Origin: a virus | Strand: one strand, 5' to 3' | IMG/VR virus record: IMGVR_UViG_3300047373_000827 | Span: 1-40,991 of that record | Length of the DNA stretch: 40,991 bases | Part shown: positions 1 through 40,991 of the stretch, piece after piece | How positions within the stretch are numbered: position 1 is the first letter of the stretch | Layout: each line of letters begins with the position of its first letter | Notes under the pieces: model-generated | Told to the model about the DNA's origin: nothing | The model's database searches: none | The model's input: only the letters and a program-made list of their open reading frames with translations | Made by a program: the position numbers and the translations under genes

Positions 1-408
1 AAAAAGGAAGTAAATTCAATTTCTGGAAATGGTAGCATAGATATAGGCAAAAACTATTTGTCAGATACTTGGTTTGATGTTAATCTACAATCAGGCAATG
101 AACTGTCTTTTAGATTTGATACTTCTACAAATCTGATTGGTAATACATATACGTTTTATATAAGTGATTCTCCCGGAACTTTGACTGGTGCTTTTTTAGA
201 TTTTAGACCAAGAGTGTCTGGGGCTACCTTTTACGGATTGGCGTCATGTTCTGATGGTAATTTAGAGATAAGAAATGGGTCTATAGTTACTGTCAATGAA
301 AGCAGATACTTAAGAGGTTGCTTAATTACTGTTAGACTTGTAAGGTTAGACCAAATCTCTATCAATATAACAAGTCCTGATTCGCGTTCAAAAATAACAA
401 CTTCTTAA
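1..408 (+). CDS. Unknown protein, 5'-truncated by window edge
   Basis: The reading frame is open from base 1 to a TAA at 406-408, so the gene begins before the window and only its last 135 codons are visible. A TTG at 58 is in frame but there is no reason to take it as the start. The visible part is rich in Ser, Thr, Asn and Gly with short alternating hydrophobic stretches, as in beta-rich fibre or baseplate proteins. It lies 13 nt upstream of another small gene and then a LamG-like fibre protein on the same strand, so a virion role is plausible. I do not recognise the family. Confidence 0.7.
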   Translation, partial: KKEVNSISGNGSIDIGKNYLSDTWFDVNLQSGNELSFRFDTSTNLIGNTYTFYISDSPGTLTGAFLDFRPRVSGATFYGLASCSDGNLEIRNGSIVTVNESRYLRGCLITVRLVRLDQISINITSPDSRSKITTS

Positions 409-421
409 AAATTAATAAATT

Positions 422-676
422 ATGATAAAAAAAATAGAAGATAGAAATTATATTATATTCAACTTATCTGAAATAGATTTGATTGATTTTAATCAAGTTA
501 TGGAAAGTTCACCAGAAACAATAAGAAAATCATTGGACAATACTAAATCTTTTGTTAAATGGGAAGGTGTTAAAATGCCCAGTTCATTAAATGGCCTACA
601 AACAAAAGAAGGTCCATACAGTCATGGTGAAATGGTGAAAATAATGACTAGCAGGGAATGGACAACCCCAGAATAA
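422..676 (+). CDS. Small hypothetical protein (84 aa)
   Basis: ATG start 13 nt after the preceding stop. A-rich leader without Shine-Dalgarno. The protein is soluble and mixed-charge with no motif I recognise. It is sandwiched between two genes that look structural on the same strand and is probably co-transcribed with them. Function unknown. Confidence 0.7.
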   Translation: MIKKIEDRNYIIFNLSEIDLIDFNQVMESSPETIRKSLDNTKSFVKWEGVKMPSSLNGLQTKEGPYSHGEMVKIMTSREWTTPE

Positions 677-694
677 AATATTTAAACTTATAAT

Positions 695-1441
695 GTGAGC
701 GTAAATAAAAGTAATAAGTTAATTACAGATGGCCTAATAGACTGTTTTGATATTGGAAATAACAATTCTAACATTGATGACCAAAAAATTTATAGTTTAT
801 CTAGAAACTATAAACCACAAAGTACTATTGCCACTTCTGGTCCGATGTCTCTTTCCGTTCCAAGTTCGGGTTTTGCCAACTTACGTAATGGAACAACATT
901 TTCAGAAGAAAACAAGGGTGTCTTGAATCTCGATGGAATTAATGACTATATCCAGTTGAATACAAGTGTTAGGCTATCACATTTAACTTATTCCATTTGG
1001 TATAGACCTTCATCAACAGATACTAACTTCAGGAGCTTAGGACAAACTGGTTCGTGGTCTAATACTGAATTTGCTTGTTTTTCCATTGGCAATCATTTTT
1101 CTTATACTCATCAAATATCTCTTCGAACTAAATCCAGTGATGGAACCACAAACACACAATTGCCAGGTGAAATAAATCCAAACTATTACGATACATGGCA
1201 TAATGCAACTTTTGTGATAGAACCATTAAAGCAATCCATTTACTATAATGGTCAGCTATGTGAATCGACTACAAGAACTAATAATAGCGATATTAATATT
1301 ACCAAATTGCTAATAGGAAATTCGATGGGATATGGATTTTTTGGCGGAAAAATAGGCGCTACGACACTATACAGTAGGGCTTTATCAGATTCAGAAATTA
1401 AACATAACTATAACGCATTGAAATCAAGATTTATATCATAA
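695..1441 (+). CDS. LamG/concanavalin A-like fibre or adhesion protein
   Basis: 248 aa. The start is GTG at 695: the ATG one base earlier in another frame runs straight into TGA, and the proper frame has a stop at 683-685, so no other start is available. Residues about 75-245 read as a concanavalin-like jelly-roll: LNLDGINDYIQL, then SIWYRP, later IYYNGQL, and the closing GGKIGATTLYSRALSDSEI, which is the usual end of LamG_3-type domains. Such domains bind glycans and are common in phage tail fibres and secreted Bacteroidota adhesins. The gene ends the plus-strand operon and overlaps the convergent PcfJ gene by 6 nt. The role in receptor binding is inferred. Confidence 0.75.
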   Translation: MSVNKSNKLITDGLIDCFDIGNNNSNIDDQKIYSLSRNYKPQSTIATSGPMSLSVPSSGFANLRNGTTFSEENKGVLNLDGINDYIQLNTSVRLSHLTYSIWYRPSSTDTNFRSLGQTGSWSNTEFACFSIGNHFSYTHQISLRTKSSDGTTNTQLPGEINPNYYDTWHNATFVIEPLKQSIYYNGQLCESTTRTNNSDINITKLLIGNSMGYGFFGGKIGATTLYSRALSDSEIKHNYNALKSRFIS

Positions 1442-3364
1442 AAACAATTTAGGTTTTTCATCCTCATTTCTAGTTATTCTCAAGTCTCCCACATCTTTAT
1501 ATGATATGTCTTTGTCTTCTAAGTATAACTTCATCATTTCTCTTTGCCTATTGGAGGCTGGGAAATTGCAATCACCTTTAAATTGTTCAAATACAAGTCC
1601 TTCATTTGACACGTTAAGACCTAGCATAAATCTAGATTTTTCATCAATATTCCTTTCTTTAGATTTGTCATTTGCTAACAATAGTAAATATTGACCTCTA
1701 CTTATTCTTGTTACATATGAGCCTGCACAGTTCTTCATATCTTTTGCGGCATCTAAAACTAATTTTGGTTGAGACAAAAGAGTTAACTTATAGTCTCCAC
1801 TATAGTCTTCTAGATATTTAAACTTTTTTGCAAACTGAACAAATCTTTCATTTTTAGCTTTATCACTTAGTAGATTAAAGTGCTCAACTAATTTATCATG
1901 ATATTCTTTTAATTCTTTTACTTTTTTTATCTTATTGAATTCTTTATTTCTATCCCACTCTAATGCATTTATCATTCTTACACAATCATCATATTCATAA
2001 AAGCTAAAACTAGATACTGATGCATAATTAACTTTAACATCTTCTTTTAATTCAACGCCTCCATTTTTAGAAGATAATCTATCTGAATTAATTGAAGAAA
2101 AGTTGTAAGAAGTTCGACCATTTTCAAGCCAATCTAATGTCAAAGGAATAATCTGCTTAAGACTGTCTGTGTTTATGTCTTCTCTAAATTCAACCAAATC
2201 AAAAAGGTTGACAATAAATTGAATATCATAATTCATTACTAGAGAAACCAATTCTTCATAGGATAAAAATTTAGTAAACCTAATCAACCTTTTGTAATCA
2301 TTAAATTTATCTATTTTATTAAATATAAATTTTGAAACAGACTTTATTTTTAAATCTTCCCTTACATTTAATTTACCCCCCTCTTTAACTAGGGTACTTT
2401 TTTTGGATTCACCAAATCCCCATCTTTTTAAATCAAATTTTAAATTATGAAGTTTATTATCTTTGGATTTATATACAAATTCAGAATCTTCTTCCTTTTC
2501 TGACTCTATTTCTTTTTGAGCCTTTTCATTTTCTAGTGATACTAAAAAATTAAATATTTTTAAAGGCGAAGTAACACCTTTATCAGAAAGTGTAGAAACG
2601 TTTGGCATATTACAATTATTCATCATATCGAATAGAAACACCGTTCCTTTTGTTAGTGCAATAGTTGAGAGATTTGAGTAACATATAATCCCAAAAAATA
2701 TACAATTAACTTTATATAATATATCAACCCCAGGCTTGCCAATCATTTGATTCATCAAACCTTCAATAATGTCCATATTTTTTGAATCAACAACAATACT
2801 GGCTGTTTCGCTTAAAAACCTATGTATAGATATTAAATTATCTGTAACATTTATTTCATCCGAGTCTATGTAAAAAGATTTCAAAACACCAACAAGGGTA
2901 TCGAGTCCGATTTCTACTTCTTTATTATCGTTATAACTATTAAAAAATAATTTTTTACTTTTTTTGTTTACAGATATATAAGAATCAACATCTTTAAATC
3001 TTATGTATCTTGATTTTTTTGTGCAAGATGATTTTACTTTTACCTTTCTAAGAATAATCAAATCTCCCTTTGTAAAAATTTCAAATTTACTAAAGAAGTA
3101 TTTATTGGAATCAATTAAAAATTGTAAATTTTTTTGCTTAGAATAGTCTTTGCCACACTTTGGACAAACTACATTAACAACATCGTCAAATCTAGACATT
3201 ATATCTACGTCATGTTGATTTTTATCTATAGACATGGTTATCTCTTCTGGGTTTGCCTTGTTATTTTCTTTATTTATCTTTTTTCCGCAGGAACAGAAAT
3301 ATATATCACCCTCTTCTTCTTTGTGATGAAAGCTAAATTGTTGTTTTAAATTTTTATATTTCAT
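1436..3364 (-). CDS. PcfJ-domain protein with N-terminal zinc ribbon
   Basis: 642 aa. The C-terminal part has the PcfJ-like signature around residues 537-570: DAAKDMKNCAGSY followed by ISRGQYLLLL, then a Phe/Gly-rich stretch (LGLNV, FEQFKGDCN). PcfJ is a conjugative-plasmid family of unknown biochemistry that also occurs in phages. The N-terminus has Cys pairs at about C24/C26 and C67/C70, a probable zinc ribbon; the middle (about 90-520) is Lys/Asn-rich and unassigned. It follows the HNH-like gene on the minus strand with a 6-nt gap. Reading it as PcfJ-like rests on the NCAGSY motif and its surroundings; no function is claimed. Confidence 0.65.
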   Translation of the reverse strand: MKYKNLKQQFSFHHKEEEGDIYFCSCGKKINKENNKANPEEITMSIDKNQHDVDIMSRFDDVVNVVCPKCGKDYSKQKNLQFLIDSNKYFFSKFEIFTKGDLIILRKVKVKSSCTKKSRYIRFKDVDSYISVNKKSKKLFFNSYNDNKEVEIGLDTLVGVLKSFYIDSDEINVTDNLISIHRFLSETASIVVDSKNMDIIEGLMNQMIGKPGVDILYKVNCIFFGIICYSNLSTIALTKGTVFLFDMMNNCNMPNVSTLSDKGVTSPLKIFNFLVSLENEKAQKEIESEKEEDSEFVYKSKDNKLHNLKFDLKRWGFGESKKSTLVKEGGKLNVREDLKIKSVSKFIFNKIDKFNDYKRLIRFTKFLSYEELVSLVMNYDIQFIVNLFDLVEFREDINTDSLKQIIPLTLDWLENGRTSYNFSSINSDRLSSKNGGVELKEDVKVNYASVSSFSFYEYDDCVRMINALEWDRNKEFNKIKKVKELKEYHDKLVEHFNLLSDKAKNERFVQFAKKFKYLEDYSGDYKLTLLSQPKLVLDAAKDMKNCAGSYVTRISRGQYLLLLANDKSKERNIDEKSRFMLGLNVSNEGLVFEQFKGDCNFPASNRQREMMKLYLEDKDISYKDVGDLRITRNEDEKPKLFL

Positions 3365-3370
3365 TATCTT

Positions 3371-3877
3371 TTATTTTAATCTATTTTGAGGAAAGTTCCT
3401 GCCAAATATCACTTTTATTTTCTTTTTCTTATTAAAAACGTCCTCAGATAAAGACTTTGAATATTGAGATGCCTCAGTTTTTAAAAGCATAATCTCACCA
3501 GACTTTATTTTTTCTAGCAATCTAGATTTGCCTGAACGACATATAGATATTAGTCTTTTTTGGTCATAAATAGAATTGCAAAGCTTTATCCAGCCTTTTT
3601 CAGAAGCTATATCAATATGCTTTAATGTATGACATGTTTTGCATAAAATCGTGTATGAATATGTTTCAACGTCAGACACATTGCCTGATATGATATGTAT
3701 TTCTAAAAAATTTTTATCTGGAGGGTTGTATCCACAACCTTGACAAACTCCATTACACTCTTTAATAGAAGAGTTTAACATGTCAGCCCAATATTCTTCA
3801 CCAACAAAACTTCTGTATATCTTGTCTGGCTCACATACGTCTAAAGTAATATCTATTTCATCTTTTATAATACTCAT
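3371..3877 (-). CDS. HNH-like zinc-binding protein
   Basis: 168 aa. It has the two Cys pairs typical of a zinc-bound HNH fold: CQGCG near residue 46 and LCKTCHTLKH near residue 78, separated by a segment ending LEIHII where HNH enzymes carry their first catalytic His. The canonical HH/DH pair is not complete, so nuclease activity is doubtful. C-terminal half is Lys-rich. It sits between the PcfJ gene (6 nt downstream) and an unknown gene (7 nt upstream) in a minus-strand operon. It could be a homing-type endonuclease relative or simply a DNA/RNA-binding zinc protein. Confidence 0.55.
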   Translation of the reverse strand: MSIIKDEIDITLDVCEPDKIYRSFVGEEYWADMLNSSIKECNGVCQGCGYNPPDKNFLEIHIISGNVSDVETYSYTILCKTCHTLKHIDIASEKGWIKLCNSIYDQKRLISICRSGKSRLLEKIKSGEIMLLKTEASQYSKSLSEDVFNKKKKIKVIFGRNFPQNRLK

Positions 3878-3884
3878 TTTTTAA

Positions 3885-4442
3885 CTAAAGACTTTTAACT
3901 TCTTTTTCTGAAAATCCTATTTTTATCTTACTATCTACTACCATTAAATAAAATGATAACCCAGAAGTGTTTGATATATATGTATAAAATTCAGAGTTTG
4001 ACTTTGTATCTTTCAAATTTTCAACATAGTATTCCCCTATTTTTTCATCCACTATTTTAGTTTCAAACTCTTTTCTAGTTATAATAGATAACATGTTTTC
4101 ATTTTTTAAATGCTCAAAAAACAATTCATTAGAATCTTTTAGCATTTTAGATTTTATTGTATTTTCGAATTCGTTATCCATAAAAAAATTAGAAAGATAA
4201 TTTTGATGCTTTTCTAGCATTTCCATTATTTGTTTCATAACGACTTCTCTATCTTTATTGTTGGATTTCCATTTCTCATTTATAGTCATGAAATCTTTAT
4301 AAGTATCTTCATTTTCTATTATACCTCTCAAAAAGTTGTCATCAAAAGATATTCCTTTATCGTAAAAGTAAACCTTAAACAAACTTTCTTTATTATCGTT
4401 CTTTACAGTAAAGTGGCCTATAAATTGTCCTAAATTTTTCAT
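3885..4442 (-). CDS. Hypothetical protein, first gene of minus-strand operon
   Basis: The frame opens at 4490, but I prefer ATG 4442 (MKNLGQFIGHFTVK) because the region between is very AT-rich, includes a promoter-like TATTTGTTA, and encodes an unlikely KKIIIFVM peptide; ATG 4457 is also possible. From 4442 the protein is 185 aa. No recognised domain. A helical Lys/Glu-rich middle is followed by a beta-like C-terminus. It leads the operon with the HNH-like and PcfJ genes. Confidence 0.6.
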   Translation of the reverse strand: MKNLGQFIGHFTVKNDNKESLFKVYFYDKGISFDDNFLRGIIENEDTYKDFMTINEKWKSNNKDREVVMKQIMEMLEKHQNYLSNFFMDNEFENTIKSKMLKDSNELFFEHLKNENMLSIITRKEFETKIVDEKIGEYYVENLKDTKSNSEFYTYISNTSGLSFYLMVVDSKIKIGFSEKEVKSL

Positions 4443-4532
4443 ATTATATCTTATCATAACAAATATAATAATCTTTTTATTTTCAAACAAATAAAAATAC
4501 TTTTTAAAAAACGAATTTTTCTTTTTTATATA

Positions 4533-4540
4533 TATTTATA
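4533..4540 (+). promoter_or_regulatory. Candidate phage promoter box
   Basis: TATTTATA, 37 nt ahead of the ATG at 4578, in the divergent intergenic region. Variant of the TATTTATTA box seen upstream of other genes here. AT-rich background makes single copies weak evidence. Confidence 0.35.
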
Positions 4541-4577
4541 GTTATTATAATAATAATGAAATTTTAAAAAGAAAAAA

Positions 4578-5378
4578 ATGAAAATTAGCAAACAAGAACT
4601 TATAGACATGATTAGAGATGAAGCAAAGTCTATAAAAAGGGCTACTATTCAAGAGTCAGAAGCGGTTACAGATTCAATGAACGTATACGATGTTGATATG
4701 AATTCAAATGATGAACTAGGCGACTCTGATAAAGCATTGATATATAAAGACCCTTCTAAAAAAGTAGAAAAAGAAGGCGAAATGGAAAAGATGCCAAAAA
4801 TGAACTCAAAAGACAATGTTGAAGGCTCTGACAAAAAGGCTTCGGTAGCTGTGAAAGTTGATGCTGGAGCAAAGAAAGGTGCAGATACACACACTAAAGG
4901 ACAGGCTAAAGCTAATTTTACATCTAAAAAAGATATTCAAGGAACAGATGCTTCTGGACCATTTGATGAAAGAGTTGAGGATTTAGAAATGAACTCTGAA
5001 GATAAATTGGTAGACGAAAAAGCTAAAACTTATGTTTCTGCTGGAGATGAGAAAAAAGGAAATTCTCACACCGCTGGCCAGGCTAAAGCTGAAGTTCATG
5101 AAAGAATGCCTGAAGAAGACGCTGAAGAGCCAACGGATAGGATTGCTGCTGGAATAGAGATTGATGGAAGCAATATAGAAAAAGATTTAAAAGAATCTTA
5201 TACTAAAGGAGAGTTGAAAACATTTATTTTATCAGAAGCTAAAAAGGCTGTTAAATCCTATAAAGACAACGCTAAAAAAGAACAGTTAATTAGTCAGTTA
5301 AAGACTATAGCTGAAGCAATAGAGTCCAATGGTGGCAATGTAGGTGAGGAAATAAAAGAAATATTACAAAACAAATAA
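4578..5378 (+). CDS. Acidic hydrophilic protein with CTS-like N-terminus
   Basis: 266 aa, almost entirely charged and low in hydrophobics, predicted largely disordered. The N-terminus MKISKQELIDMIRDEAKS is an amphipathic helix of the kind shared with the next gene and several others in the window. Two long repeats are visible: a K/G-rich stretch ending THTKGQAKA near residue 105 and SHTAGQAKA near residue 165, each preceded by an acidic block containing MNS(N/E)D. A second copy of the helix motif (YTKGELKTFILSEAKKA) begins near residue 208. It is 2 nt upstream of the 295-aa acidic gene, so the pair is co-transcribed. Likely virion-associated or internal protein; this is inference. Confidence 0.75.
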   Translation: MKISKQELIDMIRDEAKSIKRATIQESEAVTDSMNVYDVDMNSNDELGDSDKALIYKDPSKKVEKEGEMEKMPKMNSKDNVEGSDKKASVAVKVDAGAKKGADTHTKGQAKANFTSKKDIQGTDASGPFDERVEDLEMNSEDKLVDEKAKTYVSAGDEKKGNSHTAGQAKAEVHERMPEEDAEEPTDRIAAGIEIDGSNIEKDLKESYTKGELKTFILSEAKKAVKSYKDNAKKEQLISQLKTIAEAIESNGGNVGEEIKEILQNK

Positions 5379-5380
5379 TC

Positions 5381-6268
5381 ATGAAAATTTCAAAAGAAGA
5401 GCTTAATCAAATAATAAAAGAAGAGGCGGATAGATTTTTAAAAATACAATCTTTAAAATCTGAAAAAGAAAGAATTCAACAAGCATTGAATGAAAATTAT
5501 AGCATGGAAGAGGATGTGGAATTAGAAGATTTAGAAGATGCTGCTGAAGTTGCTGAAGAAAATCCAGAAACACCAGAAGCCAAAGAAATGGCTGCTGCAA
5601 TGAAAGAATTAGAAGCTGCTGCAAAAGAAATGTCTGATGAAGAAAAGGCTGAATTAAAGGCTGAAAACGAAGGTGTTGAAGAAAACGAAGGCATTGAAGA
5701 AAACGAAGGCATTGAAGAAAACGAAGGTGTTGAAGAAAACGAAGGCATTGAAGAAAATGAAGGCATTGAAGAAAATGAAGGTGTTGAAGAAGGTTTAATG
5801 AGCATGTTTAAGAAAGACCCGAAGAAAGGGGAGGAAGCTATAGCTCTTGCCAAGAAAGCTGTTGAAGCTGAAATAGATAAAGGTGAAATGATAGAATGGA
5901 AAGGTCTAGACAAATTAACCACTGGTCAAGTTGTTAGAGAATTGACTGATGAAGAAAAAACTAATTTAAAATCAAGAATTCAATCTTTTGTTGATAATGT
6001 ATTAACTCCTAAAAATAAATGGGATGGATTAGATGTTGGAAAACAAGATATTAGAATTGTAGAACTGAAAGGAAAGCCAACATTGGCAGCAGCATATAAA
6101 GATAGAAAAATGGCTGGTGTAAGTGGTAAGTTTACAGAAAATCATGAAGCTATTAATGAAAATGATATTAGAAAAATCTTTAGAGAAGAAGCAAGAAAGT
6201 CTGAAGAAATCAAAAAATTAAAAAAAGAAGCTAATAAAATAATTTCAGAAATAAAAAAAATAGGATAG
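5381..6268 (+). CDS. Acidic repeat protein with CTS-like N-terminus
   Basis: 295 aa. It begins MKISKEELNQIIKEEADRF, a near-copy of the start of the preceding gene. Residues about 95-136 are seven perfect hexapeptide repeats ENEG(V/I)E. After the repeat comes a folded-looking Lys-rich region (about 140-255, with MIEWKGLDKLT and ELTDEEKTNL) and a C-terminal helix INENDIRKIFREEARKS, again of the same tag type. So this protein may carry the tag at both ends. Followed by a strong bidirectional terminator. Virion-internal role is inferred from the tag and charge, not shown. Confidence 0.75.
   Translation: MKISKEELNQIIKEEADRFLKIQSLKSEKERIQQALNENYSMEEDVELEDLEDAAEVAEENPETPEAKEMAAAMKELEAAAKEMSDEEKAELKAENEGVEENEGIEENEGIEENEGVEENEGIEENEGIEENEGVEEGLMSMFKKDPKKGEEAIALAKKAVEAEIDKGEMIEWKGLDKLTTGQVVRELTDEEKTNLKSRIQSFVDNVLTPKNKWDGLDVGKQDIRIVELKGKPTLAAAYKDRKMAGVSGKFTENHEAINENDIRKIFREEARKSEEIKKLKKEANKIISEIKKIG
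5663..5788 (+). repeat. 18-bp tandem repeat, 7 copies
   Basis: Seven in-frame copies of an 18-nt unit encoding ENEG(V/I)E. Copies differ only at the V/I codon and at AAC/AAT, in the order V I I V I I V, suggesting duplication of a larger 54-nt (V-I-I) unit. Confidence 0.95.
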
Positions 6269-6290
6269 TTAAATAATTATATATTTTAAA

Positions 6291-6320
6291 AAAGCGACTT
6301 TATTAAAGTCGCTTTTTTTT
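6291..6320. terminator. Bidirectional intrinsic terminator
   Basis: Perfect 11-bp stem (AAAGCGACTTT / AAAGTCGCTTT) with an ATT loop, followed by a run of T on the plus strand and preceded by a run of A. It lies between convergent genes ending at 6268 (+) and 6338 (-) and can serve both. Confidence 0.9.
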
Positions 6321-6337
6321 TGTTTTTTTAAGTCAAA

Positions 6338-6685
6338 TCATTCATTTGAATCCAAAAAATCAATGCCATCTTGTATGCTTGAACTAAATGAATTAGATAA
6401 ATTTTTTGCGCTCTTAAAAAACAAGTATGCTTGGAATGTTAACATGCAAGCATAAGTCCAAAAAATACCCACCCCAATTAAAGCCATGTATATAAGACTA
6501 TTAATTTCATAGTTTTGTTTTATATACAGAGATGCAAGTATGTATACCAACAAAACAGTGTGTACAAGCACACTCTTAATTATAGATTCATTTACCAATT
6601 TATTCATTCTATCTCTTCTTTCTGTAGGTGTCATATTTTCAACTCTTTCGTGAATTGCGTCTTTCTCTTTTTGTGTCAAACTCAT
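6338..6685 (-). CDS. Small two-helix membrane protein
   Basis: 115 aa. A charged N-terminal segment (about 1-35) is followed by two hydrophobic helices (about 38-57, SVLVHTVLLVYILASLYI, and about 66-88, LIYMALIGVGIFWTYACML) and a Ser/Asp-rich tail. It looks like an inner-membrane protein with both ends in the cytoplasm. No family recognised; holin-like or superinfection-exclusion roles are both possible. A TATTTATC box abuts the ATG. Confidence 0.7.
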   Translation of the reverse strand: MSLTQKEKDAIHERVENMTPTERRDRMNKLVNESIIKSVLVHTVLLVYILASLYIKQNYEINSLIYMALIGVGIFWTYACMLTFQAYLFFKSAKNLSNSFSSSIQDGIDFLDSNE

Positions 6686-6693
6686 GATAAATA
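6686..6693 (-). promoter_or_regulatory. Candidate promoter box abutting the ATG
   Basis: On the minus strand TATTTATC runs directly into the ATG at 6685. If it acts as a -10-like element the mRNA would be leaderless; otherwise it is only an AT-rich leader. Confidence 0.25.
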
Positions 6694-6735
6694 TTTTAAT
6701 TAGTGTTTTATATAAACGTAAATTTTTAAAAAATA

Positions 6736-6978
6736 TTACACATCACCAAAAATTTCTCTAAATTCTTCTGAGCTTGTTATTTGTGTAGGATAATTAATTG
6801 GACCGCCGACTGCTCTAGAGCTAATTCCGATTATAGTTGAACCAGATGTGATTAAGTCATAACTTAAAACAGTGAAATCAGTTTCTAAATGTCGAACAGT
6901 ATATTCAACACACTTTTCAATTAATAAAGTTCTTTTGTATGTCTTAATCGAGCTATCTATAAATTTTTCTACCTTCAT
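6736..6978 (-). CDS. LLIEK-tag small protein Y
   Basis: 81 aa from ATG 6978 (MKVEKFIDSSIKTYKRTLLIEK); the frame extends upstream through the trinucleotide repeat to a TTG at 7020, which would add a run of twelve Glu. The (K/R)xLLIEK motif appears near residue 16, followed by a beta-rich Ser/Thr/Gly domain (SGSTIIGISSRAVGGP). Third gene in the minus-strand series 7580-6736, whose three products all bear the motif. The frame overlaps the tail of the preceding gene in another phase; a one-base deletion would fuse the two. Function unknown. Confidence 0.6.
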   Translation of the reverse strand: MKVEKFIDSSIKTYKRTLLIEKCVEYTVRHLETDFTVLSYDLITSGSTIIGISSRAVGGPINYPTQITSSEEFREIFGDV

Positions 6979-7273
6979 TTCTTCTTCTTCTTCTTCTTCT
7001 TCTTCTTCTTCTTCTTTCAATTAATAACATTCTTTTATTTGAATTATTATTATAGTCCATATAAAACAATATACCTGTCGGCGCTTCAAGCGGTTGAACA
7101 GAAATAAGTGAATCACTTACTAAACTTGCTGCCACAGCCCCTATAAAAGGAAAGGTAATCCTATGATGTTTTTTTACCTTTTCAACAAGAAGTTTTCTTT
7201 TGTATACGTTTTCTTTTTTAGGATAAACTAAATTAGTCCACTCTTCTAAATATGACTTTATAGAATCATTCAT
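6953..7273 (-). CDS. LLIEK-tag small protein X, ends in poly-Arg
   Basis: 106 aa from ATG 7273, which overlaps the upstream stop (ATGAATGA), implying coupled translation; an upstream ATG at 7285 gives four more residues. It has VYKRKLLVEK near residue 28 and KRMLLIE near residue 85. After the second motif the frame enters the (CTT)12 tract and reads twelve Arg before a short tail NEGRKIYR. A poly-Arg end is unusual and may mark a frameshift: deleting one A before the repeat would join the protein through a Glu run to the next gene. Family not recognised. Confidence 0.55.
   Translation of the reverse strand: MNDSIKSYLEEWTNLVYPKKENVYKRKLLVEKVKKHHRITFPFIGAVAASLVSDSLISVQPLEAPTGILFYMDYNNNSNKRMLLIERRRRRRRRRRRRNEGRKIYR
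6981..7016. repeat. Trinucleotide microsatellite (CTT)12
   Basis: Twelve perfect CTT units (GAA on the coding minus strand) exactly where genes X and Y overlap in different frames. It codes for Arg in X and would code for Glu in Y's upstream extension. Confidence 0.97.
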
Positions 7274-7580
7274 TTTCCAAATCAATTAAACTACCTAATA
7301 TCCCTGCATCAATAGATGCTGCAAGTTCTGTAGCTAAAATATTAGAAAGCTCTGATTCGACATCTTTAAAGTTATAAGGTATATATTTTTCAATTATTAA
7401 CTTCTTTTTAAAAATGTTTTCAGGCTCTTCTGCCTCATAATTATTAGTATAATATTCTGAGTCTTGATAGAGCTCGGGAGTCCAACATATTCTTAATGGC
7501 CTACATTCTCCCGTCACTTCAACAGAAGTTAAATTAAGAGACAAATGTCCGCACTTTTCTATCAAAATACTTTTAGCCAT
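7266..7580 (-). CDS. LLIEK-tag small protein Z, first of three
   Basis: 104 aa, start ATG 7580. The N-terminus MAKSILIEKCGHLSLNLTSV carries the tag at residues 3-9 and a second copy, IFKKKLIIEKYIPYN, lies near residue 57. The remainder is mixed with a hydrophobic helix near the end (ILATELAASIDAGILGSLI). It opens a three-gene series with X and Y; all share the (K/R)xL(I/L)(I/V)EK motif but little else that I can see. Its stop overlaps the next start. A Bacteroidota-like promoter may lie directly ahead of the ATG. Confidence 0.65.
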   Translation of the reverse strand: MAKSILIEKCGHLSLNLTSVEVTGECRPLRICWTPELYQDSEYYTNNYEAEEPENIFKKKLIIEKYIPYNFKDVESELSNILATELAASIDAGILGSLIDLENE

Positions 7581-7585
7581 TTATG

Positions 7586-7615
7586 CAAGATAGGAAAAGT
7601 ACCAATAAAAGTCAA
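7586..7615 (-). promoter_or_regulatory. Possible Bacteroidota-type promoter
   Basis: On the minus strand TTG (7615-7613), a 20-nt spacer, then TATCTTG (7592-7586), roughly the TTTG-N19-21-TAnnTTTG layout of Bacteroidota primary-sigma promoters. The -7 match is partial. The ATG lies 5 nt further, again leaving almost no leader. Confidence 0.3.
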
Positions 7616-7632
7616 TAAATGAAATTTTTTTA

Positions 7633-7641
7633 TATTTATTA
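7633..7641 (+). promoter_or_regulatory. Candidate phage promoter box
   Basis: Exact TATTTATTA, 23 nt ahead of the ATG at 7665, in a divergent intergenic region. Confidence 0.4.
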
Positions 7642-7664
7642 TTAACAATTAAATTATATTTAAA

Positions 7665-7799
7665 ATGGCAAAATCATCCAATGGAAATAAATCAGGCGAA
7701 ATGAGAAAGAAAAGACCTGGTATTCATGCTAAAAGTAAAAATTCTAATTCTAAAGGTGCAAAGTATTACAAAAAAAAATATAGAGGCCAAGGAAAATAA
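7665..7799 (+). CDS. Small basic protein, KRPG type (44 aa)
   Basis: ATG 7665 to TAA 7797-7799. The product is very basic (about 14 Lys/Arg of 44) with the core RKKRPGIHAKSKNS and the end KYYKKKYRGQGK. I recall short proteins of this pattern in flavobacterial and other marine phages, often near structural or tag-bearing genes, but cannot cite a function; nucleic-acid binding is a reasonable guess from charge. Preceded by a TATTTATTA box; 6 nt upstream of the next gene on the same strand. Confidence 0.75.
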   Translation: MAKSSNGNKSGEMRKKRPGIHAKSKNSNSKGAKYYKKKYRGQGK

Positions 7800-7805
7800 A
7801 GTACT

Positions 7806-8531
7806 ATGAAAAATATAAATGAAAATAATAGCAACTTACCCATGGGTGCAGAGTACATGTCTGATGCACCGTGGAGAGATGGTGAAAATCAAAAAGTGGG
7901 AAAAGAAGCTAAAGAATATAAGATGGATGTAATATTTAGTGATAACAACGAAATGGCTGTTTTGCAAGATAAATCATCTGGTAAAAAATATATATTTAAC
8001 ATTTATCTTTTAGACAAAGATGAATTAGAGCCTTATGCAACAAGGAGCATTTTAGGCGTTGACTTTGATGAGGATGGAATGCCTGACGAAGAGTTGGGAG
8101 ATTGGGAAATAGACGAAGAAGTGTTAGAGAATTACATAAATGACAATTTAGATTATTTAACCACAGGAAAAGGCTTGGAAGATTATGAAAGCACTACATC
8201 TGACCTTACTGAGATAGATGACGAATTAAGAGATGAACTAAAACAGTTAGCTAGATATCAAAAAAATTCCGACTCATACTTAAAGGCTATAGATGCTGAA
8301 GACTTTAAAATAAATGAGTCAATAAGAATGATTGTAAGGGATGTAATATCTGAATCTTTGTCAAAAGATAATATACCCTTATTAAAAAAAGCTCTATTGA
8401 AACTTAAAGGAGTTTCAGAAAGTCAGTTAGAATACAACATAGAACACGGTTTACCTTGGGACTGGAAGGGTTCTAAAGAAGGTTTTTACGAAAAAATGGA
8501 ACCAAGAAGAAATTATAGTGGTTCAAACTAA
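7806..8531 (+). CDS. Acidic hypothetical protein (241 aa)
   Basis: Begins MKNINENNSNLPMGAEYMSD, an N-terminal pattern (NIN.NN.NLP) repeated in the 380-aa protein at 24910. Middle region is beta-like then strongly acidic (GVDFDEDGMPDEELGDWEIDEE, near residue 80). Near residues 168-182 it has INESIRMIVRDVISES, a tag-type helix with two (I/V)xE-Ser sites, followed by a helical region. No known domain. Its stop interlocks with that of the convergent HTH gene (4-nt overlap). Confidence 0.7.
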   Translation: MKNINENNSNLPMGAEYMSDAPWRDGENQKVGKEAKEYKMDVIFSDNNEMAVLQDKSSGKKYIFNIYLLDKDELEPYATRSILGVDFDEDGMPDEELGDWEIDEEVLENYINDNLDYLTTGKGLEDYESTTSDLTEIDDELRDELKQLARYQKNSDSYLKAIDAEDFKINESIRMIVRDVISESLSKDNIPLLKKALLKLKGVSESQLEYNIEHGLPWDWKGSKEGFYEKMEPRRNYSGSN

Positions 8532-8836
8532 GTTGTCTGCATTTTTTCTATCAAAAGTTTTTTTTCATAAATATCATAGTGTCCTTCAAACAAAAGGTCT
8601 AGTTTAGCCATTTCCTCTACGCTAAAATTGTATACGTAAACATCATTCAGCATCAATTTAATATCATCTTGTGATATGTCAATTTTTCTAGACAGGTCTT
8701 CTGTTGTCATATTTTTTTTTATCAAATAACTTTTTAGCACATCTGAGATGAAGTTACAATATGTAATAAGCTTTCTTTCCCACTCTTTACTGGGGCTGCT
8801 CCACTTGTTGTATAGATATTTTTTTAGATGTCCCAC
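8528..8836 (-). CDS. HTH-like regulator with LLIEK tail
   Basis: 102 aa. Residues about 40-85 resemble an XRE-type helix-turn-helix: KKNMTTEDLSRKIDISQDDIKLML then FSVEEMAKLDLLFE, the same spacing as Xre/Cro proteins of Bacteroidota. The C-terminus ends YEKKLLIEKMQTT, the same tag as the three proteins at 6736-7580. It starts 1 nt after the stop of the YqeY-like gene, so the two are one transcription unit. A DNA-binding role is likely; its target is unknown. Confidence 0.55.
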   Translation of the reverse strand: MGHLKKYLYNKWSSPSKEWERKLITYCNFISDVLKSYLIKKNMTTEDLSRKIDISQDDIKLMLNDVYVYNFSVEEMAKLDLLFEGHYDIYEKKLLIEKMQTT

Positions 8837-8837
8837 T

Positions 8838-9236
8838 TTAGTTTAGAATAGATTTAACTATTTCAGAAACCATTTTATTATCTGCCTTACCTTTGTGTTC
8901 TTTATTAAAATTTCCCATTATTTGACCTACATTAGACATGCCAGAATTTGTATATTCAATAATAATTTTACGTATTGTATTTTCTTCCATTTGTTCTGGT
9001 AGGTATTTTTTTATATAACTCAGTTCTACATTGGACTCTTCGGTATTTGTTTGTTTTAAGGATTTTTCTATTTTTTTCAAAACCTTCAAAACGTTTTCGT
9101 CTGTAGATTCTACACCCCTTCCTTCTTGTAGTTGAATTTCTCCTTTAACGACTCCAAGAAAGTTTTTTTTATTCATATCCTTAGCCTTAAAGGCTGTTAT
9201 AAAATCTTTAGATATTATTTCTTTTAAGTTTTTCAT
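8838..9236 (-). CDS. YqeY-like (GatB/YqeY family) protein
   Basis: 132 aa, close to the family's usual 145-150. The sequence follows the YqeY pattern: an N-terminal helix (KEIISKDFITAFKAKDMNKK), FLGVVKGEIQ, then the diagnostic LSYIKKYLPEQM near residue 75, and the C-terminal MSNVGQIMGNF...GKADNKMVSEIVK. YqeY-like domains are related to the tRNA-binding tail of the GatB amidotransferase subunit; the cellular role is poorly defined. Presence in a phage, coupled to an HTH gene, is notable. Confidence 0.85.
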   Translation of the reverse strand: MKNLKEIISKDFITAFKAKDMNKKNFLGVVKGEIQLQEGRGVESTDENVLKVLKKIEKSLKQTNTEESNVELSYIKKYLPEQMEENTIRKIIIEYTNSGMSNVGQIMGNFNKEHKGKADNKMVSEIVKSILN

Positions 9237-9262
9237 AGTTTTAATTTATGGACATATTTTCT

Positions 9263-9271
9263 AAATAAATA
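9263..9271 (-). promoter_or_regulatory. Candidate promoter box
   Basis: TATTTATTT on the minus strand, 26 nt ahead of the YqeY-like ATG at 9236. One-base variant of the window's recurrent box. Confidence 0.25.
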
Positions 9272-9297
9272 ATAACAAATTTAATTAATTTTTATGA

Positions 9298-9306
9298 TAT
9301 TTATTA
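9298..9306 (+). promoter_or_regulatory. Candidate promoter box 2 nt before ATG
   Basis: Exact TATTTATTA; only AT separates it from the ATG at 9309. The same 2-nt geometry occurs at 9834 and 13797 (minus). Confidence 0.45.
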
Positions 9307-9308
9307 AT

Positions 9309-9746
9309 ATGAAACAGGAAATTAGGAAAATAATAAGAGAGGCACTAGGCATGGACTCAGAAACATATATAACAAAAGTAGATTTACACTTATACATGAA
9401 TGACACACTTGGCCCAGACGACTATTTTGGAGACAGCACTGCAACGGTAGAGTGGAGTTTATTTACTGATGAAAAGACATATGGATTTAGTATAATAAAG
9501 CCTAGAATTCATAAATTGACTTTAAATTCTGAAGTATATAGAGCAGCAAAAGATGTGTTTGTAGAAGATAAGTTAGAAAATATTGAAAAAGTTTATGACT
9601 TTGGCTCAGGAATTATTGACGGTAATGAGTTTGAGGGTTTTAAATTGAATATAGAAAAAAAAGAAAATTCAAACAGCTTTTATCCAACAGAGGTGTCAAT
9701 AAATGAAGATTATAAATCTATTGATATTGAATTTCAATATCCATAA
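9309..9746 (+). CDS. Unknown protein with CTS-like N-terminus
   Basis: 145 aa from ATG 9309, preferred to the in-frame ATG 9294 because that would read through the promoter-like box. The N-terminus MKQEIRKIIREALGMD is an 11-residue amphipathic helix ending I-R-E before Ala, the arrangement of T4 capsid-targeting sequences. The rest is a beta-rich domain (DLHLYMND, TATVEWSLF, FKLNIEKK, IDIEFQYP) without known relatives. Followed by three hairpins, the last a terminator. Confidence 0.7.
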   Translation: MKQEIRKIIREALGMDSETYITKVDLHLYMNDTLGPDDYFGDSTATVEWSLFTDEKTYGFSIIKPRIHKLTLNSEVYRAAKDVFVEDKLENIEKVYDFGSGIIDGNEFEGFKLNIEKKENSNSFYPTEVSINEDYKSIDIEFQYP

Positions 9747-9756
9747 TATTTAAAAT

Positions 9757-9828
9757 ACGGTTAGGACCGTTGTAACTTCGGTTGCATAGACCACTTAAAG
9801 CTCGCTACTATAAGTGGTCTTATTTTTT
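9757..9828 (+). ncRNA. Candidate small RNA of three hairpins
   Basis: Between the stop at 9746 and the lysozyme start: ACGGT-TAGG-ACCGT (9757-9770), then TGTAAC-TTCG-GTTGCA with a UUCG tetraloop (9771-9786), then a 10-bp terminator stem. The three are directly consecutive. This could be a processed 3' UTR RNA or a separate small RNA; no promoter specific to it is evident. Confidence 0.4.
9788..9828 (+). terminator. Intrinsic terminator
   Basis: Perfect 10-bp stem AGACCACTTA / TAAGTGGTCT (9788-9797 with 9811-9820), 13-nt loop, then TATTTTTT. Confidence 0.88.
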
Positions 9829-9833
9829 GCGCA

Positions 9834-9842
9834 TATTTATTA
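9834..9842 (+). promoter_or_regulatory. Candidate promoter box 2 nt before ATG
   Basis: Exact TATTTATTA directly after the terminator and 2 nt before the lysozyme ATG at 9845. Confidence 0.45.
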
Positions 9843-9844
9843 AC

Positions 9845-10861
9845 ATGTTAACTGAATCACAAATATTAAACATAGATAACCTACTAAATGAAGCAATAAA
9901 CGCATTGTTAGAATCGGATTTGGATAAACCTTCTCCAACTTACGAGTGGGACATAGTAAAAGAGAAGGTAAAAGATTCTACAAAATCAATAAAAACGTCA
10001 GAACAAGCAAAGAAATATTTAGACACACTTATATTAAAAGCAAAAAAATTGCCTAAAAAATTAAAATTAAAAATTTTAAAATATGCTTTCGCTTCTTTAG
10101 TTGGAATATTGAGTTATGCTGAAATTCATGACTATGCATCTAAAAATGTAGATGAAATAAATGGTGAAGTTTCGACTATTGATTTAGGAATAAATTTAAA
10201 CAGTGATAACGAGAAGAAGATTGAAAAAGATGTTGATATTGATGTAAAGAAAGAAAAAATAGAAAATGTTTTTTATAATGAAATTCCAAATGATGTTTCT
10301 GATTCTTTTATGGATTTCATAAAAATCGAAGAAGGTGCTATAAAAGAAAAAGGTGAACCCGTTTTGCAAGCTTATGACTTGGGAGACGGTATGATAACTG
10401 TAGGTTGGGGTCATGCTGAAAAAAAGAGTAATTCTCAATTTAAAGTTGGAGAAAAAATAACAAGGACAAAAGCAGAGGAATTGTTGCTTAATGACTTGGC
10501 AAGTGCTAAAAATGCTGTTAATAGCGTTTTTGAAGACTGGGCGGCTGATAGCATTCCTTTCTATGTAGACCAAGACATGTACGATGCAATGGTATCAATG
10601 GCTTTCAATATGGGAAGAGGTGGCTTTAGAAGTACAAACTTCATACAACTAGTCAAAAAAGGCATGTACGAAGAAGCTAGGGATAAAATATTGTCTACAA
10701 GAATATCCTACCCAGGTCATGTGAAAAGAAGAAAAAAAGAATCGGAAATGTTTGGCAAGTCTTTGGAGTTCAATCCATTAATCTTAAGTTATAAAAAAAC
10801 AAAAAACACAATATCAGAAAATCACAAAAAAAGATTAAAAAAATTGGCTGGATTATTGTGA
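9845..10861 (+). CDS. GH24 lysozyme with N-terminal extension
   Basis: 338 aa from ATG 9845; an in-frame ATG at 9782 lies inside the terminator hairpin region and is rejected. The C-terminal half (about 152-318) is a T4-type lysozyme (muramidase): IKIEEG with catalytic Glu at 162/163, YDLGDG with the Asp at 178, and ITVGWGH with Thr185, the E-D-T triad order of GH24; then the MVSMAFNMGRGGF helix. The first 150 residues are extra relative to T4 lysozyme (164 aa): a tag-like start (MLTESQ...LLNEAINALLESDL) and a hydrophobic helix (about 79-92). It ends KKRLKKLAGLL, the second recurrent tag. This suggests a virion-associated enzyme, possibly a precursor, rather than a plain endolysin. tRNA-Ala follows. 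Confidence 0.9.
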   Translation: MLTESQILNIDNLLNEAINALLESDLDKPSPTYEWDIVKEKVKDSTKSIKTSEQAKKYLDTLILKAKKLPKKLKLKILKYAFASLVGILSYAEIHDYASKNVDEINGEVSTIDLGINLNSDNEKKIEKDVDIDVKKEKIENVFYNEIPNDVSDSFMDFIKIEEGAIKEKGEPVLQAYDLGDGMITVGWGHAEKKSNSQFKVGEKITRTKAEELLLNDLASAKNAVNSVFEDWAADSIPFYVDQDMYDAMVSMAFNMGRGGFRSTNFIQLVKKGMYEEARDKILSTRISYPGHVKRRKKESEMFGKSLEFNPLILSYKKTKNTISENHKKRLKKLAGLL

Positions 10862-10879
10862 ATACCTATTTTTTCTTGA

Positions 10880-10888
10880 TATTTATTA
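10880..10888 (+). promoter_or_regulatory. Candidate promoter box ahead of tRNA-Ala
   Basis: Exact TATTTATTA ending 12 nt before the first base of tRNA-Ala. Because a tRNA has no start codon to attract an AT-rich leader, this copy favours a promoter role over a translation signal. Confidence 0.5.
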
Positions 10889-10900
10889 AGGAATCTGAAT

Positions 10901-10974
10901 GGGGGATTAGCTCAGCTGGCTAGAGCGCCTGCCTTGCACGCAGGAGGTCATCGGTTCGACTCCGATATCCTCCA
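10901..10974 (+). tRNA. tRNA-Ala (UGC)
   Basis: 74-nt cloverleaf. Acceptor GGGGGAT pairs with ATCCTCC (one G-T), D arm GCTC/GAGC, anticodon arm CCTGC-CTTGCAC-GCAGG with anticodon TGC, T arm ATCGG-TTCGACT-CCGAT, discriminator A. CCA is not encoded. Confidence 0.97.
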
Positions 10975-11001
10975 CATTCAAACCAAAAAAGAACAAGTAT
11001 T

Positions 11002-11214
11002 ATGAGAGATTTATTCACCGAAAAAAAGGGAGGGAAATTATCAAGCAAAAAATTTTGGGGTAACATATTTTTGGCATTGTGTGCCATCACTTATACTTTA
11101 GATGGATTCCACTTTTATGACGTAGGAAAAGAATTGTTTAGCTCCGTGCTAATAGCAGGATGTACTCTAGTTGGACTGAGAACAGTTGGAGGCTTATTTA
11201 ATAATGAAAAATAA
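11002..11214 (+). CDS. Holin-like small membrane protein
   Basis: 70 aa. A short charged N-terminus containing KLSSKKFWGN is followed by two hydrophobic segments (about 20-36, NIFLALCAITYTLDGF, and about 46-65, FSSVLIAGCTLVGLRTVGGL) and a basic/acidic end. Size, topology and position just after the lysozyme fit a holin or related lysis protein. No sequence feature proves it. Confidence 0.5.
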   Translation: MRDLFTEKKGGKLSSKKFWGNIFLALCAITYTLDGFHFYDVGKELFSSVLIAGCTLVGLRTVGGLFNNEK

Positions 11215-11231
11215 GAGTAAATCGTACATAT

Positions 11232-12098
11232 ATGTGGATAGTAAAAGATTACCTAGTTAATTTATTTTTAAAAATTAGACTATGGTGTTACTTAGCCTTT
11301 TATTCAAGAAAATTTAATAATGTAAAAAACAATCCAGAAAAAAATGGGTGGAAAATTACTTTTGAAGATAATTTTGATAAAAAAAAATTAGACAAAAAAA
11401 AGTGGAGAACTGACCATTATTTTGGGTTAAGATATCATCCTGGGAATATTGTGAATGAAAATAAAGCTCCAATACAATATTGCGGAGACAATATGTTTGA
11501 GTTTACAGATTCAACAATAAAACAAAAATCTGAAAAAAATCCCATAAAAATAAATCACATTGACTTAAATGGAGTGAATTATGGAAAATTTACCATTCCT
11601 TATAGAGTTGGACATTTAGATAGTTCAAAATCTTTTGAGCAAAAATATGGGTTCTTTGAGATACGAAGTAAAATGACCGTTCAACCTGGGCATTGGCCTG
11701 CGTTTTGGATGGCATCTAAAAACTCTTGGCCACCAGAAATAGACATATACGAAATGTACACTGGTAGACCCGTTAAAGGGTTGGTAAGTTTTGAATCTAA
11801 CTTTCATTGGGGGAGTCCTGAAAATAAAAAAATGAAAGTAATGGGTCATAATGTTCAAAATATATCAAAAGAATTTCACACATATGCTGTAGAATGGAAT
11901 GAGAAAGGGTTTAAAATATATTATGATAATATATTAATTAGAGTATTTAGTAACCCAAAAGCTATTAATGAATTTAAGCAACCTATGCACATTATTATAG
12001 GAAACCAAATAGACCATGTTGAGGGAAGAAAATTAGATGAAGCTAAGTTTCCAACATATCATGAAATAGATTACGTTAGAGCTTATAAAAAAATTTAG
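11232..12098 (+). CDS. GH16 family glycoside hydrolase
   Basis: 288 aa, typical for a single GH16 domain. The catalytic motif is intact: E169-I-D-I-Y-E174 (ExDxxE, nucleophile Glu169, assisting Asp171, acid/base Glu174), preceded by GHWPAFWM at 153-160 and by the GFFEIRSKM strand at 140-148. The N-terminal 25 residues are hydrophobic/basic (LFLKIRLWCYLAFY), possibly a membrane-targeting segment without a clear cleavage site. GH16 enzymes cut beta-1,3/1,4-glucans and red-algal galactans; the substrate cannot be read here. Placed after lysozyme and holin-like genes, it may degrade host capsule or matrix. Its stop interlocks with the convergent HNH gene. Confidence 0.88.
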   Translation: MWIVKDYLVNLFLKIRLWCYLAFYSRKFNNVKNNPEKNGWKITFEDNFDKKKLDKKKWRTDHYFGLRYHPGNIVNENKAPIQYCGDNMFEFTDSTIKQKSEKNPIKINHIDLNGVNYGKFTIPYRVGHLDSSKSFEQKYGFFEIRSKMTVQPGHWPAFWMASKNSWPPEIDIYEMYTGRPVKGLVSFESNFHWGSPENKKMKVMGHNVQNISKEFHTYAVEWNEKGFKIYYDNILIRVFSNPKAINEFKQPMHIIIGNQIDHVEGRKLDEAKFPTYHEIDYVRAYKKI

Positions 12099-12592
12099 AC
12101 TTTAAGACCAACATATACATTCCAAGACTTATGAATTTGTTTAAATTTTTGGACATAATATATATATGAAGGCCTAAATGGCATATGTCTCATTTTCATA
12201 TTAGCTTCTTCTGGTGTTTTGTTGTCTTTGGTTTCATTACAAGACTTACAGCATGTAGCTAAATTTTGCCAAGTATTATTACCCCCTCTAGAGCTGGGCA
12301 TTACGTGGTCTATTGTTAAGTTTTTTTCACTATCACAATATAAGCATTTAAAATCGTCTCTTTTAAATATATTTTGTCTACACAAATAAACCTTTCTAAA
12401 GGGAACTGACACATACTTAAGCAATCTTATTACCGTAGGTCTTTTAAAAACATTTTTTTCAGTAATAATAGGACTTTTATTGATGTGCTCTAATATTTCT
12501 GCCTTACCTTTGAATACTAACTTAAAACCTCTTGCCAAACTAGTTACATTAATTGGTTGGTAAGTGCTATTTAATACTAGTACCTGTTGCAT
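12095..12592 (-). CDS. HNH endonuclease
   Basis: 165 aa. Classic HNH: CLYCD (C83, C86), LTIDHVMPSSRGG with D95-H96, NTWQNLATCC with Asn110, and CCKSCNETK (C115, C118, N119), then the closing KTPEEANM. The N-terminal half (VLVLNSTYQPINVTSLARGFKLV) is the region found in the stand-alone bacterial HNH family near restriction and mobile loci. A general DNA nicking or cutting role is likely; the target is unknown. Confidence 0.92.
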   Translation of the reverse strand: MQQVLVLNSTYQPINVTSLARGFKLVFKGKAEILEHINKSPIITEKNVFKRPTVIRLLKYVSVPFRKVYLCRQNIFKRDDFKCLYCDSEKNLTIDHVMPSSRGGNNTWQNLATCCKSCNETKDNKTPEEANMKMRHMPFRPSYIYYVQKFKQIHKSWNVYVGLKV

Positions 12593-12607
12593 ATAATTTG
12601 ATGTTTG

Positions 12608-12616
12608 TTATAAATA
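12608..12616 (-). promoter_or_regulatory. Candidate promoter box
   Basis: TATTTATAA on the minus strand, 15 nt ahead of the HNH ATG at 12592. Confidence 0.35.
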
Positions 12617-12634
12617 TATTGTTTTTTTACCATA

Positions 12635-13111
12635 TTACATAATAATCTCAACTTTTACATATGCCTTCACATATTTTCCTTCAACTATGAATTTAAGTTC
12701 ATTATCAACATAACCCCTTTTTACACAATCATCTTCTAAATCTTGATAAAGTTCATCAAAATTATTTTCAAAATATTTTGTTTTAAACTTTTTTAAAAAT
12801 AATAACCTATCTTCAGGTGGCAAACTTTTAATTATAAAATGTTGACTTTTTGTATTTATTGAACTTTTCTCTTCTATTGTTTGAACAAATTTTTCACACT
12901 TATTATCACCAGCAAAACCTTCTCTTAGTGCAGAAACTTTATTCATTGCCAACTTTGTGCTCATACCACTTTTAACCAACTTTATCAATTTTTTCTCCCA
13001 TATAATATCATTGTGTGCTTCCATAAATTCTGCAACTTTCTCTTTAGCATCAGGATACCCAGCATCAACAAGTCTTTTGTACCAATTTTTATATTTACCT
13101 ACAAATTCCAT
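12635..13111 (-). CDS. Hypothetical protein downstream of kinase gene
   Basis: 158 aa, Lys/Glu-rich and mainly helical, ending in a short beta stretch (KFIVEGKYVKAYVKVEI). It contains IWEKKLIKLVKSGMSTKLAMNKVSALREGF near residue 37, vaguely like the KKLLIEK tag. Start overlaps the kinase gene's end by 13 nt, implying coupled translation. No function assigned. Confidence 0.65.
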   Translation of the reverse strand: MEFVGKYKNWYKRLVDAGYPDAKEKVAEFMEAHNDIIWEKKLIKLVKSGMSTKLAMNKVSALREGFAGDNKCEKFVQTIEEKSSINTKSQHFIIKSLPPEDRLLFLKKFKTKYFENNFDELYQDLEDDCVKRGYVDNELKFIVEGKYVKAYVKVEIIM

Positions 13112-13794
13112 AATTCTTTTCTTAATGCTCTTCTAATTGATTCTTTTAAGTTTTCGTCACCTAAAGCACTCTTAAGATTGTCTACATTGTCAACAGAAAT
13201 TATTTCATCAAAACCTTCTGAAGTTGATGGTTGAGAATAAGATGAAAACATTTTGTCAAATACATTTGCAGGAATGGTTTTAGACTTACCCATCCTTCTA
13301 GCTGCTTCGGCTCTTTTTTCTGCCATTTTTTTTATTACTTCTTCTGCCCCTTGAAACTTAAAGTCTACAGCTACTTTATGATAATCTTCTTCATTTCCCT
13401 CTATTGCTTTCATTGCATTTTTTCTAGAATTTGAATTCATATTTGTCATATCGACAACCACATCTTTATTGCTAGGGTGTGCCTGAGAAACTTTATCATT
13501 CATTAATTTTTGAACTTTTCCATTTGCCTCAAAAACTTTGTCAAATATAGTATTAGACCAAGTCATCCAGGATGGAGATTCCTTGATTGTTCCATACTTT
13601 TCGTCAACTTCACCTATTTCCGCATCTTCTGGTGGTGTTGCAAACATATCATCATAAGTCCAGCCATAGCTTGATGCTACCGATTCTACAATATCATCTC
13701 TATTAATGACATATGCTTCTGGATAGTTGGAGGCTATCCACGTTGACTTTCCTACAGAAGGCGGGCCGACTAAAACTAACATTTTTCTTTTCAT
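13099..13794 (-). CDS. P-loop kinase, T4 PNK-like kinase domain
   Basis: 231 aa from ATG 13794; the frame runs further upstream but that part crosses the divergent promoter region. Walker A GPPSVGKS(T) at residues 10-17, then INRDDI near 35, and DVVVDMTNMNSNSRKNAM near 117, the layout of the 5'-polynucleotide kinase domain of T4 Pnkp and related AAA-like kinases; also KTIPANVFDKMF, a lid-like segment. There is no phosphatase domain, unlike T4 PseT. The last residues LKESIRRALRKELWNL are a tag-type helix. Likely nucleic-acid end repair or another small-substrate kinase. Confidence 0.75.
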   Translation of the reverse strand: MKRKMLVLVGPPSVGKSTWIASNYPEAYVINRDDIVESVASSYGWTYDDMFATPPEDAEIGEVDEKYGTIKESPSWMTWSNTIFDKVFEANGKVQKLMNDKVSQAHPSNKDVVVDMTNMNSNSRKNAMKAIEGNEEDYHKVAVDFKFQGAEEVIKKMAEKRAEAARRMGKSKTIPANVFDKMFSSYSQPSTSEGFDEIISVDNVDNLKSALGDENLKESIRRALRKELWNL

Positions 13795-13796
13795 AA

Positions 13797-13805
13797 TAAT
13801 AAATA
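13797..13805 (-). promoter_or_regulatory. Candidate promoter box 2 nt before ATG
   Basis: Exact TATTTATTA on the minus strand, 2 nt before the kinase ATG (13794). It is back to back with a plus-strand variant at 13812 inside a 30-bp divergent region. Confidence 0.45.
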
Positions 13806-13811
13806 TGTGAC

Positions 13812-13820
13812 TATTTACAA
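13812..13820 (+). promoter_or_regulatory. Candidate promoter box, variant
   Basis: TATTTACAA, 4 nt before the ATG at 13825. Weaker match to the recurrent box. Confidence 0.25.
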
Positions 13821-13824
13821 ATAT

Positions 13825-14523
13825 ATGAATTCTATTAGAAAAATTGTTAAGGAAATTTTGGAAGAAGCCTTTTCTGGGGTGCACTCTCTAGATAGATTGT
13901 CTGAAAGGTTTTTAGATAGAAAAAATATACCAGTAGGATATGAAAAGGAAGGTTCTGTTGGAGAGTATAAAACTGTAGGAACATACAATTTAAGTGATGG
14001 AGAAAAAGAATCTATAAAAAAGAAGTATAAATTTATAGAAGATTACAAATTCCCAGAAGATGAAGATTTTGGAATAAGACTAACATATATAAAAATAAAT
14101 CCAGATGAAATAAATTATTATTCTGAAGATGATAAAATAGATTCTATAGGAAAAAACTTATTATTTGTGGATAAAAAAACAAATAGCAATGGAAATGAAA
14201 TATATGTTATAATTAGGAGAAATGAAATACAAACAATATATTTTGCCAAAAACTATATCCAACAAACAAAAGAAAAATTAAGAGTTGATAGAATAATAAA
14301 AAACGAATTATTCTTTACAAAACTAAGTGGTGAAAGTAAAAAATCTAAATCAGGAAGTAGAAAAAAAATAGAGTTAGATTTACCTAAAGTAAAAATTGGA
14401 GGAAAAGATTGGTACATAGATGAGCCAAACGAAGAATTAATATACTCTAAAAATATCAAGAAAAAAATATCTTTTGACAGATTGTCAGAAAAGCAATTTG
14501 AGGAATTAATAGAACTTATTTAA
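13825..14523 (+). CDS. Unknown protein with CTS-like N-terminus
   Basis: 232 aa from ATG 13825 (an earlier in-frame start would lie inside the divergent promoter). N-terminus MNSIRKIVKEILEEAFSG is a tag-type helix ending L-E-E before Ala. It is followed by HSLDRLSERFLDRK, then alternating beta-like and Lys-rich parts, and the C-terminal KVKIGGKDWYIDE and FDRLSEKQFEELIELI. No known domain recognised. The structured non-coding block begins right after its stop. Confidence 0.7.
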   Translation: MNSIRKIVKEILEEAFSGVHSLDRLSERFLDRKNIPVGYEKEGSVGEYKTVGTYNLSDGEKESIKKKYKFIEDYKFPEDEDFGIRLTYIKINPDEINYYSEDDKIDSIGKNLLFVDKKTNSNGNEIYVIIRRNEIQTIYFAKNYIQQTKEKLRVDRIIKNELFFTKLSGESKKSKSGSRKKIELDLPKVKIGGKDWYIDEPNEELIYSKNIKKKISFDRLSEKQFEELIELI

Positions 14524-14526
14524 ATT

Positions 14527-14720
14527 AATTCCGACATCAAGCGGGTGCTATCTCAAGGACGCTTCTTCCATTGCCTGGCGGCAAGGTGTCAACAACGACT
14601 CACACCTATCCTGAACACTTGTGTAGAACTAACTACTGTCGGAGTATCTCCATTATGGTTATCATACCATTTCTCATCGTCCTATGGACTGGACTAGCCG
14701 TTGATTAAACAGCACGAACC
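14527..14720. ncRNA. Structured non-coding element, strand uncertain
   Basis: No open frame of note, visibly higher GC than the flanks. Pairings: CCGACA 14531-14536 with TGTCGG 14637-14642 closing a domain; inside it AAGCG/CGCTT (14539-14543 with 1460-64 offset, i.e. 14560-14564), TTGCC/GGCAA (14571-14575 with 14580-14584) and GGTGT/ACACC (14585-14589 with 14602-14606); outside it ATGGT/ACCAT (14655-14659 with 14666-14670) and GTCC/GGAC (14679-14682 with 14686-14689). Either strand can fold. Plus-strand transcription from the upstream gene would stop at the terminator at 14752. Confidence 0.4.
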
Positions 14721-14751
14721 TTAAATGTTTTTAAAAAATAAAATATAAAAA

Positions 14752-14785
14752 GGGGCAGTTTTTTTCACAGTCTGCCCCGTTTTTT
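14752..14785. terminator. Bidirectional intrinsic terminator
   Basis: Stem GGGGCAG (14752-14758) with CTGCCCC (14772-14778), 13-nt loop. Plus strand: GTTTTTT follows. Minus strand: TTTTTATATTT follows. It separates the plus-strand gene and its structured tail from the minus-strand tRNA unit. Confidence 0.85.
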
Positions 14786-15112
14786 CACGGCTTAATCCCA
14801 TACAGACATTAATTAAGTGTCTAAGGTTTCATCTCATCTCCGTGTCTGGAACTGTTACCAGCATAGGTCCCATGAGATTTTATAGAGTAAATTTGGACCG
14901 TACAACCTCTATTAACCCGCTGTGTCAGGTTAAATAAGATGCAAGCAGCGTCTAAGAAGTGACTATTAAACTCTCCTTACTAAAGTTGGGGGTGACAACT
15001 GCTTGCTTAGTTGCGATTTCAAGATTTGAACTTGACAGAGGGATATCTCCCAAAAGGCTCATGAGACCTTTCCTACACCATTATCGCAATATATAAAACT
15101 ATAATTTTATAG
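14786..15112 (-). ncRNA. Structured non-coding RNA downstream of tRNAs
   Basis: Region between tRNA-Met and the terminator at 14752, no protein frame. Minus-strand pairings: TTGCGAT/ATCGCAA (15089-15083 with 15017-15011), GCAAGCAG/CTGCTTGC (15006-14999 with 14948-14941), TTAACC/GGTTAA (14933-14928 with 14917-14912) whose loop CAGCG can pair with the upstream CGCTG (14950-14946) as a pseudoknot, ATCTCAT/ATGAGAT (14878-14872 with 14837-14831) enclosing a CTG-GTAA-CAG hairpin with a GNRA tetraloop, and AGACA/TGTCT (14822-14818 with 14808-14804). Likely co-transcribed with the two tRNAs. Location beside tRNAs in a phage recalls the large ornate RNAs GOLLD and ROOL, but I cannot match either. Confidence 0.45.
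15011..15089 (-). pseudogene. Degenerate tRNA-like element, CAU loop
   Basis: Read 15089 to 15011: 7-bp acceptor-like stem TTGCGAT/ATCGCAA; anticodon-like arm AAGGT-CTCATGA-GCCTT with U33 and CAT; extra arm GGGA-GATA-TCCC as in class II tRNAs; T arm TCAAG-TTCAAAT-CTTGA with a consensus T loop. Only 12 nt lie where the D arm should be and no D stem forms, and one base is unpaired between T arm and acceptor. It is 23 nt downstream of tRNA-Met. Either a decayed tRNA or a tRNA-like domain of the adjacent RNA. Confidence 0.5.
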
Positions 15113-15186
15113 TGGGCCCCACAGGGTTCGAACCTGTGACCTACTGATTATGAGTCAGTTGCTCTAACCAACTGAGCTAGAGGCCC
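15113..15186 (-). tRNA. tRNA-Met/Ile2 (CAU)
   Basis: 74-nt cloverleaf. Acceptor GGGCCTC with GGGGCCC, D arm GCTC/GAGC, anticodon arm ACTGA-CTCATAA-TCAGT with anticodon CAT, T arm ACAGG-TTCGAAC-CCTGT, discriminator A, no encoded CCA. Elongator Met and lysidine-modified Ile2 cannot be told apart by eye. Confidence 0.96.
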
Positions 15187-15192
15187 ATTAAA

Positions 15193-15269
15193 TGGTGAAC
15201 GGAGAAGGATTCGAACCTTCGACCGTCTGCTTAGAAGGCAGATGCTCTATCCAGCTGAGCTACCCGTCC
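15193..15269 (-). tRNA. tRNA-Arg (UCU)
   Basis: Acceptor GGACGGG with TCCGTTC (two G-T), anticodon arm TCTGC-CTTCTAA-GCAGA with anticodon TCT, T arm GAAGG-TTCGAAT-CCTTC, discriminator A and an encoded CCA (15195-15193). Six bases separate it from tRNA-Met. It reads AGA, a codon used heavily by this AT-rich genome. Confidence 0.96.
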
Positions 15270-15367
15270 ATTTAAATTACTTTTCCAACATTTCAAAGAA
15301 CCTTTTCTTATCTAACGACAAATGTATAAAAATATTACATCATATAGAAAATAAATTTATTTAATTT

Positions 15368-15652
15368 TTATTTTGAGGCAGATTTGTATGTTCTAGAAGC
15401 AAAAGCCCCAACCCCCAGTAAAAAACCAAAATCATACCAAGCTCCATTGTTGTTATAGGCATACACCGCCACATCATCCATAAACAAACTTCCTATAAAA
15501 GAAAATATTGATATTAGTCCATGCCATAAGCCTCCAAAGAATCCATAAGAAGATTCATTAACACAATCGATTGCGTTAGGGCTTACGTCTGCACATCCTG
15601 TAATTAAGAAACTCAAAATTAGAATGTATAAAATAGTGTTTAGTTTTTTCAT
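15368..15652 (-). CDS. Small lipoprotein, WHGL...NNNGAWYDFGF type
   Basis: 94 aa. A signal peptide (MKKLNTILYILILSFLITGC) ends in a lipobox, so the mature protein is a lipoprotein with Cys20. Next come FFGGLWHGLISIFSFIGSLF (about 38-57, hydrophobic) and VYAYNNNGAWYDFGFLLGVGAF (about 63-84), a combination I recall from small conserved membrane proteins in bacterial genomes. In a phage such a protein might act in superinfection exclusion or lysis, but nothing in the sequence decides this. It lies 5 nt after the helicase gene on the same strand. Confidence 0.75.
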   Translation of the reverse strand: MKKLNTILYILILSFLITGCADVSPNAIDCVNESSYGFFGGLWHGLISIFSFIGSLFMDDVAVYAYNNNGAWYDFGFLLGVGAFASRTYKSASK

Positions 15653-15657
15653 ATTTT

Positions 15658-17553
15658 TTAGTTGTATAATAATTTTATTAAATCTCCGAATATATTACCG
15701 TCTTTTACCTCAACTGTCTGCTCAAATTCTTTCCCATCTAAAACCTTAGATAATATTGAAGACTTTTGATTTAAAAGCTTTTCTATATCTTCATCAATTG
15801 TATCTTGACATATAAGCCTTATAATTTGTATTTTATCTGATGTGGATGACGCTCTGTGTATTCTATCTTCTGCCTGTTCTCTATCTGCACTAGTCCACGG
15901 TTGGTCAATGAATATTGAAATACTTGCCGATGTAAGCGTTATGCCGACTCCTGCTGCCCCTATCGTCCCAGAGAAGACCTTGACATTGTCATCTGTCATA
16001 AAAGCCTCTACAGCCTCTTCTTTTTTGTTTGCATTAATGTCTCCATTAAATACAACTGCTTTATCTCCGAATTTATTAGCAACTTCGTAAGAAATTCCTT
16101 TGTACTGACTAAACACAACAACTTTCTCGTCTCCGTCAATAATGTCTTGAATAAATTCAAATGCTCTTTTCATTTTTAATTCAGAAGTAAATTGTTTTAA
16201 CTTTTGAATTCTGGTTAAATGATTCATTCTATTGTCGGCATCTTGGTCGTCTTGAGCACTCTCTTCTTTTATGCCTTTTTTAATTTTGTTGTACTCTCTC
16301 ATTTCTATAGGAGTGAGCTCTACAGGTATTGCTGTATAAGTTTTTGGGGGCAAGTGTTTTAATATATCCTTTTTCAATCTCCTAAGAAAGAATGGTGATA
16401 TTTTTTCAAATAACTCATCTAAATTAGAAGCTCCACTATAATCCCATCCAAAGTTGTTTTTTTCTGCAGCACAATATTTTACCCCAAAAGAGTGAGCATT
16501 ACTCCATTCTTCTGGATAAAGGAAGTTTAGTAGAGAGAAAAATTCATAAGGCCTGCTTTTTATCGCCGTACCAGTAAGTAAAAGTTTTTCTGGTATGTCT
16601 TTTAATGTTTTCTTTGCTAACTTAGTTCTATCCGCTGAATTGTTTTTTATGTAATGAGCCTCATCCATTACAAGTATCTCATAATCAGAAGAATTAAGAA
16701 CTTCTCCCATTTTATCTGGTGTGAATGTTATGTTTTTAGTGGCCCTGGAAGTTACCATATTTCTAACTCCACAATTAGGGCAAGTCTTATCTTTGTATCT
16801 TTTTTTTCTATTTCTTTCTTTCCATCCACAAAAAACATTCTTACAAGTGTGAGACATTTCTATTGTAATATAAGTGTCTAAGGAACTATAACTTATAATG
16901 TGAAACATGGAATCAATTTTGGGATGATTTATTTTCCCCGATTTTTTAGTGGGTTTCCACTTATAAACAAAAGCTTTTTCGTTAGTAAACTTTAGTATTT
17001 CACTCCTCCAGTTTAATCTAAGATTTGCGGGACATACTATTAAAGTTTTTTTACCCTTCCAACAAGCGTAGGTCATGGCAGATGCAGTTTTACCAACACC
17101 AGGCTGGTCACCCAACAAAGCCCTTCCATTGCAGGCATCAAAAAATATTGCCGCTTGCTTTTGATAATCATACGGCTCTATTTTCATAAAAGAAAAATCA
17201 ATCTTGGAAGTATCTATATTTTGAGTTTTTATTGACAACGCTCTCAATAAAGACTCTTGCCTCTTAACAAACTCTTTCCTCAAGTGCTCAACTTCTTCAG
17301 AATTTAAATTTGTAAATTTAAAAGGGATTCCATTATCTTTTACAAAAGAAATAACTTTACCAATATACCCAGGAGATATGACTCTATACCAACTCTCATA
17401 ACCAGTGCCATCAGGATTTTGTATGTAATCTACATTTATCTTCCTTTGGTCATCTGGGAAGCTCTTAATGAAGTCACTCAAATTCTTTCTATAATTATAT
17501 TCTACTTTATAGTTAGAGTTGAGCTTTGTTATGACAATTGGGTTTGTGCTCAT
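15658..17553 (-). CDS. SNF2-type DEAH helicase with zinc insertion
   Basis: 631 aa, complete. The N-terminal 120 residues precede a two-lobe SNF2 ATPase: Q-motif-like YDYQKQAA, Walker A GDQPGVGKT (148-156), LIVCPANLRLNW (motif Ia), DEAH at 297-300, LLTGTAI (motif III), then the second lobe with VVFSQYKG, FSGTIGAAGVGITLTSA (motif V) and EQAEDRIHR (motif VI). The order resembles SMARCAL1/RapA-like enzymes and serves the branch-migration niche of T4 UvsW. Between motifs Ia and II sit two Cys pairs (C237/C242 and C258/C261), a probable zinc ribbon not usual in the core. Likely acts at forks or recombination intermediates. Confidence 0.9.
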   Translation of the reverse strand: MSTNPIVITKLNSNYKVEYNYRKNLSDFIKSFPDDQRKINVDYIQNPDGTGYESWYRVISPGYIGKVISFVKDNGIPFKFTNLNSEEVEHLRKEFVKRQESLLRALSIKTQNIDTSKIDFSFMKIEPYDYQKQAAIFFDACNGRALLGDQPGVGKTASAMTYACWKGKKTLIVCPANLRLNWRSEILKFTNEKAFVYKWKPTKKSGKINHPKIDSMFHIISYSSLDTYITIEMSHTCKNVFCGWKERNRKKRYKDKTCPNCGVRNMVTSRATKNITFTPDKMGEVLNSSDYEILVMDEAHYIKNNSADRTKLAKKTLKDIPEKLLLTGTAIKSRPYEFFSLLNFLYPEEWSNAHSFGVKYCAAEKNNFGWDYSGASNLDELFEKISPFFLRRLKKDILKHLPPKTYTAIPVELTPIEMREYNKIKKGIKEESAQDDQDADNRMNHLTRIQKLKQFTSELKMKRAFEFIQDIIDGDEKVVVFSQYKGISYEVANKFGDKAVVFNGDINANKKEEAVEAFMTDDNVKVFSGTIGAAGVGITLTSASISIFIDQPWTSADREQAEDRIHRASSTSDKIQIIRLICQDTIDEDIEKLLNQKSSILSKVLDGKEFEQTVEVKDGNIFGDLIKLLYN

Positions 17554-17591
17554 AATATTACAAAATTACAAGAAAAAAAGAAAAATTCCTA

Positions 17592-17600
17592 TATTTATAG
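17592..17600 (+). promoter_or_regulatory. Candidate promoter box
   Basis: TATTTATAG, 26 nt before the ATG at 17627, in the divergent region with the helicase gene. Confidence 0.3.
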
Positions 17601-17626
17601 GTAACAATTTTTACAAAAATAAAAAA

Positions 17627-17974
17627 ATGAAAATTACAAAAGAAGTTATCAGACAGTTAATAAAAGAATCTTACGAAGAAATGACAGCACAAGAAGATGT
17701 AAAATCTTCAGAAAGCATATTTGATAGTAAACCAGGAGAAACAGTTATATTGAACTTTGAAGGTGTTACAGTCAAAATGGAAAGACAGTTAGATGATTTG
17801 TTTAAAGTGGTAGACGCTGCAGAAAGTGAAAAACTTAAGGATGGTGACTATGTAAAAATTCAAGGGAACGATAGCCTTGTTCCTGGGAAGAGTTTCAAAT
17901 TCTTAATATATAGAGAAACGCCTTTAAAATATGAAACCAACCCATTAGAGAGTTGGAAGATTATTAAAAATTAA
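17627..17974 (+). CDS. Unknown protein with CTS-like N-terminus
   Basis: 115 aa from ATG 17627; upstream in-frame starts lie before the promoter-like box. N-terminus MKITKEVIRQLIKESYEEM: a 14-residue amphipathic helix ending I-K-E before Ser. The body is a small beta-rich domain (TVILNFEGVTVKMERQL, KIQGNDSLVPGKSFKFLIY). No family recognised. Single gene between two minus-strand operons. Confidence 0.7.
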   Translation: MKITKEVIRQLIKESYEEMTAQEDVKSSESIFDSKPGETVILNFEGVTVKMERQLDDLFKVVDAAESEKLKDGDYVKIQGNDSLVPGKSFKFLIYRETPLKYETNPLESWKIIKN

Positions 17975-17982
17975 TTTAAACT

Positions 17983-18252
17983 TTACAATTCATTATTCCA
18001 CCAACCTATTTTAACTAGTCTGTTATATATAGAAAAAGGTTGTATAGCAATACCTATAGTAAATCCATAAGATGCTACAATTCCAAGAATGGCAACAATA
18101 ATTGGCATTCCATAATTATATTCATCTATAATTAAAGGTGTAATGTAACATGATTGCACTATACCAATTAACATTAGTAAAAATTTCAACTTTCCTGTTT
18201 TGTGCTCTGTAAAAAGCCACTTTAAATATGTGGGTTTATTTGTGTTTTTCAT
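17983..18252 (-). CDS. Small two-helix membrane protein
   Basis: 89 aa. Short cytosolic start with KWLFTEHKTGKLK, then two hydrophobic helices (about 23-42, KFLLMLIGIVQSCYITPLII, and about 49-70, MPIIVAILGIVASYGFTIGIAI). Holin-like size and topology, comparable to the one at 11002 (both have a K-T/G-K-L segment just before helix 1). Function unknown. Confidence 0.65.
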   Translation of the reverse strand: MKNTNKPTYLKWLFTEHKTGKLKFLLMLIGIVQSCYITPLIIDEYNYGMPIIVAILGIVASYGFTIGIAIQPFSIYNRLVKIGWWNNEL

Positions 18253-18278
18253 ATTGTAAAATATTAGTTAAATAAAAT

Positions 18279-18303
18279 ACCCATCAACATAGTGTTGATG
18301 GGT
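18279..18303 (-). terminator. Hairpin terminator, minus strand
   Basis: Perfect 11-bp stem ACCCATCAACA / TGTTGATGGGT with 3-nt loop, between two minus-strand genes; followed on the minus strand by a T-rich stretch (ATTTTATTT), not an uninterrupted U run. Confidence 0.6.
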
Positions 18304-18329
18304 CAATAGTTTTCAGTAAATTAAAAGGC

Positions 18330-18617
18330 CTACTTCTTCTTGGGGGCAGACTTTTTTGTTGCAGATTTTTTTGCTGCAGGCTTTTTTGTTGCAGGTTTTT
18401 TTGCTGCAGGCTTTTTTGCTGCAGGCTTTTTTGCTGTTGGCTTTACCTCTTCTGATACAGCCATTGATTTCAATGATTTTACCAGAGAATTAAGAGCCCA
18501 ACCTATAGCTATACCTGCATAAAGTTTGTGACCATACAATAACAAAACTACACCCAATAGTCCAGTTGCAGCTATATCTATCCACCAAGATTTTAAAATT
18601 GTAATAATTGTTTTCAT
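18330..18617 (-). CDS. Membrane-anchored protein with AAKKP tail
   Basis: 95 aa. Residues 10-29 (SWWIDIAATGLLGVVLLLYG) and about 31-45 are hydrophobic, so the N-terminal half sits in the membrane. Residues 60-94 are seven pentapeptide repeats of the type PAAKK (PTAKK, PAAKK twice, PATKK, PAAKK, SATKK, SAPKK). Such tails occur in histone H1-like and DNA-binding proteins. A membrane anchor plus a basic, DNA-binding-like tail is an unusual pairing. Follows the 19157-18627 gene by 9 nt. Confidence 0.7.
   Translation of the reverse strand: MKTIITILKSWWIDIAATGLLGVVLLLYGHKLYAGIAIGWALNSLVKSLKSMAVSEEVKPTAKKPAAKKPAAKKPATKKPAAKKSATKKSAPKKK
18336..18440. repeat. 15-bp tandem repeat, 7 units
   Basis: In-frame units coding PAAKK-type pentapeptides at the C-terminus of the membrane protein; first and last units diverged. 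Confidence 0.85.
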
Positions 18618-18626
18618 GTTTTTTGT

Positions 18627-19157
18627 TTATTTATTGTTTATATTATCGAAACCAGCCAATTTTTTCATTCTCTCATAGCTAGTGTTTATCGTTTTTTGTC
18701 TACCTCTAATCATTCTAGATTCAGATATTGGCATCATCTCTCCTTCTGGTGAGCTTTCTGCAGGCTTTTCTATTTGACCTATTTCATCAGCGTCTGTGCC
18801 TAACATAACTTGGTCACCCGTCTCTTCAGCTTCTGGCTCATACTCAACATCTCTAACTACCTGATTTAATTTATCATAAAAAACTTCATATACATCTTGA
18901 ATGTTTTTAAGAATATCTCTATTTTTATCGTTAACAACAAAGTTAGCGTCTAATATTTTAACGCCATTAATTAAAGAAAAATCCCAAGATATACTATAGT
19001 CTTTTTCTAAAAGAACAGTACCAGACCAATTAACATCTTGTCCACTATAACCTTTGTATATTGATAGTTCATTAAATTTAACTGCATAATCTTCAATTTT
19101 TTGAGTAAATTGTTTCTGCAATTCTTGAATTTCTGCTTTTGTGATTCCTGCTGTCAT
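18627..19157 (-). CDS. Unknown protein ending in SYxxRxKxLAG tag
   Basis: 176 aa from ATG 19157 (MTAGITKAEIQELQ); an in-frame ATG at 19205 would overlap the previous gene. Coiled helical N-terminus, a beta-rich middle (SGTVLLEKDYSISWDFSLINGV), an acidic linker, and the C-terminal INTSYERMKKLAGFDNINNK, which carries the recurrent SYxxRxKxLAG tag. It starts 1 nt after the stop of the gene before it. Probably a virion component; unproven. Confidence 0.7.
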   Translation of the reverse strand: MTAGITKAEIQELQKQFTQKIEDYAVKFNELSIYKGYSGQDVNWSGTVLLEKDYSISWDFSLINGVKILDANFVVNDKNRDILKNIQDVYEVFYDKLNQVVRDVEYEPEAEETGDQVMLGTDADEIGQIEKPAESSPEGEMMPISESRMIRGRQKTINTSYERMKKLAGFDNINNK

Positions 19158-19158
19158 T

Positions 19159-19365
19159 TTAATTATTTTTTTTATTTTGTCCTCCGTAAAATAGTATATC
19201 GTCAAAATCTTCTTCTGTCATTCTCTTTTTTGGAGCTACTATTTTTTTTTCAGAACTAATATCTTTAGACTCTTCCATCTCCTTAGTAGGTTCTTTAGAT
19301 GTCATGTCAGAAAAAACTTTTGACACTTCTGTGTCTATTAATTGTTTCAATTCCTTTTTATTCAT
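19159..19365 (-). CDS. Small acidic/basic tag protein (68 aa)
   Basis: MNKKELKQLIDTEVSKVFSD at the N-terminus is a tag-type helix; the remainder is charged and likely disordered (KIVAPKKRMTEEDFDDILFYGG). One nt after the upstream gene's stop. No other feature. Confidence 0.65.
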   Translation of the reverse strand: MNKKELKQLIDTEVSKVFSDMTSKEPTKEMEESKDISSEKKIVAPKKRMTEEDFDDILFYGGQNKKNN

Positions 19366-19366
19366 T

Positions 19367-19576
19367 TTAAATATTGTTTATCCAAAAACTTTTTTTCTCC
19401 CAGAAAAACTTATATTGTTTTATCATCATATCTTTTACAATTTTTCTAACATCTTCTTTGTCTAAAATTTTAGCCTTATTTAAAGCTCTCTCTATTTCGG
19501 TTTTTACAATCTTTTTGATTTCCGTTTTGGTAAGAGGTTTATTGTTAGATTCTGATATTACATAAAAGTCTTTCAT
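19367..19576 (-). CDS. Small protein with tag-type helices (69 aa)
   Basis: Begins MKDFYVISESNNKPL and continues TKTEIKKIVKTEIERALNK (residues 16-34), a tag-type helix, then DKEDVRKIVKDMMIKQY, a second weaker copy, and an aromatic end (FFWEKKSFW). First gene of a minus-strand set with 19365 and 19157. An exact promoter-like box sits 3 nt ahead of its ATG. Confidence 0.65.
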   Translation of the reverse strand: MKDFYVISESNNKPLTKTEIKKIVKTEIERALNKAKILDKEDVRKIVKDMMIKQYKFFWEKKSFWINNI

Positions 19577-19579
19577 ATA

Positions 19580-19588
19580 TAATAAATA
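19580..19588 (-). promoter_or_regulatory. Candidate promoter box 3 nt before ATG
   Basis: Exact TATTTATTA on the minus strand, 3 nt before the ATG at 19576. Confidence 0.45.
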
Positions 19589-19610
19589 TGAACCAAAAAT
19601 TAACTATTGA

Positions 19611-20582
19611 CTAAAGATTTTTAAGCATGTCTACTAAAAGTGGACAAGGATACATATCATATTTATCCTTTCTGACGCTTGTGTGGCTCCACAACCCTTT
19701 CACTCTTCCATGATATGCATCTGCATTAAATTCAAACGCATCCTTAGGGTCTACTCCATCTTTTAAAAGTTGAGGTATTCCAGCTGTGACATCTATTTTT
19801 GGATAAATTCTAGCAACGTGTTTAATTAACAACCTTAAAGATTCAATTTGTTTTGGCGTGTATGCATGCCAATATTGATGTCCTCTAAATTTGTATCCCA
19901 AATCGCAAACCATACTTTCTGGGACTTCTACATTTACATAATTATAATATTTATCTCCTTTTTTTACTACATAGCCAAAATTGTTTACTTCAACAGCAGA
20001 TGAGTATTTTGACATGTTAAAGTTTCCAACCTTACCTAAGTGCCAGCCTATATAATCATCTGGGAAACATTCTACAACCTCACCGTCATATTTCTCATCT
20101 CCATAATGTCCTTTTCGTATACTAACTCCCCCAATACAGTATTGAGTAGCAACCCTACCTCTTTTATCTCTGTTCCAAGAGTTAATCGTATTGTAAGGGT
20201 TATTCCATCCTGCGGTATGATGTATAAAAAAGTTTTCTGGTTCTATTTTTCCATAAGTTCTAACATATTCATCAGAATCCAAATAAGCCCTATCAATCTC
20301 TAGGCCATCTTCTGTTGTGTAAGCACCCAAATATTCTAGCTTGTCATCTTTGTCGTTTGCTTCATCATATCCAAACCTATCAGTGTCTGCATCTAAATTT
20401 TCTCCTATTAGTTTTTCATAAGTTTTTGGACCAACAATTCCGTCATCTTTTAAACCTTGAAGTCTTTGATATTTTTTTACAGCCGCTTCAGTAAAGGCAC
20501 CAAATATTCCATCAGCATTCAAACCTAAAGCTTTTTGTATTTCTTTTACTTCATTTCCTTTACTTCCCTTTTTTATTAGCAT
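19611..20582 (-). CDS. N-acetylmuramoyl-L-alanine amidase with PG-binding domain
   Basis: 323 aa. Residues 1-60 are a PG_binding_1 domain (IKKGSKGNEVKEIQKALGL, then DGIFGAFTEAAVKKYQ). After an acidic linker the Amidase_2 fold starts near 116: FFIHHTAGWN with Zn ligand His121/122, VEVNNFGY near residue 200, and WSHTSVRKDKYDMYP with the second Zn ligand His300. It cuts the amide between MurNAc and the stem peptide. With the GH24 lysozyme at 9845 the window encodes two peptidoglycan activities of different specificity. Start overlaps the upstream stop by one base (TAATG). Confidence 0.93.
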   Translation of the reverse strand: MLIKKGSKGNEVKEIQKALGLNADGIFGAFTEAAVKKYQRLQGLKDDGIVGPKTYEKLIGENLDADTDRFGYDEANDKDDKLEYLGAYTTEDGLEIDRAYLDSDEYVRTYGKIEPENFFIHHTAGWNNPYNTINSWNRDKRGRVATQYCIGGVSIRKGHYGDEKYDGEVVECFPDDYIGWHLGKVGNFNMSKYSSAVEVNNFGYVVKKGDKYYNYVNVEVPESMVCDLGYKFRGHQYWHAYTPKQIESLRLLIKHVARIYPKIDVTAGIPQLLKDGVDPKDAFEFNADAYHGRVKGLWSHTSVRKDKYDMYPCPLLVDMLKNL

Positions 20583-21010
20583 TATCTTAAATTTTTATTT
20601 ATTTCATTTATACCAGCCATGCCTCTTAATTTATCTTTGTATCCTTCAAACATTTTGCCATCAGAAATCATTGACGAATCACATTTTACAATAAATTCAG
20701 ATAATTCTTTTGTAAAATCTTCTAAATTATTTTTCTTAAAATCTTCAATGAAATCATAGTTGTTAACCCCTTTCGAAAGCTCTTCAATAAATGAATTGGG
20801 GCCTGAATATTTTGTGGTGCAAAAAGATGCTTCGTTTATTTTTTGTCCTTTCTTTTTTACAAATTTGAAATCCACCCTACTTTCATTGATAGCACCAGAT
20901 AAAATATAATTATCATCAGAAAACATATCTTTATATGACATTTCAACCGTTATGAAAAGTTTGTCTTTTATTAATTCAGTTTTTATGTTGTAGTTAGATT
21001 TTGACATCAT
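20582..21010 (-). CDS. Unknown protein ending in KxRGMAG tag
   Basis: 142 aa, beta-rich first half (LFITVEMSYKDMF, ESRVDFKFVKKKG), helical second half, and a C-terminal MFEGYKDKLRGMAGINEINK, the third form of the SYxxRxKxLAG tag. Overlaps the 235-aa gene upstream by 4 nt and the amidase by 1 nt, so the group is translated as a coupled set. Family unknown. Confidence 0.7.
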   Translation of the reverse strand: MMSKSNYNIKTELIKDKLFITVEMSYKDMFSDDNYILSGAINESRVDFKFVKKKGQKINEASFCTTKYSGPNSFIEELSKGVNNYDFIEDFKKNNLEDFTKELSEFIVKCDSSMISDGKMFEGYKDKLRGMAGINEINKNLR

Positions 21011-21714
21011 TTATCTAAAGTTAACTTATAAACCTTACCATCTATTTTTACTTTGTTTTTTGCTACAATCTCTGCTTTTTTTACATTTTTACTCTCTACT
21101 ATAAGCCCACCCTTAGATTTAGAAAGTTCCATGATGACATTTTTAATCATATCTTTTGAAACTTTTTTTGCAACCTCTGTAATCTTTTCTGTTAACTCTG
21201 CATCAGTTAATTGATTTTCAGGTTGAACAAAATTTTGTTGAGTAAAGTGAGGTTCTGTGTTCACTTCAGATTGCTTTTGTGAAAGCCTTTGTTGCAACCT
21301 ACTTCTAATGTCTACATTTTGTGGTCCAAAATCTGAAACTTCTGATGATGAGCTGGGTGCGCTTGAGGGTGCAGGTCCTGTTCCGTACATCATGTTTTCT
21401 AACATAGACGCTTCTGAATTTGTTTTTGGAGAAAAACTACTAAGTGCTGGTGCGTTTTTAGATTTTTCATTTGGATTTTTTCCCACTTTAGGAACTGGTA
21501 TATTTGCTGGCATGCTTGACGTCTTTTCTGCCTTGGCTATAAATTGTTGAAAATTACCAGCTAGTGAACCGTTTCTTATTTGCTCCATTTTTGATGCCAT
21601 TTCTGGATTCTTTACTGGTGCTTTTGGATTTGATATCGGCTTTACTGGTGTTGGTATGCCCATCTGTGCAAACCTTTCTTGCATTTCTTTTTTAGTATTT
21701 CCTTTATTATTCAT
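21007..21714 (-). CDS. Pro/Ser-rich protein with helical C-terminus
   Basis: 235 aa. Residues about 15-150 are low complexity: PTPVKPISNPKAP, SMPANIPVPKVGKNP, and a Pro/Ser run (GPAPSSAPSSSSE). Then RSRLQQRLSQKQSEV, a helix (about 170-200: DAELTEKITEVAKKV, DMIKNVIMELSKSKG) that again matches the tag type, and a short beta end KVKIDGKVYKLTL. It looks like a linker or scaffold-like virion protein. No family recognised. Confidence 0.65.
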   Translation of the reverse strand: MNNKGNTKKEMQERFAQMGIPTPVKPISNPKAPVKNPEMASKMEQIRNGSLAGNFQQFIAKAEKTSSMPANIPVPKVGKNPNEKSKNAPALSSFSPKTNSEASMLENMMYGTGPAPSSAPSSSSEVSDFGPQNVDIRSRLQQRLSQKQSEVNTEPHFTQQNFVQPENQLTDAELTEKITEVAKKVSKDMIKNVIMELSKSKGGLIVESKNVKKAEIVAKNKVKIDGKVYKLTLDK

Positions 21715-22045
21715 ATTCTCCTTCTTTTATCATAGTAACATCTCTTACTATCCAGTCATAAATAGTCTTAATCTTATTATTTTGTATTAAATTTTCAAAT
21801 AATTCAATTTCTTCTTCATACATTTCAGCCCTAACAGTCAGAACATTACCTATTCTTCCATATTTTCTAAATTTAATTTTAGAATTAATGGATTCAAACA
21901 TAATTTCTTTGAACTCAATATAACTTTGTTGCTCCAATTCTTGATAAGTTACTGAAAATCCATAAAACTCCTCAAACTCATTCATTGAACCTTTGTATGC
22001 TAAATCTATTAATACATTTTTGGTATTTTTTCTATTTGCTTTCAT
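21707..22045 (-). CDS. Hypothetical protein (112 aa)
   Basis: Starts within the end of the preceding gene (14-nt overlap) and overlaps the following one by 8 nt. Mixed alpha/beta (IDLAYKGSMNEFEEFYGF, FRKYGRIGNVLTVRAEMYEEE). The pattern recalls small phage tail or neck proteins, but no homologue comes to mind. Confidence 0.6.
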   Translation of the reverse strand: MKANRKNTKNVLIDLAYKGSMNEFEEFYGFSVTYQELEQQSYIEFKEIMFESINSKIKFRKYGRIGNVLTVRAEMYEEEIELFENLIQNNKIKTIYDWIVRDVTMIKEGEYE

Positions 22046-22322
22046 ATAAAAATATTTCTACTTTTTTTTCCTGCTCTTCCCACCAAGCGTAAAATTTGGG
22101 ATATATATTTGTTTCGCTTATAAAAAATTTATTTATTTCTTTTTCTATTTTTATATTTTGAAACTTAAGTTCTAAATCTTTTTTTGCTTCTATAATGCTC
22201 TCGTCATGGGTATCTATATTTTTTAACTCTTTTTTTGAATTAGAAAAATCATTTTTTAACCATTTTTTTATTTCATATGAAAAATGTTTTTGATTATTAA
22301 TTATCTGACTTCTTTTATACAT
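22032..22322 (-). CDS. Hypothetical helical protein (96 aa), first of operon
   Basis: Lys/Glu-rich helical protein with an aromatic C-terminal segment (FYAWWEEQEKKVEIFLYE). First gene of the overlapping minus-strand set 22322-19611 that ends in the amidase. Unknown function. Confidence 0.6.
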   Translation of the reverse strand: MYKRSQIINNQKHFSYEIKKWLKNDFSNSKKELKNIDTHDESIIEAKKDLELKFQNIKIEKEINKFFISETNIYPKFYAWWEEQEKKVEIFLYESK

Positions 22323-22368
22323 TATGAAAACAATTTAGCTTAAGAATCATAAAAGTAAAGTTTATTGA

Positions 22369-22377
22369 TATTTATAA
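22369..22377 (+). promoter_or_regulatory. Candidate promoter box
   Basis: TATTTATAA, 20 nt before the ATG at 22398, in the divergent region. Confidence 0.35.
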
Positions 22378-22397
22378 TAAACTTTAGTTTAAATAGT

Positions 22398-22775
22398 ATG
22401 AATTTATCTGAATCTTACAGGGAAAGAATAAAGGTTCTATCTGGTGTTTTAAATGAATCAATTGATTCAAACAACTACCATTATCAAGTTAGAGATATAG
22501 GAGGTGATGTTTTTTATAAAAAACTAAAAGATGACGATTGTTGGCACTTTACTACTGAATTAGATTTTTGCAAAAATTCAAATAAAGAAAATTTAATTGA
22601 TTGGAAGAAGCCAGAACCAAAGAACAAAGACAAAGTCAAACAATTTGAAATAAATCAAGATTTAAATTATAAAAAAAATCCAATAGAAACATATAAAAGG
22701 TATTTGGAAAATGTTTGCCCCTCAGATTTCAAAATAGAGATTGTTGGAGATTGTATTAAGGTTACAAAAGATTAA
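22398..22775 (+). CDS. Unknown protein with N-terminal SYxxRxKxLSG tag
   Basis: 125 aa from ATG 22398; the in-frame ATG at 22365 lies before the promoter-like box. It opens MNLSESYRERIKVLSGVLNE, the recurrent tag plus an L-N-E before Ser. The rest includes DDDCWHFTTELDFCKNS and a small C-terminal domain (PSDFKIEIVGDCIKVTKD). Two nt before the next gene, which opens with almost the same tag. Confidence 0.7.
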   Translation: MNLSESYRERIKVLSGVLNESIDSNNYHYQVRDIGGDVFYKKLKDDDCWHFTTELDFCKNSNKENLIDWKKPEPKNKDKVKQFEINQDLNYKKNPIETYKRYLENVCPSDFKIEIVGDCIKVTKD

Positions 22776-22777
22776 TA

Positions 22778-23371
22778 ATGTTATTGAGTGAATCATATAA
22801 AAATAGACTAAAAGAACTTTCGGGATTAATCGTTTGTGACAATTGTTATCACAGTTGGCAAAAGGAAAAAGAAGATAAAGACCCAAACTTATGTCATGTA
22901 TGTGGCTTTGATTCAGAAGAGGAAGAATTTAGAGTGGAAGCTCTAAAAAAATGGTTAATAGACAAGTATGGAAGTCTACAAGAGGCATGGAGTAAAAAAT
23001 ATAAAGATTCTATAAACTGCAAAAATCCAAAAGGGTTTAGCCAAAAAGCACATTGTAAATCAAAATCTGTACAAGAAAATGTAGGACCAGGGCCATATGA
23101 TACAGTTCCTGTTTCTGATATATATATGGATATTTTCAATCAAATATTTGTCCCTAAAGATTTTAAAAGAAACTACAACCCAGATAATGAAGAATTTTGG
23201 TTTCAAAATGATTATGAGATAAAAAATCAAAAAGGCTATTCAGACAAAAAAGACGAAACTGCTGATGAGGGCGATTTGGACAAAGAGGAAGTAAAAGATA
23301 TTGATATTAATTTTCAAAAGATGAAAAGAGCTTATAATTGGAAAAATTTTCAAAAATTAAGTGGACATTAA
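22778..23371 (+). CDS. Zinc-ribbon protein with SYxxRxKxLSG tag and KGFSxKAHC module
   Basis: 197 aa. MLLSESYKNRLKELSGL at the start; then a zinc ribbon C20-DNC-23 with C39/C42 (CHVCGFD); then DKYGSLQEAWSKKYKDSINC and KNPKGFSQKAHCKSK near residue 90, a Cys/His module I know as a small conserved unit in marine phage proteins. It ends FQKLSGH, a reduced tag. The protein thus has a tag at both ends and two metal-binding-like units. Convergent overlap of 15 nt with the nuclease gene. Confidence 0.7.
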   Translation: MLLSESYKNRLKELSGLIVCDNCYHSWQKEKEDKDPNLCHVCGFDSEEEEFRVEALKKWLIDKYGSLQEAWSKKYKDSINCKNPKGFSQKAHCKSKSVQENVGPGPYDTVPVSDIYMDIFNQIFVPKDFKRNYNPDNEEFWFQNDYEIKNQKGYSDKKDETADEGDLDKEEVKDIDINFQKMKRAYNWKNFQKLSGH

Positions 23372-24211
23372 ATCTATTTTTTGATTCCCAACATTATTAC
23401 ACAATTTATAGTTATCTTTGAATGGACAATCTTTACAAGATTCTTTTCTTTTTTCTAACTTTGCTTTAGTAAAAGTTTTTTTAATAAAAATATCTCTAGT
23501 AGTTTTGGCCAAATCTTCTAAAACCTCTTCCATTAAACTAGGCTCAGTTTCTATTGTAACATTTTGAATTGAGCCATATTCATCTTTTTGAGTTATCCCT
23601 TTAATTCTATTTAAAACAACATACTTACATTCTATATTGTCAAATGGTATATTTTTTTTAGAGCTATAAAAGTATTTATAAAACATCATTTGAGACATAA
23701 ATATCTTATCCTTTTTTCTCTCTTCAACATCCCAAGGTAAAGTTGATGTTTTCCAATCTATTATAACATACTTGTTAGTTGATTTTTCTTTTAAAATTAA
23801 GTCTATAAAACCCACAAAAGAGTAATTTCCATACATAGGTTCTACAATTAATTCCTCAGCACCAATAAAAACATATTTCTCGGACAGCCTTTCCGTGGGT
23901 ATTATTTTTAATATTGATATACCCTGGCTTACGAATTCATCTAACTGATGATACTCTGGGTAGTCTCTCATGTTATCCATAACCGCCTTTTTGAACATAT
24001 ATGTAAAATTATCTATACGTTCACCTTCGTCCAGCTTGTATTCTATTCCCTTCCTAAGGGAATCGTGAATAGCATCCCCAAAATATGCATGTATAGAAGG
24101 TATAAAATCTTTAGTCTTTATTATGTTTTCCAGATAATATCTATGACCACACTCTTTATATCTAACATATTTAGAATAGCTCATTTTTATGTTTTTTGAA
24201 TATGATTCCAT
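23357..24211 (-). CDS. Cas4/RecB-like PD-(D/E)XK nuclease, Fe-S type
   Basis: 284 aa from ATG 24211 (in-frame ATGs at 24217 and 24229 also exist). The nuclease core is visible: GDAIHDSL near 44 (His in motif I), GFIDLIL with Asp136, and IIDWKTS with D151-x-K153. One Cys near the N-terminus (C21) and three near the C-terminus (C259, C262, C271) are arranged like the 4Fe-4S ligands of Cas4 and AddB. No CRISPR array or other cas gene is visible, so a role as an exonuclease in recombination or DNA processing is more likely than adaptation. Confidence 0.85.
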   Translation of the reverse strand: MESYSKNIKMSYSKYVRYKECGHRYYLENIIKTKDFIPSIHAYFGDAIHDSLRKGIEYKLDEGERIDNFTYMFKKAVMDNMRDYPEYHQLDEFVSQGISILKIIPTERLSEKYVFIGAEELIVEPMYGNYSFVGFIDLILKEKSTNKYVIIDWKTSTLPWDVEERKKDKIFMSQMMFYKYFYSSKKNIPFDNIECKYVVLNRIKGITQKDEYGSIQNVTIETEPSLMEEVLEDLAKTTRDIFIKKTFTKAKLEKRKESCKDCPFKDNYKLCNNVGNQKIDLMST

Positions 24212-24249
24212 AATCATGCAATATATCAAAATATTTACAAAATTCCAAC

Positions 24250-24258
24250 TATTTATTT
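24250..24258 (+). promoter_or_regulatory. Candidate promoter box
   Basis: TATTTATTT, 13 nt before the ATG at 24272. Confidence 0.3.
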
Positions 24259-24271
24259 AATAGCTCGCATT

Positions 24272-24892
24272 ATGAAAAAATTTATATCAGAAATATTAAA
24301 AACTGAACTTATGGAAGTTATGATTCTAAAAGAATCTAAAGACTTAATTAGTGAAGGTTTGAAGTATCACATAAACAATAATATCAGTGTTCACAATTCT
24401 GTATATAGATATGCATCTGAAAAGCATATAGATTTAATAAATGAAGTTAAATTATTATATGTTAAAAATAATATTGTACTTTGTGAAAGTGATGAAGAAA
24501 TAATTAAAAGTGATGCTGGGACGTATGGAGAATATAGAGGTGAGTTAGTTCCTTTGGATTTGCCATTTGAAAATCAAGATTATAATTTAAAAGAAGCTAC
24601 CTATCAAGGCAAAAAAGTAAAACTAAACAAACCAAAAAGGGGAGGTAGTAAAAAGTTTTATGTATTTGTAAAAGACCCTAAAACTGGTAAGGTTGTAAAA
24701 GTTTCTTTTGGGGCAAAAGATGGTGGGGGTAAGTTAGCAGTTAAACTTAGAGACCCTGACGCAAGAAAAAGATTTTCTGATAGACATAATTGTAAAGAAA
24801 AAAATGATAAAACTACTCCTGGATACTGGTCTTGTAGACTTCCTAGATATGCAAAGATGCTTGGACTTAGCGGTGAAGGTAAGTGGTGGTAA
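24272..24892 (+). CDS. Protein with PGYWSCRLP module and CTS-like N-terminus
   Basis: 206 aa. N-terminus MKKFISEILKTELMEVMILK continues into ESKDLISEG, containing several (I/L)xE sites before Ser or Gly. The C-terminal half (from about 118) is a compact basic domain: KRGGSKKFYVFVKDPKTGKV, VSFGAKDGGGKLAVKLRD, RKRFSDRHNCKEKND, PGYWSCRLPRYAKMLGL. I recall this Cys/His-containing domain as a recurrent module in marine phage proteins of unknown role. Followed after 17 nt by the next gene. Good candidate virion-internal protein. Confidence 0.75.
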   Translation: MKKFISEILKTELMEVMILKESKDLISEGLKYHINNNISVHNSVYRYASEKHIDLINEVKLLYVKNNIVLCESDEEIIKSDAGTYGEYRGELVPLDLPFENQDYNLKEATYQGKKVKLNKPKRGGSKKFYVFVKDPKTGKVVKVSFGAKDGGGKLAVKLRDPDARKRFSDRHNCKEKNDKTTPGYWSCRLPRYAKMLGLSGEGKWW

Positions 24893-24909
24893 ACAAAACA
24901 TTTCGCACA

Positions 24910-26052
24910 ATGGATAACATTAATAAAAATAATAAAAACAATTTACCATTCAAGGAGAGTGTGGATGGTGATTTTGTTATCAGAACATTTTCTGATTCAC
25001 TTAATGAAAGTGAACTTATTTGGCATAGAGATAAAGAGGATAGGGTGATATTTCCATTGCATGAAAGTGATTGGAAAATACAATTGGACAATGATATACC
25101 AAGACCATTAAGTCCTGAAAGTCCAATAATTATAGAGTCGAAACAATTTCACAGACTTATAAAGGGTAGTGGTATTTTGGAAGTTAAGATTTACAAAACT
25201 GATTTATCTAATGACAAAAAAGTGTTAAGAAAAATAATATCAGAAACATTAAGTTTGTTTTTAGAAAAATCAGGCGATGACTCTAGAACAAAAAAAGGAA
25301 GAAAGGTTCCTGGTAAATATTTGACATCTAAATCTAAAAAGAAAAGGTCTCAAATGAAAAAGGAGATAGATAAGTTTGCTCACAAAAAATCATCTGACTC
25401 TAGTGCTTATACAAAACAATGGAAAGCTGACAAGGGTGAAAAGACAAAAAAAAGTGCCGCGACTTTAGCTTATCAAAAAATGTACGGCGAAAGATTTGAA
25501 GTTTTAAAAGATAAAAAAAGTAAATTAATTCAATCTTTTAATAACTTTAAAGAAATAGCTTCTAGAGAAAAAAAAGAAACTGCGGAGGCTTTTAAAATTT
25601 GTAAAAAATTACTCGCGAAAAAAGAAGTGTCAGAAGAAGAGTTGGAGTTTTTAAAAGAGCAATCAAAAGATTTAGCTAAAATATTTGGAGTGATGGCAAT
25701 GGGCTCTGTTTCTATGGCGATACCTATTGCTTTAGAGAAAGTTCTAAATAAAAAATACGGAATTTCTATAATGCCTAAAAGTCAAGAGCCTTTAAGTGAG
25801 TCAAAAAAAAATGATAAAGGATTAAAGAAGAAGTCTAAAGATTCTAACATTCCTTATTATATATTAAAACAAGTTTATAACAGAGGAATGGCAGCTTGGC
25901 GTACTGGTCACAGACCTGGCGTTGCTCAAAATCAATGGGCTATGGGAAGAGTTAACAGTTTTATTACTGGCTCTGGTGGTGCTAGAAAAGCCGATGCTGA
26001 TTTGTGGTCTAAAGCAAAAAAAGCCAAGGCCAAAAAGAAAGGTAAAAAATAA
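24910..26052 (+). CDS. Multi-module basic protein with tag helix
   Basis: 380 aa from ATG 24910, preferred to the in-frame GTG at 24883 that overlaps the preceding gene. It begins MDNINKNNKNNLPF, like the 7806 gene. An N-terminal part (about 15-100) is beta-rich; VLRKIISETLSLFLEKS near residue 107 is a tag-type helix with I-S-E; then GRKVPGKYLTSKSKKKR and a Lys-rich helical region with SSAYTKQWKADKG; a hydrophobic helix near 265; and near the C-terminus ILKQVYNRGMAAWRTGHRPG and QWAMGRVNSFITGSGGARKA, a conserved small module found in large viruses and marine phages. The end is Lys-rich. Function unknown. Confidence 0.7.
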   Translation: MDNINKNNKNNLPFKESVDGDFVIRTFSDSLNESELIWHRDKEDRVIFPLHESDWKIQLDNDIPRPLSPESPIIIESKQFHRLIKGSGILEVKIYKTDLSNDKKVLRKIISETLSLFLEKSGDDSRTKKGRKVPGKYLTSKSKKKRSQMKKEIDKFAHKKSSDSSAYTKQWKADKGEKTKKSAATLAYQKMYGERFEVLKDKKSKLIQSFNNFKEIASREKKETAEAFKICKKLLAKKEVSEEELEFLKEQSKDLAKIFGVMAMGSVSMAIPIALEKVLNKKYGISIMPKSQEPLSESKKNDKGLKKKSKDSNIPYYILKQVYNRGMAAWRTGHRPGVAQNQWAMGRVNSFITGSGGARKADADLWSKAKKAKAKKKGKK

Positions 26053-26054
26053 TT

Positions 26055-26648
26055 ATGCTATCCGAATCTTACATAAAGAGGAGTCAGGAATTGGCTGGTA
26101 TCTTGGTTAAAGAAAGTGTTGAAGACTTTTCTGCCAGCAATACTAGAGTGCCTTTTAATACAGACCTTATGACACAAGCAATACTTCAAGGTAGAGAGGT
26201 TGGCATACTATATAAAGGAGATGACATGATAGCTCCATCTGGAAAGTATAGAGTTATATATCCTGTTGCTATGGGCATGTCTAAAGCGGGGAATCGTGTA
26301 ATAAGAGCAATACATAAAGTAGGCCAATCAGAATCAGAGGCTGGGAGGACTAGTGTCAGAAGTGCTGAGGCCAAAAATGTATGGAGGCTATTTAAGGCTA
26401 GTAACATTAGAGGAATGTGGTTTACAGGTGACTTTTTCGATTTCAATCCAAAAGGTTACAATCCGAGCGATAGAGGGATGAGTACTGTAGAAGTAAGTTT
26501 CAGTCTAAATAAAGCACAAAATTATCAGAAAGAATTCTTACAAAAACAAAAAGAATCTAATGAGCTTAAATCTAAGGTAAGAAGATTTAGAGAAGCGGGT
26601 GCTCGAGATTTGGAACAACCCTACAAAGACCCAGAAACTAGAATTTAA
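26055..26648 (+). CDS. Unknown protein with N-terminal SYxxRxKxLAG tag
   Basis: 197 aa, 2 nt after the preceding gene. MLSESYIKRSQELAGILVKE is the tag followed by Ser. Residues about 40-110 (REVGILYKGDDMI, KYRVIYPVAMGMSKAGNRVIRAI) look like a small beta-barrel with a faint WYL-like pattern. Then KNVWRLFKASNIRGMWFTG and a Lys/Glu tail. Its stop interlocks with the convergent Mre11-Rad50 fusion (4-nt overlap). Confidence 0.7.
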   Translation: MLSESYIKRSQELAGILVKESVEDFSASNTRVPFNTDLMTQAILQGREVGILYKGDDMIAPSGKYRVIYPVAMGMSKAGNRVIRAIHKVGQSESEAGRTSVRSAEAKNVWRLFKASNIRGMWFTGDFFDFNPKGYNPSDRGMSTVEVSFSLNKAQNYQKEFLQKQKESNELKSKVRRFREAGARDLEQPYKDPETRI

Positions 26649-29600
26649 AAAGAAACTTCTTTAGCAACATCCTTAGAGGGCAATTCTTTTCTATTGCTTG
26701 AATCAAAAACTGATATTCCCGCCATAGGATTTTCTTTTATTTGTTCATCAGTTAAGGTTGACCTATTTTTAGATACTTGAATTATGTTGTCAACAAAATC
26801 TTTGATTTCATTTTTGTGAGTTATAATCCATATGTTTTTATATTTATCTTTCAAGTAATAAAATACAGATTGCATAGCTATAGTTAAATCATTATCTAAC
26901 GCACCAAAACCTTCGTCTATAATGCATAATGATGGCTTTGTTAATGAACTAACAAAGTGTAGAGAATCTCTTATTGCCACACTTCCTATAAACTTCTGTG
27001 CCCCAGAAGCCATCGACATGGGTAAAGCATCTTTTTCTATCGAATTAAAATAAAACAACTCTTTTATATCTCCATTGTTTTTGATAGTCATTTCCATTTT
27101 GAAGTCAACTAAATTTTTAAGAATAGAATTTATTTTATAATTAATTACAGGTAACTTCTTTCTTATTATTCTTGCAGGTATACCATCTCTATGCACAGCC
27201 TGTAAGTATATGGCATATTTACTAAAAGAAGATTCTGCTTTTTTGATAGTATCTATTTTTTCTTCTAAATTTTCTTTATTGTTTTGAGATAATCTTATGT
27301 CTGATTTTATAGATGTAACCTTTTCATTAAGTTGATTGATTATTAATCTCAAAGACTTTTTCTCATCTTCATTTAGTTTGATTTTTGTATTTATTTGTTC
27401 ATTTTTTTCTAATGAATTCTTATTTGAATTTAGTATAGAAATGTCTTTCTCTATTTTTTCTATTTTTGTTTTTAATTCTAAATTTTCACTCTTTATTAAG
27501 TTTAGTGAATTATTTTTAGATTCTACCAAATTATTATGGATGTTTATTTCAGAAGTTTTTAGAGATAATTCCAATTCGTTTTTTAAATTATCTATTTTAA
27601 TCTTATTTTCTTTTAAAGAATTCTTTAAGGAACCTATTTTATTCTCTTGATTTCCGAATAGTATATTATGAGCACTAACTTCTTTAGCCTTTTTGATTAA
27701 AGAGTTTTGTTCTTTCACAAATTTTAAGCCTCTTTCAATATTTTTACTGCACTCGTTTTGTATTTTTATATCAGGTTTTTGCTCAACATTTCCACAAGTA
27801 GGACACTTTTTACCCTTTGATATTTCTAGCTTATCATTTAATTTTAATAGAGCAGCTTCTGCCTTTGAAATGCTTTCTTTTATCGGTTCTGCATCTATTT
27901 CTTCCTGTAATGGATTATTTTTTATCCACTCAACCAAAGAGTTGTATTCCTTTTTTTCAGCCTCAAAATCAGACCTACACAACTTAAGACTGTCATTTAT
28001 ATCACTAACACTCAAAGAGGAGTTGTTAGGAGCTTCTTTCTTAAAGTTAGAAGCTACCCATTTAGACAATTCAGAATCTTTAGACTTATTGTTAGAGAGT
28101 TGTATTTTTATTTTTTCAATTGCTTTTTCTGCAGATTTAACATCACTATATTTAGTTTCCTCTACTTTTATTAAAGTTTTTGTTAATTCTAATATCTTTA
28201 CATCTTGAGCTTCTACCAATTTATCAGTATCCAATTTTTCTTTCTGATACTGTTTTAGAAGCTTGTTGTTTTCAACTATAGATTCTTCTTCTTTCTTTAT
28301 TGATTCTACATGTTCTTTGGAGCTTCCTAAATATTTTTGCTTTGACTTTATGTCGTTAAATATTTTCTTAGCGTAATCATATCTATCTCTAAAAATCTCA
28401 AGACCTAAATATTTATTTATTAAATCATTTTTTGGCTGTTGACTCATGTCTAAAAAGTTTCCCTCACCACCTTGAGCTTGTAAAACTATTTTTGTAAAAT
28501 CATCAAACTTGCCTATGGATTCAATGATTATGTTATTTCTTTCAGTTTTTTCAGTTGCTGACTTATCTGAGTCTATAGTTTTCCAAACCTTTTTACCATC
28601 AGAATTTTCTTTTAAAACTTTATATTCAATACCATAAGAAACGTCAGGGGTTCCGTCTTTTTTAGTTCTAACCTTTACAGTTCTCTCTATGTAGTACTTT
28701 TCAGAATCTATAGTTAAATATATGCGACCACCAGCTTTGTCGCTTTCTGTATACATATTTGTTAACCTATAAGCTTCTCCTCCGCCCAATATTTTTCTAT
28801 AAGCAATCCATACCAAAGCTCTAATAAGGTTGGTTTTGCCATTAAAGTTTTTTCCAAAAATACCAGTAACTCCAGACATTTCATTAAAGTTAAAAACAGT
28901 TTTTTCTTCTGGGAAACTGAAAAGATTCCAAACCTCAACACTATCCAAAAACCACTTCTTACCTTTTTCGGATGAGTAATTTAGTTCCTTGTCTATTCTC
29001 CTAGAAAGCTCTAAAACCTCTTCCTCATTATCATATTCACTGTTTTCCACAAAATCTTTTAACAAAAATTCAAACTCTTCTATGTTTGTATAATCTTTTT
29101 CATCTTTAATAGACACATTGTCTATTTCTTCTTGTTTGCTTATTTGTTTAAAGTTAACGTTTATTACTTCACAGCCATATTTGCTCTTTATTAACTTTTC
29201 TATTTGCTTTTCTTTTTCTACTGAGTAGTCTTCTTCAAAAGCTTCCCAGGTTACAGAAACTTTTGTTTTCTTTGGATTATTAGAAAGCATCAAGTCTTCT
29301 ATCCTATCTTCAAACAACTCTCCTTTAGATATGTGCAAACTAGAAAACCCATAGTCATTAAGTATAAATTTTCTAGAAAAAGTTTTTTTCTTTAAATCCC
29401 AAACGATATAGCCCTTATCAATAGTTTCTCCATAATCTTGCTGAATCAAAGAGCCAGGGTATGCTATGTTTTCTGTGGCTGAAGTTTTTAATGAAAAAGA
29501 TTGGTGCTCATGTATATCTCCCAGCATTACAATGTCAAAATTGTTAAATGTGCTCAATTTCATCATGTATTCACTATCGTGCAACTCATATCCATTATTC

Positions 29601-30145
29601 CCTCTGGAACCATATACTGGGCCGTGGTACATTGCAATGTATGTTTTCTTTTTATCTTTTTTACTTAGAGTTAAAATCTCATTATCTAGACAAGAGTATA
29701 TACCATACACTATATCATCATTTATGTCATAAAATCCGCTATGAAGAAAAAAGAATATTCCATGTCCAACACCCTTGTGTTTAGGTAGTTTTGTTGCACC
29801 CTTTTCTACAATGTATCCATCACTAATTAATTTAATTATAGGTTCAATTGAATTGCCTTGGTCTAGTGATTGTAAATTCAAATCATGATTTCCCAATATT
29901 AAATCAACAGGCGCTATTTTAGAAAGTTCTTTTAAGAACCAACCAGCCAACTCTAATGAATTGGGAGATAAATTAATTTTTATGTGAAATAAATCACCCG
30001 TTATTGCAATTCTTTTTATTTTTTGAGTTTTTAGGTCATCTATAGTTCTTTGAAAAACCATTTTATACTCTTTATGTCTACTTCCATACCTAATATGAAC
30101 ATCTGATATGTGAGCTATTGAATCTTCTATTTTAATTTTGCTCAT
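26645..30145 (-). CDS. Fused Mre11-Rad50 (SbcD-SbcC) nuclease-ATPase
   Basis: 1166 aa in a single frame. Residues 1-390 are the Mre11/gp47/SbcD phosphoesterase: D15-x-H17, G50-D51, G85-N86-H87-D88, H174, and D210-I-H212-E-H214. From about 400 the Rad50/gp46/SbcC ATPase begins: Walker A GKNFNGKT (431-438), Q-loop LQAQGG (about 555), long coiled coil, zinc hook C781-P-T-C784, second coil, signature SMASGAQKF (about 1044-1052), Walker B LCIIDEG (1073-1079) with the D-loop GALD. All active residues are present in both halves. In T4 and bacteria these are two proteins; here they are joined. It processes DNA ends for recombination-dependent replication. Overlaps the primase gene by 14 nt. Confidence 0.95.
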   Translation of the reverse strand: MSKIKIEDSIAHISDVHIRYGSRHKEYKMVFQRTIDDLKTQKIKRIAITGDLFHIKINLSPNSLELAGWFLKELSKIAPVDLILGNHDLNLQSLDQGNSIEPIIKLISDGYIVEKGATKLPKHKGVGHGIFFFLHSGFYDINDDIVYGIYSCLDNEILTLSKKDKKKTYIAMYHGPVYGSRGNNGYELHDSEYMMKLSTFNNFDIVMLGDIHEHQSFSLKTSATENIAYPGSLIQQDYGETIDKGYIVWDLKKKTFSRKFILNDYGFSSLHISKGELFEDRIEDLMLSNNPKKTKVSVTWEAFEEDYSVEKEKQIEKLIKSKYGCEVINVNFKQISKQEEIDNVSIKDEKDYTNIEEFEFLLKDFVENSEYDNEEEVLELSRRIDKELNYSSEKGKKWFLDSVEVWNLFSFPEEKTVFNFNEMSGVTGIFGKNFNGKTNLIRALVWIAYRKILGGGEAYRLTNMYTESDKAGGRIYLTIDSEKYYIERTVKVRTKKDGTPDVSYGIEYKVLKENSDGKKVWKTIDSDKSATEKTERNNIIIESIGKFDDFTKIVLQAQGGEGNFLDMSQQPKNDLINKYLGLEIFRDRYDYAKKIFNDIKSKQKYLGSSKEHVESIKKEEESIVENNKLLKQYQKEKLDTDKLVEAQDVKILELTKTLIKVEETKYSDVKSAEKAIEKIKIQLSNNKSKDSELSKWVASNFKKEAPNNSSLSVSDINDSLKLCRSDFEAEKKEYNSLVEWIKNNPLQEEIDAEPIKESISKAEAALLKLNDKLEISKGKKCPTCGNVEQKPDIKIQNECSKNIERGLKFVKEQNSLIKKAKEVSAHNILFGNQENKIGSLKNSLKENKIKIDNLKNELELSLKTSEINIHNNLVESKNNSLNLIKSENLELKTKIEKIEKDISILNSNKNSLEKNEQINTKIKLNEDEKKSLRLIINQLNEKVTSIKSDIRLSQNNKENLEEKIDTIKKAESSFSKYAIYLQAVHRDGIPARIIRKKLPVINYKINSILKNLVDFKMEMTIKNNGDIKELFYFNSIEKDALPMSMASGAQKFIGSVAIRDSLHFVSSLTKPSLCIIDEGFGALDNDLTIAMQSVFYYLKDKYKNIWIITHKNEIKDFVDNIIQVSKNRSTLTDEQIKENPMAGISVFDSSNRKELPSKDVAKEVSF

Positions 30146-31196
30146 TTTGGTCTTTTAGTATTTCTGTTTTCATTTTTTCCCATTCATTTTTTAAACCCTT
30201 TTCATCTACATAATCCCTTTTTTTAACACTTTCTTTAAGGGCAAATTTTTGAAACATATATTGAAAATCTAATTTTCTACAGGTTTTTAAAAGCTCAATT
30301 GTAGCTTGTTTTCCATTGTTCTTATGAAACTCATCTATATCATCTGGTATTTCCACAAAATAGACATCTAATCCGTAAGAACTAAGTTTGTTGTATATTT
30401 CTATACTATCATACAAAGCATCTTCATCTAAACATAACACAACTCTAGTATTATGTTCTACCAATTTTTTTATAATTACATTGGCAGGCTCTTTACCCAA
30501 CATTGGTATAGAGTTATATATACAAGAAGCATCAAAAACCCCTTCAACTAAAAAAACGGGTATATCAAAGTTTACATTTTTAGAATTAAATATAATTTCA
30601 GTTCTTGCCACCTCCTCTTTAGGCGGACCCATATAGTTAGGCTTAACAACATCATAATAAGTTCTTCCAACATAATAATTTACTTGACCATAATCATTGT
30701 ATGAGGGGAATATTATTCTATACTTTCTATTTCCTTTATTTTCTGTATATCCTATGTTGTGCTTCCTTATCTTATCCCAGTCCCAACCCCTTTCTCTCAT
30801 CATATACCTAACAGCTGCCTTATAATATTTTGAGTCGCTTTTTTTAGACATATACTTAAAGCCTTCTGGGAGACTGCAAGAAATCATATCATTATACTCT
30901 TCAGTTTTTTTCTCTTTTTTAAAAGGTTTTGTCCTGGGTATAATTAATGAAACTCTACTTAAGTCATCTTGATTACCATAGTCTGAAACAAGTTTTTGGA
31001 CATGACCTTTATATTTACATTTCCAACAATGAAATATGTTATTTTTAGAATTGTATGCAAGATTATATTTGTCTTCATCATTTCTACACACTCGACTTTT
31101 ACAGTTGAATTCATACTCTTTGATATTGCCTGACTTTTTAGGTGAGCCTAATATCTTTTCTAATATAGATATGATTATTTGTTTATTATTTTCCAC
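30132..31196 (-). CDS. DnaG/T4 gp61-type DNA primase
   Basis: 354 aa. N-terminal zinc finger with C32, C37, C57 and C60 (CHC2-like, ending FHCWKCKYKGH), a middle helical/beta region with YRIIFPSYN, and a TOPRIM domain with VFLVEGVFDA (Glu218) and VVLCLDEDA (Asp257, Asp259). It synthesises RNA primers on the lagging strand. The C-terminal 60 residues are helical and probably contact the helicase. Directly upstream of the Mre11-Rad50 gene and overlapping it by 14 nt; a replication operon. Confidence 0.9.
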   Translation of the reverse strand: MENNKQIIISILEKILGSPKKSGNIKEYEFNCKSRVCRNDEDKYNLAYNSKNNIFHCWKCKYKGHVQKLVSDYGNQDDLSRVSLIIPRTKPFKKEKKTEEYNDMISCSLPEGFKYMSKKSDSKYYKAAVRYMMRERGWDWDKIRKHNIGYTENKGNRKYRIIFPSYNDYGQVNYYVGRTYYDVVKPNYMGPPKEEVARTEIIFNSKNVNFDIPVFLVEGVFDASCIYNSIPMLGKEPANVIIKKLVEHNTRVVLCLDEDALYDSIEIYNKLSSYGLDVYFVEIPDDIDEFHKNNGKQATIELLKTCRKLDFQYMFQKFALKESVKKRDYVDEKGLKNEWEKMKTEILKDQNEQN

Positions 31197-31248
31197 AAGA
31201 AAGTTTTATAATAAACAAATATAAACTAAAAAGAGTTTTTAAACAATT

Positions 31249-31830
31249 TTATGACCCTGTTTCTTTTAGTAGATTTTTTTCAGTTATTTGCCGAGTAACG
31301 ATATCTGCATACCCAACAACATAAGCATCAGACATGTCAAAGTTTTCATCTCTAAGTTTATGTGTTTTCTTAGAATAAACCCAATTAATTTGAGGTTCTT
31401 TTTCTACAACTTTTTCCCAAACTAAATACTTTTTATTAGGAGCAGATTGTGGAATTGTTAAATTTGGAAATGCTGTTTTTCTTGCAGTCTGAACGTTATA
31501 ATATCTTGGTTCTATATCAAACTTTTTATAAACGTAAGAACTAATAAAAGCATTCATTGTTGTTAGTTTCTGAATTGTTTCTGCATTGGAAAACTTACCC
31601 TTAAACGCCTTTAATGGCTCTTCTATTGAAATGTGTTTTAACTTATTTTTTCCTTTGCTTAAATTTATGGCAGAACTTAACTTTTCGAAATGCTCAATAA
31701 AATCATCTAACCTTTGAAATAGGTTTGTTTTTGGTCTAAATTTTATATATTCTAGATTACAAAGTTTATCATCTTTGTCAAATAAAGCAATCCCAATTAC
31801 CGTAGTAGAAATGTCTAATCCTAAAGTCAT
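31249..31830 (-). CDS. RuvC-like Holliday junction resolvase
   Basis: 193 aa, close to RuvC length. RNase H-fold acidic residues are placed as in RuvC: GLDIST with Asp6, HISIEEPL with Glu70/71, and NFDMSDAYVVGYAD with Asp165/Asp168. The segment QSAPNKKYLVWEKV is where RuvC has its basic helix. Likely resolves four-way junctions during recombination-driven replication and packaging. Same strand and just upstream of primase, with a 52-nt gap. Confidence 0.85.
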   Translation of the reverse strand: MTLGLDISTTVIGIALFDKDDKLCNLEYIKFRPKTNLFQRLDDFIEHFEKLSSAINLSKGKNKLKHISIEEPLKAFKGKFSNAETIQKLTTMNAFISSYVYKKFDIEPRYYNVQTARKTAFPNLTIPQSAPNKKYLVWEKVVEKEPQINWVYSKKTHKLRDENFDMSDAYVVGYADIVTRQITEKNLLKETGS

Positions 31831-31875
31831 ATTTTTTTTTTACTAAATTATATTTTTTTAAAAAAAAGTAAATAA

Positions 31876-31902
31876 AAAAGCCTTCAAAATATGAAGGCTT
31901 TT
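31876..31902. terminator. Bidirectional intrinsic terminator
   Basis: Stem AAAAGCCTTCA / TGAAGGCTTTT, 5-nt loop, T run on the minus strand (TTTTTTATTT). Ends the minus-strand structural operon (last gene stops at 31924) before the replication genes. Confidence 0.88.
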
Positions 31903-31923
31903 AAAATTGTGTGTTACTATGAT

Positions 31924-33078
31924 TTACATTTCTAAATTTATTTCGAAAGTAAGTGCATTTACATAGGTTTTTTTAACAGGTTCGCTCATTTTTGCTACAG
32001 CTATTAATTCTCCAAAGGAATTGAATAAACCAATTTCAGTTATGTAGATGTCATCATAATTTACGATTGGAGTTTCAGAATTCATTTGTGCAATAGCCTT
32101 TTCTTTATCCCAAGTAGGATTGTTTGATATATAAAACTCTTGTGGCATTGCTATACATACAGACGTCATCTTAAATGATGTATCTACATCTTTATATGAA
32201 AGTAATGCGCCTTCTGCAGATATGTCTGCTGCACTGCTTCCTGTAAAGTGAATATTTGTTTTACTTGCAATATTGAAATCGTCTACATAAGGAGCACCAG
32301 ACTCTGTAAATCCTGATGTCCATGGAAAATTATTTACAATTTGAGGATGAGTAATTACTATATATCCCTTATCTAAAACTGCAAACCCACATGGAACATC
32401 ATAATTATATCCTTCTCTGTTTTCTGGGTATCCTGAAGGCACTGTAACGGCGTAACTGCCATTTGTTCTTTGGTCTGTGTTATAAAAACGTCTAACCTCA
32501 GAATAAGATGTGGCACCCGCTCTATCTTTATATTCTCCCGTTGGGTCCCAAGAAGTAACTGTTGAATTGTCTATTGCATCTCCTAATTCATTTACCGTCT
32601 TACCACTATAAGGCTTATTGATGTCGTCTGAAAATAAGAATACAATATTATCCCCAAGAAGTATGTTAGATTCATACTTAAGAGGTTTGGTTGCTGTATA
32701 TGTACTAGAAACTAGAGTTACACCTGACAATAATGTCGGGTTAGAACTTCCTGAAACAGGTACTGTCATTGTAATTGTTCTTCCATCTATAAATTCACTA
32801 TAATCATTCGCTGATATTGGAGTTATTAGAATTTGGTCTACATTTAATTGTTGTAATTCTGGAAAAACTTCAGAAACTCTGCTTGTTGTAGGAAATTCAC
32901 TCGTCTTAAATGGTAAATTAAAAGACATGAAATAATTTCCTTTTTTATCTGTTAAATTATCTCTATCGCAAAGAGTAAATTTTAAAGTTTCTTCCGAAAG
33001 ACTTTTAATACTTGAACTTTCTCTTTGAAGAGCCACATATGAATCTACTTTTTTCGTAAATCTTGAATCTGCAATCAT
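31924..33078 (-). CDS. Virion structural protein, tail/baseplate type
   Basis: 384 aa, beta-rich, Ser/Thr/Gly/Asn-rich. Its last 45 residues (DDIYITEIGLFNSFGELIAV onward) share the pattern (Y)ITE(I/V)G(L/I) ... (L)(I/V)AV(A/G)K ... P(V/I)xK ... LTF with the end of the 677-aa protein at 34238, indicating a common C-terminal domain. Last gene of a four-gene minus-strand structural operon. The precise location in the particle cannot be read from sequence. Confidence 0.65.
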   Translation of the reverse strand: MIADSRFTKKVDSYVALQRESSSIKSLSEETLKFTLCDRDNLTDKKGNYFMSFNLPFKTSEFPTTSRVSEVFPELQQLNVDQILITPISANDYSEFIDGRTITMTVPVSGSSNPTLLSGVTLVSSTYTATKPLKYESNILLGDNIVFLFSDDINKPYSGKTVNELGDAIDNSTVTSWDPTGEYKDRAGATSYSEVRRFYNTDQRTNGSYAVTVPSGYPENREGYNYDVPCGFAVLDKGYIVITHPQIVNNFPWTSGFTESGAPYVDDFNIASKTNIHFTGSSAADISAEGALLSYKDVDTSFKMTSVCIAMPQEFYISNNPTWDKEKAIAQMNSETPIVNYDDIYITEIGLFNSFGELIAVAKMSEPVKKTYVNALTFEINLEM

Positions 33079-33100
33079 TTTTTTTATTTTATTTGTTTAT

Positions 33101-33505
33101 TTATCTCTCTATAATAGTATTACTACCATCAACTGCTAAAGGTTGTATAATTTTTTTAGTATATTTAAATTCTAATTTAAATTCTCCAATATCACCAGCA
33201 CCAATTATATCTTTCGAAGGATTTCCGTAAAATTGAAAATTTATAGTTTTACTTCTTGTTGAACCTGTTGGGCTCAAAACTTGCTTACCTTCTTTGGTAG
33301 TATCTATCCATCTAACCAACGCTTGTCTCATCCCCTCATCCATATTGTCCATAACCTGCCAATCATTATAGGAAACCTCTTCACTCCCTTCTTCAACAGC
33401 TTGTTGAATTGGAGATACATCTTTAGTTAGAGGTCCTAACCTTCTTGTGAGTGGAGTTTTGCTGAAGTTTTTTGCTACTTTTCTAGCTGGGCTTATATTT
33501 TTCAT
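33101..33505 (-). CDS. Probable structural protein (134 aa)
   Basis: Basic N-terminus (PARKVAKNFSKTPLTRRLG), central DNMDEGMRQALVRWIDTTKEG, and a beta C-terminal half (SKTINFQFYGNPSKD, GEFKLEFKYTKKI). It lies between two structural-looking genes with 20-26 nt spacing. No family recognised. Confidence 0.6.
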   Translation of the reverse strand: MKNISPARKVAKNFSKTPLTRRLGPLTKDVSPIQQAVEEGSEEVSYNDWQVMDNMDEGMRQALVRWIDTTKEGKQVLSPTGSTRSKTINFQFYGNPSKDIIGAGDIGEFKLEFKYTKKIIQPLAVDGSNTIIER

Positions 33506-33531
33506 AATTTCTATTTTATTTATTTAAATTT

Positions 33532-34224
33532 TTAAATACTAGCAGAACCAAGTGAAGCAGGGCTTGTAAGTGATGCAAGTTTCTTATATAATTTTTTTTC
33601 TGTTTTTAGTATATTAGCTCTTTCAAATTGAATTGTACATATATTGTTATCTTGTTCAATTGTGGGATATAATATCCTTATCCTATACCCAGGATTAACT
33701 TCAGTAGGAGCTCTCAAAGTAATTATTAACTCACCGTCTTTAACTTGGTTTTCTCCAAAGTTCTTTGGTAACAAGTCGTATGTAGACTCTAACGTAGGCT
33801 CCTCGTCTAATAAGGTCAACAACTCTTGAGTGTATACTGTTTCTATCCTAGCTAAATCCTTATTTAAATCTACCGTTATATCCCCCTGACTAGTTGTGTA
33901 CTCTAAAGCATCATCACCATCTCCCAGTACAGATTCGGCAGGCGATATTAGATTAGTTAAAGTTCTACCTTTTGCTCCTGTAATATTATTTTCATTCTCA
34001 CCAGACAAATCAGGAATATCTCCTGAAGTTAATAGGTCTGGCAATCTGTAGTTTATGTCTGGGTCTCCTAAAGAAAACCTTTCTATTTTTAGTTTGTCTA
34101 TTGTGGTTCCGTCACTAAGTTCTACGAATCTAGGGTGATTGCTATCTTGAAATAGATATTGTCTTCCTATCTCCGTTAGATAAGCTGTGGCGTAAATTGT
34201 GTCTGCTGATGTTATTGCTCCCAT
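33532..34224 (-). CDS. Virion structural protein, LTxxGR module
   Basis: 230 aa. N-terminus TIYATAYLTEIGRQYLF is followed by IERFSLGDPDINYRLPD, a module also at the start of the next protein upstream (VKLTDVGRRQLSLGN, then FVSAVFSDREVNYGI). This LT-(D/E)-x-GR...F-(S)-(L/D)...(I/V)NY pattern is common in phage tail or baseplate proteins. Rest is beta-rich (GELIITLRAPTEVNPGYRIRI). Likely baseplate or tail component. Confidence 0.65.
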   Translation of the reverse strand: MGAITSADTIYATAYLTEIGRQYLFQDSNHPRFVELSDGTTIDKLKIERFSLGDPDINYRLPDLLTSGDIPDLSGENENNITGAKGRTLTNLISPAESVLGDGDDALEYTTSQGDITVDLNKDLARIETVYTQELLTLLDEEPTLESTYDLLPKNFGENQVKDGELIITLRAPTEVNPGYRIRILYPTIEQDNNICTIQFERANILKTEKKLYKKLASLTSPASLGSASI

Positions 34225-34237
34225 GTTATATTTTATT

Positions 34238-36271
34238 TTAAAAGTCTATTTGTAATTGAAAGGTTAAAAATCTTCCTTCATTTTTTGTTATTGGATAAGT
34301 TGGCTTTCCAACGGCTACCAAATTATTCTCTCCATCTAATATTCCTACTTCAGTTATATATGTAGTACTATCTAAATTATTATCAAAAGAGATATTTGCT
34401 GAGCTGTTTAATGAATCATTTTTGGCAAAAGTAGTGATAACTGTTTTGTATGTTGTAGCCACTACGTCTGATTGAAGGTTTCCGAAAAGAAAAGATTCAT
34501 CTCCAAAAGTCAATCCTGTTAAAGAATGGTCATTATTTTCTGTAAAAACATTATCTAGAACATATGTAGTGCCACTATCGTAATCTTCTTGAGAAATAAT
34601 AAATTGATGCCCATTCAACCTTCTTGCGTCTATTGTTGTGTCAGAAGTTTCTCCTGAATATATACCATTTCCATATGTGTCAGATATTAACTTCCACTCA
34701 TAAGAAGGAACATCTTCTAAAGTAAGAGAAGCGTCTGCATCATCTTGTTCAGAAACAAGTAATTGTACCTTATTTGCATTCCAACCAGTTCCAGATAAAT
34801 TTACCATAGCATCTGAATTTCTTAAATAAGGAAATGAAGAAGTGGGAAAGTTTGCAGTTAAATATTGTGCATTTCCTGCCCTATCTGTATTTCCATTTAA
34901 TTTTTGAATATATCCACAATGTAAAGCTTTTGGATATCCAAATGTACTCCCAGATGTATATGTTGGCTCACTATCTGTAATGTATGTAACAAAATAAGTT
35001 TTACCAGACTTCACTAAACCTGTAGCCTCTAATGTTGTAAGAGGATATTGTGGAACACTTGTGGTTGAAACATTAAGTGGTGGTAAAGTATAATTTCTGT
35101 TTGACTTATAAGTTAATGCGGCTAATAATTCAGGGTCTGTTATAACAACAAGTTTTAACTTGTGATATACCCTACCTAAAGTTCTACTAGTATCCGTTAC
35201 TCCATCTTTTAAAAATCTGTATGTTGAATTTGATATTACATCTGATTGCGTTGTTCCATCTACATCATACAAAGTTAATCCATAGTTAAGAGCTGCACCA
35301 TTCGTTGCTTGAGTGCCATGCCACATAACATATGGCAAATCTACTCTTACTGTAGTTTCAAACAATTGTTCTGCATAAGTATTACCAGTAAATTCATTAG
35401 TATAATGTATAATCCCTATAGACTCTATGTCCTCTGTAAATCCAAGATATTCTTTTGTTCCGTTATATTCTATAGAACCGTAAGACGTATATCCACTTTC
35501 GCTTAAATCAGTCCCTTCTACAGATTGAGTTCTGACTATGTTCATATTCCACAATGCAGGATTTACAGTTGATGCTGTACCATAATAACTTTCAACACCA
35601 TTATATGGATAAAAGTACGTATCAACAACTTGTGAAGTAGATTCTCCTCCAAAATCAGGAGTTGGTCTATCTATTGTTATCTCACCTGTACCAGGACTAT
35701 CTGCGGTAGTAACTCTATACCATAACGACACTGTTGGATTTCCTGAAGGAACTATATTTGATACGTATGTTTCTCCACTATTTTGTATTGGTTTCCAAGG
35801 TATAAAAACTAATTCTCCAGGATTGGGATAATAAGAGCCAATAGCATTATCTAAAATAACTGTAGAACCTCCAGCTATTGGAGACGAGCTATATGATATT
35901 GTATTTTGCCCTAATAATTTTGTTGTATCTATTGCAGTAGATGCACTGGAAATAGTAGCGCCTGTAAACATTCCGTAACTGTCTGTTGCTCCCGTTGAGA
36001 ACTGTTTTGCAGAAGTTACTTGGTTCCCCTCCAAAGTCAGAGGGTCAGAACCGTCAAAATTAGTTGTAAAAGTTGGATTTACATCTAATGGAGATAGTAT
36101 TCTGTTATTTGCAATACTATATTTATCATTTCTGTCAATTCCATAGTTAACTTCTCTATCTGAAAATACCGCACTTACAAACACCAAGTTACCTAAAGAC
36201 AATTGCCTTCTACCAACGTCAGTTAATTTGACGTTTATAAAAGTTTTAGGTTCATTTAAAATATATCCCAT
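34238..36271 (-). CDS. Large virion structural protein (tail/baseplate)
   Basis: 677 aa, first gene of the minus-strand structural operon. N-terminal module VKLTDVGRRQLSLGN shared with the 230-aa gene, a long Ser/Thr/Gly/Asn/Tyr-rich beta body, and a C-terminal domain (TYITEVGILDGENNLVAVGK) shared with the 384-aa protein. The arrangement suggests modular evolution of baseplate or fibre-base proteins. Transcribed divergently from the 883-aa baseplate gene across a 182-bp region holding an inverted repeat. Confidence 0.7.
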   Translation of the reverse strand: MGYILNEPKTFINVKLTDVGRRQLSLGNLVFVSAVFSDREVNYGIDRNDKYSIANNRILSPLDVNPTFTTNFDGSDPLTLEGNQVTSAKQFSTGATDSYGMFTGATISSASTAIDTTKLLGQNTISYSSSPIAGGSTVILDNAIGSYYPNPGELVFIPWKPIQNSGETYVSNIVPSGNPTVSLWYRVTTADSPGTGEITIDRPTPDFGGESTSQVVDTYFYPYNGVESYYGTASTVNPALWNMNIVRTQSVEGTDLSESGYTSYGSIEYNGTKEYLGFTEDIESIGIIHYTNEFTGNTYAEQLFETTVRVDLPYVMWHGTQATNGAALNYGLTLYDVDGTTQSDVISNSTYRFLKDGVTDTSRTLGRVYHKLKLVVITDPELLAALTYKSNRNYTLPPLNVSTTSVPQYPLTTLEATGLVKSGKTYFVTYITDSEPTYTSGSTFGYPKALHCGYIQKLNGNTDRAGNAQYLTANFPTSSFPYLRNSDAMVNLSGTGWNANKVQLLVSEQDDADASLTLEDVPSYEWKLISDTYGNGIYSGETSDTTIDARRLNGHQFIISQEDYDSGTTYVLDNVFTENNDHSLTGLTFGDESFLFGNLQSDVVATTYKTVITTFAKNDSLNSSANISFDNNLDSTTYITEVGILDGENNLVAVGKPTYPITKNEGRFLTFQLQIDF

Positions 36272-36354
36272 TTTCTATTTACTCTTTTTAAGAATTTTTT
36301 ATAATATAACTTTAAAAGTTTTAAAGTAAACTTTTGATTTGTTTAGTTTAAAAA

Positions 36355-36381
36355 ATATTTCATTCCTATAGGAATAAATAT
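36355..36381. promoter_or_regulatory. Inverted repeat in divergent structural promoter region
   Basis: Core palindrome ATTCCTATAGGAAT (36362-36375) is perfect. With C36361 bulged, a further 6 bp (ATATTT 36355-36360 with AAATAT 36376-36381) pair, giving 13-bp arms. It is 82 bp from the minus-strand start and 72 bp from the plus-strand start. Could be an operator for a dimeric regulator or an RNA hairpin. Confidence 0.5.
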
Positions 36382-36429
36382 TATAGTAAAAAAAAAAGAA
36401 ATTATTTCTTATAAGTTTTTTTGACTAAA

Positions 36430-36438
36430 TATTTATTA
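36430..36438 (+). promoter_or_regulatory. Candidate promoter box
   Basis: Exact TATTTATTA, 15 nt before the ATG at 36454. Confidence 0.45.
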
Positions 36439-36453
36439 TTAAATAATTTATAC

Positions 36454-39105
36454 ATGACATCAATAGATAGTGGTACAACTTTGGACATAAGACCAACTCC
36501 TGGTAGAGACACTAGATTTGCCGCAACTAGCGCAGAGTCTGCATTTACATTTGGAACTTTTCGTATTGAAAGCAATCCTTTAAATGAAACTTTTGCAGGA
36601 GATGTAAGTGGCTCAACACTCTCTTTTGGTCCGTATGCTACTATTGAAAATACTAAAACTGATGATTTTGATGTTATAAAAATTATAACCACAAAATCAA
36701 ATGAATTAAATTTAAAGCCAGATGATGCTAATAGTTATGCATATTTTGGCTCATTCTACACTAAGGTTGCTAATGCAATAAATAATATAGTAGATACATT
36801 TCCATATGCATTATTATCTAAGTCAATAAATAGTGGAATAACCATTTATGATTATTCTCATGATTTAGTGGGTCAAACTTCAAATTTTAAAATTTCACTA
36901 TCTTCAATAACTAATCAAGGAGAGGTGTTGTATGTTTCAGGTAGGTCTGAACAGTCTGAAGCTCAAATAGACCTATATAATGATACTAGTGCTTTTGCCA
37001 TACAATTAAGTGGAGAATCTCAAAGCACAACAACTGGGTCTACTTTTATGAATGAGATTCATAATATAATTTCATACAATTACTTATACAATCAATATTT
37101 AGAGTTTGAAATTAGTGGAATACTTTTACCCGTAGAACCATCTTCTGCAAGCACGTTTAATTATCCTTTATATATCAGGCCTACAAAACAAAGGATGGGG
37201 CAATTTAAAAGAACTTTACCCAATTTAGAAACGCAATTAATTTATGATGGTAACTTTTTAGTCCCAGACCCAGATACAGACACTTATTCAAGAATTCAAT
37301 TTGACTGGCCTATGGGTATTGATGGATTCGCTCCCGATAGTTATGGGAACGATTTTGAAAACTATGCTAACAACATACTATCTAACGCTAGGGTTATTGA
37401 TGAGGAAAAGACTAATATAATGATTAGGACTATGATTCCTGAAAATTTTGTGGAATTAGATTCTGAAGACAAAATATATAGAAAATTAACAACTGTTTAT
37501 GGTGAACAATTTGATTCCATAAAACAATATATAGATGGTATAGCTTATGCGCATTCTGTAAGCTATAATGGCTCAGAAAGTGTTCCTAATAAATTTTTGT
37601 CTAGACTAGCAAATATGTTGGGAGCAAAATTGCCAAATGCATTTAAAGCCGAAGATGTTATAGATTATTTGGCGGGTGAATTTGATTCAACAGGAAAGGC
37701 TTTTGAAGAATATAATTTAGAGATTTGGAGAAGGATGATGGTGAATATAGTTTGGCTTTACAAAAATAGAGGAACTAGAGATGCTATTAGTTTTGTTTTT
37801 AAATTGATAGGTGCTCCAAAATGTCTTTTTAACTTAGAAGAGTTTGTGTATGATGTAAAACAAGTTCAAAGAGAATTTGATTTAGACATAGGCACAGAGG
37901 AAGAATTTACTGTTGAAACAGAGTTGTTTGCTGAAACAGAAATATTATTAGATAGAGAAGATGTTCCTATAGTGAATGAGTTTAATCCCCTTGATAACAA
38001 TCTGTTCACTCCAGAAAATGTGGAGGAACCAGAAACCCTTATTCCTGCAAACTTATTTGACGACTTCAGTTCAGAAGAGCTACAAGATGCACTGCCATTA
38101 GACGAAAATGGAAATATATTGGTAAACGATGGTTATCCTGATGTGAATGGACAAATATTTCAACTAGGAGGCCCAGGAAGGGGAAGTGGTCAAGAATTCA
38201 TTGACGGATTAGGAAGTGAATATGAACCATTTAAAAGAGCTGACAACTTTAAAGTAAAAACAGGAAGTACCAGAAATATTGTAAATACAAAAGAAATAAA
38301 TGTAGACCTAAGACCATCAAGAGCGATTGAGTGTGATGTTATGGACTGGTATGAATTTGGTTATGGATGGTGGAAATGGGGGTCAAGCTCTTCAGTGTTT
38401 TCTGGTTTGACGGTGCCTTTTGAGTGGCAAGTAGAGGATATAAATACAGTAGTACCAGATAATTTAACTGGTATGACTATATATGAATGGTTAGATTATA
38501 TATATCAAAACAACGTAGACCCAAGAAATAGAAAAACAGCTGATTGGCAAAATGGAACAACTAGTACTTATAGGGATTTGAAAAAAATATATGTAACATA
38601 TATGTTGTGGACTAACAATCAAGAATCTAATAGATTAACATTTAGAAAGTTAGAAAAATTCTTAACACTATTAGAAAGAAATTTTCAAGATTTAGTTCCA
38701 TTTTTAGTGCCATCAACCAGTATATTGTCCACTTATGGTACGGTGTACGGAAATACTGCCTTTAATAGACATAGATTCGTGTATAGACCAGGTATAAATG
38801 ATGGTTCTGAATTTAAAGTTGATATACCACCAGTGTTTGAACCTGTTATACAAGCGTCTAATTTTACTGTTGACGTTTCAAATAGATTTGACCCAACAAT
38901 AACATCTAATTATTTTTATACTGATGTTTCTAATAAAGCTGAAGGTAATGTTGACATTTCAGATTTTGCGGTTAAATTGATTGAATCTATAAACTTTGAA
39001 ACCAATTTGGCAAATACAAATACAAATATTTACGAAGAAGATACTAACGAGACCCCACATGAAAATGTCATTAATGATTTAACGCCAATAACTTACCCAG
39101 ATTAA
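36454..39105 (+). CDS. Large baseplate/tail protein
   Basis: 883 aa from ATG 36454; the upstream TTG at 36421 would read through the promoter-like box and is rejected. Residues about 310-470 hold the most recognisable region: IPENFVELDSEDKIYRKLTT, then FDSIKQYIDGIAYAHSVSYN, LSRLANMLGAKLPNAF, and WRRMMVNIVWLYKNRGTRD followed by AISFVFKLIGAP, a layout typical of phage tail/baseplate wedge proteins related to gpI/gp6-like families. The N-terminal 300 residues are beta-rich; residues about 490-620 are acidic; the C-terminus has short repeats of (N)FxxDVSN. Two nt before the next gene. Confidence 0.7.
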   Translation: MTSIDSGTTLDIRPTPGRDTRFAATSAESAFTFGTFRIESNPLNETFAGDVSGSTLSFGPYATIENTKTDDFDVIKIITTKSNELNLKPDDANSYAYFGSFYTKVANAINNIVDTFPYALLSKSINSGITIYDYSHDLVGQTSNFKISLSSITNQGEVLYVSGRSEQSEAQIDLYNDTSAFAIQLSGESQSTTTGSTFMNEIHNIISYNYLYNQYLEFEISGILLPVEPSSASTFNYPLYIRPTKQRMGQFKRTLPNLETQLIYDGNFLVPDPDTDTYSRIQFDWPMGIDGFAPDSYGNDFENYANNILSNARVIDEEKTNIMIRTMIPENFVELDSEDKIYRKLTTVYGEQFDSIKQYIDGIAYAHSVSYNGSESVPNKFLSRLANMLGAKLPNAFKAEDVIDYLAGEFDSTGKAFEEYNLEIWRRMMVNIVWLYKNRGTRDAISFVFKLIGAPKCLFNLEEFVYDVKQVQREFDLDIGTEEEFTVETELFAETEILLDREDVPIVNEFNPLDNNLFTPENVEEPETLIPANLFDDFSSEELQDALPLDENGNILVNDGYPDVNGQIFQLGGPGRGSGQEFIDGLGSEYEPFKRADNFKVKTGSTRNIVNTKEINVDLRPSRAIECDVMDWYEFGYGWWKWGSSSSVFSGLTVPFEWQVEDINTVVPDNLTGMTIYEWLDYIYQNNVDPRNRKTADWQNGTTSTYRDLKKIYVTYMLWTNNQESNRLTFRKLEKFLTLLERNFQDLVPFLVPSTSILSTYGTVYGNTAFNRHRFVYRPGINDGSEFKVDIPPVFEPVIQASNFTVDVSNRFDPTITSNYFYTDVSNKAEGNVDISDFAVKLIESINFETNLANTNTNIYEEDTNETPHENVINDLTPITYPD

Positions 39106-39106
39106 T

Positions 39107-40612
39107 ATGTCAATAAACAAAGAAATAGTATCTAGAACAATTGGTGATAACAATGGTGTTTCTCAAGTTTTTTTACAGAATACTATACCTAATATATTTG
39201 AACCAATAACAGAACCTCAACCATTTAAGGTTCCTTTGTTTTCACTTAGGGGTGCTACATTTAATTTTTATGAACAAGTTGTAGATGGTATTTCTGTTAA
39301 CATAAATAACTCAAAAACTGTACAATATAATTATACTGCAAACACCTCTTCATTTAGTGCTATTACTAGAACTATATACGATATATATAAAGTAGATTTT
39401 AGAACTTATAATCAAGTTTTTAACACATTTAATTATCTGGGGGAGGAGATATTGCCTACTAGTGGCGAGACTGCAGTTGCAACTGGGGAAACTCTGACTA
39501 AAGAGAGTGTAGGCAATTTGATGTCAACACCGCTCATTACACTATACGATACAGGGTCTACAATAACAACCCCTATTTATAATTTTAATTTACCATCCAC
39601 CGTAAAACCATTAGACCAATTTGCCCAACCTCTCCTTGAAGATAAGTCTCAATATTTTATAGATACTAGATATGAATTTCCTCTAGAAAGAGACAAAACC
39701 TTGGGTGGGTATCAAATTTTAAGCGGAGGAGTTGCAACAAACATATTATTAACGGGACTTACTGAGAATGGAAATTTTTTAATTCAAACAAGCAGGAATT
39801 CAGAAACTATAGATAAGGGTATATTTTCAGGACTTACTGTTAATGGTGCTTTATTTACCTATTTTGTTGCGCCTCAAAAGCCTAACATAGATGTTCTTAG
39901 CGATGAGCCAAGCGTTCAAGGTCAATTAGATACATTTTCCCCTATATTTAGTTTTAACAATGTGTCTGATGGAGACTATTACAAACTACAGGTAACATAT
40001 GATATTGATGATGTAAGATTTACAGCTTCTACCGTTTTCGACATAGACAGACAAGAGGGGGAGCCTGAGTTTATAAGAACATTTTCAACGCCACTTAGCC
40101 CAGATTCTAACTTTTTATATAGAATAGGCAATACTAAAGAGATAACAAATGTATTTGGAGTCAAGCAAAATGTTACTACGTGGGGTAGAGCTGAAAATGC
40201 ATTCACAGCTACAGATGGTATATATGATATTGATGGTAGGGTTTATCAAAATGAACTATTTGGAAGCTCCGTCTCTGGTGCCACTATCACGTTTACTGTT
40301 GTTACTACAACATCAGATGTGGAATTAGGTGTAGATGCTCCTTATGAAAATGTTATAGAAGAAGGTACTAACGAACCTCTGGGAGGTGGTACTGGTGCAA
40401 TATTCTCTGCACTTACAGACTCAAATGGAAACTATTCAATAAGTGACATAAAAGGTGGTGCATTAGGAGTTTCAATTTCTAAAGATGGATATGTTACTCA
40501 ACAATATACATTAGAACTTAATGAAGACCTTACGGGTATAGATTATACAATTAGATTAGAGTGGGGTAGTGATTTAACAATAGAAGATGTACAAGGACAA
40601 ATACTTATATAA
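39107..40612 (+). CDS. Tail fibre/collar protein with carboxypeptidase-regulatory-like domain
   Basis: 501 aa, beta-rich. The last 130 residues form a CarboxypepD_reg/Ig-like repeat: YDIDGRVYQNELFG, GATITFTVV, LTDSNGNYSISDIKGG, LGVSISKDGYVTQQY. Near residue 265 there is a fibronectin-like stretch (FSPIFSFNNVSDGDYYKLQV). Such domains decorate phage fibres and many Bacteroidota surface proteins. Same operon as the baseplate protein. Likely an adhesin or fibre connector. Confidence 0.7.
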   Translation: MSINKEIVSRTIGDNNGVSQVFLQNTIPNIFEPITEPQPFKVPLFSLRGATFNFYEQVVDGISVNINNSKTVQYNYTANTSSFSAITRTIYDIYKVDFRTYNQVFNTFNYLGEEILPTSGETAVATGETLTKESVGNLMSTPLITLYDTGSTITTPIYNFNLPSTVKPLDQFAQPLLEDKSQYFIDTRYEFPLERDKTLGGYQILSGGVATNILLTGLTENGNFLIQTSRNSETIDKGIFSGLTVNGALFTYFVAPQKPNIDVLSDEPSVQGQLDTFSPIFSFNNVSDGDYYKLQVTYDIDDVRFTASTVFDIDRQEGEPEFIRTFSTPLSPDSNFLYRIGNTKEITNVFGVKQNVTTWGRAENAFTATDGIYDIDGRVYQNELFGSSVSGATITFTVVTTTSDVELGVDAPYENVIEEGTNEPLGGGTGAIFSALTDSNGNYSISDIKGGALGVSISKDGYVTQQYTLELNEDLTGIDYTIRLEWGSDLTIEDVQGQILI

Positions 40613-40620
40613 AAACAGAT

Positions 40621-40991
40621 ATGCCAGTAACAGAATTATTATTTAGTGGAGACACAACAGAACAAGGTAGGGTTATTATAAATAATGCTTATACCCAAGA
40701 CTGTATATGGACTGGTAGCACTGGCGACTTCACTGGTATTACAAAAAATATTATAACTAATAATGATGGAAACAATATAATAAGTGGAAATAGTGCCACA
40801 AACTCTTCCGTAGTAGAGTATAGTTCAATATTAGCTGGTTTGGGGAATACTATATTTGGACAAAATCCTTTTAATACAAGTGTTAAAAACTCTTCTATTA
40901 TTGGAGGTAATTCAAATTTAATTACTCATAGTAATGGTTTTGTAGACATTGAAAACTGTGTAATTGTTGGAGGAGCATCCAATGCTATTAC
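40621..40991 (+). CDS. Beta-helical fibre protein, 3'-truncated
   Basis: ATG 40621, 8 nt after the previous stop; open to the window edge (123 codons seen). After MPVTELLFSGDTTEQG the sequence has short repeats of the kind SSIIGGNSNLI, CVIVGGASNAI and YSSILAGLGNTI, with Asn/Gly/Ser turns, as in parallel beta-helix or trimeric fibre shafts. Probably a tail fibre; the end is not in the window. Confidence 0.75.
   Translation, partial: MPVTELLFSGDTTEQGRVIINNAYTQDCIWTGSTGDFTGITKNIITNNDGNNIISGNSATNSSVVEYSSILAGLGNTIFGQNPFNTSVKNSSIIGGNSNLITHSNGFVDIENCVIVGGASNAI

Follow-up and report, generated by a model that had tools for sequence, protein, structure and literature searches.

In one T4-like group of marine phages, many otherwise unrelated proteins bear short end tags of two kinds: one resembles the leader by which T4 internal proteins enter the head, and the other copies the tail of the phages' own scaffold protein. 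Together these tags suggest that a common address code directs proteins into the head. With a probability of roughly 0.7, the tagged proteins would be passengers of the prohead core that mimic an end of the scaffold to gain entry and are trimmed by a gp21-type protease. Packaging into the head is likely from the tags, while injection of the tagged proteins and the function of their bodies are guesses only.

The window analysed is a 41-kb fragment (40,991 nt; IMG/VR record IMGVR_UViG_3300047373_000827, positions 1 to 40,991), which was compared with its relatives G001-G007 and with named genomes. The starts of open reading frames (ORFs) are the guesses of a simple caller, and ORFs of fewer than 45 codons were excluded (fewer than 40 in the scaffold-locus set).

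A scaffold tail at the ends of other proteins

The scaffold-tail tag (M2) is a stronger result than the N-terminal leader (M1). Its pattern, [ILV]xE-x(n)-R(M/L/F)(K/Q)xL(A/S)G, forms the C-terminus of the gp22-like scaffold. Among the best 80 of at least 590 protease loci, 59 without a gp23 profile match were left out; in the others, the tail was found in 21/21 genes upstream of gp23, preceded by xE in 20/21, with 19 distinct 20-mers among the 21 tails. One of the best 80 loci (L174) is of the G001 species. The same tail ends the scaffolds of G001, of Mel-JY01 and immuto (xE...RMKKLAGI for these two and related contigs) and of RM378 (ERIKRLAGL) and, in looser form, those of LR756508 (RMQKLADIS) and LR756511 (LKTLAGRKAK); scaffolds adjoining gp21 and gp23 end in [ILV]xE...R.K.LA[GN]. 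The window's own scaffold is unseen because the fragment holds no head gene.

A preliminary description of this DNA had reported further leader copies at internal or C-terminal positions. These were borne out, and it was there that M2, the stronger signal, was found. In the window, five or six unrelated proteins, a lysozyme among them, have the module at one end, N- or C-terminal (arrows mark junctions):

9845-10861, + strand: phage lysozyme (Phage_lysozyme, E 2e-20); leader of M1 type (LLNE↓A) plus the C-terminal scaffold-type tail ISENHKKRLKKLAGLL (10811-10858; in 5/5 sequences aligned)
18651-18671, - strand: RMKKLAG, C-terminal scaffold-type tail of a 176-aa protein (18627-19157; 7 sequences), with ISE↓S 16 residues upstream
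20612-20653, - strand: C-terminal tail MFEGYKDKLRGMAG, a weaker match, of a 142-aa protein (20582-21010)
22404-22445, + strand: N-terminal scaffold-type tag LSESYRERIKVLSG, followed by VLNE↓S, of protein 22398-22775; in G006 24990 the called start lacks it
22784-22825, + strand: scaffold-type tag LSESYKNRLKELSG at the N-terminus of protein 22778-23371 (zinc ribbon judged by eye)
26058-26099, + strand: scaffold-type tag LSESYIKRSQELAG at the N-terminus of protein 26055-26648

Terminal M2 is present in 6/52 window proteins against 0.08 expected (highest count over 100 shuffles, 1), in 7/249 of G001 (0.25 expected) and in 3-6 each of G003-G007 (0.09-0.14 expected). The composite motif reaches 5/52 in the window, again against 0.08; none was found in T4, P-SSM2, phi14:2, pT24 or SPO1, and the three matches in immuto equal the shuffle maximum of 3. 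Terminal M2 is not in excess in Mel-JY01 and RM378. LR756508, where leaders are present, has it in 2/760 (0.77 expected), and its scaffold ends in RMQKLAD, not LAG. Internal M2 exceeds expectation in G004 (3; 0.62 expected) and G005 (2; 0.58 expected).

It is very improbable that these repeats merely reflect chance or composition in a low-GC proteome rich in Lys, Glu and Ile. M1-like strings do appear at 0.5-7 per proteome in shuffles, but terminal M2 lies far above its shuffles and is biased to protein ends, the tags are conserved among orthologs, and the crAss-like control phi14:2 has 0 M1 (1.1 expected) and 0 terminal M2. A chance origin is already contradicted for M2 and is possible for single M1 leaders. 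Because codons vary among the tag copies, the likeness resides in the peptide, and a DNA-level repeat as its source was ruled out. The tagged genes are under purifying selection, with dN/dS of 0.04-0.23 in 6 window-G003 pairs, two of which have saturated dS.

In two protein families, the leader is found in some relatives where others bear the scaffold-type tag. The body of 22778-23371 matches G004 40370 (49% over 128 aa, E 5e-37) and G005 32374 (38% over 95 aa, E 3e-17), each of which has a leader-type start; a search with this family returned 9 loci (61-99% class), all in relatives already in the group. Residues 17-195 of 26055-26648 match G001 219567 at 76% (E 1e-100), yet the tag is not shared and the G001 protein starts MNIRNIIRET.

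Leaders at the N-terminus

The N-termini quoted in the preliminary description at 9309, 13825, 17627 and 24272 are present, as are the relatives at 4578, 5381, 19365 (-) and 19576 (-):

9309-9341, + strand: M1 leader of a 145-aa protein (9309-9746), junction MKQEIRKIIRE↓A; M1, E4, R6, I9, R10 and E11 kept across 6 aligned sequences; ORF called from 9294, orthologs share the 9309 start
13825-13866, + strand: M1 leader of a 232-aa protein (13825-14523), junction MNSIRKIVKEILEE↓A; six sequences read ILEE↓A, ILKE↓A, VIKE↓V, IIQE↓A, IIKE↓S
17627-17668, + strand: M1 leader of a 115-aa protein (17627-17974), junction MKITKEVIRQLIKE↓S; [LI]I[KR]E↓S kept in 7 sequences; ORF called from 17519 or 17531, the 17627 Met being the start in most orthologs
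24272-24334, + strand: FISE and ILKE↓S sites, followed by LISE, in the N-terminal region of a 206-aa basic protein (24272-24892); sites kept in G001 223264, the sole relative aligned; body matches phrog_7595 (E 7e-12)
4578-5378, + strand: acidic protein with an M1-type helix (6 sequences)
5381-6268, + strand: acidic protein with an M1-type helix, relative of G001 150915-151484
19159-19365, - strand: 68-aa protein MNKKELKQLIDTEVSK..., M1-like helix, no clear site
19367-19576, - strand: 69-aa protein MKDFYVISE↓SNN...

The core of that description, amphipathic leaders at the N-termini of many proteins, was confirmed. The M1 pattern occurs in 6/52 window ORFs against 0.52 expected, the highest count over 100 N-terminal shuffles being 3. 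Since its regular expression was written after the sequences had been seen, how often it recurs in relatives is more telling: 12/249 in G001 (2.4 expected, shuffle maximum 6) and 5-9 in each of G003-G007 (0.8-1.0 expected). The claim that the leaders end in (I/L)xE holds in part. Such an end is conserved at 9309, 17627, largely 13825, and 24272 (two sequences aligned); it is not conserved at 4578, because orthologs read MIRDEA, MIRTEA, MIKEEA or MIKQEA at the N-terminus, with a conserved (I/L)(Q/K)E↓(S/A) further on at about residue 27, and neither 5381 nor 19365 has a clear site. The likeness of M1 to scaffold N-termini was judged by eye.

A second rule was taken from the T4 site ([LI]xE[AS] with Glu at residue 8-24, in proteins of at least 60 aa), with the same spacing downstream of internal Met residues as its control. 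In the window it marks 6/51 against 6/136 in the internal control (odds ratio 2.9, p 0.07, small numbers). Applied to T4, the leader rule marks 16 proteins, 6/16 of which are known gp21 substrates (we take T4 107323-108606 to be gp24); the rule is therefore suggestive and not diagnostic, and a single leader is untrustworthy alone.

This precision, together with an expression drawn from the data and the site that is unconserved at the helix end at 4578 and unclear at 5381 and 19365, would also fit a rather doubtful alternative in which M1 leaders are ordinary amphipathic helices serving dimerisation, membrane or partner binding, with M2 alone related to the head. Leaders are likewise not enriched in Mel-JY01 and RM378 (odds ratios 0.9 and 1.2), although both have the protease and the scaffold tail. 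Several observations nonetheless argue for a head-related leader. The rule reaches p<0.05 in 6/8 phages with an S77 protease and in 0/2 without (p uncorrected, 16 genomes). In immuto, leaders are concentrated at the head-gene cluster (4/8 vs 11/216 elsewhere, p 0.0008; 3/7 without the scaffold, p 0.006). M1 replaces M2 on shared bodies, and I-R-E↓A/S is kept in the 9309 family, as is LI(K/R)E↓S in the 17627 family.

Head genes, protease and the probable fate of tagged proteins

No S77 protease match was found within the 41-kb window. The preliminary description had pointed to the rest of the genome for a prohead protease and named its absence as refuting; two long relatives, G001 and G002, encode one (Peptidase_S77 at 115.8 bits), as well as gp23 (250 bits), and so do not bear that refutation out; there was no S77 match in 5/7 relative contigs (G003-G007), which are shorter and partial. 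A regular expression placed candidate gp23 maturation sites after the LLENQ motif in 20/21 loci (LDE↓A, IDE↓S, ISE↓S, LNE↓V and others), and these match the leader junctions. The proposed T4-like, capsid-packaged set is thus partly supported: leaders recur on unrelated bodies and fit the T4 capsid-targeting pattern. Capsid targeting has become more likely because the tags link to the scaffold, which was unknown to the preliminary description.

In the route that we infer from sequence, which includes binding of the tag to core or coat, packaging and cleavage, a passenger would enter the assembling head through a short terminal peptide imitating an end of the scaffold (core) protein. This could be a copy of the scaffold C-terminal tail, usable at either protein end (M2), or an amphipathic leader at the N-terminus that resembles the capsid-targeting sequence of T4 (M1). 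At head maturation, a gp21-type protease would cut (I/L)xE beside the tag, releasing the body inside the head.

The tags would work alike if the tagged proteins were extra scaffold or core components consumed in head maturation and not cargo delivered to the host. Some candidates would suit such a role. Protein 5381 and its G001 relative (blastp E 1.7e-13, partly low-complexity acidic sequence) are acidic and scaffold-like, the relative lies near the G001 head genes and ends in a scaffold-type tail, and 24272, with three sites, could be cut repeatedly. T4 itself has degraded core proteins, gp67 and gp68, according to the portion of a 2023 review available (PMC9958956). We nevertheless consider consumption unlikely, as a lysozyme and a zinc-ribbon-type protein would be odd scaffolds. 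The 9309 family is also modelled as a body apart from its tag (low-confidence helix 2-12, beta body from residue 20; pLDDT 79.5), and so is that of 18627, with low overall confidence (61; folded body, low-confidence 102-153, helix 146-168). For the 9309 fold, nothing in the PDB reached E<=0.001 (the best was 0.12); it matched three predicted viral proteins at that threshold, two without a name and one uncharacterised. No scaffold was found in the blastp clusters of the tagged window bodies, except for the low-complexity acidic likeness of 5381. With the scaffold excluded, tagged genes are not clearly concentrated near the G001 head genes (3/16 vs 14/232, p 0.09), which counts against the passenger reading.

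Relation to known systems

The passenger reading has its closest precedent in the T4 capsid-targeting sequence on IPI, IPII and IPIII (Mullaney and Black 1996, as cited in the available parts of PMC9958956 and PMC9026906). As in T4, a short N-terminal leader is common to otherwise unrelated proteins, with (L/I)xE followed by A or S at several of the loci, and relatives of the window have an S77 protease and a gp22/gp23-type head. The window group differs from T4 in having more candidates and a second, scaffold-tail tag at either terminus, which was not found in T4. T4 internal proteins are basic, whereas the tagged bodies taken together are not (their median net charge is -0.4 per 100 aa vs 0.6 for untagged), and basic bodies were dropped as a class feature on that value. 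No T4 internal-protein or Alt family was among the matches of the window proteins scanned. An ADP-ribosyltransferase-like look, by eye, of LR756508 223149 and Mel-JY01 62056 was set aside, having no Pfam or PHROG support.

In phage P1, an N-terminal peptide of DarB sends cargo, and also a reporter, into the head; the accessible text of that report differs in identifying no scaffold protein in P1 and mentioning no scaffold-tail copy (PMC9024508). In SPN3US and phiKZ-like phages, which also have ejection proteins, the prohead protease cleaves the propeptides of several head proteins, but in the sections available most propeptides exceed 100 aa, the sites are of the type AVE and ALE, and a gp22 counterpart is not confirmed (PMC5694885, PMC10052503). 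The source of M2 is the gp22-like scaffold found in immuto, in Mel-JY01 and in related contigs; the window proteins share its tail and not its body. No earlier description of the scaffold-tail tag was found in the largely open-access literature searched, and no virion proteomics for this phage group; the available text of PMC7077304 contains neither "mass spectrometry" nor "LC-MS" and does not name immuto.

A cassette of coat and sheath fragments

A separate observation concerns small ORFs at 6736-7580 (-), in which gp23 and tail-sheath pieces are joined by YKRxLLIEK peptides (M3):

7266-7580, - strand: ORF A, two gp23 pieces separated by a KKKLIIEK insert (gp23 profile E 4e-10; G007 copy E 5e-21)
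6953-7273, - strand: ORF B, KRKLLVEK, then the gp23 N-arm (gp23 profile E 1.4e-13), with a second M3 after FYMD and then poly-Arg from a triplet repeat
6736-6978, - strand: ORF C, RTLLIEK, then a stretch similar to the tail-sheath N-terminus (sheath profile E 1.8e-6; G005 copy E 1e-9)

The gp23 profile was built without T4, whose start was missed, and the Mel-JY01 sheath starts short in the sheath profile. A wider single-sequence search with ORF A returned 1 locus, an already-known relative. ORF C had first been guessed to be gp21 from GISSRAVGG, and its sheath match (E 1.8e-6) beats the protease (9e-4); its copies in G004 and G005 contain SPGVYIRE. One cassette dN/dS pair sets ORF B against a fused G006 ORF and is not a clean ortholog pair. 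As a speculative and improbable extension, the address code might be open to any protein bearing a copy of either scaffold end at either terminus, and the fast-changing cassette might encode a polyprotein of virion-protein mimics that takes the same route, is cut at LLIE↓K and acts as a decoy or competitor of another phage's assembly.

Significance

How certain proteins get into the T4 core "remains mysterious", in the words of the 2023 review, as far as its available text goes (PMC9958956). A scaffold-tail copy serving as a tag would be a concrete, testable answer, in which passengers bind where the scaffold binds. Testing is practical because an isolated phage, the Flavobacterium phage immuto (MW353176; host Flavobacterium sp. 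LMO8), bears both tags. Its tagged genes lie at 25470-25865, 111631-112095, 113144-113902 and 123534-124616 and its scaffold at 125582-126823, with predicted cleavage after LSE, ITE, IKE or IAE. The tag rule could pick out head-packaged proteins in unannotated phage genomes, and a tag active at either terminus, if true, may provide head-loading tools beyond the T4 N-terminal leader.

Relatives of the virus and the prohead protease

The window is a linear virus record (40,991 bases, 30.7% GC) that carries tail-like and replication genes plus many small unnamed ones; no head genes were recognised within these 40,991 bases. In other virus contigs, 17 loci match a tail-type protein of the window (36454-39105) at 61-96% identity; they include G001 (232,514 bases), with which a large part of the window shares gene order, and G002 (138,334 bases). 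Named phages are distant protein relatives: an SbcCD-like protein matches 7 records, headed by Microcystis phage Mel-JY01 at 26%. The G001 capsid protein finds its top matches, at 34-35% over 97%, in LR756508, an uncultured 484-kb phage, and in Flavobacterium phage immuto.

A preliminary description had proposed that many proteins of the window begin with helices resembling the T4 capsid-targeting sequence (CTS), cut after Glu by a gp21-like protease. Such a protease is indeed encoded by relatives G001 and G002, but none was found in the window or the partial contigs G003-G007. Peptidase_S77 scores above cut-off in G001, G002 (115.8 bits), immuto, Mel-JY01, LR756508, LR756511, RM378, P-SSM2, pT24 and T4; it is below cut-off or absent in phi14:2, SPO1, the window and G003-G007, and LR756501 has sub-threshold matches only.

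N-terminal leaders

All N-termini listed in that description are present. The leader pattern occurs on 6/52 ORFs of the window (0.52 expected), 12/249 in G001 (2.4), 5-9 per contig in G003-G007 (0.8-1.0), 27/760 in LR756508 (6.8; shuffle maximum 16) and 9/224 in immuto (2.4; shuffle maximum 7), with no enrichment in T4 (5/269, 3.1 expected), Mel-JY01 (5/244, 2.6) or RM378 (0/168, 1.7). By eye, LR756508 leaders are of two kinds, MKLTERKLRNLVKEVLKES and MVKFKSLLFESDR, the second resembling MAKINELLRE|S of what we take to be T4 gp24 ("|" marks the candidate cut). LR756508 (484 kb) encodes numerous unnamed, often adjoining proteins with T4-like leaders M..(F/L)..LLxE(S/A/D), for example at 178453-181405, 297444-299021 and 333260-337887.

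A separate rule, derived from the T4 cleavage site, compared [LI]xE[AS] at residues 8-24 with the equal distance after internal Met. Its uncorrected p falls below 0.05 in six of the eight phages that encode an S77 protease (G001, immuto, LR756508, T4, P-SSM2, pT24; the other two are Mel-JY01 and RM378) and in neither phage without one (phi14:2, SPO1). The window and partial contigs G003-G007 give odds ratios of 1.7-5.2 (uncorrected p 0.006-0.30). Applied to T4 as a calibration, the rule picks out 16 proteins. Six of them (IPI, IPII, IPIII, gp22, gp24, gp68) are gp21 substrates according to excerpts of PMC9958956 and PMC5694885; gp67, gp23 and gp21 are missed. Within immuto the rule marks 4/8 head-cluster genes vs 11/216 elsewhere (p 0.0008), or 3/7 without the scaffold (p 0.006); tagged genes of G001 (4/17 in the head cluster vs 14/232, p 0.03) lose significance once the scaffold is left out (p 0.09). 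The head genes of Mel-JY01 (PP395634) include a ribosomal protein S21 gene (22183-22410), also present in the Bacteroidetes phages of PMC9723584, as excerpted.

The proposed (I/L)xE ending of the leaders is kept in the alignments of two families, named here by window start. The 9309 family (6 sequences) shows no variation at M1, E4, R6, I9, R10 and E11, with A or S as the following residue, and the 17627 family (7 sequences) retains [LI]I[KR]E|S. Leader sites in the 13825 family (6 sequences) are ILEE|A, ILKE|A, VIKE|V, IIQE|A and IIKE|S. The 4578 family conserves the helix but not the site at its end, and a later (I/L)(Q/K)E|(S/A) is conserved near residue 27. According to an excerpt of PMC9026906, the residues of T4 IPIII that are important to targeting are 4 and 7, and those important to its processing are 8 and 10; targeting is thus separable from cutting. 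The model of the 9309 protein (mean pLDDT 79.5) has a poorly placed helix at 2-12 and a beta body from residue 20.

Scaffold tails as tags

A scaffold-type tag (RxKxLAG-type) lies at the ends of 6/52 proteins in the window vs 0.08 expected (maximum 1), 7/249 in G001 vs 0.25, and 3-6 per contig in G003-G007. Each contig has 0-3 internal copies vs 0.3-1.5 expected; the expectation is exceeded only in G004 (3 vs 0.62), G005 (2 vs 0.58) and, slightly, G007 (1 vs 0.58). The gene flanked by the gp21-like protease and gp23 is, judged by position and acidity, the scaffold; it ends ALYENKEVARMKLLAGINKTLNS in G001, ILNESNNVVERMKKLAGIVK in Mel-JY01 and IISEVSEQVSRWQKLAGIIK in immuto, and the gene preceding gp23 ends LERIKRLAGL in RM378, ILNEDVEMKSRMQKLADIS in LR756508 and LDTLKTLAGRKAK in LR756511. 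Among the best 80 of at least 590 virus loci found through the protease, 21 hold gp23 with a gene just upstream; that gene ends in the scaffold tail in 21/21, preceded by [ILVM]xE in 20/21 (19 distinct ends). Candidate gp23 maturation sites, from a regex search downstream of LLENQ in 20/21 loci, read LDE|A (7), IDE|S (4), IDE|A (2), ISE|S (2) and five further sites found a single time each, which agrees with the junctions of the leaders.

The composite motif [ILVMF]xE-x(2-9)-[RK]x[KRQE]x[LM][AS][GN] occurs in 29/824 ORFs of these best 80 of at least 590 loci (1.4 expected): 28 matches are C-terminal on proteins with scaffold-type N-termini, and one is near the C-terminus of a different protein (locus L189, 24-836). 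The window has 5/52 (0.08 expected; maximum 2).

Scaffold-type tags in the window
9845-10861, lysozyme: composite motif, C-terminal
20582-21010: composite motif, C-terminal
Proteins 22398, 22778 and 26055: composite motif, N-terminal
Protein 18627: RMKKLAG end, ISE further upstream

T4, P-SSM2, phi14:2, pT24 and SPO1 contain no composite match; single internal ones in Mel-JY01, LR756508, RM378 and G004 look like chance. In the 18627 model (mean pLDDT 61) the body is folded, residues 102-153 are of low confidence and a helix spans 146-168 at the C-terminus.

Exchange and co-occurrence of tags

The 22778 family bears the scaffold-type tag in the window, G001, G003 and G006 (regex) and G007 (by eye), and leader-type starts in G004 (40370, MKYIRNIVREVMLE) and G005 (32374, MKEIRKIIREVLSE, by eye). 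The window protein aligns with G004 over its residues 70-193 (49%, E 5e-37) and with G005 over its residues 98-192 (38%, E 3e-17); on these alignments the common body is real, and the zinc ribbon of the 22778 protein is not part of what it has in common with these two relatives. A G004 protein clustering with this family (37122-38531, 469 aa) has a zinc-ribbon-like start (MSFLKE...). The 26055 family is likewise tagged in the window, G003, G005 and G007 (regex) and in G004 and G006 (by eye); in G001, residues 656-834 of an 836-aa protein (219567-222077) match 26055 residues 17-195 (76%, E 1e-100), and this protein lacks the scaffold-type tag and starts MNIRNIIRET.

Both tag kinds occur together on the window lysozyme and on G001 150915-151484. 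The former is a T4-lysozyme-type enzyme whose two ends both bear head-entry-type tags; it may be virion-borne rather than the lysis enzyme. Basic proteins at 24910-26052 and 24272-24892, with DUF5824 and phrog_7595 matches, adjoin tagged genes.

A gp23 and tail-sheath cassette

Three small ORFs combine segments of gp23 and of the tail sheath, linked by YKRxLLIEK repeats.

Cassette in the window (6736-7580, minus strand) and its counterparts
ORF A, 7266-7580 (-): two gp23 segments
ORF B, 6953-7273 (-): gp23 N-arm
ORF C, 6736-6978 (-): tail-sheath N-terminus
G003, 80274-80961: ORF B missing from view
G004, 57599-58524
G005, about 16540-17752
G006, 40108-40687: ORFs B and C joined into one at the peptide
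G007, 25232-26342

None was seen in G001. One alignment places the repeat of ORF B at the gp23 maturation-site position, and by eye it could also be the counterpart of the gp23 LLENQ motif; T4 gp21 has LLIE close to its N-terminus (LIE-9 in an excerpt of PMC9026906). Cassette dN/dS is 0.29-1.18 vs 0.04-0.23 for tagged proteins (six comparisons each), and the cassette is therefore fast-changing or loosely held. ORF B has an Arg-rich end, and a GAA/AGA triplet run at about 6980-7015 (-) encodes poly-Arg in the ORF B frame, while an overlapping frame reads it as poly-Glu. On the cassette side, a small HTH protein (8528-8836 (-); HTH_26, 24.1 bits) has a KKLLIEK-type peptide near its end, with relatives in G003 (about 79029-79328) and G004 (56322-56558).

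A proposed route into the prohead

The scaffold-tail form of the tag was not found described in the literature searched. On the N-terminal side, the T4 gp22 start MLKEQLIAE|A closely resembles that of T4 IPIII, MKTYQEFIAE|A. The T4 CTS is stated, in an excerpt of PMC9958956, to be absent from other core proteins, which makes the N-terminal half of the following account weaker than the C-terminal half. Packaging of the tagged proteins is what we infer, and the simplest account is that passenger proteins would gain the prohead core by displaying copies of scaffold ends and would then be released at the (I/L)xE beside the tag.
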